Origin: Paludibacteraceae bacterium
Lineage (GTDB): Bacteria; Bacteroidota; Bacteroidia; Bacteroidales; Paludibacteraceae
NCBI GenBank assembly: GCA_024401555.1
Contig: JAKSKV010000002.1
Location: 110,467 to 174,466, forward strand
Length of the DNA stretch: 64,000 bases
Direction: 5' to 3'
Shown: positions 1 to 64,000 of the stretch, piece after piece
How positions within the stretch are numbered: the first letter of the stretch is position 1
Layout of the letters: each line of letters starts with the position of its first letter
Program-made: the position numbers and the translations under genes
The notes under the pieces: generated by a model
The model's input: only the letters and a program-made list of their open reading frames with translations
Databases searched by the model: none
What the model was told of the DNA's origin: nothing

Positions 1-698
1 CAGGCAATACCGGTATTGGATTGGCCATCGCAGGTATCGTGAAAGGCTACAAGGTGGAGATCGTCATGAGTTCCGCCGTATCGGTAGAGAGAAGAAAGAT
101 CATCCGTTCATACGGTGGAAAGGTGATTTTGACAGCAGCGGATGAAGGTACCGACGGAGCCATCCGCATGGCCCACAAACTGGTACAAGAGAACCCTGAC
201 AAATACTTTATGCCAGACCAATTCTCCAATGCGGCCAATTACCAAGCCCACTACGAGGGCACCGCCACCGAAATCTGGAACCAAACCCAAGGTAATATCG
301 ACTATTTAGTTTGCGCCCTCGGAACATCAGGTACCATCATGGGCATTTCGAAATTTCTAAAGCAACACAAACCAGACATCAAGGTAGTCTGCGCCCACCC
401 GATCAAGGGACACTACATCCAGGGATTGAAGAACATGGAGGAGGCCATCGTTCCCGCCATCTACGATCCCTCCAGGATCGACGTACAGATCATGGTCGAG
501 AGTGAGGAGGCTATTGAGATGTCCAGAAAGATCATCGCCAACGAGGGAATTTTCGCTGGAATGAGTAGTGGCGCCGCCCTACTCGCAGCTATCAAAATTG
601 CAGAGAAAATCGAGAAGGGAAACATCGTCGTCGTCTTTCCAGACCGTGCGGAAAAATATTTGAGCACAAAGATGTTCGACCAATTTGGAGAGGATTAA
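1..698 (+). CDS. cysM: Cysteine synthase CysM family, 5'-truncated
   Basis: PLP-dependent O-acetylserine sulfhydrylase that makes cysteine from O-acetylserine and sulfide in the cytoplasm. Reading frame opens at base 3 and the start, with the catalytic lysine, lies left of the window; about 232 C-terminal residues remain. Visible are GNTGIGLA near the left edge, the phosphate-binding loop GTSGT, and the C-terminal stretch EGIFAGMSSGAAL followed by DRAEKYLST. That last part resembles the equivalent C-terminal region of E. coli CysM (SSG loop, then DRGDRYLST), so I prefer CysM to CysK. The region before it (GLKNMEEAIVPAIYD) also fits the CysM subgroup. A strong hairpin terminator follows at once. 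The substrate preference (sulfide, thiosulfate or a carrier protein) cannot be read from sequence. Confidence 0.9.
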   Translation, partial: GNTGIGLAIAGIVKGYKVEIVMSSAVSVERRKIIRSYGGKVILTAADEGTDGAIRMAHKLVQENPDKYFMPDQFSNAANYQAHYEGTATEIWNQTQGNIDYLVCALGTSGTIMGISKFLKQHKPDIKVVCAHPIKGHYIQGLKNMEEAIVPAIYDPSRIDVQIMVESEEAIEMSRKIIANEGIFAGMSSGAALLAAIKIAEKIEKGNIVVVFPDRAEKYLSTKMFDQFGED

Positions 699-723
699 AA
701 CCATCTGTCAATTATAAAGCGAG

Positions 724-754
724 AAAGGCATTTCAAAATTGAAATGCCTTTCTT
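724..754. terminator. Bidirectional rho-independent terminator
   Basis: A perfect 13-bp inverted repeat (724-736 paired with 739-751, two-base loop) begins AAAGGCATTTCAA and is followed by a T-rich tract. The A-rich left arm also gives a T-run on the other strand. It sits between the convergent cysM and cation-efflux genes and can end both transcripts. Confidence 0.85.
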
Positions 755-797
755 ATTAATGCCCCACACCTTAAATTAGATTCACACGATCAAATTA

Positions 798-1694
798 TCA
801 ATCCGCCTCTTCATCAGGTTCTATATGAATAGATATCAATGTCTCCTTACCATACTTGGAACGGACCGCATTCTCCGCCAATACAGTAATGTGATGCGCT
901 TCGGAAACGGTCATCTTCGGATCCACGACAATATGGGCACTGATGATAATCGTAAGACCATTTCTACGGGTTTTCAGTTCATGGACATTATCAACGCCCT
1001 CTACAGAGGTGATCAAAGAGACCACATCGTTCTCCACCTCTTCGGGAAGGGAACCTTCCGTTAATTCATGAAGTGCAGGCTGCATCATCTTAACGGAGAC
1101 GACAATGATGAAAATGCTGATCACACAACCCACCAACGGGTCTAAAATCGCCCAATCACCTCCTAACATCATAGCGCCGCCGATACCGATGGCCGAGCCA
1201 ATAGAGGAAAGCGCATCACTTCTATGATGCCATGCGTTAGTGACCATAGCAGGACTATTCACCCGCTTTCCTACCCGTGCCGTCCATTGATAGAGCCCCT
1301 CTTTAACCAATATGGAGACAATAGCGGCCAGCAATGCGATAAATCCAGGGATAGTCAATTCTCCACCATCCATCACCACATTAATTTTCCTCAACCCGGC
1401 AACCATCAACTGCACACCTACGATCAACAACAGAATAGATACTATGACGGTCGCCAAAGTCTCGTATTTGCCATGGCCATAATCGTGTCCCTTGTCCGCC
1501 GCCTTACCGCTCACACGGACCATCACCAAGACAACGACATCACTCACCAAATCACTCAATGAGTGGATAGCATCCGCCATCATCGCAGAACTATTGCCTA
1601 TTAAGCCAGCTACGAGTTTAAAACCTGCCAACAGCAGATTTCCTACCGCACCACCCATCGTGACACGGGAAATAGTTTTTTCTCTATCTATCAT
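798..1694 (-). CDS. Cation diffusion facilitator (CDF/FieF-like) transporter
   Basis: A 298-residue inner-membrane divalent-metal/proton antiporter of the CDF family, likely exporting Zn2+, Fe2+ or Mn2+. Six hydrophobic segments fill residues 10-210. The metal-site motifs are present: DAIHSLSDLVSD around residues 41-52 in TM2 and HHRSD in TM5. Residues from about 210 form the cytoplasmic domain with conserved charged residues (TRRNGLTIIISAHIVVDP and a final HIEPDEEAD). Length and layout are normal for the family. It is a single gene convergent with cysM, 38 bp from the acetyltransferase start region upstream. The metal specificity cannot be assigned: the TM2 site has His and Asp rather than Asp-Asp, which is more like Zn-type members, but this is only suggestive. 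Confidence 0.9.
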   Translation of the reverse strand: MIDREKTISRVTMGGAVGNLLLAGFKLVAGLIGNSSAMMADAIHSLSDLVSDVVVLVMVRVSGKAADKGHDYGHGKYETLATVIVSILLLIVGVQLMVAGLRKINVVMDGGELTIPGFIALLAAIVSILVKEGLYQWTARVGKRVNSPAMVTNAWHHRSDALSSIGSAIGIGGAMMLGGDWAILDPLVGCVISIFIIVVSVKMMQPALHELTEGSLPEEVENDVVSLITSVEGVDNVHELKTRRNGLTIIISAHIVVDPKMTVSEAHHITVLAENAVRSKYGKETLISIHIEPDEEAD

Positions 1695-1732
1695 CCGTAA
1701 TTACAAGAGGTTCAAACCTCTTTTTAGTTAAT

Positions 1733-2347
1733 CTATTGAGCCACCTCCAACTGCAAGCGCTCCAAGAATGCGGAGGCTTCGGCACCATCCATCTGCACAT
1801 GGTGGAATTGGAAGGAGATGGGTAAAGTGGATTTGAAAAATCCCTTGCGCAACTTTCCCCACGCTAAGAACGGGTTGGAAAATCGTCCGGAATACTGATT
1901 CACAATACTATCCAACTCCGTCTCCACCAATGCGGAGGTGCCAATGATCATATAACCATCCAACGAATAGTCCTCACAACTCTCATAGACTTGCGCTGTC
2001 AGTATTCGATAATCGTAGTCGAACTGTTCGATACTCTCGTGGAAAGGGACGTCACAAGTGGAGATTCCTCCGTTTTTGTTTTTTACGATAACATTTATCG
2101 CCAACAAATCATATTGGAACAATTTGCCATCTTCCGGCACCACATAAAACTCCTCCATTTCACAGGCCGCCTTTCCGATCGACCAACAAAGAAGCATATT
2201 CAACTTGAATTTTCCCCTCTTCGCCCTTTTCCGAAGTCGTGTCACATCCAATGTCTTGGTCAGAGTGACCATAGGCATCGGAGAGTTGATCCAAAGTTCA
2301 AAGGCTTGGGATCTATTGGTCTGGCGAGGATCTACCTCTTGTCTCAT
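1733..2347 (-). CDS. CAT-like trimeric acetyltransferase
   Basis: A 204-residue protein of the chloramphenicol O-acetyltransferase fold (CatA type, acetyl-CoA dependent, trimeric, cytoplasmic). The catalytic motif HHVQMDG (residues 182-188, HHxxxDG) is intact near the C-terminus, and LDVTRLRKRAKR near residue 33 fits the family N-terminal region. It is slightly shorter than classical CAT (about 215 residues). Genomic copies like this are common in Bacteroidales and are often not resistance determinants, so I do not infer chloramphenicol resistance. It stands alone between the efflux gene and a glycoside hydrolase, with no mobile element nearby. Confidence 0.85.
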   Translation of the reverse strand: MRQEVDPRQTNRSQAFELWINSPMPMVTLTKTLDVTRLRKRAKRGKFKLNMLLCWSIGKAACEMEEFYVVPEDGKLFQYDLLAINVIVKNKNGGISTCDVPFHESIEQFDYDYRILTAQVYESCEDYSLDGYMIIGTSALVETELDSIVNQYSGRFSNPFLAWGKLRKGFFKSTLPISFQFHHVQMDGAEASAFLERLQLEVAQ

Positions 2348-2396
2348 TGTCTTATTCGATTAAGATGTAACCTTTCATTTAGCAATTCAAATACGG

Positions 2397-4331
2397 TCAG
2401 CGTACATCTGACTTGATGAACCGAACTTTTTTGCCAGAGATGATCGCAATGTATATTCTATTCGACTCGATATTATTAGGAGAGACTTGATGCCCCTCCA
2501 TATCAAAGAAGAGGACATTCTTGACATTCTCCACGTCGTGAAAATTCAACACATCATTCAAGTCGGTAAGAGTATGGTCGGAGAACTTCAACCAATCGAT
2601 ATTGACGTAACTGCCGACAATCTGGAGCTTCAATAGATGCTTGCCTTCGGTCAAAGAGATTGTTCCGACGGGAACCTCGTCATAAATGGACCAATCCTCA
2701 GAAATTTTCGGAATCGAATAGGCTTTCGTCACCTCCTTGCCATCCACGAACAGAGAAAAGCCATCCACTTTTCCGCCATTGGAGACATTGGCTGTCACAT
2801 CGTATTCTCCCCCTTTTTCCACCTCAACGCTATACTCCAACCATTCGCCTTTTTCTGTATAACCGATGGCATATCCATCACCGGCTTTAACAATATCGAC
2901 ACAATCGTTGCGATAGTGCGTTCCACCTTTGTCATCATCGTCATTGTCATAGTAGGAGAAACCCTGTCCGGCCACATCATAATTTTCCGCCTCTATGATT
3001 CCAGGAATAACGGCCGCACTACCACCAAAAGGGGTTTGAGGCACCTCAAGTGCAGTCAGGAAGATACGGTAGGCGTACAATTCACTCTCTATTTTCAAAG
3101 GAATCGTAAAGGTTCCTCCCGATACCGTCACAACCTTCTCCGAAACCACATTGGTTCCTGTCACAGGGGTATCCTTGGATTTCCAGGTAACACATTCGAT
3201 CTTCACATTCACCTTTCCACTCAAGAAATAGGGAACTTTACTAAAGACCACGTTCACATCGCCCACACTATTTCCGCCCACTACGATACTGGCGGTATTG
3301 CGCTTGCGGTCAACCGACGCAAAGGCATCCACATGGTTGCTCTCATCGTTAGGTGGAGTCACCATCGCCATATAACCGGTCATGTCTCCATACCATTTAT
3401 AGAGCCACCAACCGCCTCCCTTCTCATTCTTATCGGTCAACAGACTGCCCAAACGGCCAGGGAGTCCAGTATGCCACCACGAGATGGTCGCGCTCTCCAC
3501 ATTGTTTCGCTCGAACTTAGCGATGAAAGGTACACAATAGCCTGGACAACCCTCATAAGGTCGCTCATAATCATCAGAACCTCGGCTATACTCATTGATG
3601 CAATATTGACGTTCTTTAAGGCCCAGGTCCGATTGAAGCTTTCGTACCGCCTTGACAGCGCCAACAAAACCTTGGGAACCCCACTGGTGCCAACAGATCA
3701 AATCAGGCATACAGTTATTCTTCTTACAGAAAGTCAGGAAAGGAGTCATCCACGCAGATTGGTAATAGGCGATCGCAGGGCCCACAATCTTCGCATTGGG
3801 CTCAATTTTACGGATCAGATCGTAGGTGGGTTTCCAAACTGTCTTGCAAAAATCGTCCACACCAGCGCCCCAGGTTCCATCCGGTTCGTTCCAAATCACA
3901 TAGCTATGGATATTGGTCAGGCCAGAGCTCTGCTTCTTCTTTAAAAGGCGCTCTATCTCACTCAACCATTTAGACTGTCCAGGCCATTGATATGGCCAAT
4001 AAGGTAATAGGTCAGCAAAACTGATCTGCACCTTCGCTGTAGTACCTTTCAATCGGTCGGCCACAATGAAGCCATCGCCAAAATCGTGTTGATTGCCAGA
4101 CTTTCCCTCAGGCGGTTGGCAATACATATAGGGTTTTAGCGGAGCTACCAGCGTGTTGATGTCAGCAGGGATCTTCTCCGTCACGCCATAGAGGGCTCCA
4201 GATGCACAATGGGTTACAGGGCGGATGCTATCAGTCAAATCGACCTTCAACACCTCCACAGCAGAAACATTCCCCACGAACAAATAGAGGAAAAATGAAA
4301 ATATTACGACAAATTTGTTGGAATAATTCAT
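2397..4331 (-). CDS. Secreted glycoside hydrolase with C-terminal CBM6
   Basis: A large secreted polysaccharide hydrolase. A signal peptide with hydrophobic core FVVIFSFFLYLFVG ends near NVSA. The catalytic part looks like a clan-A (beta/alpha)8 retaining enzyme: WNEPDG carries the likely acid/base Glu (about residue 152 counted from the first Met of the frame) and CINEYSRG the likely nucleophile Glu (about 250). A beta-rich linker domain follows. The segment beginning IPGIIEAENYD (about residues 447-600) is a typical CBM6 carbohydrate-binding module. A short tail resembling a degraded sorting or beta domain ends the protein. I chose the Met at 4331 because a -7-like element lies at 4352-4359, very close to the earlier Met at 4340. 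The GH family number and the substrate (xylan or another beta-glycan) cannot be fixed by eye. Confidence 0.8.
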   Translation of the reverse strand: MNYSNKFVVIFSFFLYLFVGNVSAVEVLKVDLTDSIRPVTHCASGALYGVTEKIPADINTLVAPLKPYMYCQPPEGKSGNQHDFGDGFIVADRLKGTTAKVQISFADLLPYWPYQWPGQSKWLSEIERLLKKKQSSGLTNIHSYVIWNEPDGTWGAGVDDFCKTVWKPTYDLIRKIEPNAKIVGPAIAYYQSAWMTPFLTFCKKNNCMPDLICWHQWGSQGFVGAVKAVRKLQSDLGLKERQYCINEYSRGSDDYERPYEGCPGYCVPFIAKFERNNVESATISWWHTGLPGRLGSLLTDKNEKGGGWWLYKWYGDMTGYMAMVTPPNDESNHVDAFASVDRKRNTASIVVGGNSVGDVNVVFSKVPYFLSGKVNVKIECVTWKSKDTPVTGTNVVSEKVVTVSGGTFTIPLKIESELYAYRIFLTALEVPQTPFGGSAAVIPGIIEAENYDVAGQGFSYYDNDDDDKGGTHYRNDCVDIVKAGDGYAIGYTEKGEWLEYSVEVEKGGEYDVTANVSNGGKVDGFSLFVDGKEVTKAYSIPKISEDWSIYDEVPVGTISLTEGKHLLKLQIVGSYVNIDWLKFSDHTLTDLNDVLNFHDVENVKNVLFFDMEGHQVSPNNIESNRIYIAIISGKKVRFIKSDVR

Positions 4332-4351
4332 GAACATCATATTTAACCAAA

Positions 4352-4359
4352 CAAATATA
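4352..4359 (-). promoter_or_regulatory. -7-like element (TATATTTG) before the glycoside hydrolase
   Basis: On the minus strand this reads TATATTTG, matching the Bacteroidota -7 consensus TAnnTTTG, 21-28 bp upstream of the chosen ATG. I see no TTTG box at the expected -33 distance, so support is partial. Confidence 0.35.
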
Positions 4360-4388
4360 ATTCTAAAATTTCAAAAATCAAAAAGAGA

Positions 4389-5174
4389 CTATAACTCTTT
4401 CTGTTCAACAGTTTTCGGCATGGAAAAGTCACCTATTCCATAGTCGATATGGGCCTTCTCCGCCTGGCTGACTTGGTACTTCCTATCCACACGGTAGATC
4501 TTTCCATCCTTGATAAAATTCGCACCCGTCTGGTGGAAACGAAAGGGAATATCTCTACGAATACACTGTTCACGAATCGACAGCACCCATTCGTAGTCAC
4601 AAGGTCGAGCATTAAAGCCTGATTCTCCACCGACTGAGACCTCTTGTATCGTTTCATTCAAATGGGCTGATAGATCGATAGGTTCCAATATAGGCGCCAC
4701 CACAATGGTTTTATGGCGTATGGGCAACGCATTAAATATCGGCAACCGATAGTCCGCCATCTTCTGATTTTCGACGGTACATCCTATCACCACATTATCA
4801 TACCCCTCACCCCAATCATCGGGAAGGCAATCAGCCAAACGGTCAATCCTTTTGGTGAAAAAGATAAAACAGAGGTCACGCCTCTCTTTCATCATCCGCC
4901 AACATTCGGGGCGCCACTCGTCCGCATCCCGCAGAAGGAAGTCAGAGGTGAAACAGGTGAAGACCACCTTGCCAGACTCTATCTTCCAACTCCTGTCTCT
5001 CTTGCGTTTCAACGGGAGGTTGAAGTTACCGGTTTTTCGGGCCATACTACTGGAGATTTCGCTACCATACATCTCATCTTGACGATAGACATAGCAATAT
5101 TTACACCCAGGACTCACTTTGGTGCAACCATGCCACGGGTTCCAATTGGTATATATATCGTAGTTCTCGCCCAT
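4389..5174 (-). CDS. DUF5131 (phage Gp37/Gp68) family protein
   Basis: A 261-residue cytoplasmic protein of the DUF5131 family, named after mycobacteriophage Gp37/Gp68 and widespread in bacteria. The N-terminal WNPWHGC followed by SPGCKYCY gives a C17-x6-C24-x2-C27 cluster resembling a radical-SAM-type iron-sulfur site. Also visible are FTCFTSDFLL, FFTKR, the segment beginning NVVIGCTVENQ and SVGGESG. Together these are typical of the family, whose reaction is unknown. It is monocistronic, divergent from rubrerythrin, with a TACCTTTG -7-like element at 5191-5198 upstream. There are no phage genes nearby, so despite the family name this is not evidence of a prophage. Confidence 0.85.
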   Translation of the reverse strand: MGENYDIYTNWNPWHGCTKVSPGCKYCYVYRQDEMYGSEISSSMARKTGNFNLPLKRKRDRSWKIESGKVVFTCFTSDFLLRDADEWRPECWRMMKERRDLCFIFFTKRIDRLADCLPDDWGEGYDNVVIGCTVENQKMADYRLPIFNALPIRHKTIVVAPILEPIDLSAHLNETIQEVSVGGESGFNARPCDYEWVLSIREQCIRRDIPFRFHQTGANFIKDGKIYRVDRKYQVSQAEKAHIDYGIGDFSMPKTVEQKEL

Positions 5175-5190
5175 AAATCAATTAATATTT

Positions 5191-5198
5191 CAAAGGTA
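5191..5198 (-). promoter_or_regulatory. -7-like element (TACCTTTG) before the DUF5131 gene
   Basis: Matches TAnnTTTG on the minus strand 17 bp upstream of the ATG at 5174. No clear -33 TTTG box is seen at the right distance. Confidence 0.35.
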
Positions 5199-5278
5199 AT
5201 CCATTTTTCAGAACATCTATTTAACAAATAGTAATATTCTTAACTCAAAATTCTATCTACAACAATCATAGAGATGAT

Positions 5279-5286
5279 TATCTTTG
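5279..5286 (+). promoter_or_regulatory. -7-like element (TATCTTTG) before rubrerythrin
   Basis: TATCTTTG fits TAnnTTTG and lies about 80 bp before the rubrerythrin ATG. The bases right after it (CTTTGTAAAAATACAAAG, 5282-5299) form a small inverted repeat at the presumed transcript start, which could be an operator or a 5' stem-loop. A -33 box is not obvious. Confidence 0.4.
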
Positions 5287-5365
5287 TAAAAATACAAAGT
5301 AAGGCTTAACCCTATCATGAAAGTATTTGAAACAGTGAATTATTAACTTATAAAATTAAGATTTT

Positions 5366-5905
5366 ATGGCAACGAAGTATTCTGGAACACAAACTGAGAA
5401 AAATTTGGAGGCCGCATTCGCCGGCGAGAGTCAAGCACGCAACAAGTACACCTACTTCGCCTCTAAGGCAAAGAAGGAAGGTTTCGAACAGATTGCCGAC
5501 ATCTTCCTTAAAACTGCGGAGAACGAGAAAGAACACGCTAAAATGTGGTTCAAGGAGTTGAACGGCATCGGATCCACAGCAGAGAACTTGAAGGCGGCCG
5601 CAGAGGGCGAAAACTACGAGTGGACCGATATGTACGAAGGATTCGCCAAGACAGCCGAGGCGGAGGGATTTCCCGCATTGGCGAAGAAGTTCCGTTTGGT
5701 CGCCGCTATCGAGAAGCGTCATGAGGAGCGTTACCGCGCATTGCTTCACAACATCGAGGCGCAAGAGGTATTCGCCAAGAGCGAGGTGAAAGTTTGGGAG
5801 TGCAGAAACTGTGGTCATATCGTAGTGGGAGAAAAGGCTCCAGAGGTTTGTCCTACATGCGCCCACCCACAAGCCTACTTCGAGGTACACGTGGATAATT
5901 TCTAA
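5366..5905 (+). CDS. rbr: Rubrerythrin
   Basis: Cytoplasmic peroxide-detoxifying diiron protein of anaerobes: it reduces H2O2 to water using electrons from rubredoxin/NADH. The N-terminal ferritin-like four-helix domain (about residues 1-140) has the metal-binding glutamates and histidine in [25 protein letters not shown] and EKRHEERY. The C-terminal rubredoxin-like domain has two CxxC knuckles, CRNCGH and CPTCAHP. The 179-residue length is normal. It is monocistronic with a long 5' leader and a strong terminator. An inverted repeat just after the -7-like element could bind a peroxide regulator, but no regulator is encoded nearby. Confidence 0.97.
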
Positions 5906-5943
5906 ACAAGGCGAGGATAAAAAGCCCAGGTAATCACCTAACA

Positions 5944-5978
5944 AAAAAGGCGGAACTTTTGAAAAGTTCCGCCTTTTT
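5944..5978. terminator. Bidirectional terminator between rbr and nqrF
   Basis: Near-perfect inverted repeat centred at 5961, with core AAGGCGGAACTTTT pairing to its complement and flanking A- and T-tracts. It serves the convergent rubrerythrin and nqr transcripts. Confidence 0.88.
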
Positions 5979-5996
5979 GCATGTATAATCAAGCGA

Positions 5997-7283
5997 TTAT
6001 CCACCGAAATTATCGAAGCGAATCATATCGTCCTCAACGCCCAAGCTGTGGAGCAAATCAAGAACGGTCTTCGCCATCATTGGAGGTCCACACAAGTAGT
6101 ACTCACAATCCTCTGGATTCTCGTGTTGCTTCAAGTAGGTGTCACCCATTACTGGCGCAACGAATCCTGGCGTGTACTTAAGTCCTGCCGCATCAGCCTT
6201 AGGATCTTGACGGTCCAAAGCCAAATGGAAGTGGAAGTTAGGGAAATCCTTCTCCAATTGCAAGAAATCATCCAAGAACGGAATCTCCTCCATCGCACGT
6301 GCTCCATAGAAGTAGTGCATAGGACGGTTACGATCCTCAGGAGCAATACCGTTACCCTTCAACATATGCATAATTTGCGCGCGAAGAGGAGCCATACCGG
6401 CACCACCACCGACCCAAATCATCTCACGGCCTGTTCCATACTGAGGACGGAACTCTCCGTAAGGTCCTGACATAATCACCTTGTCACCTGGCTTGAGGGA
6501 GAAGATGTATGTAGAAGCGATACCACAAGGAACATCCATGAAACCAGGACCTTGATCCTTTGGTTTGAATGGAGGAGTAGCGATACGTACATTCAAAGTG
6601 ATGATGTCACCCTCATCAGGATAGTTGGCCATAGAGTAAGCACGGATGGTCTCGACATCATTCTTTTGCTTGAGGTCGAAAAGACCGAACTTCTCCCAAG
6701 CTGGGAGATATACATCACCGATAAGCGACTTATCGAAATCCTTGTTGTAATCGATATCGTACTTAGGGATACGGATCTGAGCGTAAGATCCAGGCTCGAA
6801 GTTCATGTGCTCACCCTTAGGCAAAGCCACCTTGTACTCCTTGATGAATGTAGCCACGTTCTTGTTGCCAATAACGGTACACTCCCACTCCTTAACACCC
6901 ATAACAGACTCAGGAACCTTGATGGTCATATCACCCTTCACCTTTACTTGGCAACCCAAGCGCCAGTTGTCCTTTTGTTCCTTACGAGAGAAGAATCCTT
7001 TTTCCGATGGGAGGATCTCACCACCACCCTCTTCTACTTGGCACTTGCACTGTCCACATGCACCCTTACCACCACAAGCGGATGGCAAGTACACATTGTT
7101 GACGGCCAACGTGCTCAACAAAGATGAGCCTGATTCAACCTCCAACTCATTTTCACCATTGATGGTGATCTTTGCAGCGCCTGAAGAGACCAAAAAGTTC
7201 TTCGCGACGAGCAAGAGTATTACCAATGCCAAGATGATGACAAGGAATACTACGATACTTGTTAAAATTAATGTTACATCCAT
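5997..7283 (-). CDS. nqrF: Na+-NQR subunit F (NADH dehydrogenase, FAD/2Fe-2S)
   Basis: Electron-input subunit of the Na+-translocating NADH:quinone oxidoreductase. It oxidises NADH on the cytoplasmic side and passes electrons through FAD and a 2Fe-2S centre to the membrane subunits. There is one N-terminal TM helix (residues 3-28), a plant-type ferredoxin domain with cysteines 70, 76 and 79 and a fourth Cys near 113 (RLGCQV), the FAD motif RAYSMANYP, and NADH-binding GGGAGMAPLRAQI and YYLCGPPMM. The 428-residue length is slightly longer than in Vibrio. It is the last gene of the nqrABCDEF operon. Confidence 0.97.
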   Translation of the reverse strand: MDVTLILTSIVVFLVIILALVILLLVAKNFLVSSGAAKITINGENELEVESGSSLLSTLAVNNVYLPSACGGKGACGQCKCQVEEGGGEILPSEKGFFSRKEQKDNWRLGCQVKVKGDMTIKVPESVMGVKEWECTVIGNKNVATFIKEYKVALPKGEHMNFEPGSYAQIRIPKYDIDYNKDFDKSLIGDVYLPAWEKFGLFDLKQKNDVETIRAYSMANYPDEGDIITLNVRIATPPFKPKDQGPGFMDVPCGIASTYIFSLKPGDKVIMSGPYGEFRPQYGTGREMIWVGGGAGMAPLRAQIMHMLKGNGIAPEDRNRPMHYFYGARAMEEIPFLDDFLQLEKDFPNFHFHLALDRQDPKADAAGLKYTPGFVAPVMGDTYLKQHENPEDCEYYLCGPPMMAKTVLDLLHSLGVEDDMIRFDNFGG

Positions 7284-7298
7284 TGTCTATAACCCGTA

Positions 7299-7895
7299 TT
7301 AAATGGTTAAACCAGAGAAACACATAAATGCCATGGCCATCAAACCTACAGAGATGAAGGTGATACCCAAGCCGCGAAGAGGGGCTGGCACATTTGAATA
7401 AGCCAACTTCTCACGAATAGCGGCCAACGCTACGATAGCGACCAACCATCCAATACCAGAGCCCAATGCATATACAAACGACGCACCGATGTTCTCAAAG
7501 TGACGTTGTTGCATGAACAAGCTGGCACCCATGATGGCGCAGTTCACAGCGATCAATGGCAAGAAGATACCCAATGAAGCATAGAGGGATGGGCTGAATT
7601 TCTCCACCGCCATCTCCACGATTTGTACAATACCCGCAATGACTGCGATGAAAAGGATAAAGCTCAAAAAGCTCAAATCAACACCCTCAACAAGCGCATT
7701 AGGAGCCAAGACGTAATTCTCCAACAAATAGTTGATAGGAACAGTCACCAATAACACGAATGTCACGGCAGCACCCAATCCGAGAGCAGTCTTCACATTT
7801 TTCGACACTGCCAAATAGGAACACATTCCCAAGAAGTAGGCGAAAATCATGTTGTCCACAAAGATGGACTTAACTAATAAACTTAAATATTCCAT
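7299..7895 (-). CDS. nqrE: Na+-NQR subunit E
   Basis: Integral membrane subunit (198 residues, six predicted helices) paralogous to NqrD. With NqrD it frames the central iron site and ion path of the pump. The start [23 protein letters not shown] and the motif [16 protein letters not shown] include the conserved Cys-containing segment (GMCSYLAVS). The internal CAIMGASLF carries the second conserved Cys. The gene is 15 bp upstream of nqrF and shares its transcript. Confidence 0.96.
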
Positions 7896-7916
7896 TTCTA
7901 ACTGATTTTACGAGGA

Positions 7917-8552
7917 TTAATTACTCTTTTCTTGCAAATCAGGGTTCTTAGCACGTTGGAACCAAATGATACAACCGACAATGATCAATGCCATAGGAGG
8001 CAAAACCATCAAACCGTTGTTCATATAACCCAAATCGTACAGACACTCTGGAATGACACGGAGATTAAAAAATGTACCTGAACCGAACAATTCACGGATA
8101 AAACCGACAATCACAAGGATCAAAGCATAACCCAAACCGTTACCTACTCCATCCAAAAAAGACTCCCAAGGCTTGTTTTGCATCGCAAATGCCTCCAAAC
8201 GTCCCATCAAGATACAGTTGGTAATAATCAAACCTACATAAACTGACAATTGAACGCTCACATCGTACGCAAAAGCCTTCAAGACTTGGCTTACGATGGT
8301 TACCAAAGTAGCGACAACCACCAATTGAACAATGATACGAATACGGTTAGGAACTGTATTGCGCAACAATGAAATCACGACGTTAGCTAATGCCACGATA
8401 ATGGTCACAGAAAGTCCCATCACCAAAGCTGGCTCCAACTTGGAGGTAACGGCCAACGCGGAACAAATACCCAACACTTGCGTAGCGACTGGGTTATTTA
8501 CCCATAGAGGGGTAAAAAATGTCTCTTTATTTTTCTTTGAAAATAAATCCAT
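7917..8552 (-). CDS. nqrD: Na+-NQR subunit D
   Basis: Integral membrane subunit (211 residues, six helices), pseudo-symmetric partner of NqrE. The conserved segments NPVATQVLGICSALAVTSKLEPALVMG and TNCILMGRLEAFAM, here quoted only by their ends (LGICSALAV, NCILMGR), carry the cysteines that coordinate the membrane iron centre in this family. It lies 21 bp before nqrE and 12 bp after nqrC. Length and order match the standard operon. Confidence 0.96.
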   Translation of the reverse strand: MDLFSKKNKETFFTPLWVNNPVATQVLGICSALAVTSKLEPALVMGLSVTIIVALANVVISLLRNTVPNRIRIIVQLVVVATLVTIVSQVLKAFAYDVSVQLSVYVGLIITNCILMGRLEAFAMQNKPWESFLDGVGNGLGYALILVIVGFIRELFGSGTFFNLRVIPECLYDLGYMNNGLMVLPPMALIIVGCIIWFQRAKNPDLQEKSN

Positions 8553-8564
8553 ACCAAAACCTCC

Positions 8565-9236
8565 TTATTCATTAAAAAATTTAGCGTACTTAGACAAGCA
8601 AGCGTGCAACATCGCATCAACACCCTTGGATGTGATGGTACCACCAGAGATACCGTCCACCTCATAAGCGTCGTTTGACACCTTACCATTTTTCACAACA
8701 GAGATCTTCACATCTCCACCCTCTTGCAATTGCTTGCCTTCGAAGCTGGATTGGAACTTCTCGGTTGTGATCTCGGCACCCAATCCTGGGGTCTCACCCT
8801 CGTGAGAGAAGTAAGTTCCATAGACGGTCTTCTTGTCAGCGTTGAAACTGATATAGCCCCAGATAGGACCCCAAAGACCAGCGCCATACAACGGAGCGAC
8901 ATACTTGGTCTCTCCATTTACGTTACATACATACAAAGGAAGTTGATCATCGATCTTCTTAGACTCGATGTCAAAACCACCGTTTGATGACACAACGGCA
9001 CCATTTAGATTCAAAATCTGATCAGCGGTTACATACTTCGCATAAGCGCTTTCAGCATCCTTCAACTCATCAGCGGAAATGTTCAACGAAGAAAGGATTT
9101 GCTTCATCTTATCCAACTTCACATTGTTGTCTTGTCTCTCCTTCAAGGAAGAAGCGACGAAAGCCAAGAGGAATGCGACGATAATCACCATTACCGAAGC
9201 ATAACCGATAGTATAACCATTACTATTTGTATTCAT
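8565..9236 (-). CDS. nqrC: Na+-NQR subunit C (covalent FMN)
   Basis: Membrane-anchored periplasmic flavin subunit (223 residues). One N-terminal TM helix (about residues 10-30) is followed by an FMN-binding domain. The flavinylation motif is SGGTITS at residues 197-203, with Thr200 the expected phosphoester attachment site. ApbE, which would attach the FMN, is not encoded in this window. It sits between nqrD and nqrB in the operon. Confidence 0.95.
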   Translation of the reverse strand: MNTNSNGYTIGYASVMVIIVAFLLAFVASSLKERQDNNVKLDKMKQILSSLNISADELKDAESAYAKYVTADQILNLNGAVVSSNGGFDIESKKIDDQLPLYVCNVNGETKYVAPLYGAGLWGPIWGYISFNADKKTVYGTYFSHEGETPGLGAEITTEKFQSSFEGKQLQEGGDVKISVVKNGKVSNDAYEVDGISGGTITSKGVDAMLHACLSKYAKFFNE

Positions 9237-9255
9237 ATTCTTTCGATATTAATGA

Positions 9256-10443
9256 TTAGTTATTTACTCTCTTCAGACGCTTGCTGATATTGTGTTGAAC
9301 GAAGCACCAGTCAATTACTGCCGCAAAAATGTTCATCAACAAGATAGCCAACATCATACCCTCTGGATAACCAGGGTTCAAGCAACGGATCACGATAGCG
9401 ACGAAACCGATCAAGAAACCGTAGATGTACTTACCACACTCCACACGAGGAGAGGTAACTGGGTCAGTAGCCATAAAGACTGCTCCGAAGCAGAAACCAC
9501 CCAAGAAAATGTGCTCGTACCAAGGCATATTCATCACCTCGTTCGCACCAATCTGGTTGAACATCAATGCTGTCAACGCACCACCTACGAATACGGATAA
9601 CATAGTCTTCCAACTTGCGATACCTGTCCACAAAAGGATGATGGCACCGATAGCGATGGCGATGACACTGGTCTCACCGATAGAACCAGGATAAAGACCG
9701 ATGATCATATCCATTGGAGACATGGACGAACCGATTGCGTCAGTCACCGTAGAGGCACCTGTAGCCACCTGTCCAAGAGGAGTCGCACCTGTGAAACCAT
9801 CCACAAGGGCATTCTCACTACCTAAGCAACACATCGCATTCTTTGACACCCAAACAGCGTCACCGGACATCTTGGTTGGATAAGCGAAGAACAAGAAGGC
9901 ACGGGTCACCAAAGCCACGTTCAAGAAGTTGTAACCGGTTCCACCGAAGACCTCTTTCGCGAATATTACCGCAAAAGCAGTAGCTACAGCCAAGATCCAC
10001 AATGGACACTCAACTGGAACGATCATCGGGATCAACATACCGGAAACGAGGAATCCCTCTTGGATCTCCTCACCTCTCCATTGAGCCACGACAAACTCGA
10101 TACCCAAACCGACCAAGTAAGAAACAACGATTTTAGGCAATACTGCCAAGAAACCATACAAGAACATAGCAAAGAATGAAGCATCCTCACCATGCACCAA
10201 ATAGTGTTGGAAACCAACGTTGTACATACCAAACAACAAAGCTGGTATCAACGCGATCACAACCATGGACATCGCACGCTTGGAGTCGATGCAGTCATGG
10301 ATGTGGCTTCCTCTTTTCGCAGTTGTGTTAGGGACGAACAGGAAGGTCTCAAATCCGTCGAACACAGAGCGAAATGCGTGAAATTCTCCGCCTTCCTCAA
10401 AAGACGGTTTCACTTTGTCGAGAAAATTTCTTAACGCTTTCAA
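9256..10443 (-). CDS. nqrB: Na+-NQR subunit B (covalent FMN, Na+ channel)
   Basis: Core membrane subunit (395 residues, about ten helices) carrying covalent FMN and contributing the sodium path. The FMN motif is DGFTGATPLG with Thr221 as attachment residue. GTGYNFLNVALVTRAFLFFAYP, quoted here as GYNFLNVALVTRAF, is a typical NqrB segment. The C-terminal DWCFVQHNISKRLKRVNN tail is cytoplasmic. The gene lies 31 bp from nqrA and 19 bp from nqrC. Confidence 0.96.
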   Translation of the reverse strand: MKALRNFLDKVKPSFEEGGEFHAFRSVFDGFETFLFVPNTTAKRGSHIHDCIDSKRAMSMVVIALIPALLFGMYNVGFQHYLVHGEDASFFAMFLYGFLAVLPKIVVSYLVGLGIEFVVAQWRGEEIQEGFLVSGMLIPMIVPVECPLWILAVATAFAVIFAKEVFGGTGYNFLNVALVTRAFLFFAYPTKMSGDAVWVSKNAMCCLGSENALVDGFTGATPLGQVATGASTVTDAIGSSMSPMDMIIGLYPGSIGETSVIAIAIGAIILLWTGIASWKTMLSVFVGGALTALMFNQIGANEVMNMPWYEHIFLGGFCFGAVFMATDPVTSPRVECGKYIYGFLIGFVAIVIRCLNPGYPEGMMLAILLMNIFAAVIDWCFVQHNISKRLKRVNN

Positions 10444-10474
10444 TTTTATATCATTTTAATTTATTACACATACA

Positions 10475-11827
10475 TTAAGCCAACTCCTTACGCAAGAAAT
10501 CCAATCCCTCACGTACAATTCGTTGCGTCTCAATCTTTGAAGTACATACGAATTCACACAAAGCGAAATCCTCTGGTGCCACTTCGTAGATACCCAATTG
10601 CTCCATCTTGTCGATATCCTTGGCAAGGATCGCCTTCACCAAGAACTCTGGATAGATATCCATTGGGAACACCTTGTCATACTCACCCGACATGATGAAC
10701 GCGCGCTCACCACCATTGAGGTTGGTATCGATCTCGTACTCCTTGCTGCCGAACAACCATGAGAAATAAGAGTGGCTCACGCTGAACTTATTCAAGCGAG
10801 GCATGATCCAGCCCAAGAACTCATTGTTCTTATCGCCCTCTGGGATAACAGTCACTTGCGAATCGAACGCACCCAAGAAACCGTCAGCTTCGATTTGTGT
10901 ACCAGTCAATGGATTACCACTGATGTAACGGACATTGTCGCCCTCGATGTTATTGGCAACGATATTCGCGATGGAAGCACCATATACCATCTTGTAGTAA
11001 GCAGGAGCCTTCACGCTTGATCCAGCTAAAACGATTGAACGAGAATAGTCGATCGCTCCGGTCATAAACGCCTTACCGATCATAGCCACATCCTGGGCAT
11101 TGATAGTCCAAACGATCTCACCTTTGTTGATTGGATCAACGTGGTGAATTTGAACGCCGACATTACCAGCTGGATGAGGACCTTGGAACTCGTGCAACTC
11201 AACGCCTTTTGACTTCTTATACAACTTGGAAGCGTTATCGATGTTGATACCAATATGAACCTTCGCACCCGAAATTGCAGCAAGCGCGTCAACACCTAAT
11301 TGGAACTCTTCTTCTCTACCCACCATGATGAAATCATAGTTTGGCGCCAAAGGAGCAGTGTCGAATCCAGAAATGAAGATCGCCTTAGGCGCCTCATTCG
11401 GATTAGCCACCACGTCGTAAGGACGTTGCTTGATGAAAGCAAGGAAACCAGCGTTAGAGAGTGCCTCTTTCACTTGATCCTTCGACATAGAAGATGGTTT
11501 ACTCTTGGCGAAAGCCTCAGAAGTGAACTCACCATCCGACTTAATCAAGATGTTGAGCACCTTACGTCTTTCACCTCTTTTCACTTCGATCACCTCACCA
11601 CTGGCAGGAGAAACCACTTTGACGTCCGGATTTGCCTTGTCGTAAAACAAAACACTTCCGACCTTCACTTGATCACCCTCCTTTACAACAGTTTTGGGCT
11701 TGATGCCATGAAAATCGTCAGGTCTTACAGAGAAAACCTCAGGAAGTTGCGCTTTCGCGTAAACCTCGCTCGCCTTTCCCTTCAAATTGATGTCAAGACC
11801 TTTTTTAATTTTAATTGTTTCTGACAT
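10475..11827 (-). CDS. nqrA: Na+-NQR subunit A
   Basis: Soluble cytoplasmic subunit (450 residues) that docks to NqrB and takes part in the quinone end of the pump. The N-terminal barrel/sandwich region (IKIKKGLDINLKG, VVKEGDQVKVGSVLF, VVSPASGEVIEVKRG) and the central segment HPAGNVGVQIHHVDPI are characteristic. First gene of nqrABCDEF. Only 26 bp separate it from lpxA upstream and I see no terminator there, so lpx and nqr genes may be co-transcribed. Confidence 0.96.
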   Translation of the reverse strand: MSETIKIKKGLDINLKGKASEVYAKAQLPEVFSVRPDDFHGIKPKTVVKEGDQVKVGSVLFYDKANPDVKVVSPASGEVIEVKRGERRKVLNILIKSDGEFTSEAFAKSKPSSMSKDQVKEALSNAGFLAFIKQRPYDVVANPNEAPKAIFISGFDTAPLAPNYDFIMVGREEEFQLGVDALAAISGAKVHIGINIDNASKLYKKSKGVELHEFQGPHPAGNVGVQIHHVDPINKGEIVWTINAQDVAMIGKAFMTGAIDYSRSIVLAGSSVKAPAYYKMVYGASIANIVANNIEGDNVRYISGNPLTGTQIEADGFLGAFDSQVTVIPEGDKNNEFLGWIMPRLNKFSVSHSYFSWLFGSKEYEIDTNLNGGERAFIMSGEYDKVFPMDIYPEFLVKAILAKDIDKMEQLGIYEVAPEDFALCEFVCTSKIETQRIVREGLDFLRKELA

Positions 11828-11853
11828 AAGTTAATATTTTATTGTGATTTTTC

Positions 11854-12633
11854 TTAATCAAGATAACCGCGTATGATACCTCTCTCCGCAGATTTCAAGA
11901 AGGTAAGAACAACATCCTTCTCCACAGAGTCGGCGATTTCTGTCTTAATCTTCTCTATGGCCTGCGTTGTATTCAAACCAGATTGATACAAAAGTCTGTA
12001 AATATTTTGAATCTCACCAATTTGGTCGTTACTGAATCCACGACGGCGCAAACCGACCAAATTCAATCCCGCATAACTCAATGGATCTCGGCCTGCTGTA
12101 ATGAACGGAGGCACATCCTTACCGACACGCGAGCCACCTTGGATCATAACATGAGCGCCAATATGGGAAAATTGGTGAACCAAGACATTACCTGACAAAA
12201 TCGCCCAATCATCGATGACCACCTCACCCGCAATTTGGGAAGCGTTTCCGATGATGATGTTGTTACCCAACCTACAATCGTGCGCCACATGGGAGTAAGC
12301 CATAATCAAGCAATTGGAACCGACAATGGTAGTACCCTTGGATGCAGTACCACGGTTGACTGTCGCACACTCACGGATGGTCGTGTTGTCGCCAATTACA
12401 GCAGTAGTCACCTCGCCCTTGAATTTTAAATCTTGTGGAATGGCTGAAATAACCGCTCCTGGGAAAACCCTCACGTTCTTTCCTATCCTCGCACCACTCA
12501 AAATAGTGGCATGAGACATGATTTGACATCCATCGCCAATCTCCACATCCTTGTCAATATAGACGAATGGGGCGATCTGCACATCCTTACCGATCTTCGC
12601 CTCTGGATGGATAAATGACATTTCTTGCATCAT
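11854..12633 (-). CDS. lpxA: UDP-GlcNAc acyltransferase LpxA
   Basis: First enzyme of lipid A synthesis: transfers an R-3-hydroxyacyl chain from ACP to the 3-OH of UDP-GlcNAc. A left-handed beta-helix of hexapeptide repeats covers residues 8-190 (IHPEAKIGKDVQIAPFVYI, GNASQIAGEVVIDDW). The catalytic His is in the AYSHVAHDC segment (His about 126). The C-terminal helical domain (FSNDQIGEIQNIYRLLYQSG) is present. The 259-residue length is normal. It follows lpxC-fabZ by 11 bp on the same transcript. Confidence 0.97.
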   Translation of the reverse strand: MMQEMSFIHPEAKIGKDVQIAPFVYIDKDVEIGDGCQIMSHATILSGARIGKNVRVFPGAVISAIPQDLKFKGEVTTAVIGDNTTIRECATVNRGTASKGTTIVGSNCLIMAYSHVAHDCRLGNNIIIGNASQIAGEVVIDDWAILSGNVLVHQFSHIGAHVMIQGGSRVGKDVPPFITAGRDPLSYAGLNLVGLRRRGFSNDQIGEIQNIYRLLYQSGLNTTQAIEKIKTEIADSVEKDVVLTFLKSAERGIIRGYLD

Positions 12634-12644
12634 AACTTTACGAA

Positions 12645-14030
12645 TTACTTATTTTTCACAACCTGAGCAAGGAACTCCGCCTCAGCCACAATCTTATCAC
12701 CAACAATCGCATATCCCTTCATGCTTGCCATACCTCTTCTGATATCTGTGATCAAGTCAAGCTTGAAGATAACAGTGTCGCCTGGCACCACTTTATTACG
12801 GAATTTCACTTTGTCGATAGAAAGGAAGTAGGTCGAATACCTCTCTGGTTCATCCAAATTATTCAAAATCAAAATACCACCAGTCTGGGCCATCGCCTCT
12901 ACAAGCAATACACCTGGCATAACTGGCTCTTGTGGGAAGTGTCCACAGAAGAAGGTCTCATTGCCGGAAACATTCTTCACACCTACTACGCCACGCTCCT
13001 TGATCTCAATCACCTTGTCGATCAAAAGGAATGGCCAACGGTGAGGCAACAAAGTCTTCACCTTGTTGATGTCCATCAACGGTGGAACAGTTGGATCATA
13101 TTTAGGAATGGTAATCTCTTGGCGCTTCAATGCCTTGTAAACTTTCTTCGCGAAGTCGGTATTGAACTTGTGTCCAGGACATGTAGCGATCACGCGTCCC
13201 TTGATTGGCTTACCGATCAAGGCCAAATCACCGATCAAATCCAACAATTTATGACGGGCAGGCTCATTGTCGAACGCCAAAGGACGTTTTTGCAAATAAC
13301 CCAAATTAGACACGGAAATGGAATCCATGCCAAGAAGACCTGTCAAATGGTCGATGTCCGATTGGTTCATCTCCTTGTCATAAATGACAATGGCGTTGTC
13401 CAAGTCACCACCCTTGATCAAATTGTTCTTCAACAATTGCTCAATCTCACGCACAAAAACGAATGTACGGGAAGCGGCGATCTCCTTACCGAAATCCGCC
13501 AAAGTGTCCAAAGAGGCGAATTGGTTGGATAAAATAGGTGATGGATAAGAGACCAATACATTCATGCTGAACTCATCGTCAGGAAGCAATGTAATGGAAG
13601 AACCGGTTTCAGGATCCTTGTACTCCATCTTCTTCATGATGATGTAGTAATCCTTGTCGTAAGGTTGCTCCTCCACACCCACTCTTTCGATCTCCTGTAC
13701 ATAAGAGATGGCGCTACCATCTAAAATAGGAAATTCAGGTTGGTTCACCTGAATCAAACAGTTGTCAATCTCAAAAGAATAAAGAGCCGCCATAGCGTGC
13801 TCAATTGTGCTAACCTTAACCTCGCCATCAGCGATGACTGTACCACGGGATGTCTCCACCACATTTGGCGCCACTGCGTCAATAATGGGTTGATTCTCCA
13901 AATCCACACGTTGCACCTTGTATCCATGATTGGCTGGTGCCGGATTGAAGGTGATTGTAACTGGCAAGCCTGTATGCAATCCCTTTCCTTGAAGCGTAAA
14001 CGCCTCCTTTAATGTTTTTTGCTTGGCCAT
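12645..14030 (-). CDS. lpxC-fabZ: Bifunctional LpxC deacetylase / FabZ dehydratase
   Basis: A natural fusion typical of Bacteroidota. Residues 1-300 are LpxC, the Zn-dependent UDP-3-O-acyl-GlcNAc deacetylase that commits flux to lipid A: Zn ligand His78 in TIEHAMAAL, plus His and Asp in PARHKLLDLIGDL, and the catalytic His in CPGHKFNTDF. Residues from about 317 are FabZ, the 3-hydroxyacyl-ACP dehydratase of fatty-acid synthesis: LLPHRWPFLLIDKV, active-site His in GHFPQEPVMPGV and Glu in LVEAMAQTGG. The 461-residue length equals the sum of the two enzymes. The fusion ties the two competing fates of the hydroxyacyl pool to one polypeptide. Confidence 0.97.
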   Translation of the reverse strand: MAKQKTLKEAFTLQGKGLHTGLPVTITFNPAPANHGYKVQRVDLENQPIIDAVAPNVVETSRGTVIADGEVKVSTIEHAMAALYSFEIDNCLIQVNQPEFPILDGSAISYVQEIERVGVEEQPYDKDYYIIMKKMEYKDPETGSSITLLPDDEFSMNVLVSYPSPILSNQFASLDTLADFGKEIAASRTFVFVREIEQLLKNNLIKGGDLDNAIVIYDKEMNQSDIDHLTGLLGMDSISVSNLGYLQKRPLAFDNEPARHKLLDLIGDLALIGKPIKGRVIATCPGHKFNTDFAKKVYKALKRQEITIPKYDPTVPPLMDINKVKTLLPHRWPFLLIDKVIEIKERGVVGVKNVSGNETFFCGHFPQEPVMPGVLLVEAMAQTGGILILNNLDEPERYSTYFLSIDKVKFRNKVVPGDTVIFKLDLITDIRRGMASMKGYAIVGDKIVAEAEFLAQVVKNK

Positions 14031-14041
14031 AACTCCGGTCT

Positions 14042-15094
14042 CTATTCTTGATTATTTAATTTTTCCTGTAACTCCTTTATCTGCTTCTGCATATCCATCA
14101 ACTCCTGACGGAATGTCGGGAAGTTCTTGAAACAGACATACGCGCGTTGGAACAGATGCGCATCCATGTGAGGATAACCATGGTACATGCCACCTGGTTT
14201 CTTAATGGTATTCGAAACGCCACACTTAGCGGCGAAAACATTGTTGTCCGCAATGGACAAGTGACCAACCACGCCCGATTGACCGCCAAACATACAATGC
14301 TTACCGATCTTTGCGGAACCAGCCACACCCGTCAACGCAGCCATAACCGTATCCTCACCGACCTCCACATTGTGGGCGATTTGAACAAGATTATCCAACT
14401 TAACACCACGACGAATCACTGTGGATCCCATCGTCGCGCGGTCGACCGTCGTATTTGCGCCGATCTCCACATCATCCTCGATCTTCACATTTCCGATTTG
14501 TGGAATCTTGTCGTACTTACCATCTGCGGTAGGGGCGAATCCGAAACCGTCGGAACCGATTACCGTACCTGCATGAATGGTGCAGTTATTACCGATTTCA
14601 CAATCCTTGTAAATTTTCACACCCGGATACAAAGTCACATTGTCACCAATGCGGACATTATCTCCAATGTAAACTTGAGGATAGATCTGTGCGTTCTTAC
14701 CGATCACTACCCCATCCTCTATGCAAGTATAGGCGCCCACAAAAGCGCCTTCTCCTAATTTCGCGTTCTCTGATATACAAGCCATCGGAGAGACTCCCAC
14801 CTTCTTCGGCTTGAAGGTCTCGACCAACTTCAACAAAGAAGCCAAAGCCTCATAAGAGTTGGCAACCTTCACCAAAGTAGGTTTCAACTCACGCTCTGGT
14901 TCAAAATCCTCATTGACCAAAACAACACTTGCACCAGTCGTGTAAATGTATTCAGTGTACTTCGGGTTCGACAAAAAAGTCAAAGTACCCGGTTCACCAG
15001 CCTCAATCTTGGAAAAATTAGAAACCTTCACATCCGGATTTCCAACCACCTTACCCTTAAGGAAGTCCGCGATTTGTTGTGCTGAAAACTCCAT
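14042..15094 (-). CDS. lpxD: UDP-3-O-acyl-glucosamine N-acyltransferase LpxD
   Basis: Third lipid A enzyme, adding the N-linked hydroxyacyl chain. It has an N-terminal uridine-binding domain (residues 1-100, [14 protein letters not shown]), then hexapeptide beta-helix repeats ([19 protein letters not shown]), the catalytic His in [14 protein letters not shown], and a C-terminal helix (EKLNNQE). The 350-residue length is normal. First gene of the lpxD-lpxC/fabZ-lpxA group, with a -7-like element 18-25 bp before the ATG. Confidence 0.97.
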
Positions 15095-15111
15095 AATAAA
15101 ATATTTTTATG

Positions 15112-15119
15112 CAAAAATA
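15112..15119 (-). promoter_or_regulatory. -7-like element (TATTTTTG) before lpxD
   Basis: TATTTTTG on the minus strand fits TAnnTTTG. It lies in the 101-bp gap between the HD phosphohydrolase and lpxD. It suggests the lpx(-nqr) genes have their own promoter rather than depending on read-through; no -33 box stands out. Confidence 0.35.
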
Positions 15120-15195
15120 AAGAATTTCGGTCAGTAAGAAAATATGTTTGTATAAAACTTTCGTTTTAATGCTATTTTCAATGATTTATTAGAAA

Positions 15196-16431
15196 TCAAA
15201 ACAAATCATTCTCCTTTACATAACCAAAATAATACTTTTTCTCGTGTTTACTGATCAAAGAGAGATTCAGCAAATCGGAAGAGTCGGTTATATCCTTCAG
15301 TTCGCCATCCCCGTACAAGACCTTAATGGAATCATTCTTGGGGCGATAGGTGTAAGAAGAGACAGGGTGTATGGTCACAAAATACTTGGCCTCAGACTCT
15401 GTCAGCCCCAAACGATCCGCCACATGATGGACAATCTCCTTCACCTCGCTGCCCATCGGTCTCTTTTCACGTACCTCAATCTTGAATAGTTTGCGGTTCA
15501 TCAAATTCCTGCAAAGCGTGGAGAGCACCTTATCGTCGCAAGAGGACCAAGTCTTCACCGCACTAATGATGTCGGAATCGTCGAATTTCGCATAGTTGGC
15601 AAGTGGTTCGTCCGAGTGAAGGAAATCCTCTTTCGTAATGTTGTTTTTCAAGAAATAGGCGAACTGAGGAGCCGCAAAGAGATCCGTTCCCTTCGATGTA
15701 AGCTCCTTCGCGCGAGCCAAAGTCTTGATCAACACCTGCTCAGCCGAAACGGAGGTTTTATGGTAATAGACCTGCCAATACATCATCCTGCGGGCGATCA
15801 GGAACTTCTCAATCGAGTAAACGCCCTTCGCCTCCACCACCAACTGATCATCGTGGACATTGAGCATCTTGATGATGCGGGCGGCACCTACAGCCCCTTC
15901 CACGACACCTGTGAAGAAACTATCCCGAATCAGATAATCCAAACGATCCATATCCAATTGGCTGGAAACCAACTGATGCAGGAACCTCTTCGGATAGAGA
16001 TTCTGATATATCTGTATGGCCATATCCAATGCGCCACCCATCTCCTTGTTGATCTGTTCCATCATCAACAAAGAGATCTCCTCGTGAGAAATCTCCTGCG
16101 TCAAGGTGTTTTCCAAGACATGGGAGAAGGGAGCGTGACCTATGTCATGGAGCAAAATTGCGGCCAATACAGCATCCGCCTCTTCATCCGTGATCACATT
16201 TCCCCTCGAACGCAACTGGGCGATCGCCTCCTCCATCAGGTACATCGCACCCAACGAGTGCTGAAATCGGGTATGTTGAGCACCTGGATAGACCAAGTAG
16301 CTCATACCCAACTGTTTGATGCGTCCCAAACGTTGAAAATAGGGATGTTGGATCAAATCGTAATGGAGTTCACTCGGAATCGAGATGAAACCATGTACGG
16401 GATCATTGACTATCTTCCTTTTGTTATACAT
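15196..16431 (-). CDS. HD-domain phosphohydrolase (dNTPase-like)
   Basis: A 411-residue cytoplasmic protein of the HD superfamily, subgroup of dGTPase-like/YdhJ-type phosphohydrolases. The metal site is visible: HTRFQHSLG (His about 58), the HD pair at residues 95-96 in LLHDIGHAPFSH, and a downstream Asp in SQLDMDRLDYLIRDS. Substrates of this subgroup include dNTPs in characterised members, but the specificity here is unknown. The gene follows pyrF by 10 bp. The C-terminal third is a separate mixed domain without recognisable motif. Confidence 0.88.
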   Translation of the reverse strand: MYNKRKIVNDPVHGFISIPSELHYDLIQHPYFQRLGRIKQLGMSYLVYPGAQHTRFQHSLGAMYLMEEAIAQLRSRGNVITDEEADAVLAAILLHDIGHAPFSHVLENTLTQEISHEEISLLMMEQINKEMGGALDMAIQIYQNLYPKRFLHQLVSSQLDMDRLDYLIRDSFFTGVVEGAVGAARIIKMLNVHDDQLVVEAKGVYSIEKFLIARRMMYWQVYYHKTSVSAEQVLIKTLARAKELTSKGTDLFAAPQFAYFLKNNITKEDFLHSDEPLANYAKFDDSDIISAVKTWSSCDDKVLSTLCRNLMNRKLFKIEVREKRPMGSEVKEIVHHVADRLGLTESEAKYFVTIHPVSSYTYRPKNDSIKVLYGDGELKDITDSSDLLNLSLISKHEKKYYFGYVKENDLF

Positions 16432-16441
16432 TTTCGGATTA

Positions 16442-17278
16442 TTATTCCAAAGTCTTAAGGAACTCGCTCATCTCCTGTTGCACCTTTTGAGCCTCGGCAC
16501 GAGCCGCCTGGGCATAATCCTCTCCGTTTGACGCGTAAAGGATGGCGCGTGAAGAGTTAACGAGCAAGCCACATTGCTTGTTCATACCATACTTCACCAC
16601 CTCGGCCAAGCTACCGCCTTGCGCGCCAATGCCTGGCACCAACAAGAAGTGGTTAGGGATGATCTTACGGATGTCCGCCAACATATCGGCCTTGGTAGCT
16701 CCTACCACATACATCATATTATCCTCATTACCCCACTTCAAAGAAGTCTTCAAAACCTTCTCGAAGAGACGATCGCCAGACTCCTTATCCTCCATGAATT
16801 GGAAGTCGAAAGCACCCTTGTTTGAGGTCAAAGCCAACAAGGTCACCCACTTATTCTCATAAGTCAGGAATGGCGAAACCGAATCCTCACCCATGTATGG
16901 AGCCACTGTCACAGAATCGAAATCCAATGCGCCGAAGAAGGTGCGGGCATACATTGCGGAGGTGTTACCGATATCACCACGCTTCGCATCGGCGATGATG
17001 AATTGATCAGGATACTTCTCACGGATATATTCCACCGTGCGCTCCAAGACATCCCAACCTTGCAATCCCAAGCTCTCGTAGAAAGCCAAATTAGGTTTGT
17101 AAGCCACACAGAACTCAGCTGTCGCGTCTATAATGTTCTTATTGAACTCAAAAATTGGGTCCAAATCGCCTTCACGGTCGAATAAAAACTCCGGAATTTT
17201 GTTTACATCCGTATCCAAACCTACGCAGAGAAATGATCTCTTGCGCATGATGTTCTCAAACAATTGTTCTCTGTTCAT
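16442..17278 (-). CDS. pyrF: Orotidine 5'-phosphate decarboxylase
   Basis: Last step of de novo UMP synthesis. The catalytic motif [11 protein letters not shown] (Lys99, Asp102) is the type-2 OMP decarboxylase form found in Bacteroidota and mycobacteria, with family length of about 270-280 residues. The segments [21 protein letters not shown] and VPGIGAQGG are typical. It is 59 bp downstream of lptG and 10 bp upstream of the HD gene. Confidence 0.96.
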
Positions 17279-17337
17279 TGTATTATCTTTTTTATATTTA
17301 TTATTTCCATTATATATGCAAATGAGCCACCGCTACC

Positions 17338-18504
17338 CTATTTAGGCGCCCGCTTGTAAAGGTATGCGGCCACAAACGAGAAAACGATATTCGGCATCCA
17401 CGTTGCCAAACGGGGCGACATCGAGCCATTCACCGTAAAGGTGGATGACATGGAATAGAACAAAATATAGAGGACACTCAGCAACAAACCGAGCATCAAA
17501 TTGAGTCCCATGCCTCCCTTCACCTTTTTTGAGGAGAGCGACATACCGATAAGCGTCAAGATGAAAGCGGCGAACGGGAAAGCGTAACGCTTCTCGTATT
17601 CCAACTCGAAATTCTGGATATTGCCGATACCGCGCGACTTCTGTCTTTGAATATATTCAGACAATTCAGTGTTCGTCATCTGCTCCTGTAGGCCCGGGTA
17701 GATGAAGAAATCGGCCGGAATCACATTGATCTTCGCATCCAAACGGTCACCCTTCGAGATAGATTCGTACAATCCGTCGAAATCACGCTTCGTATAGTTT
17801 TCATAATGCCAATCATGGCAACTGTCCCAATAGATATATCCCGCCGTAATTCGGGAGATAATGGTCTTGTCCTGATATATATCCATTGAGACACGGTGTC
17901 CTCTGTTGACCTCCTTGTCAAAGTAATCAATGTAGAGGATTTCATTGGGATTCACCTCCATCTGCACCTTCAATGCGCTATCACGCCTCTTCTTCTTCAC
18001 ATACTCCTCCTGGAAATCCAAACGCTTCGTATTAGCCGGCGGAATGATGTATCCACTCAAGAAGAAGGTCATCAATGCAATGACCGCCGCCGAAATCATA
18101 TAGGGGCGTGTGATACGATAAAAACTGATACCAGACGCGAAAGTGGCTATGATCTCGGAATTGTTGGCCAACTTGGAGGTGAAGAATATCACCGCGATAA
18201 AGGTAAACAGCGGACTGAACAGGTTCGCATAATATGGGATGAAATTCAAATAGTAGTCGAATACGATCGCCTTTAATGGGGCTTCATGCTCCATAAAATC
18301 ATCGATCTTCTCGGAAATGTCAAAGACAACGGCGACACTGATGATCAAGACAATCGCCAGGAAGAAAGAGCCCAAAAATTTGCGAATGATGTACCAATCG
18401 TATTTCTTCAGACGCACATCATCCCAAGAGAAACCACTTTCCCTAAATTTGGGGAAATTGTTTTCTGTCATCCTGCTATCAAATTCTTCCCTCTCTCTCA
18501 TCAC
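17338..18504 (-). CDS. lptG: LPS export permease LptG/LptF (YjgP/YjgQ) family
   Basis: Inner-membrane permease subunit of the LptBFG transporter that extracts LPS and sends it to the outer membrane. The 388 residues contain N-terminal TM helices (IIRKFLGSFFLAIVLIISVAV), a periplasmic beta-jellyroll (about residues 130-290) and C-terminal helices (PFAAFILTLIGMSLSSKK, GLNLMLGLLLSVLYILFYS). LptF and LptG are hard to separate by eye; neighbouring tgt is the usual partner of this paralogue in Bacteroidota. Its start overlaps the tgt stop by 4 bp. Confidence 0.85.
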   Translation of the reverse strand: MMREREEFDSRMTENNFPKFRESGFSWDDVRLKKYDWYIIRKFLGSFFLAIVLIISVAVVFDISEKIDDFMEHEAPLKAIVFDYYLNFIPYYANLFSPLFTFIAVIFFTSKLANNSEIIATFASGISFYRITRPYMISAAVIALMTFFLSGYIIPPANTKRLDFQEEYVKKKRRDSALKVQMEVNPNEILYIDYFDKEVNRGHRVSMDIYQDKTIISRITAGYIYWDSCHDWHYENYTKRDFDGLYESISKGDRLDAKINVIPADFFIYPGLQEQMTNTELSEYIQRQKSRGIGNIQNFELEYEKRYAFPFAAFILTLIGMSLSSKKVKGGMGLNLMLGLLLSVLYILFYSMSSTFTVNGSMSPRLATWMPNIVFSFVAAYLYKRAPK

Positions 18505-19631
18505 AATCTCACGCTAAGTTGTTTGACCATTCCCGCTTTCCAAATAGCGAAATCATCCGCCAAAATATGCTTACGGGCCTCCTTCGCCAACCACAAATAG
18601 AAGGCAAGGTTATGGATAGAGGCAATCTGAAGCGCCAATAATTCATCTGCGACAAAAAGATGGCGCAAATAGGCTTTGGTATAGGCGGTATCCACATACG
18701 AAGCACCATCCTCCTCGATCGGAGAGAAATCATTCGCCCATTTCAAGTTTTTCATATTCATAATGCCTCGCTTGGTGAAGAGCATACCGTTGCGTCCATT
18801 GCGCGTAGGCATCACACAGTCGAACATATCAACACCCCTCTCTATACCTTCCAAGATGTTGATAGGCGTACCGACACCCATCAGATAACGAGGCTTGTCG
18901 GTAGGCAATATTTCATTGACCACTTCAATCATCTCGTACATCACCTCCGCAGGTTCGCCTACCGCCAATCCGCCAATCGCGTTTCCTTCCCTACCTTGGT
19001 TTGCGATATACTCTGCCGAGCGTTGTCTCAAATCTTTGTAGGTACACCCTTGGACAATAGGAAAGAATGTCTGGCTATAGCCATATTTAGGTTCTGTTTC
19101 ATCAAAATGTTTGAGACCACGGTCCAACCATCTTTGGGTACGCTCCCATGATTTTTTCGCGTATTGGTAATCCGCGGTACCTGGCGTACACTCATCCAAG
19201 GCCATGATGATGTCCGCACCGATGATACGCTGCGTATCGACCACATTCTCCGGGGTGAAGATGTGTTTGGATCCATCGATATGGGAACGGAAGGTACAAC
19301 CCTCCTCTGTCAATTTTCGGTTATCGGAGAGGGAGAAGACCTGGAATCCTCCACTATCAGTCAAGATAGGTCTATCCCAACCGTTGAATTTATGAAGACC
19401 TCCTGCTTGCTCCAATATTTTTAGTCCTGGGCGCAAATAGAGGTGATAAGTATTTCCTAATATGATCTGCGCCTGGATATCCTCTTTGATTTCGTGGGTG
19501 TGGACACCCTTCACGGAACCCAAAGTGCCTACCGGCATGAAGATAGGAGTCTCAATTTGACCATGATCCGTCGTGATGAGTCCCGCCCTTGCATGGCTCT
19601 TGGCGTCAGTATGTAGTAAATCGAACTTCAT
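18501..19631 (-). CDS. tgt: tRNA-guanine transglycosylase
   Basis: Exchanges guanine-34 of GUN-anticodon tRNAs for preQ1 in queuosine synthesis. The active-site regions are present: ILTDSGGFQVFSL (nucleophile/base Asp), GGLAVGEP and MGVGTPINILEGIERGVDMFDCVMPTRNGRNG, quoted here as GVDMFDCVMPTRNGR. I start at the ATG at 19631 (MKFDLLHTD) rather than an upstream TTG, giving 376 residues. One oddity: where bacterial Tgt has a C-x-C-x2-C zinc site before KAYLRHL, this protein reads DGASYVDTAYTKAYLRHL, with no cysteine. It overlaps lptG and follows the FtsX-type permease. Confidence 0.95.
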   Translation of the reverse strand: MKFDLLHTDAKSHARAGLITTDHGQIETPIFMPVGTLGSVKGVHTHEIKEDIQAQIILGNTYHLYLRPGLKILEQAGGLHKFNGWDRPILTDSGGFQVFSLSDNRKLTEEGCTFRSHIDGSKHIFTPENVVDTQRIIGADIIMALDECTPGTADYQYAKKSWERTQRWLDRGLKHFDETEPKYGYSQTFFPIVQGCTYKDLRQRSAEYIANQGREGNAIGGLAVGEPAEVMYEMIEVVNEILPTDKPRYLMGVGTPINILEGIERGVDMFDCVMPTRNGRNGMLFTKRGIMNMKNLKWANDFSPIEEDGASYVDTAYTKAYLRHLFVADELLALQIASIHNLAFYLWLAKEARKHILADDFAIWKAGMVKQLSVRL

Positions 19632-19644
19632 ATTTCTTCTTTTA

Positions 19645-20895
19645 TTAATCAAACTTTATCGACTTGATCGGAGAGATCTTGGCGATAATCTTCGTCGGAA
19701 TCTGCAATATCGCCGCAGCCACCAACAAAGTGCAAATATTCACGGCCAACCAATGTACAACCGACAAATGGGCTGGCACATAACTTACATAGTAATCATC
19801 CGCATTCAAAGGAATGAGATGGTATCGATCCAACAAGAAGCAGACCAAAACACCCAATATATTACCAATCAACATTCCCTTGCCTATCAGGAAAAACGCA
19901 TGATAGAAAAATATCTTTTCGATGCATTTATCCGTTGCGCCCATTGCCTTCATCAATCCGACCATATTGGTACGCTCCAAGATGAGGATCAACAATCCGG
20001 AGACAATGGTAAAACCGGCGACCAGCGTCATCAACACCAAAATGATGACCACATTGGTGTTCAACAAATCAAGCCAGCTGAAAATTTGCGGATTGATTTG
20101 CTTGATGGTCTTCATCAAGTAGTAGTTTCCATCAACATCGTAACGATTACCGACCACATCGAACACCTGCTCGGAGGAGGCGTCCAACTGCTCGAAATCC
20201 TGCGTAAGAATCTCCAAACCGCTGCAACGGTCATCTTGCCAGCCATTCAATTTCAACACATGTCGAATGTCGCCGACAATGAATAATTTGTCGTAGTCCA
20301 GGAAACCGGACTCGTATATGCCATCCACGACGAGTTGGCGGGCGCGGACTTTACCATCAATGATAAAATAGGATAAATATTTATCACCGATATGCAAGCC
20401 CAAAAGATTCGCAATTTTCTTTGATATAAGCGTACCGTTGGAGGCAACACTATCACTTAGTTGGCTAAGAACATTTCCCTCTTTGAGATTCTCCCGGAAG
20501 AAATTCCAATCATAGTCAGCATCCACCCCCTTTAAGACACATCCATGGACCACATCCCCCACCTTCAAAATACAGGGTTGTGTGGCGAATCGTTGGGTAT
20601 GTCTGATGTTCGGCAACTTTGACAAAGAATCAATCATCCCTTCCGAAAATTGGAGGGGCTGCGTCTCGTACGTCTGGTTGCTGACAGAGGAGGAGATCTG
20701 AATATGGCTTCCAAAACCAATCAATTTCTCGCGCACCTCTGATTTGAATCCGCTTAGGATTCCGATGGCGACCAACATCACCATCAAACTGACGGCCACA
20801 CCATTCGTCGCTATCCGCACGATAGGGCGAGGCACTACCCTCTCTCCCTGTCGGTCGAAATGTATGCGTTTCGCGATGAATAGTTCCAAATTCAT
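19645..20895 (-). CDS. FtsX-like ABC permease (LolC/LolE family)
   Basis: Integral membrane permease (416 residues) with one N-terminal TM helix (GVAVSLMVMLVAIGILSGF), a large periplasmic MacB-like domain (residues 60-270) and three C-terminal helices (NVVIILVLMTLVAGFTIVSG onward). This matches the LolC/LolE subfamily that releases lipoproteins from the inner membrane in proteobacteria. No ATPase gene lies next to it, so the partner is elsewhere. It is 11 bp from the aminotransferase and 13 bp before tgt. Confidence 0.85.
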   Translation of the reverse strand: MNLELFIAKRIHFDRQGERVVPRPIVRIATNGVAVSLMVMLVAIGILSGFKSEVREKLIGFGSHIQISSSVSNQTYETQPLQFSEGMIDSLSKLPNIRHTQRFATQPCILKVGDVVHGCVLKGVDADYDWNFFRENLKEGNVLSQLSDSVASNGTLISKKIANLLGLHIGDKYLSYFIIDGKVRARQLVVDGIYESGFLDYDKLFIVGDIRHVLKLNGWQDDRCSGLEILTQDFEQLDASSEQVFDVVGNRYDVDGNYYLMKTIKQINPQIFSWLDLLNTNVVIILVLMTLVAGFTIVSGLLILILERTNMVGLMKAMGATDKCIEKIFFYHAFFLIGKGMLIGNILGVLVCFLLDRYHLIPLNADDYYVSYVPAHLSVVHWLAVNICTLLVAAAILQIPTKIIAKISPIKSIKFD

Positions 20896-20906
20896 GCGCC
20901 GTCGGA

Positions 20907-22106
20907 TTATATCGTTCTACCTGGATATACTTCCAATGCTTTTCTAAGGACAAACAAAGCCTTTTCAAGTTCTTCCTTCTCCAAAACGTAAGCGACGCGG
21001 ACCTCATTCAATCCCTTGTCCTTTTCGGTATAGAATCCAGTTGCAGGAGCCATCATCACGGTTTGTCCCTCGTATTCGAACTCATTCAACAACCAAGCGC
21101 AGAACTTATCGCAATCATCGATCGGCAATCTCGCCACCGTATAGAACGCACCCATCGGAATCGGCGTATAGACACCAGGAATACGGTTCAAACCATCGAT
21201 CAAGTATTTACGACGCTCCACGTATTCATTATACATCTCCAACATATATTCCTCCGGTGTATCCATAGAGGCCTCTGCCACGATTTGTCCGATCAACGGC
21301 GGAGACAATCTCGCCTGGCAGAACTTCATCACCGCCTTACGAACCGCCGCATTTTTCGTAACAAGAGCACCCACACGGATACCGCACTCGCTGTAACGCT
21401 TCGATACGGAGTCGAACAAAACGATGTTATCCTCTATGCCTTTCAAATGGAAGGCTGAAATGTAAGGAGCGCCTGTGTAACAGAACTCGCGGTACACCTC
21501 ATCCGAGAAGAGATACAAGTCATACTTCTTCACCAAGTCACGGATCTTATTCATCTCCTTCTGATTGTAGAGATAACCCGTTGGATTATTCGGGTTACAA
21601 ATCAAGATACCCTTGGTCTTAGGGGTGATCATCTCTTCGAAACGCTCGATATGAGGCAAAGAGAATCCCTCTTCAATGGTAGAGACAATAGGCTTCACCA
21701 CAGCGCCCGCACCAATGGCGAAGGCAGTATAGTTAGCGTATGCGGGTTCTGGCACGATGATCTCATCACCTGGATCCAAGCAGGACATAAAGGCGAAATT
21801 CACAGCCTCCGAACCACCGCTGGTAATGATGATATCATTCTCATCCACATCAATATTAAACTTCTTGTAGTAATCCGCCAACTTGAGTCGCAAACTCTTG
21901 AAGCCATTACTTGGACTATACTCCAAAATCTTACGATCAACTCGCTTTAAAGAATCAAGGGCGACTTGCGGTGTCTTCAAATCGGGTTGTCCGATATTTA
22001 GGTGATATACTTTCACACCTCTCTCTTTCGCTTTATCTGCTAACGGAACCAACTTTCTAATTGGTGATTCCGGCATAATCACACCGCGGCTCGATATCTG
22101 TGGCAT
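20907..22106 (-). CDS. PLP-dependent class I/II aminotransferase
   Basis: Fold-type I aminotransferase of the aspartate aminotransferase subgroup I-gamma (399 residues). The PLP-lysine is Lys236 in DSVSKRYSECGIRVG. CNPNNPTGYLY, SDEVYREF and the C-terminal RVAYVLEKEEL (substrate-carboxylate Arg) are present. Probable substrates are aspartate or a related amino acid, not decided by sequence. First gene of a cluster with the FtsX-like permease, tgt and lptG. A 7-bp-arm inverted repeat sits in its 5' leader. Confidence 0.9.
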   Translation of the reverse strand: MPQISSRGVIMPESPIRKLVPLADKAKERGVKVYHLNIGQPDLKTPQVALDSLKRVDRKILEYSPSNGFKSLRLKLADYYKKFNIDVDENDIIITSGGSEAVNFAFMSCLDPGDEIIVPEPAYANYTAFAIGAGAVVKPIVSTIEEGFSLPHIERFEEMITPKTKGILICNPNNPTGYLYNQKEMNKIRDLVKKYDLYLFSDEVYREFCYTGAPYISAFHLKGIEDNIVLFDSVSKRYSECGIRVGALVTKNAAVRKAVMKFCQARLSPPLIGQIVAEASMDTPEEYMLEMYNEYVERRKYLIDGLNRIPGVYTPIPMGAFYTVARLPIDDCDKFCAWLLNEFEYEGQTVMMAPATGFYTEKDKGLNEVRVAYVLEKEELEKALFVLRKALEVYPGRTI

Positions 22107-22141
22107 AAAATTTATATAATTTGTTTACTTACGTTTTCAAT

Positions 22142-22160
22142 TGATAGGGAATATCCCTAT
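22142..22160. repeat. Inverted repeat in the aminotransferase leader
   Basis: ATAGGGAATATCCCTAT (about 22144-22160) forms a 7-bp stem with a 3-base loop, or a symmetric operator. It lies between the -7-like element at 22169-22176 and the aminotransferase ATG, so it would be in the 5' untranslated region. Confidence 0.45.
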
Positions 22161-22168
22161 TCAAATGG

Positions 22169-22176
22169 CAAAGATA
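22169..22176 (-). promoter_or_regulatory. -7-like element (TATCTTTG) before the aminotransferase operon
   Basis: TATCTTTGC on the minus strand matches the Bacteroidota -7 consensus about 63 bp before the ATG. No matching -33 box was found at 18-20 bp. Confidence 0.4.
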
Positions 22177-22249
22177 GTAATATTATAGGGAAAATAAGCC
22201 TTTTGCGCCACAAAATTGTTTGGGGGATGCTAACACATATCAACAAAGT

Positions 22250-22530
22250 TCTTATGGGCGGGGGAATACCCCCCGCATCTTCGGCATCTTTATCATGGGG
22301 CAGCGTGATGCGTACCTTACTAAGGCAGTAACGCGGACGAGCGTCTATGACCGTGACTTCCCCTCATGGTGGTGCATCGTTGGCCGAGGGCGATGCCCCC
22401 GGTTACTCAGATAGTGCCTTCCAGGCACTGCGAGGAAGCTGATTTGATTCGCTGTAGGGGCGTTTTGAAAACGTCCCAGGACCGCCGGCCATAACCATCA
22501 GGGCGTATGCAATACGCCCCTACGTCACGA
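22250..22530. repeat. GC-rich, hairpin-dense intergenic element
   Basis: In a gap between two minus-strand genes, this segment is much more GC-rich than its surroundings and contains several inverted repeats: GCGGGGG against CCCCCCGC near 22259-22276, AGTGCCT/AGGCACT at 22413-22429, GGGGCGTTTT/AAAACGTCCC at 22457-22477, and GGGCGTAT/ATACGCCC at 22501-22519. GTAGGGGCGT (22454-22463) also pairs with ACGCCCCTAC (22514-22523), giving a nested palindrome. There is no plausible gene. It resembles dispersed palindromic intergenic repeats; copy number cannot be judged from one window. Confidence 0.55.
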
Positions 22531-22562
22531 AAAAAGGGGAACCCTCCCGGATTCCCCTTCGT
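22530..22562 (-). terminator. groESL terminator
   Basis: On the minus strand, AAGGGGAATCC pairs with GGGTTCCCCTT and a run of T follows. It lies about 20 bp after the groEL stop. Confidence 0.8.
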
Positions 22563-22581
22563 TCTATATGTGAGGATTGAA

Positions 22582-24530
<1,949 letters not shown>

Positions 24531-24783
24531 ACTTATATCTATTTTAATTATATTTCTAATCTTGACGTCCTCCTTTCAGTCCGTCACCAATATTTCTATA
24601 TCACAATCTATGCCAAAAGCCAAAAGAGAATACAAGACTGACAAAAGAGGACAAATTTGGCAGAATACGCTCGTGGAAGCGTGCCAAAGTGTCAGACCCC
24701 AAGTGTCAGACACGGTGTCAGAGGATTTGCGATTTAAGAATCACGATCCTAAATAGCTTTATCAAAACAAAGTTTCTTAAAAC
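24531..24783. other. Intergenic region upstream of groES with triple GTGTCAGA repeat
   Basis: About 250 bp without a convincing gene. GTGTCAGA occurs three times, at 24689-24696, 24703-24710 and 24715-24722, in the same direction. It lies 160-190 bp before the groES start, so it could be an operator for the chaperonin operon. I see no CIRCE element and no clean -33/-7 pair. Confidence 0.35.
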
Positions 24784-24817
24784 AAAAAAGGAAGAGAGCA
24801 AACTCCCTTCCTTTTTT
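24784..24817 (-). terminator. atp operon terminator
   Basis: AAAAAAGGAAG and CTTCCTTTTTT flank a short loop 23 bp after the atpG stop. It closes the atp operon and may also insulate the groES upstream region. Confidence 0.8.
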
Positions 24818-24839
24818 ACGTATAGTTGTAAGAATTCTT

Positions 24840-25715
24840 CTAATTCTGTAATGCGGCAGCACCACCGACGATATCGAGCAACTCGCTCGTGATCGCTTGT
24901 TGACGAGTTTTGTTGTACAACACAGTCAACTCGTTGATCAACTCATTGGCATTATCCGTCGCAACCTGCATAGCCACTACACGCGCACCATGCTCAGACG
25001 CGTTAGAATCCAACAGACAAGCATACATTTTTGTTCTGAGCGCCTTCGGCAACAAAGACTGAAGAATTTCGGCCTTACTTGGCTCGACGATATAATCGCC
25101 GGACATATTATCAGCCTTTTTATCAGACTCCAACTTGATAGGCAAGAACGTTTCAGTTGTCAATTTTTGAACCGCCGTATTCTTCAAATGGTGGTATACG
25201 ACAATTACCTTGTCATACTCCTTCTCCAAGAATTTAGACATCAATTCGTTGGTGGTTTGGCTAATACCTTCGAATGATGGGTGGTCAGCCAACTCTACCG
25301 GAACTGGAACAACAGTCACGTCGGTCATCTTAGCGACAGCCTCTTTTACCTTCTTTCCGACAGGATAGATGGTAATCTTCTCTGCGGAAGCGGCGCGCTC
25401 TGACTTAATAACGTTGCCTAACTCCTTGATGACATTTGAATTATAGGCACCACAAAGGCTCGAATTAGAAGAAAAAACTACAATAGCCACACTCTTGGCA
25501 GTTCTGACTTGAGAGAAATCAGATTGAAAATCACTCTCTGTAGCCAAAAAATTGCTCAAGATTCCATTCAAACGACTTTGATAAGGCGAGATGTTCTCAA
25601 TAGCCATCTGAGCCTTCTTCAACTTCGCCGAAGAGACCATCTTCATTGCTCCGGTGATCTTCTTCGTAGAATTCACCGAACCAATTCTTGCTTTTACTTC
25701 CTTAAGAGATGCCAT
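24840..25715 (-). CDS. atpG: ATP synthase gamma subunit
   Basis: Central rotor shaft of F1 (291 residues). The N-terminal helix [28 protein letters not shown] (quoted as [17 protein letters not shown]) and the C-terminal helix [20 protein letters not shown] form the coiled-coil axle. Last gene of the operon. Its start overlaps the end of atpA by 14 bp, indicating translational coupling. Confidence 0.98.
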
Positions 25716-27303
25716 TTGGTATAGTTCCTAAAATGTTTTTAATAACAACTTGAGACTCCTCCTTCAAGATAGACTTGATGTTATCATCAATCTTACCTTG
25801 CTTCAACATGTTCAAAACATCGTCCTTGTGGAGATGCTCCAAACGCTCGATGAAGAGTTTTTCGAACTCATGCACAGACTCAACTGGCAATACATTCAAG
25901 ATACCTTGTGTACCACAGTAGATAACCGCGATCTGATGTTCAACTGGGAACGGTGTGTATTGAGGTTGCTTCAACAACTCTGTATTACGCACACCCTTGT
26001 CGATTGTCATCTTGGTAACGGCATCCATATCACCACCAAATTTGGTGAAGGACTCCAACTCACGGTATTGAGCTTGATCGGTCTTCAAAGTACCGGCGAT
26101 AGACTTCATCGCCTTCACTTGCGCACTACCACCCACACGAGACACGGAGATACCTACGTTGATTGCAGGACGAATACCTGCGTTGAACATGTTGGTCTCC
26201 AAGAAGATCTGACCATCGGTGATGGAGATCACATTAGTAGGGATATATGCGGAAACGTCACCAGCTTGTGTCTCGATGATAGGAAGAGCGGTCAATGATC
26301 CTCCACCCTTAACCTTACCCTTCAAAGATGCAGGGAGGTCATTCATCTGAGCTGCCACTGAGTCGTTGTTGATGATCTTAGCGGCACGCTCCAAAAGACG
26401 TGAGTGCAAATAGAACACATCACCCGGATAAGCCTCACGACCAGAAGGACGCTTCAAGATCAAAGAAACCTCACGGTATGCGACAGCTTGCTTTGACAAG
26501 TCATCATAAACCACCAATGCGTGCTTTCCTTGATCACGGAAATACTCTCCGATCGCAGCACCCGCGAAAGGTGCGTAGTATTGCATAGCGGCAGGATCCG
26601 AAGCAGTAGCGGAAACGATGATTGTATAATCCATCGCACCATGCTCCTTCAAAGTGTTCACAATGTTTGCGACAGTTGAACCCTTTTGACCTACGGCCAC
26701 ATAAATACAATAAACTGGGTTACCAGCCAAATAAGCCTCCTTTTGATTAATAATGGTATCGATCGCAATAGCAGTCTTACCAGTTTGACGGTCACCGATG
26801 ATCAACTCACGTTGTCCACGACCAATCGGAATCATTGCGTCGATCGCCTTCAAACCTGTCTGCAAAGGTTGTTTTACAGGCTCACGATAGATAACACCTG
26901 GTGCCTTACGCTCCAATGGCATCTCCAACAAATCACCCTTGATCGGACCAAGTCCGTCGATAGGGTTACCGATTGAGTTCACAACTCTACCAACCATGCC
27001 TTCACCAGTCATGATAGAAGCGATACGACGGGTTCTCTTTACAGTATCACCCTCGCTGACCTGGTCTGTAGGGCCCAAAAGTACGGCACCCACATTATCC
27101 TCCTCCAAGTTCATCACAACGGCGTTCATTCCGTTCTCAAACTCAAGAAGTTCTCCAGCCTCGGCGTTTTGCAATCCGTAGATACGAACCACACCATCGC
27201 TTACTTGCAAGACGGTACCAACCTCTTCGAACTTGACTTTAGTGTCAACTCCTTGAAGTTGCATTCTCAGCACGTCTGATACTTCACTTGCTTTTATAGC
27301 CAT
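25702..27303 (-). CDS. atpA: ATP synthase alpha subunit
   Basis: Non-catalytic nucleotide-binding subunit of the F1 hexamer (533 residues). Walker A is GDRQTGKTA, Walker B region [11 protein letters not shown], and [10 protein letters not shown] supplies the arginine finger. It is 38 bp from atpH. Confidence 0.99.
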
Positions 27304-27341
27304 AAAATAATTTTCTTTAATAATTAAACACCGAAAAAACC

Positions 27342-27896
27342 TTAAGCATTTTTGGAATTATTATTGAGCAATGAATCTCTCACACTTCTCAATTGTCCCT
27401 TAATGCTGGCATCCAATTGGTAAGTCTCCACATTCAAGACGAAACCACCAATCAAATCCGGATCTACAGAAGTTTCAAATTCGACAGAGCCCGTCGAAAC
27501 ATTTTCGACCGCCTTGCGCATACGTACAATTTCAGCGTCGCTGACTGGGCTCGCCGTCACCAACTGGCTGATCACGATATTCTTTTCCTTACGGTAAAGA
27601 TCTTGATAAACCAAGCTGATGCTTTGAAAAAAGCTTTCACGCTTGCGTTCAATGACCAAATCCACGAATTTTTTGTATTCGTCGCATACCTCAGTACCCG
27701 CAGCCGCAATAAGCAAATCGGCCTTCTTCTGCTTGCTGATCGTAGGATTTACCATCGCTTCCCTCAATTGAGGAACGCTCTTGTAACTCGCGGAAACAAG
27801 CTTCATAGACTCGTACACCTCTGTCTCGCTATTGGATTCCAAAGCGAACTGATAGAGAGCCTTTGCATATCTTGCTGAAATTTTACCTGTATTCAT
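27342..27896 (-). CDS. atpH: ATP synthase delta subunit
   Basis: Peripheral-stalk subunit (184 residues) joining the b subunits to the top of F1. N-terminal helical domain ([15 protein letters not shown]) and C-terminal [26 protein letters not shown] (quoted as [10 protein letters not shown]) are typical. It lies 5 bp after atpF. Confidence 0.96.
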
Positions 27897-27901
27897 CGAA
27901 C

Positions 27902-28402
27902 TTACGATTTAGCGACATTTACCTCATCCAAATACTTGTTGATCATAGCGGTTTGCGCCTCAGCATCTTTCAATTCTCCACGAAGAATCTTCTCCGCGAT
28001 TGTCACTGAAAGCTCTGCCACTTGAGTACGAATATCCTTAATGGCATTGTCTTTCTCCAATTGGATACTCTCTTTGGCGCTCTCCATGATCTTGTTCGCC
28101 TCAGCAATTGCTTGCGTCTTGGCGTCCGAAATCATTTGATCTTTTAATCTGGATGCCTCTTTCAACATCTCAAGACGCTCATTCTTGGCCTCAGCAAGCA
28201 ACTTGGCATTCTCCTCCTTGAGGTTAGCCAAAGCCGCATTCGCCTCGTCCGCCTTCTTAAGCGACTCCTCGATGTAGTTGCTTCTCTCTTCAATCATTCC
28301 GGTGATCATTGGCCAAGCGAACTTGCCCAAGATGAATACCAAAATGCCGAAGCAAAGCACCATCCAGCATAATAGACCTAAATCTGGCGTCAGTAAAAAC
28401 AT
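27902..28402 (-). CDS. atpF: ATP synthase b subunit
   Basis: Peripheral-stalk subunit (166 residues): one N-terminal TM helix (LGLLCWMVLCFGILVFILGKF) and a long coiled coil rich in Ala, Glu and Lys (residues 35-150). It is preceded by atpE and followed by atpH. Confidence 0.96.
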   Translation of the reverse strand: MFLLTPDLGLLCWMVLCFGILVFILGKFAWPMITGMIEERSNYIEESLKKADEANAALANLKEENAKLLAEAKNERLEMLKEASRLKDQMISDAKTQAIAEANKIMESAKESIQLEKDNAIKDIRTQVAELSVTIAEKILRGELKDAEAQTAMINKYLDEVNVAKS

Positions 28403-28423
28403 AGTTTTACGTTTAATTTGTTA

Positions 28424-28678
<255 letters not shown>

Positions 28679-28733
28679 TTAATTGTTATTTAATAATTTG
28701 TTACTTTCTATTATTTGATCATAAAGATCGATA

Positions 28734-29858
28734 TTACTCATGTGAATGTCCTTCCACTTGTCCCATACCGATAAAGATTGCGGACAACATGGTGAACACA
28801 TAGGCTTGGATAAAACATACCAAACACTCCAATAGCGACATGAACACTATCAGAAGAACCGATAACACGGAGATACCCGCACCCGCTGCCGGAGCCATCT
28901 GACCAAAGATGAAGATCAAACCGATCAAGATCAATACCATGGTATGACCTGCGAACATGTTCGCAAAAAGACGGACACAAAGCGCAACTGGTTTGATGAA
29001 TACACCCATAATCTCGATAAACTGCATCAAAGGGATCGGAAGTTTCAAGAAGAGAGGCACTTCAGGCCAGAAAATCTCCTTATAATACTCCTTCGTCGCC
29101 GTTAAGTTGGTGAGCAAGAAGGTAATGGTCGCCAAAACGAGTGTGATAGCGATGTTACCCGTCAAATTCGCACCACCAGGGAAGATCGGAATGATACCCA
29201 AAATATTGTTGATGAAGATAAAGAAGAACGCCGTCAACAAATAAGCGGTGTATCTCTTGTAATTCTTGCCAATACTTGGTTTGATGATATCATCCACCAA
29301 AGAGACGATAAGAGGTTCCAACAACGCCTGTTTTCCAACAGGACGGCTCATCGGATTCTCTTTATATCTCTTCGCGATACTCAAGAAGATCCAAAGTAAG
29401 AGCGCACAACTGATAAACAAGGAAGCTACATTCTTCGTGATGGAGAAATCCAACGGACGATTTCCTGTCGCCACCTCAACAATCTTTCCAGCATGTTCAC
29501 CCTCTTCCGCAATCATGTAGCCCTTGTACTCCTTATAGTGTCCTTCGTGACCCAATTTGCTAGAACAGAAGAGATCCAATCCGTTTTGTCCGTAAACGAT
29601 ACATAACAACGGAATAGATACATGCGTTTCGCCGATTGTTGTGATATGCCAATCGTAAGCATCACCTGTATGACCGAAGATCATCTCCTTCAAATTCACA
29701 CCCTCTTTCTTATGATGCTCCTCAACGGCGGGAACCTCGTTGGCATCTTCTGCCACCGGAGCTTCTTGCGCATGCAATGAGAAAGTAGCCATCAAAAGAA
29801 GAGCGGAAAGCAATGCCTTTGCAACTCTACTTGTCAATTTATTTTTGGACTGACTCAT
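28734..29858 (-). CDS. atpB: ATP synthase a subunit
   Basis: Stator half-channel subunit (374 residues). The essential arginine is in ALCVRLFANMFAGHT. It is longer than the E. coli protein because of an N-terminal signal-like helix (VAKALLSALLLMATFSLHA) and a periplasmic stretch of about 100 residues. I regard this as normal for Bacteroidota AtpB. It lies between the AtpI-like gene and atpE. Confidence 0.96.
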   Translation of the reverse strand: MSQSKNKLTSRVAKALLSALLLMATFSLHAQEAPVAEDANEVPAVEEHHKKEGVNLKEMIFGHTGDAYDWHITTIGETHVSIPLLCIVYGQNGLDLFCSSKLGHEGHYKEYKGYMIAEEGEHAGKIVEVATGNRPLDFSITKNVASLFISCALLLWIFLSIAKRYKENPMSRPVGKQALLEPLIVSLVDDIIKPSIGKNYKRYTAYLLTAFFFIFINNILGIIPIFPGGANLTGNIAITLVLATITFLLTNLTATKEYYKEIFWPEVPLFLKLPIPLMQFIEIMGVFIKPVALCVRLFANMFAGHTMVLILIGLIFIFGQMAPAAGAGISVLSVLLIVFMSLLECLVCFIQAYVFTMLSAIFIGMGQVEGHSHE

Positions 29859-29870
29859 ATTGTTAATCCT

Positions 29871-30248
29871 TTATTTAAGTTTTGTGAGGGCAATCGCCTC
29901 AAATACAGTATATATCACATAAATGATCGCGAACACTGCCAAGAAAGGCACCGCCCATTCGCGGTTCACGAGGCAAAAAACAACCGCATTAAAAAGTGCT
30001 ATGAACATCTTCGAGACCTTTAACACCAAGAACATTCGACTGTATTGCATCGCATTTTCCCTTGTCTTGTCCAGTACGAAGAATGTCATGGATCCGTAAC
30101 AGAGGAAAAAGAGCGGAACCACGATTGAGGCACCCATTAAAACCGTCGCATCCACAAATAGATGTTTGATGGTATAAATTGAGACCGCCATGATCAGCAC
30201 CATAATAAGCGCCAATTGCTCGATTACCTTAACTGTCTTTGGATTCAT
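29871..30248 (-). CDS. Small four-TM protein in the atp operon (AtpI-like position)
   Basis: A 125-residue membrane protein with four hydrophobic helices (QLALIMVLIMAVSIYTI, ATVLMGASIVVPLFFLCYG, a helix around residues 70-90, and VPFLAVFAIIYVIYTVFE). It occupies the place between atpC and atpB where AtpI/UncI-type c-ring assembly helpers are found. Sequence similarity to AtpI is not evident to me, so the role is inferred from position only. Confidence 0.75.
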   Translation of the reverse strand: MNPKTVKVIEQLALIMVLIMAVSIYTIKHLFVDATVLMGASIVVPLFFLCYGSMTFFVLDKTRENAMQYSRMFLVLKVSKMFIALFNAVVFCLVNREWAVPFLAVFAIIYVIYTVFEAIALTKLK

Positions 30249-30255
30249 CTTAGTT

Positions 30256-30501
30256 TTAAGCTAATACATTCTCCACACAAACAGAGACCACATCATTCTT
30301 TACTTCGGCAAAACCGCCGTCCACATTGATGACTGTCTGCTCACCACCCGCTTTATAGGTGATGGGACCAGCCTTCAAAGATGAGATAAGTGCCGTGTGA
30401 CGAGGCAAAACGGTAAAAAATCCAGCGCTTCCTGGCAAATTCACCTCCTCCACATCACCGGAGAACACCAATCTATCTGGAGATATGATTTCTAACTTCA
30501 T
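30256..30501 (-). CDS. atpC: ATP synthase epsilon subunit, short form
   Basis: Rotor subunit of F1, 81 residues. Only the N-terminal beta-sandwich is present (LEIISPDRLVFSGDVEEV, GGFAEVKNDVVSV). The C-terminal helical hairpin that regulates hydrolysis in E. coli is missing, as in other Bacteroidota. It follows atpD by 23 bp. Confidence 0.95.
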   Translation of the reverse strand: MKLEIISPDRLVFSGDVEEVNLPGSAGFFTVLPRHTALISSLKAGPITYKAGGEQTVINVDGGFAEVKNDVVSVCVENVLA

Positions 30502-30524
30502 ATTGCCGATTTTTAGTGATTAGA

Positions 30525-32374
<1,850 letters not shown>

Positions 32375-33178
32375 ATGGAATACAACAAAGTCCTTACCAT
32401 AGCCGGTAGCGATTCTGGAGGAGGAGCAGGCATACAAGCGGACATCAAAACCATATCGGCATGTGGATGCTATGCGGCATCCGCCATTACAGCCATTACA
32501 GCCCAAAACACCATCGGCGTCAAATCGGTTTATGGATTACCCATAGAGGCGGTAGAGGGGCAAATCGACGCCGTACTATCAGATATCGGCGCAGACAGTA
32601 TTAAGATAGGAATGCTCCACTCCACCGAAGTGATCGAATGCATCGCCAGACTCTTGAAAAGATACAATATTAAAAATGTGGTATTGGACACCGTCATGGT
32701 CTCCACATCGGGACATAGATTAATTGAAGAGAGCGCCATCGCATCTCTCATCAACGATCTGATTCCGTTGGCGAGAATCATCACGCCTAATATTCCCGAA
32801 GCGGAAATTCTATGGGGAGAGAAAATCGAGGGACAGGCGCAATTACCCTTGGTGGCGGAATCATTGGGAAAGAGATACAAGGTATCCGTATTGATGAAAG
32901 CCGGACACCTATCCGACAACACATTGACCGACATACTATACAACCACGAATCCGGAGAGATCATTTCACTCTCCAGCCCACGCACGGAGACCAAGAACAC
33001 CCACGGAACGGGTTGCACCCTATCCTCCGCCATCGCCGCCATGCTGGCAAAAGGGCAAGAGATCAACGAGGCGGTGAGGAATGCGAAGGAGTATCTTTCC
33101 AAGGCTCTTGTCGCAGGAGCGGATTATGAAATCGGACACGGGCATGGCCCCGTCCACCATTTTTGGAATCTACGATAG
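32375..33178 (+). CDS. thiD: Hydroxymethylpyrimidine (phosphate) kinase
   Basis: Phosphorylates HMP and HMP-P to HMP-PP for thiamine synthesis (267 residues, ribokinase fold). AGSDSGGGAGIQADIKT at residues 8-24 and the anion-hole motif GTGCTLSSAIAA near residue 212 are diagnostic. It is monocistronic. Ends at a hairpin terminator shared with the tRNA gene. Confidence 0.95.
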   Translation: MEYNKVLTIAGSDSGGGAGIQADIKTISACGCYAASAITAITAQNTIGVKSVYGLPIEAVEGQIDAVLSDIGADSIKIGMLHSTEVIECIARLLKRYNIKNVVLDTVMVSTSGHRLIEESAIASLINDLIPLARIITPNIPEAEILWGEKIEGQAQLPLVAESLGKRYKVSVLMKAGHLSDNTLTDILYNHESGEIISLSSPRTETKNTHGTGCTLSSAIAAMLAKGQEINEAVRNAKEYLSKALVAGADYEIGHGHGPVHHFWNLR

Positions 33179-33190
33179 AATGAATCACAC

Positions 33191-33237
33191 AAAAAAAAAG
33201 AGAAGTTGGACAAACATGCGCCAAACTTCTCTTTTTT
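33191..33237. terminator. Bidirectional terminator thiD / tRNA-Arg
   Basis: AGAGAAGTTGG pairs with CCAAACTTCTCT (one bulged A) with an A-run on the left and a T-run on the right, between the convergent thiD and tRNA transcripts. Confidence 0.8.
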
Positions 33238-33238
33238 G

Positions 33239-33312
33239 TGACCCCGGCGGGATTCTAACCCACGATCTTCAGAACCGGAATCTGACGTTCTATACAGCTG
33301 AACTACGGGGCC
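33239..33312 (-). tRNA. tRNA-Arg (CCG)
   Basis: The minus strand folds as a full cloverleaf of 74 nt: acceptor GGCCCCG/CGGGGTC, D-stem GTTC/GAAC, anticodon stem TCAGA/TCTGA with loop TTCCGGT (anticodon CCG, reads CGG), T-stem GTGGG/CCCGC with loop TTAGAAT. The CCA end is not encoded. Confidence 0.93.
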
Positions 33313-33658
33313 GACTCTTTAACGATGTGCAAAATTAAACTATTTCCCCATATTTACGATAAATTCGCCCCTAAAAATGACGGCCTCATAGAGAATTCAT
33401 AAAAAATTCCACTCCCCTCCTCTCCGTCAGCTAACTTCCACCCAACAAAGGAGCCTAGAAAAACATTTTTCCACCTATTATATCTTTATAAAAAACCGAA
33501 GAGGGCATATTCCCTTTCTTTTTGACGCGAAAACATCAATTTCGCTAACACTTTTCCACAAATCAAACAAATTACACATTTTTTTGTAAGATTTCCACGA
33601 TAAATTTTTCAATTTTTGTAAATAGTATTATCTTTGCCTAAAATAAAAATTTGTCATC
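33313..33658. other. Intergenic region before asnA
   Basis: AT-rich 346 bp without a supported gene. The only clear signal is TATCTTTGC at 33629-33637. Confidence 0.5.
33629..33637 (+). promoter_or_regulatory. -7-like element (TATCTTTGC) of asnA
   Basis: Matches TAnnTTTG 21 bp before the asnA ATG. A weak TTTT sits 19 bp upstream in place of TTTG. Confidence 0.45.
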
Positions 33659-34696
33659 ATGAGTTATCTAAAAACCCCAGAAGGTTACAAACCATTGTTG
33701 GATGCCAGACAAACAGAGTTGGGCATCAAGAAGATAAAGGACTTCTTCCAAGGAAGTCTCTCCGCAGAATTGAGATTGAGAAGAGTAACCGCTCCTCTAT
33801 TCGTATTGCAAGGACAAGGTATCAACGATGACCTAAACGGTGTCGAGCGTGCTGTAACATTCCCTATCAAGGATTTGGGCGATCAAAGAGCTGAAGTGGT
33901 ACACTCACTCGCGAAGTGGAAAAGATTGACATTAGGCGAATATGGCATCGAGCCAGGATACGGCCTTTACACCGACATGAACGCAATCCGTTCGGATGAG
34001 GAATTGGGCAACCTACACTCTCTTTATGTGGACCAATGGGACTGGGAGAGAACAATGACCGCCGATGACAGAAATGTGGAATTCCTAAAAGATATCGTTA
34101 GAAGAATCTATTCCGTAATGGTTCGCACAGAATATGTGGTATATGAGATGTATCCACAAATCAAACCGACATTGCCAGAGAACATATTCTTCATCCACGC
34201 GGAAAAACTCCGCCAACTCTATCCTAACTTGACACCGAAAGAGCGCGAACACGAAATCACCAAGAAATATGGTGCAGTATTCGTAATGGGCGTTGGTGGT
34301 CCGTTGGGCGACGGAAAAATCCACGACGGACGCGCTCCTGACTACGATGACTGGACAACAGCCGGAGAAGAGGGATTGCCAGGTTTGAATGGCGACATCC
34401 TTGTATGGAACAGCGTTCTCCAACAATCATTGGAGCTTTCTTCCATGGGTATCCGCGTCAACAAGGAGGCGCTTCTACGCCAATTGGAGATGACGGGACA
34501 AAACGCCCGCAAGGAGTTGTACTTCCATAAGAGATTGATCGAGGGTAGCCTTCCTCTCTCTATTGGTGGAGGTATCGGACAATCGCGCCTTTGCATGTTC
34601 TTCTTGAGAAAGGCCCACATCGGCGAGATCCAAGCCAGCATTTGGCCAGAGGATATGCGCAAAGAATGCGCGAAGCACAACATTCCGCTCATCTAA
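33659..34696 (+). CDS. asnA: Aspartate-ammonia ligase
   Basis: Ammonia-dependent asparagine synthetase (345 residues), related to class II aminoacyl-tRNA synthetases. Characteristic segments are LRRVTAPLFVLQGQGINDDLNG (quoted as TAPLFVLQGQGINDDLNG), HSLAKWKR, YVDQWDWER and the class II motif-3-like GGGIGQSRLCMF. Start at MSYLKTPEGYK. It is followed by the S41 protease after 21 bp, possibly on one transcript. Confidence 0.97.
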   Translation: MSYLKTPEGYKPLLDARQTELGIKKIKDFFQGSLSAELRLRRVTAPLFVLQGQGINDDLNGVERAVTFPIKDLGDQRAEVVHSLAKWKRLTLGEYGIEPGYGLYTDMNAIRSDEELGNLHSLYVDQWDWERTMTADDRNVEFLKDIVRRIYSVMVRTEYVVYEMYPQIKPTLPENIFFIHAEKLRQLYPNLTPKEREHEITKKYGAVFVMGVGGPLGDGKIHDGRAPDYDDWTTAGEEGLPGLNGDILVWNSVLQQSLELSSMGIRVNKEALLRQLEMTGQNARKELYFHKRLIEGSLPLSIGGGIGQSRLCMFFLRKAHIGEIQASIWPEDMRKECAKHNIPLI

Positions 34697-34717
34697 TCTA
34701 AACGATCGTACAATTCA

Positions 34718-36352
34718 ATGAATATAATAAAGAGGATATTTATTGGACTTTTGTTTATGGAGGCGTTCACCTGTGTGAATGCCTCCACTTCGTTGACATA
34801 CAGCGATATGCAAAAGATCCAGACCACAATGTACGCCATAAGCAGATACTATGTGGACACGGTCAATACCGACCAAATGATCGACAATGCGATCAATGGT
34901 ATTTTAGAGAATCTGGACCCCCACTCGAAGTACATTCCCAAACAAGAAGTGCAGAGAATGAATGAACCGCTCGACGGAAAATTCGAGGGAATCGGCGTTA
35001 TGTTCCAAATGATGAAGGACACCCTTCTCGTGATCCAAACGATCTCAGGAGGTCCATCCGAAAAGGTGGGCATCCGAGCAGGCGACAGAATCGTTTATGT
35101 GAACGACACCACAATCGCAGGCGTTAAAATGCAAAACACCGACATTATGAAGAAGTTGAGAGGTCCGAAGGGCACTCCAGTCCATGTGAAGGTGCTTCGT
35201 CGCGGCGTAAAGGAGTTGATCGACTTCAAGATCATCCGTGACATCATTCCAATTTACAGCATCGACGCCTCTTATATGGTCGATAAGAACATCGGATACA
35301 TCAAGGTAAACAAGTTCAGCGAAACCACCATGGATGAGTTCAACACCGCGATGAAAAAGTTGTTGTCGCAAGGAATGAAGTCTTTGATCATCGATCTGCA
35401 AGACAACGGAGGTGGCTACCTCAACACAGCCGTCAAATTGGCAAGCTGCGTTCTTCCAGCCAACAACTTAGTAGTGTACAGCGAAGGAGTCGCACAACCT
35501 AGGGAGACATTCACCACCATCGGTTCTCCGCTCTTTGAGAAGGGGGATATCGTCGTCTTAGTGGACGAGAGCTCCGCATCGGCCAGCGAGATTCTTTCCG
35601 GATGCATCCAAGATTGGGACAGAGGTTTGATCGTGGGTAGAAGAACATTCGGTAAGGGATTGGTACAGAAGCCTATTCCGCTTCCTGACGGATCCATTAT
35701 TCGATTGACCACCGCACAATACTACATTCCTTCCGGACGTTGCGTTCAGCGTCCTTATAAGGATAATTTGAAAGATTACAACAAGGATTTGATTGAGCGC
35801 TACAACCGCGGCGAGTTAATGCACGAGGATAGCATCTCATTCCCCGACTCCTTGAAATACTACACGCTCAAACAGAAGCGTCCTGTTTACGGTGGCGGAG
35901 GAATCATGCCAGACATCTTTGTGCCATTGGACACCACCAAATACACAAAGTATCACAGGAATTTGGCGGCCAAGAACGTCCTCAACGACTTCGTCCTCAA
36001 CTATGTGGAGAAAAAGAGATCGTCGTTGGAGGCCACCTACCAAGTGAAGGATGAAAAGAAGAAAGAGGAGGGATTCAAGCTATTCCTACAAACATTCGAC
36101 ATCACAGACGATGATATGAATAAAATCAAGGAGGCAGGAGATAAGGAGAAAGTCGAATTCGACGAAGAGCAGTTCAACAACTCCAAATCCTTGATCAAGA
36201 AGCAGATCAAAGCGATGATCGCCAGAGATTTGTGGGATGTGAGCGAATATTACCAAATTATGAATGACGAGAACCCCATCTACAAAAAAGGTGTAGAGGC
36301 ACTCCAAAACAAAGATTTGTACAAAAAGGGAATGGCTCCCAAAAAGAGATAG
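34718..36352 (+). CDS. S41 (C-terminal processing) protease with PDZ domain
   Basis: Periplasmic carboxy-terminal processing peptidase (544 residues). N-terminal signal (IFIGLLFMEAFTCVNA), PDZ domain at about residues 90-165 (FEGIGVMFQM, VGIRAGDRIVYV), and the Ser/Lys dyad in ESSASASEILSG (Ser about 286) and GRRTFGKGLVQ (Lys313). The C-terminal 150 residues are a charged helical extension. Substrate unknown. It ends at a strong hairpin terminator. Confidence 0.94.
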   Translation: MNIIKRIFIGLLFMEAFTCVNASTSLTYSDMQKIQTTMYAISRYYVDTVNTDQMIDNAINGILENLDPHSKYIPKQEVQRMNEPLDGKFEGIGVMFQMMKDTLLVIQTISGGPSEKVGIRAGDRIVYVNDTTIAGVKMQNTDIMKKLRGPKGTPVHVKVLRRGVKELIDFKIIRDIIPIYSIDASYMVDKNIGYIKVNKFSETTMDEFNTAMKKLLSQGMKSLIIDLQDNGGGYLNTAVKLASCVLPANNLVVYSEGVAQPRETFTTIGSPLFEKGDIVVLVDESSASASEILSGCIQDWDRGLIVGRRTFGKGLVQKPIPLPDGSIIRLTTAQYYIPSGRCVQRPYKDNLKDYNKDLIERYNRGELMHEDSISFPDSLKYYTLKQKRPVYGGGGIMPDIFVPLDTTKYTKYHRNLAAKNVLNDFVLNYVEKKRSSLEATYQVKDEKKKEEGFKLFLQTFDITDDDMNKIKEAGDKEKVEFDEEQFNNSKSLIKKQIKAMIARDLWDVSEYYQIMNDENPIYKKGVEALQNKDLYKKGMAPKKR

Positions 36353-36374
36353 CGACAACCAGCTAAATCGTCGA

Positions 36375-36412
36375 AACAGGGAACAACCACAAGGTTATTC
36401 CCTGTTTTTTTT
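36375..36412 (+). terminator. Terminator after the S41 protease
   Basis: AACAGGGAA pairs with TTCCCTGTT and an eight-T run follows, 20 bp after the stop codon. Confidence 0.82.
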
Positions 36413-36467
36413 GTAATTTCGCACAACTTTTAATTAACCCTAATATTAACTTAAAAACAGAATTTCT

Positions 36468-38468
36468 ATGGGAAATTGTGAAGTAATCAGATGGAAGCGA
36501 TTCAGCCGACACTCCTACTCCGCCTTCTGTTCGATGCACAAAGTCATCAACATCGGCGTATTGAGTGCAGCCATCATCGCGAATGTGGACGTGAAGGCAA
36601 GCGAAGCCCACGAAACACAAGAGGTAATTAACCTAACCGAAGAGTTGGAAGATGTGGAGGTCACGGCGCAGAAGGCCCAAGATCTGCCAGGAGAGACAAC
36701 GGTCATCACCGCACAAGAGGTCGCAGCCGCCGCCGGAGAATCGGTCAACGATCTACTCAAACAGGCACCCGACATCGACGTCAGACAACGTGGCGGATAC
36801 GGTGTGCAAACAGACATCTCCATCAAAGGAGCCCCTTCGGAACAAACAGTTCTATCCGTCAACGGAATCAACATCACCTCCGCCCAGACGGGACATCTAT
36901 CAGCAGATTTTCCTTTCACGACACAAGCGATCACTCGCATCAAATTATCGGAAGGAAAGGGATCACAAGAGAATCTTAACTTACTCATTGAACCTGACAC
37001 CCTCACTCAATTCACAACAACCGCCGTGGCCGGATGGTATGGTTTGGTCAGCAGTGAAAATGCGTTGAACATCAGCAACAAGAACAATGCCCACGTCATC
37101 AATGGAGCCATCTCTCGATGCGACGGTGCAACGAAAAACAGTGATTTCGGGCAGGGAAAACTTTTCTACTTGGGTCAATATTTCAACGACATCGTCAAGA
37201 CAGAGTGGCAACTCGGATACAGCAGAAAAAGTTTCGGCGCCAACACATTCTACTCGGCAGCTTATGACAACCAATGGGAAAGGACCAACAGAGTCCTTAC
37301 TTCGGCCAAAGTGGAAGTGACGAAACCGATCAACTTCGAAACGAAATTCAGCTGGAGTAGAGATTATGACCACTTCCAACTTGTCAGAAACGACCATTTC
37401 GGAGAGAATTTCCATAGGACAGACATGCTATCTGTCTCCCCTAAGATAATGAAGGAGTGGAAATTGGGAGAGACCTCTCTCTTGGCCAATTACCGTCACG
37501 AAACCATCTTATCATCCAATTTAGGCGTGCCAATGGAGAACGATTCCGTAGCGGTGTTCGGTGTTGACGACACCTACTACCGCAAATGCAAGAAACGTGA
37601 CCTATTGGACCTCTTGCTGGACCACCAATTTATGGTGAAGATATGGACCATGAACTTTGGTGTTAGGTTCGCGCAAGTGTTCGACACGCAGAACTCGCAT
37701 AGGTTCCTACCCTACGCCAACATGCAGTTCGACTTCAAACACCACATCACCCTTCATCTTTCGTGGAACAACGCGCAACGTGTTCCGACCTTTACCGAAC
37801 TCTTTTACAAAAGTCCGACCAACAAAGGCAACACAGATTTGAAGCCAGAGCTCACCTCCACAACACAAATGAGGTTGTCGCACCAACGCCGCGGACTCTA
37901 CAATGAGGTAAACGCCTTCTATATGCGAGGAAAAGATATGATAGATTGGGTAATGTACAACGCTGAGGACGTGTACCACTCCGCCAATTTCCAGTTAGAC
38001 AACATTGGCGTCGGCTACAGAGGCGTCATCGACTTCGCAGGATTTAATCCAAAGGCCCGCATCAAATTGAGTTTGGGATATCAGTTCATCCACCAAAATA
38101 GGCACGACGATATCGAGGTATTCAAATCACTCTACGCATTGGAGTATTTGAAACATAAATTCAACGCCAACCTCACGGTTGAACCCGTTAAGAATTTGAT
38201 ATTCTCTCTCGACTACCGTTTGGTCAACAGAAATGGAAGCTACATCGTGTATAAAGACAAGAAGAGTACAGGTGAAACACTTCCCTACCCAACCTACGGC
38301 GTGGCTGATTTCAGGGCAAGTTATCAATGGAGATTGTTCCAAGTATTCGCAAGCGTAAACAATCTTTTCAACAAGAAATACTTTGATTTCGGCAGCGTGG
38401 AACAACCGGGTATCAATGGATTAATCGGTGTTACCTTCAAGACGACGGGTAAAGTAAACCGAGAATAG
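36468..38468 (+). CDS. TonB-dependent outer-membrane receptor
   Basis: Outer-membrane beta-barrel importer (666 residues). The plug domain covers about residues 60-175 (LEDVEVTAQKA, VNDLLKQAPDIDVRQRGGYG, SIKGAPSEQTVLSVNGI). The barrel follows, ending in a terminal strand (LIGVTFKTTGKVN). No SusD partner or carboxypeptidase-like N-terminal domain is present, so it is a simple BtuB/siderophore-like receptor rather than a SusC protein. The ligand cannot be told; no cobalamin riboswitch or iron box is visible. The N-terminal signal region (residues 25-45) is preceded by an unusual charged extension, so the true start may be the internal Met at CSMHKVINIGVLS. Confidence 0.88.
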   Translation: MGNCEVIRWKRFSRHSYSAFCSMHKVINIGVLSAAIIANVDVKASEAHETQEVINLTEELEDVEVTAQKAQDLPGETTVITAQEVAAAAGESVNDLLKQAPDIDVRQRGGYGVQTDISIKGAPSEQTVLSVNGINITSAQTGHLSADFPFTTQAITRIKLSEGKGSQENLNLLIEPDTLTQFTTTAVAGWYGLVSSENALNISNKNNAHVINGAISRCDGATKNSDFGQGKLFYLGQYFNDIVKTEWQLGYSRKSFGANTFYSAAYDNQWERTNRVLTSAKVEVTKPINFETKFSWSRDYDHFQLVRNDHFGENFHRTDMLSVSPKIMKEWKLGETSLLANYRHETILSSNLGVPMENDSVAVFGVDDTYYRKCKKRDLLDLLLDHQFMVKIWTMNFGVRFAQVFDTQNSHRFLPYANMQFDFKHHITLHLSWNNAQRVPTFTELFYKSPTNKGNTDLKPELTSTTQMRLSHQRRGLYNEVNAFYMRGKDMIDWVMYNAEDVYHSANFQLDNIGVGYRGVIDFAGFNPKARIKLSLGYQFIHQNRHDDIEVFKSLYALEYLKHKFNANLTVEPVKNLIFSLDYRLVNRNGSYIVYKDKKSTGETLPYPTYGVADFRASYQWRLFQVFASVNNLFNKKYFDFGSVEQPGINGLIGVTFKTTGKVNRE

Positions 38469-38507
38469 GCAATCGCACTATTCCATAGGGCCAAGACCTA
38501 AAACAAG

Positions 38508-38536
38508 AAGAGGATGTGTCAATGACGCATCCTCTT
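38508..38536. terminator. Terminator between the TonB receptor and the beta-helix gene
   Basis: AAGAGGATG pairs with CATCCTCTT with a short loop and T-rich 3' flank, between convergent genes. Confidence 0.8.
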
Positions 38537-38566
38537 ACTTTTTTACAGTTCTGACAATTGGGGCTC

Positions 38567-40303
38567 TTACTTCAATGGATCCACAACAACATCCATACTG
38601 TTGGTGTCTCCATCCGTCAAGGTATTCCATATAACGATTTTACCATCTGGGCGAACCTCCATTTTTTGGATATCAACCACTGAGTTGTTTCTAAGCACAT
38701 GGCTAATATTGCCAAAATTACTGCCACTATCTTTGATCGTGAACCTTCCCGTACTTCCCTTCACAATGCCTACAACCGATTTAGCCTTACAATGGCTAAA
38801 GTCATTTCCAGTTGAATTGATAACACCGGCATCATCATTGCAATTGATCGTAAAGATATTCTTCTCATACTCCAAACGAGGCATATTCAACTCAATGCTA
38901 TCCACCACCACATTGTTCACGAAATTGAAGTTCATACCACGGTTGTCAGCCTCCCTGACATAGACAATTCCGGAGCCCGGAGCCGACACGGACGACTGGT
39001 GTTCGCATCGTGCACCACGAACAAACGTATTACCTGATATATCAACGCAATTGATGCACTTCGGCTTATACAAATCCAACTGGTCCACAATATTCTCCTT
39101 ATTGTTCTCATTGAAGACAAAAATGCAACTATGGGTGGCGGCATCGAATATATTATTTTGCACATTGAGAATCGTGGCCGCCTCATCAATCATAAAATGG
39201 ATGAAGTTAAACTCAAATCTGCACTCCTCAAAGTGGACCATACCAGTTCCCTTCACAACTACGCCCGCACCAATCTTACGTATCGCATTGGGGTTGTCAT
39301 CGTAGATACGATGATCCTCCAAGTCGTAATTCAACATATTGGAATTGAATCGGCAATTGGTACAAATAAAATCGGACGTCCAAGCGCAAAACATACCAAA
39401 TCGGCAGGAGCTGAAATAGGTACCTTTTATCAACTCAATGTATCCGCCACGAGCATTCAATCCGTATGTAAAACCAACTATGGCGCAATCGAACAAGGCG
39501 GTCAAATATCCATATCCGGTAGTGATGTAGATTCCACTGGTGTTGATCGGACCGCCATTGGGGCCATCATTATCATGCGTGTTTCTTCCCGTATAGAGAT
39601 GCTCATCGCCAATAATGGAGATACCCATCGCACTCAAGCGGGCACTCTTCTCAAAACGAATGGCTGTAATCCGGGAGGAGGTCTTAATACCATACTCGGC
39701 GTGTCTTACATTGAGTCCATAGACACTCTCTGTCCAATCTATTCCCCTGAAAGTAACGGCGCCAGGTATCACAATGGTTTTGTTGATCGGATACAAGGCA
39801 TCGAATACCAAGGTCTCTGGGATAACCTTCAAGACATTATTGATAATGGCTGAATTATCACTGTTATCCTTTGAGGCGCCAAACCAAGAGACAACGACCT
39901 CCTTGTTATGAAGGATGCCATCAAAGGTACACCCTTTAAAATTCACATATCCATCCAAATAGGTATCGTTGAAGGTGATGGTTCCATTTTGGAATGATCC
40001 ACCATTAAAACGCAAAATAGAGTTGGCCGGGATTGTCAACGATCCTCCCTTCAAGTCCAAATTCGAAATGATCTCATAAATGGTATTCTCGCTACTTATC
40101 TGACTGGAGATAGAAGAGCCATTGCTTACCGTCACATGCCCGTAATTGGCCTCGTCCGGGGGATTCAAGGCCAACTTAGCAGATAGATCAGGCACGAGCG
40201 GAGAACTCTCCATCTCATCTATAGCAGGCAACTCTTGACTGCAACCCAAACTGGAAACCAATAAAATCAACGGCAATAAATATACCGAAACAAGTTTTCT
40301 CAT
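38567..40303 (-). CDS. Right-handed parallel beta-helix lipoprotein
   Basis: Predicted surface or periplasmic lipoprotein of about 578 residues. I start at MRKLVSVYLLPL, where the lipobox LVSSLGC places the lipidated Cys at residue 21. From about residue 70 on, short strands with Asn/Gly/Ser turns repeat in pectate-lyase style (GGSLTIPANSILRFNGGSFQNGTITF; quoted part: ILRFNGGSFQNGTI). Such proteins bind or cut polysaccharide, but no lyase active site is recognisable, so function is open. Single gene on the minus strand. Confidence 0.8.
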   Translation of the reverse strand: MRKLVSVYLLPLILLVSSLGCSQELPAIDEMESSPLVPDLSAKLALNPPDEANYGHVTVSNGSSISSQISSENTIYEIISNLDLKGGSLTIPANSILRFNGGSFQNGTITFNDTYLDGYVNFKGCTFDGILHNKEVVVSWFGASKDNSDNSAIINNVLKVIPETLVFDALYPINKTIVIPGAVTFRGIDWTESVYGLNVRHAEYGIKTSSRITAIRFEKSARLSAMGISIIGDEHLYTGRNTHDNDGPNGGPINTSGIYITTGYGYLTALFDCAIVGFTYGLNARGGYIELIKGTYFSSCRFGMFCAWTSDFICTNCRFNSNMLNYDLEDHRIYDDNPNAIRKIGAGVVVKGTGMVHFEECRFEFNFIHFMIDEAATILNVQNNIFDAATHSCIFVFNENNKENIVDQLDLYKPKCINCVDISGNTFVRGARCEHQSSVSAPGSGIVYVREADNRGMNFNFVNNVVVDSIELNMPRLEYEKNIFTINCNDDAGVINSTGNDFSHCKAKSVVGIVKGSTGRFTIKDSGSNFGNISHVLRNNSVVDIQKMEVRPDGKIVIWNTLTDGDTNSMDVVVDPLK

Positions 40304-40452
40304 CTTTAACAATTAATACAGAAACATTTTCAACCGCCCAGCATCACACGACAATGACGCAAAGATACACAACTTAACGAAAAACAATGCACATATTTCA
40401 ATTAAACTGCAATCTTTAAACATCAAACGGCACAACCACTCCTAATTAATGG

Positions 40453-42462
40453 TCACTCAAAATCAAAATCATCAGCGATATCCGTACCCACGGCACTTCC
40501 CGTATATTCCATCGTCGGATTCAAACGGGCGGTGCGCGTCACCTCCTTCTCTACCAATTCGTCTGGCAAATTGTTGAAGAAATATCGGCTCTCCGACGGA
40601 TCATCAGAGTGTTCGTCCACATGAATAGAATGGACATTTCGATAGATATAGAGTTCATCTTGGGCACGTGTCAAAGCGACATAGAGGCAACGACGCTCCT
40701 CCTCTACGGCATCCTCGCCTGTCTCAATGGACCGAGGCGTCGGGAACGATGCGGGAGAGGCTTTCAGCAGATAGCAAATCTTCGCCTCCAATCCTTTCGC
40801 GGAGTGGATCGTCGTGAGGATACACGCATCTTCGGATCCGTTCTCTCCTTGCTTCACCGTGGTCTCCAATTTAGGATCCAAAACATATTCGCTGATGAAC
40901 TCCTGAATGCCACTCGTACCCACAGCCACCTCCTGTAACACTTCGAAATCCTGCTTGCGCCACTTCCACTCCTCCTTATAGAGCTCTTTTAAACGATCCT
41001 CCATTGTCTCCAATGTTTTGGCGATCGCCTTCGCTGGGGAGAATTGCATATCACTGATGTTGCGCAAAGTCTGCGTGATCTCCTCTTGCAACCCATTGCC
41101 CGCCAACTTATCCAAACATTTATCAAGGGTATCCTCTTCTATCACATTGGTGATGATCTTCGAAGCGGTCACCTCACCAATTCCGCGCCACAACAACAAA
41201 TAGCGCATCCACGCCAATTCATCCTTGTAGTTGGCTACGATACGCATCGGAGAGACGACATCGCGCACATGTTTCGACTGCATCAATCCGACGCCACCAA
41301 AGATAATGTAAGGAATCTTCTTAGATATACACTGCGACTCCACCGACCTCAAACCATACAGTGAGCGGGAGAGCACCATATTATCTTCGTACTTCACCCC
41401 TTTATCCACGATGCTTCTACGGATCTTCTCCGTCAGATCGTATGCCTCATCCCACTCGTTCTCACAAGTTACCACCACAGGTTTATTTCCCCTTCCCCGC
41501 GCACTGGTGAGTTCCTTGTCATAGCGCAAAGGAGATTGCGCCAACACCCAGTTGGAGAGATCCAGCAACTCTTGTGTCGAACGATAATTGATGGTCAATT
41601 TCATCACCTCGGACTGAGGCACCACCTGGGCAAAATTGTGCATCGTCTTGAAATCGGCTCCTCTAAATGCGTAGATGCTCTGCGCATCATCGCCCACACA
41701 GAAGAGGTGGCACTTCTCGTAAAAAGAGCTGAGCAGTTCATACTGCAACGGATTGGTGTCCTGCATCTCATCCACTAAGATATGGTCATATCGGGAGGCA
41801 ATGAAATTGCGAGCCTCCTCGTTCTTTTTCAATCCTTTGGAGACGACATTGAGAATATCGTCGTAATCCATATACTTATGGACGGTTTTGTAGGCAATAT
41901 AGCGTTTGATGATATCCGCATAGACAGGCTTATTCACCTCGATACTTTTGCTGACATTGAGATCGTCTTTCGAGGCATTGTCGTAAAGTTTCATACGCAT
42001 CGCATCCGAAAGGCTGCAACAAGCGTTCACCGCAAAGGAGTAGATATCCAGAACGGATGAGGGTTTCACAACATGTTTCTCCTTATCCTTCATTCCCTTT
42101 CCACAGAGCAACTTCATGCAACTCTCCCGATCCTCCTCGTCGAGCAATGTATATTCGTGGTGCATAAAGACTTTCGGATTATTCATGATGATATCCATAC
42201 ACCAGGAGTGGAATGTCTGTCCACGCAAACCTTCGATGGAGAGTCCTCCGATTTCTGATTTGATACGCTCAACGATCTCTCTGGCGGATTTTCGGGTAAA
42301 GCTGAGGATCAATATACGGTTGGCGGGTACGCCATGTTGAATCAGGTGTTTCGCGCGTGCGATGATGGTACGAGTCTTACCCGTACCCGCGCCTGCGACT
42401 ACCAGGAGATGTTTCCCTTCGTATTCCACAGCTCTACGCTGCTGTTCGTTCAATTCTTCCAT
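40453..42462 (-). CDS. UvrD/Rep/PcrA-family SF1 DNA helicase
   Basis: ATP-dependent 3'-5' helicase of about 669 residues. Motif I VAGAGTGKTRT, motif II DEMQDTNPLQ, motif III GDDAQSIYAFRGAD, motif V TIHSAKGLEAK and motif VI LYVALTRAQDELYIY are all intact. It is shorter than E. coli UvrD (720). The C-terminus is acidic. It is followed by no gene on its strand; dprA lies 55 bp upstream in the same direction. UvrD, PcrA and Rep cannot be separated by eye. Confidence 0.93.
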   Translation of the reverse strand: MEELNEQQRRAVEYEGKHLLVVAGAGTGKTRTIIARAKHLIQHGVPANRILILSFTRKSAREIVERIKSEIGGLSIEGLRGQTFHSWCMDIIMNNPKVFMHHEYTLLDEEDRESCMKLLCGKGMKDKEKHVVKPSSVLDIYSFAVNACCSLSDAMRMKLYDNASKDDLNVSKSIEVNKPVYADIIKRYIAYKTVHKYMDYDDILNVVSKGLKKNEEARNFIASRYDHILVDEMQDTNPLQYELLSSFYEKCHLFCVGDDAQSIYAFRGADFKTMHNFAQVVPQSEVMKLTINYRSTQELLDLSNWVLAQSPLRYDKELTSARGRGNKPVVVTCENEWDEAYDLTEKIRRSIVDKGVKYEDNMVLSRSLYGLRSVESQCISKKIPYIIFGGVGLMQSKHVRDVVSPMRIVANYKDELAWMRYLLLWRGIGEVTASKIITNVIEEDTLDKCLDKLAGNGLQEEITQTLRNISDMQFSPAKAIAKTLETMEDRLKELYKEEWKWRKQDFEVLQEVAVGTSGIQEFISEYVLDPKLETTVKQGENGSEDACILTTIHSAKGLEAKICYLLKASPASFPTPRSIETGEDAVEEERRCLYVALTRAQDELYIYRNVHSIHVDEHSDDPSESRYFFNNLPDELVEKEVTRTARLNPTMEYTGSAVGTDIADDFDFE

Positions 42463-42517
42463 CATTAGTCCGTGAAAATGTCTTATTGCAAAGACAAAGG
42501 TAGTAATTTCTTATCCG

Positions 42518-43450
42518 TTAAAAAAGGGTTGTCGGGAAAGAGGGTTTATTCAAAATAGATTGAGCGACCGCATGGAGATCGTCCGTCACCGACAAATACT
42601 TGGCACCCTTTTTCACCAAATAATCATTCCCTTGTGAAATCTCCAATGCACGGGTACGTTCATCCTGGAAATAGACCGAATAGAGGGGTTTTTGCGACAT
42701 TAAGGTTGCATTCGCCACATGCATGCTTCCCCCATTCTTATCCGTCTGCACAACAACAGTCGCTTGCGAGAGTCCTGATTGCAAACGGTCACGAGAGATG
42801 AAACTATACTTAGAGAACGACATCCCCATTGGGTATTCCGAAAGCAAAAGGCCACCATTTTCAACGATTCGCTTCGCCAAACCAATGTTCTCGGTTGGTG
42901 TGACCATATGTAATCCATGGGCTAAGAAAGCGACCGTTTTCCCCTTTGCGGCCAATGCGCCTTCGTGAGCGGCCGTATCACAGCCTAACGCCAAACCAGA
43001 GACAACGGTCAACCCCTCCTTCACAAAATCCTCCGCCAAATGTTTCGCCGCACTCATTCCCTCTGGAGAAGGATGTCTGGTGCCGGCGATGGCAATGCAA
43101 GGATCTTTGACAACCGAGAGATCGCCCTTCGCATAGAGCAGCACAGGAGGCGTCAAATCGCCTCTCTCGTTGGTAGTCCGACGTAGTATTTCAGGATAGG
43201 CTTCGTCACCATACAAAAGGAATTGAAATCCCTCCGCTTGGCTTCTCTCGATCACCTTTTGGGCATAAGCAAACGCTTGCTCGATGTGAGTTTTACCAAT
43301 GGGAACGCTCTCCCCCTCTTCTTTGATGGTCAAGGAAGATTCAATCAGGCGTTGAATCAAATCCTCGCCCGTATATTCCATAAAACGATATAATTTCTTG
43401 CTCGCTATACCCAACAGGTAACTGAGAGCGATTGTTTCGGATAGTGTCAT
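42518..43450 (-). CDS. dprA: DNA-processing protein DprA
   Basis: Loads RecA on incoming single-stranded DNA during natural transformation (310 residues). Rossmann-fold core with IAGTRHPSPEGMSAAKHLA (quoted as AGTRHPSPEGMSAA), GLALGCDTAAHEGAL and LSEYPMGM. The N-terminal SAM-like region is present; the C-terminal winged helix seen in longer members is lacking. A TAATTTTG element at 43455-43462 lies almost at the ATG, so either the transcript is leaderless or the element is fortuitous. Confidence 0.93.
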   Translation of the reverse strand: MTLSETIALSYLLGIASKKLYRFMEYTGEDLIQRLIESSLTIKEEGESVPIGKTHIEQAFAYAQKVIERSQAEGFQFLLYGDEAYPEILRRTTNERGDLTPPVLLYAKGDLSVVKDPCIAIAGTRHPSPEGMSAAKHLAEDFVKEGLTVVSGLALGCDTAAHEGALAAKGKTVAFLAHGLHMVTPTENIGLAKRIVENGGLLLSEYPMGMSFSKYSFISRDRLQSGLSQATVVVQTDKNGGSMHVANATLMSQKPLYSVYFQDERTRALEISQGNDYLVKKGAKYLSVTDDLHAVAQSILNKPSFPTTLF

Positions 43451-43530
43451 ACGACAAAATTAGCCAAAAATCACAAACTACACTTTAGTTTTTCTAAAAC
43501 TTTGGGGAGTTATTACTCTTCAGATTTACG

Positions 43531-46500
43531 GAAGAAAGTCTCGGAGATAAAGGAACTAGTACTTGTCCTAAAGAAATTCAAGGTCTTAATCCTTGTTTTA
43601 GTGGAAGATGGTCTCGGAGAGTTGCAAGACAAGATTGAGAAGCTTGTTTCAATGTCTTAATCCTTGTTTTAGTGGAAGATGGTCTCGGAGAAAAGTTCAT
43701 CAAAGATGCAACAATTCAATCAATCAAAAGTCTTAATCCTTGTTTTAGTGGAAGATGGTCTCGGAGATCTTCAAGCAGTAACTGCAAAGTTAGGAAAGTG
43801 CAGGTCTTAATCCTTGTTTTAGTGGAAGATGGTCTCTGAGCTATTAATAAATGGTATAATGCTGCAACAACTAATGAGTCTTAATCCTTGTTTTAGTGGA
43901 AGATGGTCTCGGAGGACTCTTATTTGTGGTATTCAATGTGCAAGAGCACAAGTCTTAATCCTTGTTTTAGTGGAAGATGGTCTCGGAGAGTAAATAATGG
44001 CAGATAATAGAGATAGACAACAATCGTCTTAATCCTTGTTTTAGTGGAAGATGGTCTCTGAGCTATTAATAAATGGTATAATGCTGCAACAACTAATGAG
44101 TCTTAATCCTTGTTTTAGTGGAAGATGGTCTCGGAGGACTCTTATTTGTGGTATTCAATGTGCAAGAGCACAAGTCTTAATCCTTGTTTTAGTGGAAGAT
44201 GGTCTCGGAGAGTAAATAATGGCAGATAATAGAGATAGACAACAATCGTCTTAATCCTTGTTTTAGTGGAAGATGGTCTCGGAGAACGCAGAGAACAAAG
44301 TGTTCGATTGGCTAAATGCAACGTCTTAATCCTTGTTTTAGTGGAAGATGGTCTCGGAGAATGTTTCTCTCCATATAAACGAAGATTTCTAAGTAGTCTT
44401 AATCCTTGTTTTAGTGGAAGATGGTCTCGGAGTTTCTTTTTTTTTGCCGTTTTTTTTTTCGCCTTTGAAGTCTTAATCCTTGTTTTAGTGGAAGATGGTC
44501 TCGGAGAACTATTACAGAAAGAGTAAGAAGTATAAATCTAAAGTCTTAATCCTTGTTTTAGTGGAAGATGGTCTCGGAGCGTGCAGTGGCAAAAACTGCC
44601 GCAAGAAGAGATGTGAGTCTTAATCCTTGTTTTAGTGGAAGATGGTCTCGGAGAAGAAACCCATTACAGCAAACTAGAAAAAACTATTTAGTCTTAATCC
44701 TTGTTTTAGTGGAAGATGGTCTCGGAGCATCGAGGGTATTTCCGTTCGCTTTGCGGAGATTGTGTCTTAATCCTTGTTTTAGTGGAAGATGGTCTCGGAG
44801 TGTTAAGCTTTCAGACAGAGCTCAAGCTCGTCTTGAGTGTCTTAATCCTTGTTTTAGTGGAAGATGGTCTCGGAGAATCAAAAAGTTTGCTACTGAGTTT
44901 ATCTTAGATGTGTCTTAATCCTTGTTTTAGTGGAAGATGGTCTCGGAGATACTTCAATAGATAGTGTAGTACTCTATCCCGACAAAGTCTTAATCCTTGT
45001 TTTAGTGGAAGATGGTCTCGGAGTAAGTACTGAATTAAATAAAGGATTAAGAGGACAAGTCTTAATCCTTGTTTTAGTGGAAGATGGTCTCGGAGCTGAG
45101 CTTACGGTTACACGAGAGCTTCACCTTCAAGGAGTCTTAATCCTTGTTTTAGTGGAAGATGGTCTCGGAGTACTGGGAGAAATGCAGGTTCGCTAATAAT
45201 TACGAAAATGTCTTAATCCTTGTTTTAGTGGAAGATGGTCTCGGAGAACAATATTCCTAAATGGAAGATATGAACCAGAAATAGTCTTAATCCTTGTTTT
45301 AGTGGAAGATGGTCTCGGAGTGGCAGTTGGAGTTGGCGCTACAGTATATGTAGTGTCCAGTCTTAATCCTTGTTTTAGTGGAAGATGGTCTCGGAGAAAA
45401 CATTAATTAACATTAAAAACAATACGGATATGAAGTCTTAATCCTTGTTTTAGTGGAAGATGGTCTCGGAGCATATCCGACACAACAGTTTATTTAAATT
45501 AAACATTAAGTCTTAATCCTTGTTTTAGTGGAAGATGGTCTCGGAGTAATGGTAGAACTAAAGTAGATATTACATGTCCAATCCGTCTTAATCCTTGTTT
45601 TAGTGGAAGATGGTCTCGGAGTCTGAAACAAACAGGTTTATATCATTGGAATGGTGAGTCTTAATCCTTGTTTTAGTGGAAGATGGTCTCGGAGACGATA
45701 TCATTATGATGGGGACACAAATTATTGTGGATTGTCTTAATCCTTGTTTTAGTGGAAGATGGTCTCGGAGGTATAAGCACTATAAGCACTATATGAATTG
45801 GTAGTGTCTTAATCCTTGTTTTAGTGGAAGATGGTCTCGGAGCTAGGTCCATCCTCCCCCACCAATAAAAATTAAAAATTTTGTCTTAATCCTTGTTTTA
45901 GTGGAAGATGGTCTCGGAGGTGAGATATTTTGCGGTGATGCTGGGCTGGGTAGCGGGTCTTAATCCTTGTTTTAGTGGAAGATGGTCTCGGAGATTAGAG
46001 GTATTGTTCCATCTGTTGATGCTGAGACTGGTCTTAATCCTTGTTTTAGTGGAAGATGGTCTCGGAGAAGTATTGGAATTGCCGCAAGATGCAGCAAACC
46101 AAGTAGTCTTAATCCTTGTTTTAGTGGAAGATGGTCTCGGAGAATAAGAAGGCTTCATCTAAGAAGTAATTGGTTCCGGTGTCTTAATCCTTGTTTTAGT
46201 GGAAGATGGTCTCGGAGGCAGATTTGAAAGTTCAAGAGCAGAAGAGAATAGAGTCTTAATCCTTGTTTTAGTGGAAGATGGTCTCGGAGTTTTAACACTA
46301 AATTACAAAGAGTATGAAAATATTTTTGTCTTAATCCTTGTTTTAGTGGAAGATGGTCTCGGAGGTTGTGGCATTTGGATTTCAACACAAGAAGTTGCAG
46401 CTGTCTTAATCCTTGTTTTAGTGGAAGATGGTCTCGGAGAACAACCCGCCACGGCGAAGTTGTAGAGAAAGTTGAAATGTCTTAATCCTTGTTTTAGTGG

Positions 46501-46589
46501 AAGATGGTCTCGGAGTATTATTAACATTAACAATTAAAAAGAATGAAAGATTGTCTTAATCCTTGTTTTAGTGGAAGATGGTCTCGGAG
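43531..46589 (-). CRISPR. CRISPR array 1: 41 full repeats plus a degenerate distal repeat
   Basis: Repeats of 37 bp start GTCTTAATCC and end GGTCTCGGAG on the plus strand. The first full copy is 43583-43619 and the last 46553-46589; period 72-77 bp, spacers mostly 35-39 bp. A leader flanks the right end, so transcription is on the minus strand and the crRNA repeat ends in GGATTAAGAC, giving the 8-nt handle ATTAAGAC usual for type III. The left end has a degraded repeat (GGAAGAAAGTCTCGGAG, about 43530-43546). Repeats at 43804 and 44026 carry CTCTGAG instead of CTCGGAG. Units 4-6 are duplicated in tandem. The array is read through on the plus strand as repetitive peptides, which are not genes. 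Confidence 0.99.
43804..44247. repeat. Tandem duplication of three repeat-spacer units in array 1
   Basis: Segment 43804-44025 and segment 44026-44247 (222 bp each) are identical as far as I can read, including three spacers and the CTCTGAG variant in the first repeat of each copy. Confidence 0.95.
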
Positions 46590-46881
46590 AGTACATTTTG
46601 TAAATCGTTCAGTTTCATTGCGTTACGCAACAAAATCCAGAAAATTCATCAAAAATCACTCAAAAAAAGTACCATTTTTTCGGGGTGCAAAATTATAATT
46701 TTATCAAATATCTTCAAAGAACTTTTTAAAATAAATTTTCTTTCTGAAAATCAGTTACTTACACTGAAATCAAGGACAAAATTAGTAATTCATCCATTAT
46801 CTCGCAACAATTTTAGCGAAGAAATCACGGTTACTTAATTTATATGCGTACGAATATAGCTTTAACATAAAATTAACAATT
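46590..46881 (-). promoter_or_regulatory. CRISPR leader 1
   Basis: AT-rich 292 bp directly right of array 1, ending inside the stop codon of the HTH gene. It is a duplicate of leader 2: the array-distal block 46689-46881 is identical to 53223-53415, whereas the 100 bp next to the array differ at about 15 positions. On the minus strand a TTTG box (46718-46715) lies 19 bp before TAATTTTG (46695-46688), a good Bacteroidota promoter, so the array transcript would begin about 90 nt before the first repeat. Confidence 0.85.
46688..46718 (-). promoter_or_regulatory. Predicted array 1 promoter (TTTG-N19-TAATTTTG)
   Basis: Both boxes of the Bacteroidota consensus are present with 19-bp spacing, pointing toward array 1. 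Confidence 0.55.
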
Positions 46882-47593
46882 ATAGAACCGACATCAAAAG
46901 CAGCCTGTTATATGTTATCCGCTTCACCGACTCCGTCTTAAGAGAAGAATCCAAATGAGAAGACAAGATCTTCTTCTTAAAATTATCACAATTAGAGATT
47001 ATCCACTCCAGTACCAATTCTGCATCTTTCTTTGACAAACCAGATCGTACCATCGCCGCTATCCAATCTTTTCGCTCTATCAATCTTCTCTTTCCATTAA
47101 GGGGAAGAGGCAGTTCATCAGCAACCGAAGGTCTCTCCAACATATCCAGCAACAAATCATAATGCGGAGAAACAGGCAACCCAAATCCTTTAGATGAGGC
47201 TACAAACAAATGCTTATATGAAAAATCTAAGCATGCAGTCATCCACGAAAACATCACCCTTTTCCAAAAAGGAACAAGCTTAACAACAGACGAATGCGGG
47301 AGTATCATAACACTTGCGTACATATCATATGATGAACGGGCAACACGGACAAAATCTTCCGCCATAGCGAATTCAGCGGACAAGACACAATTCTCATCCT
47401 TAATCGATGGAGACATTTTGCAACCAAAGACAGACAACACCTGATTCACCTTATCCATCATAAGAGATTCTTTCCCTTGCTCAATAGACCTGATGAAACC
47501 TATTCCCACGCCGCTGCGATCTGCTAGATCTTGCTGGCTCATTCCCCATCGCCGACGCATCTGCTTTAGAAAGAAAGACAACTCGTTGACCAT
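46880..47593 (-). CDS. HTH (HipB-like) protein with HipA-type C-lobe remnant
   Basis: A 237-residue protein, last gene of the adaptation operon, 11 bp after cas2. Residues 6-58 are an XRE/HipB-type helix-turn-helix (MSQQDLADRSGVGIGFIRSIEQG). The remainder, about residues 75-205, looks to me like the C-lobe of a HipA kinase: AMAEDFVRV, then FSWMTACLDFSYKHL where HipA has its NxDxHxKN catalytic loop (Asp123 and Lys127 kept, the Asn and His replaced), then PVSPHYDLLLD like the HipA metal-Asp motif, then LPLPLNGKRR and WIAAMVRSGLSKKDAE. The ATP-binding N-lobe is missing, so kinase activity is unlikely. Probable DNA-binding regulator of the locus. The HipA match is by eye and moderate. Confidence 0.75.
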   Translation of the reverse strand: MVNELSFFLKQMRRRWGMSQQDLADRSGVGIGFIRSIEQGKESLMMDKVNQVLSVFGCKMSPSIKDENCVLSAEFAMAEDFVRVARSSYDMYASVMILPHSSVVKLVPFWKRVMFSWMTACLDFSYKHLFVASSKGFGLPVSPHYDLLLDMLERPSVADELPLPLNGKRRLIERKDWIAAMVRSGLSKKDAELVLEWIISNCDNFKKKILSSHLDSSLKTESVKRITYNRLLLMSVL

Positions 47594-47604
47594 ACTTTAA
47601 TCGA

Positions 47605-48093
47605 TTAAAAGAAAAGTGTGCTTTTGGAATGCGTGATTATATCCAAATTGATATTTTGACCAATAATCTTCATTGCCCGTAAATAATCCGTAGAGAGGGG
47701 AACTATCAAAATACTATCCTCATTTTCGTATGCGGCTTGCACCGCAGCTAAATCATTTCGTATGGTTTCATATACAGATGAATCCAAATCAGCCAAAAAG
47801 ATCGATTTCTGAACCCTTGTACAGCCCTTCTTCTCCAAATATTTGACAACTTGGTTACGAACCTTATTGCTTTCGATATCATACATAATAAAAAATAACA
47901 TATTCGTAGGCTTTCTTTGAAAATCATTGACAATACCCAACATTCTCTTTACGCGTTCATCAATACTCGGCATTTCTTCCACATCATTCTTTAGAGGATT
48001 CGGGCAAGTCGAACCATCCAATCCAGACCGAATGTACTTTTGCATCTTCTCAACAAATGAGAGTTCGCGCTTTTTCCCTTTTTTTTCATTCAT
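47605..48093 (-). CDS. cas2: Cas2 with N-terminal extension
   Basis: Spacer-integration partner of Cas1, normally 90-100 residues. Here it has 162. The Cas2 core starts near residue 63 (NMLFFIMYDIESNKVRNQVV, ending there; then KSIFLADL and ILIVPLS), with the ferredoxin-like beta-alpha-beta fold and the conserved Asp in YDIES. The first 60 residues (rich in Lys and acidic residues, with SFVEKMQKYIRSGLDG) have no match I recognise. The start overlaps the end of the primase-polymerase gene by 8 bp, and no internal start near residue 60 has a better context, so I keep the long form. Confidence 0.92.
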   Translation of the reverse strand: MNEKKGKKRELSFVEKMQKYIRSGLDGSTCPNPLKNDVEEMPSIDERVKRMLGIVNDFQRKPTNMLFFIMYDIESNKVRNQVVKYLEKKGCTRVQKSIFLADLDSSVYETIRNDLAAVQAAYENEDSILIVPLSTDYLRAMKIIGQNINLDIITHSKSTLFF

Positions 48094-49120
48094 GCTGCAG
48101 CTGATCGTAAGTGTCTATAAAAGTCTCCACCAATTGCGCTATCACCTCAGTCACATCGGAATCTGTTCCACTTTTCGTGGAACGCACCACACGGAATCCG
48201 TGTTTGCCATAGAAGAGATTGACCTCCGCCAGTTTGAGCCCGACTTTTACCATTATCTGTTTTCCATATTGGATACTCACAATTGACGAAACAACCGCAC
48301 CAGTCTTTTCTATGTAATTTTTCAGATCAAAAATTATATCTTCCAATATGCCAGGCACAAAAACCACCCTCTTCTCTTCCCGTTTGGCAGCCCTTGGGTT
48401 CAGAATCTCCTTGATGCGATGCATCGTTTCGTCACCAGGATCAATAGGAGCTTTTTCTTCAGGCGTATTTGGTTTGATTTCCTTCTGGTAGCGTTCTATC
48501 TCCCGTTTCTGTTCGAACAAAGCGAAAGTATTGCTTAAATCCACAAAAGCTTGTAGATCTACACGTTCAGCATTCGGATTATAATAGACCTTTTCATCGA
48601 CACTGATAAAACAAGCTCTTGTAACATCCGATGTTTTGGCGTCAACCACCTGTTCTATGCAGTACAGTTTGGAAAACGACGTGACGAAAGCCTTGTAGAA
48701 TATCGCATATAATCCGCTGTCGCAACACCTCTCCTTCAAACGAAACATCACCTTCAGTCCATCCTCGCTTGGAGAGAGAAACGAAAGAACCACCCGCTGA
48801 TCCGCTTCTATCTTTCTCCTTAGGCTCTCAATCTCCAATCCCTTCTCCGTTATATGATCAATATCCACAATAAAATATTCCGCATAGGCAAAATTCTCAG
48901 TCCTTCGGTATGGAGGGTTGAACATACCACAAACCACATAAGGCAATGTACGCTTCTGAGCTACATACTGCGAATGATCGATCTCCTGAAGAATACGCAA
49001 CTGTCTGATTTGAGATACAATTTCAGGACGTGGGTTGCGAATACTATGATATAGATATTCAACTTTTACCTTTTTCAAAGCATCATCTACCGCTCTAATA
49101 TTGGTTCCCGCATTTATCAT
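48086..49120 (-). CDS. CRISPR-associated primase-polymerase (CAPP, AEP family)
   Basis: A 344-residue archaeo-eukaryotic primase-like protein of the BT4734/VirE-N type. The three catalytic regions are visible: DxD as FIVDIDH (Asp86, Asp88), SPSEDGLKVMF at 116-126, and DAKTSDVTRACFIS at 160-173 followed by a VDE. In characterised CRISPR-associated primase-polymerases this domain primes and extends DNA or RNA strands and interacts with Cas1-Cas2. The C-terminal region (about 235-344) has AEVNLFYGKHGFRVV and SDVTEVIAQLVETF, unrecognised. It lies 14 bp after cas1 and overlaps cas2, so it is part of the adaptation module. I infer that it converts single-stranded or RNA-derived fragments to integrable duplexes. 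Confidence 0.85.
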   Translation of the reverse strand: MINAGTNIRAVDDALKKVKVEYLYHSIRNPRPEIVSQIRQLRILQEIDHSQYVAQKRTLPYVVCGMFNPPYRRTENFAYAEYFIVDIDHITEKGLEIESLRRKIEADQRVVLSFLSPSEDGLKVMFRLKERCCDSGLYAIFYKAFVTSFSKLYCIEQVVDAKTSDVTRACFISVDEKVYYNPNAERVDLQAFVDLSNTFALFEQKREIERYQKEIKPNTPEEKAPIDPGDETMHRIKEILNPRAAKREEKRVVFVPGILEDIIFDLKNYIEKTGAVVSSIVSIQYGKQIMVKVGLKLAEVNLFYGKHGFRVVRSTKSGTDSDVTEVIAQLVETFIDTYDQLQHE

Positions 49121-49134
49121 AAGCCTATAGATAT

Positions 49135-50118
49135 TTACTCGTCAAACTTCTTGAATTTTTGAGCTAGATTCTGGCAATAAAGAAAAATCTGCTGATTTCT
49201 ACTTCTACTGATTCCTCGCACATTGGTCACCTCTTCCAAGTAATCATTGAGAGATTGAATCAAAACACGCCTTCCCAAAGGTTCCAACCAATAAGATCCA
49301 TCCTCCTTTACAGAATAATAATCATCTGTTATGGAATTCTGCGACACCAACGAAAAAACGACATAATCTACCCAAACACGATACAACTCAATCACATCGT
49401 AAACCAATACGGGACGATTATAATCATCTCGGTGAAGGATGCCGATATAAGGATCCACCCCTGCCTTTATAAGCGATCCTTCTATCTTCCCATAAAGCAA
49501 GCCATATCCGTAATTCAACAGAGCATTCACCACATCCAACGCAGGATGTTGGCTTCTGTTTTGAAAACGAAGGTGTTCCGGAAGGAAGATATTCAATGTA
49601 TCAAAATAGATTTTAGAAGCTTGTCCCTCCCATCCTCTTAATTGAGCGGCCACGTCTGCCACAATATCACCGTCAAGCTTTCCAAGCTTTTCTCGATGAT
49701 CTTCCATTTTGGCGATTGATTTTGCAACCGATTCGTTTTGCGCCTCATTATCAGAACGAAACATAAGCAATAAAGCCTGTTGATTTTCTATCTTCTGCCT
49801 TAAGACTTCCTTGATCCATTCAAGTGCATCCTTGGAGAAAGAGAACGCTAATTGCCCCTTCCTGATGGTGGAAATAGAACCATACTTCGGGCTCCAGATC
49901 CGACCAATAACCGCACCTGCCTTATCGACGAACAACACCTCTATCTCCTTTTCCATAGCAAGCAGTACCGCATCACTTGATATCTGAGCACCTCTACTCA
50001 TCTGGATGCTAGTGATGCCTTCTGCAGGAATCCGTTGTTTTCCCTCTGCGGTCACAATAACAAACCCTTCATTGTCGCGAGACAGAGTCACGCCAAATGT
50101 ATTTAGAACTAATTCCAT
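49135..50118 (-). CDS. cas1: Cas1 integrase
   Basis: Metal-dependent integrase that inserts prespacers at the leader-repeat junction (327 residues). The N-terminal beta-sandwich (MELVLNTFGVTL, IPAEGITSIQMSRGAQIS quoted to 18) is followed by the helical catalytic domain with Glu164 in RGWEGQASKIYF, His229 in GILHRDDYNRP and the Asp241/Glu244 region in LVYDVIELYR. All metal ligands are intact. No reverse transcriptase or Cas6 is fused to it, unlike some other type III Cas1 proteins. It is 12 bp downstream of the TPR-OB gene. Confidence 0.98.
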   Translation of the reverse strand: MELVLNTFGVTLSRDNEGFVIVTAEGKQRIPAEGITSIQMSRGAQISSDAVLLAMEKEIEVLFVDKAGAVIGRIWSPKYGSISTIRKGQLAFSFSKDALEWIKEVLRQKIENQQALLLMFRSDNEAQNESVAKSIAKMEDHREKLGKLDGDIVADVAAQLRGWEGQASKIYFDTLNIFLPEHLRFQNRSQHPALDVVNALLNYGYGLLYGKIEGSLIKAGVDPYIGILHRDDYNRPVLVYDVIELYRVWVDYVVFSLVSQNSITDDYYSVKEDGSYWLEPLGRRVLIQSLNDYLEEVTNVRGISRSRNQQIFLYCQNLAQKFKKFDE

Positions 50119-50130
50119 ATTTCACCTAAT

Positions 50131-51600
50131 TTACCGTACAACTTCAATTGACAATGCACGCCACCCCCATCTCTTTTTCTTTCTATCGAAACTGATGCAT
50201 GCAACACCTTTCACTATATTTCCGTGTGTAATACCCGATAAAAAGTGAGGCTCCACAAAAACATCTTCCACCATACCAAACGCCCCCTTGTTGAGGTATT
50301 TCCCTTCAAATTGCCTATAAAAAGAAGGATGAACTCGATCCAATTCTACTTCAACATTCCTGACCAACGTCGGTCGATCTTCACCAAGAGCATTCGCTTG
50401 AAAAGTAACCAAACTATCTTTTTTAATTTCTGGAAACTTTTTATCCATTTTGAAGAAACCCTGAATTTTGTCTTCCGTCACAAATGAGACCATACGTTTT
50501 TCTTCGTTAACATATGTCACCAAACAAGTAAACCTGCTTGGTTCTCCCAAAATCAAGCGTTCCGCTTTATCAGAGAATCGTCTATAAAACGGTTCATTGT
50601 TTCTGGTTGCAGTTGTCTGCATAAACCATTTCTCCACTTGGATATTGCGCAATCCATTTGTGAGGCTCCACCCTTTTCTTTTTCGTGCCTCTATAGCTCT
50701 CAATGCCTCATATTTCGCCTCCGACAAATGTCCCATATTAGCGAACAGCAATGCGGACTCTTCTCGCAACGACACCAACATCTCCTCCTTTCCTCCACAT
50801 GCCAATGCTTTACACAAAAAGGACATTTTCAAATCACAATCACTTTGGGTATCGGCGAGCATTTGCCACACCCAAAATTCACGGGACTTTAACCTTGCAA
50901 ATTGTTTTAATAGATCATAAGCAGCCTGTCCATCCCCTTTTTTCAACAACAATTTCGCCCAATAATAAGGAGGATAAACATATTCCTTATGTTGTTCGAT
51001 AACAGACCTGATATATGAAACGAAGCGAGTAATACTATCCTCTTCTCCTTCCCGCAAAAGTATCTTGGAGTAGCAGATAATCGCCCTCTCCGCAAGTGAC
51101 ATCATCTTAGATCCATTACTTAAAGTAACTTCATCGTAATCCTCACCACTTAGGTTGTCAAGTCCCCACCAGTCGATGAAAGATGATAAGTGCAACCACT
51201 TTCCTCCTAATCTTAAAGCTGCTGATAATACAGACGAATAGGCCTTCCCCTTTTGAGGGTGTGGCAACTGTTGGAGAGAAGATAGCAGCTGATCATACTC
51301 CGCACTTTTCGCATCCGCATCCGCCAACAACTTTCGCAAACTCCACATGACACTGTCCATCAGCATGGATTCTTCGTTGCCAAGATGCAGGGCGACCATT
51401 TCTTGTAACCAATGCAGATATTTACTGAAATCCCGATTAGTAGCACTTTGGTCTAGGTATTCATAAAGCACCCAGCCCATGGCTCGTTTGGTCCAGAGAT
51501 CATCCGGGGTATCTTTAAGAGCTTCCTCTGCAAGATGATACGCATCATCTATCTTTCCCTCCTTCCGAAGGGTAGAAATTTCTTGGAATGTGTTTTTCAT
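50131..51600 (-). CDS. TPR protein with two C-terminal OB-like domains
   Basis: First gene of the adaptation operon, 489 residues, cytoplasmic (no signal or TM). Residues 1-340 are helical repeats of TPR type (GKIDDAYHLAEEALKDTPDD, KLLLKKGDGQAAYDLLKQFA, GHLSEAKYEALRAIEARKR). From about 355 a small beta-barrel resembling a cold-shock/S1 OB fold appears (FTCLVTYVNEEKRMVSFVTE), and a second follows (FEGKYLNKGAFGMVEDVFV ... GVACISFDRKKKRWGWRALS). OB and CSD barrels of this kind usually bind RNA or ssDNA. TPR plus OB architectures occur in some NTP-dependent conflict systems, but I cannot name a family. Position right before cas1 (12 bp) and behind its own promoter suggests a role in spacer acquisition or its control. 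Confidence 0.8.
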   Translation of the reverse strand: MKNTFQEISTLRKEGKIDDAYHLAEEALKDTPDDLWTKRAMGWVLYEYLDQSATNRDFSKYLHWLQEMVALHLGNEESMLMDSVMWSLRKLLADADAKSAEYDQLLSSLQQLPHPQKGKAYSSVLSAALRLGGKWLHLSSFIDWWGLDNLSGEDYDEVTLSNGSKMMSLAERAIICYSKILLREGEEDSITRFVSYIRSVIEQHKEYVYPPYYWAKLLLKKGDGQAAYDLLKQFARLKSREFWVWQMLADTQSDCDLKMSFLCKALACGGKEEMLVSLREESALLFANMGHLSEAKYEALRAIEARKRKGWSLTNGLRNIQVEKWFMQTTATRNNEPFYRRFSDKAERLILGEPSRFTCLVTYVNEEKRMVSFVTEDKIQGFFKMDKKFPEIKKDSLVTFQANALGEDRPTLVRNVEVELDRVHPSFYRQFEGKYLNKGAFGMVEDVFVEPHFLSGITHGNIVKGVACISFDRKKKRWGWRALSIEVVR

Positions 51601-51624
51601 GGTGTTATCAAGTAATTACATTTT

Positions 51625-51654
51625 CAAAATTAGCATAAAATATGAATATTCAAA
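51625..51654 (-). promoter_or_regulatory. Promoter of the adaptation operon (TTTG-N18-TAATTTTG)
   Basis: TTTG at 51654-51651 and TAATTTTG at 51632-51625 on the minus strand, with the TPR-OB start codon 25 bp further on. Both boxes match Bacteroidota consensus. Confidence 0.6.
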
Positions 51655-51680
51655 CTTTTGAAAGTAAAAATCAAGATTAA

Positions 51681-53123
51681 TCAACAATCCTTGTTTTAGT
51701 GGAAGATGGTCTCCGAGGTATTACAGCAAATCGATATACGTCTGATGAACTGATGTCTTAATCCTTGTTTTAGTGGAAGATGGTCTCGGAGAAGAAGAAA
51801 CACGACGGGTTCGAGCCCGTATATTAAAGTCTTAATCCTTGTTTTAGTGGAAGATGGTCTCGGAGATTGCTCCTCAAGCTAATTACATCAGAGTGTCTTT
51901 GGTCTTAATCCTTGTTTTAGTGGAAGATGGTCTCGGAGCACAATGTGGATTACGTGAAAGTAATTGCATATACAAAGTCTTAATCCTTGTTTTAGTGGAA
52001 GATGGTCTCTGAGCTCAAATGGTAGTGAAAATCATTAAAGAGCGTATCGTCTTAATCCTTGTTTTAGTGGAAGATGGTCTCGGAGTTACCTTGGAGGGTA
52101 AGGTAGTGTTGAGCTGGGATCAGTTGTCTTAATCCTTGTTTTTGTGGAAGATGGTCTCTGAGATTTCAAACATTATGGCAACAGGTGCAACTCGTGTTAA
52201 GTCTTAATCCTTGTTTTAGTGGAAGACGGTCTCGGAGAGTGCAAGTGTTGATTCCTCAGAGATTGGAATCAAGTTGTCTTAATCCTTGTTTTAGTGGAAG
52301 ATGATCTCTGAGTGTAAGTTCGAGCAACAAACAAAAGAGGTTGCAGAGTCTTAATCCTTGTTTTAGTGGAAGATGATCTCTGAGTGTAAGTTCGAGCAAC
52401 AAACAAAAGAGGTTGCAGAGTCTTAATCCTTGTTTTAGTGGAAGATGATCTCTGAGTGTAAGTTCGAGCAACAAACAAAAGAGGTTGCAGAGTCTTAATC
52501 CTTGTTTTAGTGGAAGATGGTCTCTGAGGGTAGTATCAAAGATTCAAGAAATCGTATCAGTGCCAAGTCTTAATCCTTGTTTTAGTGGAAGATGGTCTCT
52601 GAGGGCACGATAAAGAAAGACTTGGAATGGGTGACAGAAGTCTTAATCCTTGTTTTAGTGGAAGATGGTCTCTGAGAATATAGAGTTTCTGTAAATATGC
52701 CTTCTGATGATGAAGGTCTTAATCCTTGTTTTAGTGGAAGATGGCCTCGGAGTTGAACGTAAGATGCCGGTTGTAGTAATGGTAAGTGGGTCTTAATCCT
52801 TGTTTTAGTGGAAGATGGCCTCGGAGTGTAGAAAGTCTCCCAAAGGAGGGAGAATGGAAAGCCGTGTCTTAATCCTTGTTTTAGTGGAAGATGGTCTCGG
52901 AGCTGCTCCAAGCAGTCCCTGTCCGTATGAGACCACTCGTGTCTTAATCCTTGTTTTAGTGGAAGATGGTCTCGGAGTTAAGAAAGAAGTAGCTTCTATT
53001 GCAGCTGCTCAAATGTCTTAATCCTTGTTTTAGTGGAAGATGGTCTCTGAGTGTAAGTTCGAGCAACAAACAAAAGAGGTTGCAGAGTCTTAATCCTTGT
53101 TTTAGTGGAAGATGGTCTCGGAG
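51681..53123 (-). CRISPR. CRISPR array 2: 19 full repeats plus a degenerate distal repeat
   Basis: Same 37-bp repeat as array 1, same orientation, leader at the right. Full repeats run from 51755 to 53087-53123; the left terminal copy (about 51681-51717) has a corrupted 5' side and CTCCGAG. Variation is much higher than in array 1: CTCTGAG in eight or more copies, GATGATCTCTGAG at 52276, 52348 and 52420, GGCCTCGGAG at 52716 and 52790, GAAGACGG at 52201, and TTTTTGTGG at 52126. One 35-nt spacer occurs four times. Confidence 0.99.
52313..52491. repeat. One spacer in three consecutive copies (fourth at 53052-53086)
   Basis: The 35-nt spacer starting TGTAAGTTCGAGC fills 52313-52347, 52385-52419 and 52457-52491, and again 53052-53086 near the leader. 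The three tandem units share the repeat variant GATGATCTCTGAG; the fourth follows a GGTCTCTGAG repeat. Confidence 0.95.
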
Positions 53124-53415
53124 AGTACCTTTTGTAAATCTTTCATTTCCATCGCTTTATGCGACAAAAACCAGAAAATCCATCAAAATTCTCTCAAAAA
53201 AAACACCATTTTTTCGGGGTGAAAAATTATAATTTTATCAAATATCTTCAAAGAACTTTTTAAAATAAATTTTCTTTCTGAAAATCAGTTACTTACACTG
53301 AAATCAAGGACAAAATTAGTAATTCATCCATTATCTCGCAACAATTTTAGCGAAGAAATCACGGTTACTTAATTTATATGCGTACGAATATAGCTTTAAC
53401 ATAAAATTAACAATT
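53124..53415 (-). promoter_or_regulatory. CRISPR leader 2
   Basis: Duplicate of leader 1, same length and position relative to its array. The -33 TTTG (53252-53249) is conserved, but the -7 element reads TAATTTTT (53229-53222) instead of TAATTTTG, losing the conserved G. The remaining 49 bp up to the helicase stop hold nothing recognisable. Confidence 0.85.
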
Positions 53416-53464
53416 TAGATTATGTATTGCAAAAGTCATAATCACGTAAGAATCTCATTCTCTT

Positions 53465-54916
53465 TCACTCAATATAAAAATCCATAATCATATGCAAGGA
53501 CTCTTTTGCACGAGTCATCGCAGTATAAATCCACTGATAAGTTTCTTTTGTAGGATTTAACGTGAAATTTCTTGGGATATGAATATATACATCCTGCCAT
53601 TCACCGCCTTGCGCTTTATGACAAGTAATCGCATAACCATACGAACAACGTAGGGCATTAAGATACGGATCACTTATTAACTTATCTCGAAACATCTGTT
53701 TCTTCTTCTGAGTAATACCTCTCTCCTTCATTCGCATAATGAAATCGATAAACAAAGATGTTTGCATAGATGAATCCAAATTACCTTTCATTAAAGTCAG
53801 GGTACTCTCAAGAAGAGGAACAGTGATAACTCGTTTCGAAAATAGTTCTTTAACTTTTACGATTCGGAAATTCAGTCCAGCACGGTTTTCCACCTTGCGA
53901 TCCACACTCATGACCTCAACCATATCTCCGTTCACCAAACCACTCAACAAATTATTTTGTGTCACCATCAAAAGATCGCCCTTTTGTATAATAGGTTCTG
54001 TCAGACCCAACTCTTTGCGCACGAATTGTGATATGGTCAAACAATCACGGTTGCTCCGACAAATAAACGTCGCTTGATCATAGCCATACATTCGAATATC
54101 TTTTATATACTTAGAAACCAATTCATCAAGATTGGTAACAAACTGGCAACATCCTCGAAGAGGCAACTTGCCCCAAGTCCTAAATAGCTTACCATACGCC
54201 TCTTGATTGGACGGCGCATTCGCATAAAGCGCACGAATCTGTTTTGAGGTGGTTATTAGTTTATTGCCATCTTTTTGCCTCATAATTTCAGTGAGTTGCG
54301 CCTCCTGTGCAGTTTCGCCAAATGCAGACTTAAAATAATCTACAGACAATGCCGGAGAAAAAGTTTCTTGGATAGGCGGCAATTGACAAGGGTCTCCAAC
54401 GAAAATGAACTTACTTCCACTGCGAACATCATAATCCAACAATTCCTTCAACAACCGACCTGTACCAAATTTCGCTTGCGTAATCAAATCATCAGATTTA
54501 TCAGATACCATCGATGCCTCATCTATGATATACACACACTCATCCTCATTCTCAACATCCAATTTCTGAGGTTCGAAAATCAGATATAATTGGCCTGTTT
54601 CATCAATTTGCTTTTGGGTTTTATCGGACAAATCCTGATTTAGATCCGAAAATGAATACACTAAAGAATGGATAGTTGACGCACCGTCAGAACTACCCGT
54701 CAAATCTGAGAGAATTTTTGCAGCGCGACCAGTGGATGCCAACAACTTGAAATTCTTCTTATTCTTTTTCAAGTCCTCGATCATGAATTTCATCAATGTG
54801 GTTTTACCTGTTCCTGCATAACCTTTGAGGATGAACACACGCTGGCTTGTACTCTTTACGAATGACTTCATTCGTTCGAACGCAATACTCTGAGAGGCTG
54901 TTAATGTAATTGCCAT
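53465..54916 (-). CDS. RecD/Dda-like SF1 helicase in the CRISPR operon
   Basis: A 483-residue SF1B-type ATP-dependent helicase. Motif I GYAGTGKTT (Lys38), motif II IIDEASMV, motif III FVGDPCQLPP, and the C-terminal motifs AITCHKAQGGEWQDV and YTAMTRAKESLHMI are intact. N-terminal and central domains match RecD2/Dda, 5'-3' polarity. It begins 3 bp after the preceding small CRISPR gene stops, so it is co-transcribed with the signalling genes, and it ends 50 bp before leader 2. Helicases of this type are not standard type III-A components. It may serve DNA processing in interference or adaptation, or be a passenger. Confidence 0.9.
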   Translation of the reverse strand: MAITLTASQSIAFERMKSFVKSTSQRVFILKGYAGTGKTTLMKFMIEDLKKNKKNFKLLASTGRAAKILSDLTGSSDGASTIHSLVYSFSDLNQDLSDKTQKQIDETGQLYLIFEPQKLDVENEDECVYIIDEASMVSDKSDDLITQAKFGTGRLLKELLDYDVRSGSKFIFVGDPCQLPPIQETFSPALSVDYFKSAFGETAQEAQLTEIMRQKDGNKLITTSKQIRALYANAPSNQEAYGKLFRTWGKLPLRGCCQFVTNLDELVSKYIKDIRMYGYDQATFICRSNRDCLTISQFVRKELGLTEPIIQKGDLLMVTQNNLLSGLVNGDMVEVMSVDRKVENRAGLNFRIVKVKELFSKRVITVPLLESTLTLMKGNLDSSMQTSLFIDFIMRMKERGITQKKKQMFRDKLISDPYLNALRCSYGYAITCHKAQGGEWQDVYIHIPRNFTLNPTKETYQWIYTAMTRAKESLHMIMDFYIE

Positions 54917-54919
54917 TGT

Positions 54920-55282
54920 TTATAAATATTTTCTAAATGCCACAAATGAAAACTGAACCTCTTTCCTTCCCTCCCCGTAATCCTTAACAATACGTTCTGT
55001 GGTAGAAGCGACGCACTGGATATTTCGTTGCTTCAGTTTGCGGACAACCGAAAAGGAGAAAGTCATTTCCCCCATAATATGGACGACAAAAGAGGAACCA
55101 TTAGCCATATCAAATATACGAGAAATATATTCATCCGACAACTGGTCGATGTAAAGGTCATCTCCACTGGGATCAACAGCAGGGAAAGAGAGATCCAGAA
55201 TGCCTCCATACACTCGGATAGCCTCTTCCATTTGAGACTGGCTCCACTTTGATGATGGATGATTGGATAGGTTGATTAGCAT
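54920..55282 (-). CDS. Small CRISPR-linked protein, candidate Csx15/16/20-type
   Basis: A 120-residue soluble protein lying 3 bp before the helicase and 15 bp after the CARF-HEPN gene. N-terminal MLINLSNHPSSKWSQSQ and the following ILDLSFPAVDPSGDD, then SFVVHIMGEMTFSFSVVRKL, look like a compact alpha/beta Rossmann-type domain. Small single-domain proteins of the Csx15/Csx16/Csx20 group, related to CARF and acting as ring nucleases or cyclic-oligoadenylate binders, sit in similar places in type III loci, and the LNxSHP-like start is reminiscent of them. I am not certain of the family. Confidence 0.6.
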   Translation of the reverse strand: MLINLSNHPSSKWSQSQMEEAIRVYGGILDLSFPAVDPSGDDLYIDQLSDEYISRIFDMANGSSFVVHIMGEMTFSFSVVRKLKQRNIQCVASTTERIVKDYGEGRKEVQFSFVAFRKYL

Positions 55283-55297
55283 GATAATTACAATTAT

Positions 55298-56611
55298 CTA
55301 AGACAACAAGAGGCCAAAACCCTCAATACATTTTTTGATATTCTGCTTTATATTATCAGGCTTTAGAGGCATTCGTCTAGACCTCATCCCTGAATGATTA
55401 AAATCATTCCTTACTTCCCTTAGGTTATTAAATAAGTTCACGAGCTCATGATTTTCTAAGAGTTCATCAGAAAGTACTTCTTTTAATTTGGATTTATTTT
55501 CATTCTTAACTTTACTCCAATTGTCCCCATTTTCTACCTCTTGATGGTTAAACTTCAAATTGAGAGCCTGGTTAATAATTTCTCGTTCGTCCTCATTATC
55601 AATCATTATATTATGACGCAAACAAAAGAACGTAACGACATACTCTTGTAAAATAGTTGCAGACTGTTGATACAGTCCATTTTCATAACACCATTTCGCC
55701 GCAGCATACCCATTCTTAGCATTTTCGAATTCATCAAATGACACCAAAGACTCCTTTATTTTTTCAATAATTGGAGTAAGAGGATTAATTAACGACTCCT
55801 CTATTTTTATCATACTTGATTTCAAATCTCTCAAACTATCAGATTTGATAATACTAAGGCCTCTACAAGTTTGTCGTTCCTTAATAACATCGTTTAATCC
55901 ACAAATGAACTTGTTAATAGCCAAGGCACTTTCATTTGTTCCTTTAAAATGTTTTAGAATTGGTTTCAATTCTTCTCGACCAAGAGCAACCAATTTCGAA
56001 ACATTTCCACTATCAATGTATTGTCCAGCAGCAAAAGTCCAATCTTGCAAAGAGGAAAGAGAAGTCAAGTCCATGATTGGTTTCTCGGTCGTCTCAACCA
56101 TAAAATTTCCATATGTAATAGATTTCACACTAACATTCTTTAAAAACTTTACATAATTGATGAGGACCAACAATAACATCGGTAAGTATCGAAGTGCATG
56201 AGTTATATCAAAATACAATTCATCACCTTCGTTTATAACACTATATATGGTATTAAAGATATCCCATATTTCGCTTTCATCACGACCATCCACAATAGGT
56301 TGAGGGATTATTTTCATAGGGAATCTTTCCTTCCTTAATATATCCAGAAGACCTTCTTTTTCAACAATAGCCCCTTCTTGAGTTTTTGTTTTTCCTATTT
56401 CCCACTGATTCGTTTTGGCTTTATCTGTTAACAATATTATTACCGAATCTTGACTGGTCCACAAATCGTTGCTTGAAGCTGACCTATTCAATATACTTTT
56501 CAATGTAGCCAACTGAATATATCGTGTAGCACATTTCACCAAGCCATCTGTGTACACACATTCACTATATGGACCTATTCCCAAAATAGATATAAAGACC
56601 TTTCTTCCCAT
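55298..56611 (-). CDS. CARF-HEPN RNase, Csx1/Csx2 (TM1812) family
   Basis: A 437-residue cyclic-oligoadenylate-activated ribonuclease. The N-terminal CARF domain has MGRKVFISILGIGPYSEC, typical of the TM1812 subgroup, and the ligand-binding motif DITHALRYLP (residues 135-144). The C-terminal HEPN domain has its R-x4-H motif as RNDFNH (Arg401, His406). On binding cOA such enzymes cut RNA non-specifically, producing dormancy or abortive infection. Located between the Card1-like gene (14 bp) and the small Csx candidate. Confidence 0.88.
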   Translation of the reverse strand: MGRKVFISILGIGPYSECVYTDGLVKCATRYIQLATLKSILNRSASSNDLWTSQDSVIILLTDKAKTNQWEIGKTKTQEGAIVEKEGLLDILRKERFPMKIIPQPIVDGRDESEIWDIFNTIYSVINEGDELYFDITHALRYLPMLLLVLINYVKFLKNVSVKSITYGNFMVETTEKPIMDLTSLSSLQDWTFAAGQYIDSGNVSKLVALGREELKPILKHFKGTNESALAINKFICGLNDVIKERQTCRGLSIIKSDSLRDLKSSMIKIEESLINPLTPIIEKIKESLVSFDEFENAKNGYAAAKWCYENGLYQQSATILQEYVVTFFCLRHNIMIDNEDEREIINQALNLKFNHQEVENGDNWSKVKNENKSKLKEVLSDELLENHELVNLFNNLREVRNDFNHSGMRSRRMPLKPDNIKQNIKKCIEGFGLLLS

Positions 56612-56625
56612 ATATATATTTTTTT

Positions 56626-57780
56626 TTACTTCGTATTTATATTAAACAACTCCGTATTCAACAATAAAAACAACGCCGATTCAGAAGACATTCCTAGATG
56701 AGAATCCTGCAAAGAGAATGGTATAATGCTATTTTCTTCGCATTTTTTTTGGGCTATTTCACTCATTGGAGCATCTGTCACAAACAACGCCTTACTTCCC
56801 ATGCCTCCATAAGCTTTTACAACACTTCTAAACTTATCAATATCTGTTGTGTGGGTAATTTGTGTCTTACACTCAACGAATAGCAATTTGGTTCCCGTGT
56901 TGACAATTATATCGGTCTCATTCTTATCAACCTTGGGTTTATATGGGAAATGACAATTCATGCAAATCTCCTTTGATCGATCCCACTTGGAGAGCATCAA
57001 CGCAACTTTATACTCAAACCAACCCGAATTAAAAACCAAATCCACAACATGAGGAGATTCCAAAACTACTTCTTTGCATATGCCATTTTTCTTGTACAAA
57101 CATAATCTAACAAAACCAACCTCTTCTGTCGTTGTCTTCTGCCACTCCACATAAGAATAAGAGGAGTTTGATGTTCTCAACAGATCAAAACGCCCATAAG
57201 GTTGGGTTCTCAGGACTGTCTGTTTCTGTTGGTCCAAAACAGTCGTGAGAGCATTGAAGTCACGATTATTGAAACTTCTCATTTGCTCAATATCGCTAAT
57301 TACACCTTCATCATCACCCGTATAATCACTAAAACGCTTGTAGTTATTTTCTATAGAATTACCATATAGACGAAACAAAGTATGCATATCAAAAAGGAAC
57401 CCCTCCTGTTTTTCCATACTTCGGTAATTCCATAACACATTGTTTTGATCCATATAAACAACAGAGGCATTAGGACAATTATCGAATACACGACCAAACA
57501 AATGAGACCATGACTTCAGTCCACTTGATATGTTTACAGTAACCTCTTCCTTTTCATATTTTTTTGCCAATCGCTCTGCTAAAAGCACTATCTCTTGTGG
57601 ATCAGTTGGAGATAATGGAGGCACATCGTCACAAGGAATATCAATCTCTTTCTTAAGCGTGTCAAGTACCGATTGACTGCCTACGGAATACACATAGACA
57701 ACTCTATCTGGATTAGTAGCGACAATACCATGATACACAGGAGCCGGTTGCCCTCCTACCAATGTTATATGAACCTTCAT
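56626..57780 (-). CDS. CARF nuclease, Card1/Can2 type (DUF1887)
   Basis: A 384-residue cOA-dependent nuclease. N-terminal CARF domain with the motif NISSGLKSW (residues 83-91). C-terminal PD-(D/E)xK nuclease with Glu256 (GWFEYKVALML), Asp290 (NETDIIVN) and FVECK (Glu303, Lys305). Characterised Card1/Can2 enzymes degrade ssDNA, RNA or nick DNA on cA4 or related ligands. It starts 7 bp after the upstream small gene stops. Confidence 0.9.
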   Translation of the reverse strand: MKVHITLVGGQPAPVYHGIVATNPDRVVYVYSVGSQSVLDTLKKEIDIPCDDVPPLSPTDPQEIVLLAERLAKKYEKEEVTVNISSGLKSWSHLFGRVFDNCPNASVVYMDQNNVLWNYRSMEKQEGFLFDMHTLFRLYGNSIENNYKRFSDYTGDDEGVISDIEQMRSFNNRDFNALTTVLDQQKQTVLRTQPYGRFDLLRTSNSSYSYVEWQKTTTEEVGFVRLCLYKKNGICKEVVLESPHVVDLVFNSGWFEYKVALMLSKWDRSKEICMNCHFPYKPKVDKNETDIIVNTGTKLLFVECKTQITHTTDIDKFRSVVKAYGGMGSKALFVTDAPMSEIAQKKCEENSIIPFSLQDSHLGMSSESALFLLLNTELFNINTK

Positions 57781-57787
57781 AAGTTAG

Positions 57788-58096
57788 TTATATCTTTTTT
57801 GTGAAATTCCGAATTTTTGGACTCGTCTGTATGATAATCTCCTTTCTTACTTCGTCAGAGACCTTTCCTCCATCGAAATATCTTGCGCTTACAATATTAG
57901 TTACATTCTGAACATTATAATACTTTCTTTTCACCACAAATGAGCCAATGCTCAAATCAACCTTTTTGGGAAACCAATCTCTAATAAAGACATAAATCAC
58001 CGAGATTGAACAGAATCCCGCCAATCCCTTTATAAGATCTCCAACCGAAGCTGCTCGCTCCATAAAAGTGTAAAAATCTTGTAAAACGACAATCAT
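57788..58096 (-). CDS. Small single-TM protein, unknown, in the signalling gene set
   Basis: A 102-residue protein, or 91 if it starts at the Met of MERAASVGDL (58063). One TM helix (GLAGFCSISVIYVFIRDWF) is followed by about 60 cytoplasmic residues with a beta-rich look (VDLSIGSFVVKRKYYNVQNVT, quoted from VDLS to YYNV). No family recognised. The layout (TM then small soluble domain) recalls membrane effectors of type III systems such as Csx23, which bind cOA through a C-terminal domain. It is the first gene after a terminator-like hairpin, 7 bp before the Card1-like gene. Confidence 0.6.
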   Translation of the reverse strand: MIVVLQDFYTFMERAASVGDLIKGLAGFCSISVIYVFIRDWFPKKVDLSIGSFVVKRKYYNVQNVTNIVSARYFDGGKVSDEVRKEIIIQTSPKIRNFTKKI

Positions 58097-58125
58097 ATAA
58101 GTAACGATAACTAATTATATAAACG

Positions 58126-58155
58126 GAAAAGAGCCAGTCGTAAATGACCAACTCT
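58126..58155 (-). terminator. Terminator-like hairpin after the YkvA gene
   Basis: On the minus strand AGAGTTGGTC (58155-58146) pairs, with some G-U pairs, with GACTGGCTCT (58139-58130), loop ATTTAC, followed by TTTT. It lies 10 bp after the YkvA stop. Confidence 0.55.
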
Positions 58156-58165
58156 CTATTAAAAA

Positions 58166-58504
58166 TTATCCAAAGAATTCTTCCGCCTTTTTCTCTGCCT
58201 TTGCGATCACCTCAGGAGACGCCGATAAACGAATACGAGCAACAGCTCCTGCAATCACGCCGGCATCATCTACAAAACCACCAGGAAGAAGATCTGGAAT
58301 TACATCTAATGGAGAAATCAAATATCCTAAAGCTCCAATTATTATCATCTTATCCTTGTAGCTTGCATTAGGCAATGCATATATTAATATCAATGCGTTT
58401 TCCACCAACGCCATACCCATCTTCTTTGAATACTTTTTCAACTTGTTCCAAAAGCCGTCTTCCGAAAACTTTTTAGAATACTTTTTATCAAAATCTTTTG
58501 CCAT
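58166..58504 (-). CDS. YkvA/DUF1232 family membrane protein
   Basis: A 112-residue protein with the DUF1232 signature LGYLISPLDVIPDLLPG and VDDAGV, membrane-associated through MIIIGALGYLI and a preceding amphipathic helix. The N-terminus is strongly basic (KKYSKKFSEDGFWNKLKKYSKK). DUF1232 proteins are common and of unknown function. Position is unusual: 32 bp after csm5, before a terminator-like hairpin. I cannot tell whether it is a real part of the CRISPR system. Confidence 0.85.
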   Translation of the reverse strand: MAKDFDKKYSKKFSEDGFWNKLKKYSKKMGMALVENALILIYALPNASYKDKMIIIGALGYLISPLDVIPDLLPGGFVDDAGVIAGAVARIRLSASPEVIAKAEKKAEEFFG

Positions 58505-58536
58505 AATAATATCTTTTCAGAATACATAACATCCAT

Positions 58537-59637
58537 CTACACGAGAGTCAATTTCACGAAGCCCATCATAGAATAGACGCCATTGTCTATAGCAATCTTT
58601 CTTGATTTATATTTAATTTTACCATTATTCTTCCCTGAATCCCAAACCCCAGTATTAACAAAATCGTCATATTGCCAATCTCCAGTGATAGAATGGAATC
58701 CAGCACCAGCAGACATCTTCAGTATGCACGATTGATTATCTTCAAGTAAATCATTTGTTTGATTCAATAAACTAGTCAACGATTTTATGATCTTCTCCGA
58801 ATTATCAGCTTGACGATAACATTTGAAGAAATCCAATTCTTTTTTAATATAATCGTACGTGTGATTGTTTATCTCATAAAATAGATTCTCAATGGGATCA
58901 TACTCTTCATCTGAAAACAACTCTTGTTTTTTCTCTTTATGGGGTTGATCACCATTGAAATTATCAAACAATGTTTTGGATAGTGAAATTGTTGTCTTTG
59001 CCTTATCCCCGACACACAAACACTCATACACAGTATTGAACCCAGTCATTTGAAATTTTGAATCTGTACCATTCTGAAACGCATGTTTCCATCCACCTTC
59101 CCATACTCCGTCAACTTTATGCAGGTTGAAAATTTTTGTGTTTATTAACACCGTATTTTCAAAATCCGCATCACTTATCCTAACGAAACGCATAAAGTCA
59201 GATCCATCTTTAATTTTACCAAACACCTCTTCTGTTTTATTTTCGTTATCTCTAAAAGATGAGAATAATACAGATCTAATTGCTCCTTTTAGAGAACTTC
59301 CTACCAAAATAGGTTTTCCGGTTAGTTGGTTCTTGACAAATGACTTCACATCATTATCACTTTGTGCAGGCATTGGCAAAACAAAATCAGACACCTGTTT
59401 CAATCTTCCTGAAAGTTTGGATATTATCGCTTTTTCATTTTTGTTGGAAAAACAAGCGCTGAGTTCGTCAAGACTAAATCCAAATGCTAACATTTTCTTC
59501 AGATTAAGCTTGTATAGGTTCCCATTGTCAACCACAAAATCAACACCTCTAGCCCAGTCTTTTTCTGCTCCTGCACCAATTGATAGAGGTGTCAACACCT
59601 CTATTTCAATGTTGTATTTGTTATTTATGCCATCCAT
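58537..59637 (-). CDS. csm5: Csm5
   Basis: Type III-A RAMP subunit that caps the crRNA 3' end side of the Csm complex. N-terminal IEIEVLTPLSIGAGAEKDW and GKPILVGSSLKGAIRSVLF (residues about 8-26 and 100-120 counting from this Met) are RAMP motifs. I start at the ATG at 59637 (MDGINNKYN), one base after the csm4 stop; the longer frame would overlap csm4. About 366 residues. Confidence 0.93.
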   Translation of the reverse strand: MDGINNKYNIEIEVLTPLSIGAGAEKDWARGVDFVVDNGNLYKLNLKKMLAFGFSLDELSACFSNKNEKAIISKLSGRLKQVSDFVLPMPAQSDNDVKSFVKNQLTGKPILVGSSLKGAIRSVLFSSFRDNENKTEEVFGKIKDGSDFMRFVRISDADFENTVLINTKIFNLHKVDGVWEGGWKHAFQNGTDSKFQMTGFNTVYECLCVGDKAKTTISLSKTLFDNFNGDQPHKEKKQELFSDEEYDPIENLFYEINNHTYDYIKKELDFFKCYRQADNSEKIIKSLTSLLNQTNDLLEDNQSCILKMSAGAGFHSITGDWQYDDFVNTGVWDSGKNNGKIKYKSRKIAIDNGVYSMMGFVKLTLV

Positions 59638-59638
59638 A

Positions 59639-60640
59639 TCAATTAACTTTAATTGGTAAAAACAAAGCTCGTCCACACCGCCAAACAGGGTGGTTAAGAC
59701 TACTATCCCAATCTGGTTTTAAATCCACGCCGACCTTTCCATGAATATTTACACCATTACTCGCCGATTTGAAAACAGATCCTGCAGAAAAAGAGTAAAT
59801 CACATTTTTTCTCAAAGAGTTGTGAGGTGGTGTTGTAATCCAACCTCCTCGACGTTGAAAATCGTATGCTACGTTATTTGATGCAAGCATAGATGCGATC
59901 TGCTCTTTATTTTCAGGAATAAAAGAAGAAAGAGACATCGAATATTCGGCAACATCAGGGAACTCTATCTCGAGTGAACTCAAGTTAAATTCAAAATAAC
60001 CGTTTCCAACATTTCTGTCAGTTCCAATGCCTTCACTTTGAAGAAGATCCAAAGCCTTCTCTAGCGAATCCGTATCTCCTTTAGCAAGAAAGAATAATCC
60101 AGAGCAATCCTTAAAAACAACTCTATCCATATGAAATGGTTTTGCATCCTCTTGACCATCCCGTGACACAGTTACTCTTGATGAAACCTGAGATGACATA
60201 AAATCCTTATCAATTTCCATATCGGTCATATATATACCTTTTATGGAACGGGCTATCGTGTTGTCATCAAAAAGTTGTTCTCCTTTTAATACTTTTGAAA
60301 AATATTTTTCATCAAGCCATGTTACTTTTTTCACCTTCTTTCGCTCTTCTGATGCTTTCTCTGAAGAAGGGAGCGTTTGTTTTAACGGCTTTGGAAAAAA
60401 ATAAACAGCTTTTGATTCCGTATCCTTTTGATAAAAAGGAAACAAATTGCTGATAGTACATCCTAAATCGCCATCTTTTGGAATTTCCTGGCCTAATTTA
60501 GCAAGACAAGAAATCAAAGCGGCATACATAGTGTCAGAATTGATTGTTTTAAGACTGACACTATAATCGTCGCGAGAATCACCTAAGTGTAATGGCGAAG
60601 TAAAATGCAGTTTGTATATTTTAAACTGTTGCTTTGCCAT
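59639..60640 (-). CDS. csm4: Csm4
   Basis: RAMP subunit (333 residues) that holds the crRNA 5' handle and contacts Cas10. N-terminal YKLHFTSPLHLGDSRDDY and SDTMYAALISCL are characteristic, and GIGTDRNVGNGYFEF is the glycine-rich loop. It is 3 bp after csm3. Confidence 0.93.
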   Translation of the reverse strand: MAKQQFKIYKLHFTSPLHLGDSRDDYSVSLKTINSDTMYAALISCLAKLGQEIPKDGDLGCTISNLFPFYQKDTESKAVYFFPKPLKQTLPSSEKASEERKKVKKVTWLDEKYFSKVLKGEQLFDDNTIARSIKGIYMTDMEIDKDFMSSQVSSRVTVSRDGQEDAKPFHMDRVVFKDCSGLFFLAKGDTDSLEKALDLLQSEGIGTDRNVGNGYFEFNLSSLEIEFPDVAEYSMSLSSFIPENKEQIASMLASNNVAYDFQRRGGWITTPPHNSLRKNVIYSFSAGSVFKSASNGVNIHGKVGVDLKPDWDSSLNHPVWRCGRALFLPIKVN

Positions 60641-60643
60641 ATT

Positions 60644-61279
60644 TTATGCCTTCCAATTGTTTTTTTCAGATAATTCAGTTTGCGTCAACTCTCCAAACTT
60701 GATTTGTCCATAACCACGCGATCCGCTTCCTCCCAAATAGTCATTTTCAAGAGCATTCATGCCCTTTTTTAAGAGAGATAGCAATTTCTCTTCATCGTCA
60801 TTATCCCACACATTGATTACAAATTCAACATTGAATAATACCCCCGCAGGAATACGTTCTGTTTGACGCGGATGTTCTGCAGTTCCCTTCACTCGATCAA
60901 TCACATTTTCCCATTTTCCTTCAGTATAAGGCATATCCAAATTGTCATTTTCACGAAGTTTCTTTGCCGAATCTGTAGTTAACAATGAGTCGCGAACAAT
61001 TAGCTTAGAAGGTTGATTGCTTTTTGAAAATCCAAATAGATTATTAACTTCAGCATCTCCTCCAACATTTGCAGATCCAGCTATCTGCTCAAGCAAACAA
61101 CGCATTTTACCTTTCAGTGAACTTCCCGGAATATATGGTTGGTTATCTTTTGTTGCAATTTTAATTACTGGGTTATCGATACCTCCAATCTCCACATTGT
61201 CTCCACTACCTCCGATGTGAAGACCTGTCAATAAATCTAAAGTGGTGTTTATTTTGATTTTTTTTACTAATTTTTCCAT
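60644..61279 (-). CDS. csm3: Csm3 (backbone RNase)
   Basis: Repeated backbone RAMP subunit (211 residues) that cuts target RNA at 6-nt intervals. TTLDLLTGLHIGGSG, IGGIDNPVIK with the catalytic Asp35, IPGSSLKGKMR and GSGSRGYGQIKF are intact. It is 17 bp after csm2. Confidence 0.96.
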   Translation of the reverse strand: MEKLVKKIKINTTLDLLTGLHIGGSGDNVEIGGIDNPVIKIATKDNQPYIPGSSLKGKMRCLLEQIAGSANVGGDAEVNNLFGFSKSNQPSKLIVRDSLLTTDSAKKLRENDNLDMPYTEGKWENVIDRVKGTAEHPRQTERIPAGVLFNVEFVINVWDNDDEEKLLSLLKKGMNALENDYLGGSGSRGYGQIKFGELTQTELSEKNNWKA

Positions 61280-61296
61280 TTTCCTCTACATTAAAA

Positions 61297-61722
61297 TTAC
61301 AAATTGATTTTTTCTTCAGCAGTTTTATGATAAGCAACGATTGCTTCAAAAATTTTTATGAAATTTTTGAAATCTTGCTCTGTTCTTACTTTATCAATAG
61401 CATCAGCTATAACAAAATAGAAATCTTTTATCTTTGCATCCTTCTCTTTTGCTCTACCCACTGCATACGCCAACTTTGGCTTCAAAAGAACAAAGTCAGT
61501 TTCGTTATAACCTGACATTTGTTGACGCTTCACCTCTCCGAAGAACTTACGAAGTTGGTTTGTAGTCAAATGATTTTTTGCACTCACTAACCTACCATTC
61601 TTTTCAAAAGAGTCATCTTTTCCCAAATAAGATCCAAACTCTTTTGCAAAATCAACGGTTACTGAAGTTACCTTTTCAGTAATCTCAGTTTTTGGAATTA
61701 ATTTCTGTTTATCCCAAGCCAT
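61297..61722 (-). CDS. csm2: Csm2 (small subunit)
   Basis: Small helical subunit (141 residues) along the target RNA strand in the Csm complex. ARG/Lys-rich helices and the segment NHLTTNQLRKFFGEVKRQQ, together with FYFVIADAIDKV, fit the Csm2 family. Between cas10 and csm3. Confidence 0.93.
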   Translation of the reverse strand: MAWDKQKLIPKTEITEKVTSVTVDFAKEFGSYLGKDDSFEKNGRLVSAKNHLTTNQLRKFFGEVKRQQMSGYNETDFVLLKPKLAYAVGRAKEKDAKIKDFYFVIADAIDKVRTEQDFKNFIKIFEAIVAYHKTAEEKINL

Positions 61723-61733
61723 AATTTTCTATT

Positions 61734-63179
61734 TTAATTGTTAATTTTCTTATTTCTCAAATCCAATTCCGCCCAACGTGCAGCAAGACCTATCAGGCGG
61801 AAATTATTTATTTTAACAAGCTGTTTGTCTCGCAAATCTTTGCAAAAACTTACGATTTCCATCTTTTTACTATTTGACTCTATGAAACGAGTCAAGTAAT
61901 AAACAGTATGCCACATGAAACTTATTGAATTACTCTCTTTTGCCTTTTCGGAATAGGTCATCATCTTATGAAGAATTCCTCGTGATAGACCATATTCATT
62001 AATTAGAGAAACGAACTGCTTCTTGTATTTCAAAACATAGTCAAACTCTTCGTCCCATGATACGGTTTCCCCCAGGAAACAGAATGCATTTTTCTTTTTA
62101 TCCTTGTATTCGTAAGATTTTGCCTTATCTTCCGCTTCACCTGCTAATTCCGCAGATTTAGCTATCGGGAATTTTCCTCCGACAATAGCCACACCGCCCG
62201 AAAGAGATACACCTTCTTTTCCTATGTATTCAACAAATTCATTTCTCACCTCTGCGGCAAAATCAATCACAACATCCCATCTTCCTATTGCGAATATATC
62301 ATCACCTCCAGCATATACAATATTCATATCATCTTTGTATTTGTCTTGCTTCTTGATTTGATATAAACTACCTTTCTCCGCATCGAAAAACGCATCTAAC
62401 TTTCTCGAAAAAGACTTATATTCATCCATCGAAGGGAATCCGTCAATAAAAACTTTTCCAAGTCCATCAACATCCATTCTCAAAACACCTAAATATGAAC
62501 CTTTAGCATACTCCTCTAACGTTTTGAAATGATACTTATCTCGAAGTTGTTGTCCCAATTGAACCTGTTCTTTTACAGACGGCAAAATCCAAATTTCATC
62601 ACCATCTGTGTCTTTTACAAGTTTTACACAGTCTTCACTTTCAACCCCTGTAATTGCACATACCTTTTGCTTGTCACCAATCTTCTTGACTTCAAAAAAA
62701 TCATTATATTTATCTATCAACAAGTCCCTGAATTTCTGATTCTTCAGATTCTGAAACTTTTCGGTCAAAACTTTCCACAACAAACCTATCGTATCTTCAT
62801 TGCCATCTACAATCACTCGTTCTCTTTTATTATTTGTATATTCAAAAGAGACATAGGCAATATTAATACTTAACTGTCCGTTATGTTCTTTCCAAAGTTC
62901 CTTCGACACTTCACAATAAACCTCGTCAATACGATCCCTAACAATATCACTATCGGGAACTTGTAAATAAAACTTACCTCCTGAACAATAAATATTATCT
63001 GTTTCCTGAGATGTTTTAACTTCTGGTATATTCAAAATTCTTTCACACACTTTCTGTGTATATTCTTTCAAAAAAGCTGATCGTCCCTTAAGACTGACCA
63101 TAGCCTTTTTAGAAGAGATATTGTAAATAAATTTTTGAATTCCAGCTAAATCGCCACCAACAAACAACATCTTACTCAT
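61734..63179 (-). CDS. csm1: Cas10/Csm1 lacking the HD nuclease domain
   Basis: Large subunit of the type III-A complex, about 481 residues from the ATG at 63179, which has a strong AGGAGG five bases upstream. A Met 33 bp earlier exists but has no such site. The protein starts directly in the first palm domain (MLFVGGDLAGIQKFIYNIS), so the usual N-terminal HD ssDNase of about 250 residues is absent. The second palm domain is intact: MRMDVDGLG near residue 236 and YAGGDDIFAIG with GGDD at 291-294, the cyclic-oligoadenylate synthase site. The zinc-finger region shows only CAITGVESEDC. The complex should signal but not cut DNA. Confidence 0.95.
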   Translation of the reverse strand: MSKMLFVGGDLAGIQKFIYNISSKKAMVSLKGRSAFLKEYTQKVCERILNIPEVKTSQETDNIYCSGGKFYLQVPDSDIVRDRIDEVYCEVSKELWKEHNGQLSINIAYVSFEYTNNKRERVIVDGNEDTIGLLWKVLTEKFQNLKNQKFRDLLIDKYNDFFEVKKIGDKQKVCAITGVESEDCVKLVKDTDGDEIWILPSVKEQVQLGQQLRDKYHFKTLEEYAKGSYLGVLRMDVDGLGKVFIDGFPSMDEYKSFSRKLDAFFDAEKGSLYQIKKQDKYKDDMNIVYAGGDDIFAIGRWDVVIDFAAEVRNEFVEYIGKEGVSLSGGVAIVGGKFPIAKSAELAGEAEDKAKSYEYKDKKKNAFCFLGETVSWDEEFDYVLKYKKQFVSLINEYGLSRGILHKMMTYSEKAKESNSISFMWHTVYYLTRFIESNSKKMEIVSFCKDLRDKQLVKINNFRLIGLAARWAELDLRNKKINN

Positions 63180-63221
63180 TCCTACCTCCTTCCTTGTTCG
63201 AAAAAAAATCACTCATATAAT

Positions 63222-63902
63222 TCATATCTTATTCATTCTAAAAATCATTCCAAATCCCAAGCTCACCCCTTTTCCCAATCCCACATAATCAGGCAATGAG
63301 ACATTGCTTTTAAATTCGACATCGAAGCCCATCATCTTCACACCTTTATGAGTATAAGTATGAGTTCCCAAGATATTCTGAATCACACATGAGACCTCCT
63401 TCTCCATGGTAACATCCACCCCTTTACAGAAAGACAAAACATTGCCAACGAGAATCTTTTGCAAGAAAGCGCACTGTTCAACGATACCATTCAAGGAAAG
63501 ATATGTACGATAGTTTTCAGAACTCAACGGCAACCACTTACGAATAACATACCTAAACTCATTATCCCAAACCTGAATCAATGTGCGTTTAGCATCTACA
63601 TGGTCGATCTCCATATTTTCTATGCGATCTCCTATCTCAAAAGAGAAATTAGCGTTACTGAAAAAATCACCTATTACCTCAGTTCCTTCTCCAACACATA
63701 CCAATGCGGCTCGTTTATTAATTCTTTTGTATTGAATCAATGGATAACGATACCGTAACTCATCATCATTCAGATGATTGTGGAACAAAACATTTGCGTC
63801 CTCCATTGCATGAATAACACTGCCGCGAAACAAGGGTATTTCCCAAGAGGCTATTTCATTCTTGAACTGTATAATTAACGTCTGAACATTTTGAGTTTTC
63901 AT
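63222..63902 (-). CDS. cas6: Cas6 pre-crRNA endoribonuclease
   Basis: Cuts the array transcript inside repeats to give the ATTAAGAC 5' handle. About 226 residues from the Met of MKTQNVQTLII (63902); the frame remains open with Mets to 63950. Two ferredoxin-like domains; the C-terminal glycine-rich loop VGLGKGVSLGFGMIF is the Cas6 hallmark. The N-terminal FRGSVIHAME segment and the first-domain loop YRYPLIQYKRINKRAAL are typical of a Bacteroidota Cas6 subgroup. The catalytic residue (a His in many) is not fixed. First gene of the operon as seen here. Confidence 0.85.
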   Translation of the reverse strand: MKTQNVQTLIIQFKNEIASWEIPLFRGSVIHAMEDANVLFHNHLNDDELRYRYPLIQYKRINKRAALVCVGEGTEVIGDFFSNANFSFEIGDRIENMEIDHVDAKRTLIQVWDNEFRYVIRKWLPLSSENYRTYLSLNGIVEQCAFLQKILVGNVLSFCKGVDVTMEKEVSCVIQNILGTHTYTHKGVKMMGFDVEFKSNVSLPDYVGLGKGVSLGFGMIFRMNKI

Positions 63903-63950
63903 GGTACAACATTTTCTCATCGCTAAATTATGAAAATTATTTAAAATCAT

Positions 63951-64000
63951 TACTGTCCACTAAAAATCGCAAAAGGCTCTTTGAATTAATTGAATTATAG
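63951..64000. other. Region upstream of cas6 (window edge)
   Basis: About 50 AT-rich bases up to the end of the window. No promoter boxes of the type seen at the leaders are clear here; the operon promoter may be beyond the window. Confidence 0.4.

Follow-up and report, generated by a model that had tools for sequence, protein, structure and literature searches.

A CRISPR-associated primase-polymerase (CAPP) that forms a core with cas1, cas2 and a RecD-like helicase gene has been published as CAPP_B (PMC8211822). In the DbCAPP operon of a Dysgonomonadaceae bacterium, CAPP lies between cas1 and cas2 in a type III locus of the Bacteroidota, together with an operonic RecD-like helicase (PMC8211822). 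DNA-dependent priming and polymerisation were published for DbCAPP, and its D86A+D88A mutant is inactive (PMC8211822). The same paper describes the CAPP C-terminus as a "diverse smaller C-terminus", and its available text mentions no TPR-OB partner, TBP-like domain or PDC-M16 link for CAPP_B (PMC8211822). CAPP class A (Marinitoga piezophila) resembles the loci studied here in that a TPR region is attached to CAPP near cas1/cas2, but this region is N-terminal and ~100 aa long, the C-terminal domain is PriCT-like, and the available text mentions no S1-CSD part (PMC8211822).

TOTE stands for TPR, OB, TBP and Effector, and these conflict systems are described as TPR-OB + TBP + effector (PMC12458937). 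PDC-M16, a PADLOC candidate, consists of an M16A helicase with C-terminal TBP-like repeats beside an M16B TPR-OB protein. We take PDC to mean phage defence candidate. As far as its available text goes, the open-licence literature searched did not link CAPP to TOTE, TBP-like domains or PDC-M16.

To our knowledge, the way in which type III systems lacking a reverse transcriptase select useful spacers is unclear. We analysed a stretch of 64,000 nucleotides of Paludibacteraceae DNA, called the window here. It probably contains a spacer-acquisition module of CAPP class B that combines Cas1-Cas2 and the primase-polymerase with a rearranged TOTE-like kit. The primase-polymerase itself is of a known kind, and what is new is its company of TOTE / PDC-M16 relatives.

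The locus and its primase-polymerase

The locus contains the following features.

43583..46589, minus strand: CRISPR array 1, 41 repeats of 37 nt and 40 spacers, leader on the high-coordinate side
46590..46880, unstranded: leader of array 1, near-identical to that of array 2
46880-51600, minus strand: adaptation operon, in the order TPR-OB / cas1 / primase-polymerase / cas2 / HTH
46880..47593, minus strand: HTH gene, a local add-on; HipB domain joined to a HipT kinase that is reduced to its C-terminal half
47605..48093, minus strand: cas2 (family scans), N-terminal extension of ~64 aa
48086..49120, minus strand: CAPP class B primase-polymerase, AEP domain (~1-205) and putative TBP-like C-terminal domain (~256-340)
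49135..50118, minus strand: cas1 (family scans), 327 aa
50131..51600, minus strand: TPR-OB, TPR / DUF7017 and two S1-CSD-like domains of TOTE type; PADLOC PDC-M16B
51681..53123, minus strand: CRISPR array 2, 20 repeats and 19 spacers, with a degenerate repeat at its low-coordinate end, away from the leader
53124..53414, unstranded: leader of array 2, near-identical to that of array 1
53465..54916, minus strand: RecD/PIF1-like SF1 helicase; lacks TBP-like repeats and belongs to the lineage sister to PDC-M16A
54920..55282, minus strand: Csx20 (family scan)
55298..56611, minus strand: CARF-HEPN (Csx1/Csm6-like) effector (family scan)
56626..57780, minus strand: CARF-PDDEXK (Card1-like) effector (family scan)
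58537..59676, minus strand: csm5 (family scan)
59639..60640, minus strand: csm4 (family scan)
60644..61279, minus strand: csm3 (family scan)
61297..61722, minus strand: csm2 (family scan)
61734..63212, minus strand: cas10/csm1, 492 aa, GGDD in the sequence
63222..63950, minus strand: cas6 (family scan)

The presence of cas6, cas10/csm1, csm2, csm3, csm4 and csm5 makes this a type III-A locus. The family scan found no HD domain in cas10/csm1. The original prediction had read five genes as one tight operon, which agrees with the coordinates of the five ORFs: all are on the minus strand and, from TPR-OB to HTH, are separated by 12 and 14 bases, an 8-base overlap and 11 bases. The leaders of the two arrays share 300 nt at 95% and both lie on the high-coordinate side; the orientation of array 1 was inferred from this shared leader and from array 2, whose last repeat is degenerate. 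Spacers of both arrays matched none of 50,697 phage records. One spacer occurs four times in the arrays, and an exact search of IMG/VR with it gave no match.

Scans of 17 locus proteins (7 of them with PADLOC, and two or three of those 7 with Pfam as well) matched no reverse transcriptase, either beside Cas1 or fused to it as in RT-linked spacer acquisition from RNA, and Cas1 is 327 aa long. E164, H229, D241 and E244 of Cas1 were kept in 57/57 Cas1 proteins. Cas2 of CAPP-B loci carries an N-terminal extension of 57-107 aa in all 55 cases.

Family scans agreed with the predicted CAPP beside cas1/cas2 in a type III-A locus: the product of 48086-49120 belongs to CAPP class B (NF040562, E 4e-122, 407.8 bits against a cut-off of 200), and its gene is operonic with cas1 and cas2, with the same active-site numbering as DbCAPP (PMC8211822). 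The DID (86-88), SPSEDGLK and DAKTSDVTR motifs, expected to be intact, are in place. D86, D88, S116, P117, D120, G121, K123, D160, T163, D165 and R168 were invariant in 55/55 CAPPs of 300 aa or more, and structure comparison found the AEP fold. This conservation, the fold and the DbCAPP D86/D88 mutant rule out a misalignment of the PrimPol motifs. By its likeness to DbCAPP, the window CAPP may act as a DNA-dependent primase-polymerase. A sequence search of the PDB with it gave no match. We rejected CAPP-B as a recent phage gene: the best 80 of 514 viral relatives match only residues 2-255, at 24-36% identity.

By profile comparison, the CAPP C-terminus and the TBP-like repeats of PDC-M16A helicases appear to be homologous (score 45.8; the top of 75 controls scored 23.5). 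The profile did not match three of the eight M16A proteins, and the window CAPP did not directly match the TBP-TOTE model PF22721. With a structural model of this domain, Foldseek returned nothing at E<=0.001 and RnlA at E 0.01. In Z score, the best RnlA row reached 8.9 and an AMPK structure 8.0, less than 1 apart. The resemblance to the N-terminal domain of RnlA (RNase LS) is at ~17% identity, and there is no HEPN RNase here. TBP and RNase HIII structures were not among the fold matches listed for the model, an absence that proves nothing. The fold thus fits the homology and lends it modest support. These comparisons suggest a new family assignment for the CAPP-B C-terminus and a link to TOTE / PDC-M16.

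TPR-OB and the helicase

TPR-OB is M16B, the "B" protein of PDC-M16 (E 2e-115). It combines TPR with OB (S1-CSD) domains, as TOTE proteins do: PF22860 scored 132.1 bits and PF22707 57.2 bits, both above cut-off, and PF22708 scored 26.5 bits, just below its cut-off of 27. A PDB sequence search gave three matches (best E 0.38), none of them useful.

We surveyed the neighbourhoods of 59 CAPP-B loci, where the association of TPR-OB with cas1-CAPP recurred. TPR-OB adjoins cas1 or cas2 in 17/59 loci, with operon-like contact in 15 of the 17, and is fused to CAPP, behind the TBP-like domain, in two more. The total of 19/59 leaves out a remnant in locus L056 (86 aa, E 2e-5), which tblastn at 1e-4 missed. 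In 18 CAPP-B loci whose flanks are covered for at least 1.6 kb in each direction there is no TPR-OB (the L056 remnant counted as present), so the gene is not obligatory. Its tree required seven label changes; the gene therefore did not descend together with CAPP but was acquired or swapped on several occasions. Given that M16B was found in only 16/395 genomes of the phylum, we infer that contact in 17/59 loci is far above chance. When 970 ORFs of at least 150 aa from the other loci in hand served as background in place of whole genomes, the sole match of the TPR-OB profile was the true TPR-OB gene of an Algoriphagus locus. In Algoriphagus and Belliella, the helicase and TPR-OB genes both belong to the operon.

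On a Runella plasmid, TPR-OB abuts a CARF-HEPN gene and not cas1; this gene, between cas1 and TPR-OB, had been a candidate helicase. Outside CAPP loci, an M16A helicase next door was missing in 6/14 M16B loci (one cut by a contig end, one with a weak M16B match). Stand-alone M16 pairs occur on plasmids and near other type III loci (L202, L204).

The locus helicase (483 aa) matches the M16A models at E 3e-121. In the helicase tree, CRISPR helicases form a clade separate from, and sister to, M16A. This tree left out L062, L064, L040, L033, L082, L195 and L197 as unrelated, near-copy or very divergent, and counted as CRISPR L072, which had been labelled a nearby gene. It replaced an earlier tree that included the Runella CARF-HEPN row, L040 and L062, with very long branches; there, CRISPR rows needed two label changes and M16A rows three, or one change without three rows labelled nearby. 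Judged by its sequence, the helicase belongs to a dedicated CRISPR lineage. None of 31 CRISPR helicases matched the M16A or CAPP C-terminus HMM, and all 31 ORFs above 440 aa in CAPP-B loci measure 464-544 aa. Stand-alone M16A proteins may bear a nuclease-like N-terminus, for example NERD in L197 and an HsdR-like match in an E. coli plasmid protein.

The locus thus resembles PDC-M16 in its TPR-OB and helicase but not in its arrangement: the putative TBP-like domain is on CAPP and not on the helicase, and the genes sit with cas1/cas2. The prediction that the gene set matched no described system holds only for the TPR-OB partner and the PDC-M16 link, as far as the available text of PMC8211822 goes; the CAPP-cas1-cas2-RecD core had been published there.

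A proposed role in prespacer synthesis, and rival explanations

Because TPR-OB is M16B, the CAPP C-terminus resembles M16A repeats and the helicase is an M16A sister, a TOTE-like kit of TPR-OB, TBP-like domain and RecD-like helicase appears, at the sequence level, rearranged around CAPP-Cas1-Cas2. TPR with DUF7017, S1-CSD-TOTE domains and, putatively, a TBP-like domain are shared with TOTE systems, but here a CRISPR acquisition machine takes the effector position, so that the putative TOTE effector would be CAPP-Cas1-Cas2. The kit probably helps prespacer synthesis by finding and opening nucleic acid of the invader. Exposed invader nucleic acid, in the form of single strands or of RNA-DNA hybrids arising during replication or transcription, would be held by the TBP-like domain and by the S1-CSD domains of TPR-OB. 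As part of the recognition device, the helicase would dock on Cas1 (a Cas1-helicase contact has been published from yeast two-hybrid work) and open this nucleic acid. From the biochemistry of its relatives, CAPP would start with a ribonucleotide and, by copying the DNA strand released in this way, make a double-stranded prespacer. Cas1-Cas2 would insert this beside the shared leader, with the clade-wide Cas2 extension as a possible docking arm, and strand displacement by CAPP, again as in its relatives, would fill in the new repeat.

A narrower version, which we think rather unlikely, is that a TOTE-type RNA-DNA-hybrid sensor (the TBP-like domain of CAPP with TPR-OB) picks the source of CRISPR memory. 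R-loops or primer hybrids would be found, the helicase would strip a strand and CAPP would copy the DNA into prespacers. If so, memory would be biased towards invader DNA that is being transcribed or replicated, without a reverse transcriptase; a type III system, which targets RNA, requires such a source.

The same genes could be read differently. TPR-OB, perhaps with the helicase, might be a passenger from a separate defence system landing beside CRISPR in defence islands, as its absence from 18 loci, its independent movement (seven label changes) and the stand-alone M16 pairs on plasmids and near L202 and L204 would allow. We consider this improbable in view of the operon-like contact in 15/17 cases, two CAPP-TPR-CSD fusions, the dedicated helicase lineage, the TBP-like domain within CAPP itself and an estimated contact frequency far above chance. 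Somewhat less improbable is a role after integration only, in which CAPP and helicase resolve the spacer-repeat intermediate and fill gaps, and what the TBP-like domain and TPR-OB hold is the CRISPR array rather than invader nucleic acid. Strand displacement was strong with both tested CAPPs, which also took a half-site substrate apart, and MpCAPP was able to displace a post-synaptic substrate (PMC8211822); the near-identical leaders could also be recognised by a DNA-binding partner. However, stand-alone systems with no cas1 next to them have these domains too (e.g. L191, L193) and offer no array to hold, and repair would not seem to require a TPR-OB of conflict-system type.

The TOTE description as TPR-OB + TBP + effector (PMC12458937), the nuclease-like N-termini of stand-alone M16A and the CARF-HEPN neighbour of TPR-OB in Runella point to a second effector arm, in which TOTE-like parts attack invaders directly, with CAPP drawn in as effector and adaptation secondary. 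We find this quite improbable: CAPP-B helicases of 464-544 aa leave no room for a nuclease part, and the contacts of the 17 surveyed TPR-OB genes are with cas1/cas2, not with effector genes. Uptake of RNA-derived material, as originally proposed, would have CAPP copy RNA without a reverse transcriptase. None was matched among the 17 proteins, and both tested CAPPs were active on RNA templates to some extent, though far less (PMC8211822). Because DbCAPP, like MpCAPP, prefers DNA templates, and dNTP incorporation on RNA is called not efficient (PMC8211822), RNA copying is disfavoured and this route is very unlikely.

If a TOTE recognition kit underlies the CAPP-B acquisition machine, as we prefer, a little-studied defence family would become a concrete, testable handle on prespacer selection. 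The CAPP-B C-terminus and the RecD-like gene would be given families, PDC-M16 would be linked to a defined biochemical setting, and TOTE/PDC-M16 would gain a biochemically tractable relative.

The HTH gene

The original prediction treated TPR-OB and a HipB/HipA-like protein as parts of one functional unit with cas1, CAPP and cas2. TPR-OB recurs as given above, but the HTH gene was found in 1/59 CAPP-B loci, so the five genes are not conserved as a set and the HTH gene is ruled out as part of a conserved unit. Its label was partly right: there is a HipB domain, but only the C-terminal half of a HipT kinase, where HipBST / HipBA have a complete HipT/HipA kinase. In what we take to be the catalytic loop, the His and Asn of HipT are replaced by Ser and His, and the product is predicted to be kinase-dead. 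Among the matches listed, the HTH protein's own is the only one that spans its HTH and kinase-like part in full.

Layout of the CAPP-B locus

The genes of the type III-A locus are listed here in order from its head.

Features of the locus in the window
minus strand: cas6, cas10/csm1, csm2-5
58166-58504, minus strand: DUF1232 gene, between csm5 and the CARF genes
57788-58096, minus strand: gene for a 102-aa protein without a family match
minus strand: Card1-like CARF-PDDEXK, CARF-HEPN, Csx20, RecD/PIF1-like helicase
51681-53123, minus strand: CRISPR array 2
50131-51600, minus strand: TPR-OB
49135-50118, minus strand: cas1
48086-49120, minus strand: CAPP (CRISPR-associated primase-polymerase, class B)
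47605-48093, minus strand: cas2
46880-47593, minus strand: HTH gene
43583-46589, minus strand: CRISPR array 1

TPR-OB, cas1, CAPP, cas2 and the HTH gene form the five-gene operon of the original prediction, whose members are separated by 12, 14 and 11 bases or, in one case, overlap by 8 bases. Arrays 1 and 2 contain 41 and 20 repeats, and a near-identical leader lies beside each on the high-coordinate side. One 35-nt spacer is present in four copies in array 2 (52313, 52385, 52457 and 53052), the leader-proximal position among them, and three spacers of array 1 are tandemly duplicated (43841-44211). No targets were found when both arrays were compared with phage records and the four-copy spacer with IMG/VR for exact matches.

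Cas10 (61734-63212) is short (492 aa) and has GGDD with no HD domain match, and DNA cleavage by this protein is therefore doubtful. Homologues of the 102-aa protein were encoded near a Card1-like or Csx20 gene in four comparison loci (L032, L033, L063 and L064). The DUF1232 gene was not found in a profile search of the other 58 CAPP-B loci.

Recurrence of TPR-OB beside cas1 and cas2

Pattern scanning of species genomes gave 89 candidate stretches, 58 of which encoded CAPP-B; with the window these make 59 loci, near-copies such as L079/L082 each being counted. Scored by iterated profile search, cas1 was present in all 59 loci and cas2 in 55; in the other four (L047, L053, L078 and L086) the sequence stops within ~250 bases of CAPP. 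All 55 Cas2 proteins, that of the window (47605-48093) included, have an N-terminal extension of 57-107 aa, which may be an arm that docks CAPP or the helicase. The helicase family was found in 37 loci, including fragments and a small number of copies outside the operon; the profile gave 39, from which we subtracted L062 and L064, where a 681-aa PIF1-like helicase of another lineage replaces the usual one ~360-380 bases upstream of cas1. CAPP is broken into two ORFs in L058, L084 and L087, by either decay or sequencing error.

TPR-OB proved to be a recurring neighbour of cas1-CAPP. It was found in 19 of the 59 loci (16 by the first profile, plus L069 and two fusions by a wider profile) and was absent from 18 in which the sequence extends 1.6 kb or more to each side; its presence was not decidable in 22, including L056 with an 86-aa remnant. 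All 17 separate TPR-OB genes touch cas1 or cas2: four are upstream of cas1, 11 downstream of cas2 and co-directional, and two convergent behind cas2. For the 15 co-directional genes, the gaps range from -43 to 133 bases on the basis of mechanically assigned starts. Chance contact with cas1 or cas2 seems not credible, because the M16B model, which TPR-OB matches, hits only 16 of 395 phylum genomes. In the two fusions, L066 and L089 (760 and 752 aa), CAPP is followed within the same protein by TPR repeats and, at the end, a cold-shock-like region. Roughly 300 residues of the TPR part can be aligned with TPR-OB (profile E 2e-19 and 3e-22); the match of the cold-shock-like region is only weak (domain E about 0.7). 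An independently found Runella plasmid carries an annotated RecD-like helicase, III-B genes, CAPP-B, cas2, cas1, CARF-HEPN and TPR-OB, the last abutting the CARF-HEPN gene. We conclude that TPR-OB belongs to the CAPP-cas1-cas2 module. Short TPR-OB-like N-terminus remnants behind cas2 in L046 and L056 suggest decay of the gene in a Prevotella group.

The HTH gene (46880-47593), the last of the five in the operon, was found in one of the 59 loci. Its residues 4-59 match HipB (8ezt, E 2e-5) and residues 103-188 match HipT (8ezr, E 4e-5) over its C-terminal half; the kinase N-terminal half (N-lobe) is missing, and the HipT loop residues D, H, K and N are D, S, K and H. The gene, which directly adjoins an array leader, is probably the relic of a HipB-HipT fusion; any activity that it still has would be that of a DNA-binding regulator.

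Relation to TOTE and PDC-M16 systems

In PADLOC, TPR-OB matches PDC-M16B (E 2e-115); in Pfam, it matches DUF7017 together with S1CSD-TOTE domains. A passage of PMC12458937 spells out TOTE as TPR, OB, TBP, Effector conflict systems, citing a 2022 review. In 14 M16B loci from outside CAPP loci, an M16A helicase adjoins M16B in eight; of the other six, one ends at a contig end and one is a weak M16B match. One or two C-terminal copies of TBP-TOTE (PF22721) were present in all eight M16A proteins and in M16A on Chryseobacterium and E. coli plasmids, whereas none of 31 CRISPR helicases (464-544 aa) had a TBP-like end. Thus, compared with PDC-M16, the TBP-like domain appears to be on the CAPP primase instead of the helicase.

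In a 37-row helicase tree (without the unrelated, near-copy or strongly divergent rows L062, L064, L040, L033, L082, L195 and L197; L072 counted as CRISPR), 29 CRISPR-locus and eight M16A helicases fall on opposite sides of one branch (100/100). An earlier, wider tree had two label changes for CRISPR rows and three for M16A rows, or one without three nearby-labelled rows. The TPR-OB tree (34 rows), which is limited by long branches, differs from this pattern, with seven changes between CRISPR and stand-alone labels. Six CRISPR rows form a separate clade of their own (100/100), L041 and L061 group with one stand-alone row, and a mixed clade combines 12 CRISPR with three stand-alone rows. On the plain reading, TPR-OB was recruited to CRISPR loci more than once, and its repeated arrival in one and the same position argues for function.

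Of the proposed mechanism, the copying and integration steps are based on published work on relatives; recognition by the TBP-like domain and TPR-OB is a proposal drawn from domain families and fusions. The suggested uptake of RNA-derived material by RNA copying is disfavoured, because with dNTPs the activity of the two tested CAPPs was far lower on RNA than on DNA templates, according to a passage of PMC8211822. The module might select DNA at RNA-DNA hybrids, a speculative reading of low probability. The CAPP-cas1-cas2-RecD core is already known. Its connection to TOTE/PDC-M16, by way of the C-terminus of CAPP, the lineage of the helicase and TPR-OB, was not seen among the open-licence papers that the literature searches listed, and this connection appears, from sequence comparison, to be what is new here.

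Stand-alone M16A-M16B pairs are plasmid-borne in L206 and L207, and the TPR-OB search matched 68 plasmid records, mostly of Klebsiella, Escherichia and Acinetobacter. In L202 and L204, from two related genomes, the pair lies opposite a type III cas10-csm locus; L202 also has a fused Cas1 (Cas4-Cas1-like) nearby. An unannotated gut phage contig (MT835724, L208) encodes a TPR-OB relative covering 74% of the query. The AEP part of the window CAPP also matches the PADLOC RT-associated VirE-PriCT2 model of DRT systems (E 4e-24, residues 13-201), whose protein may be a relative of this part outside CRISPR.
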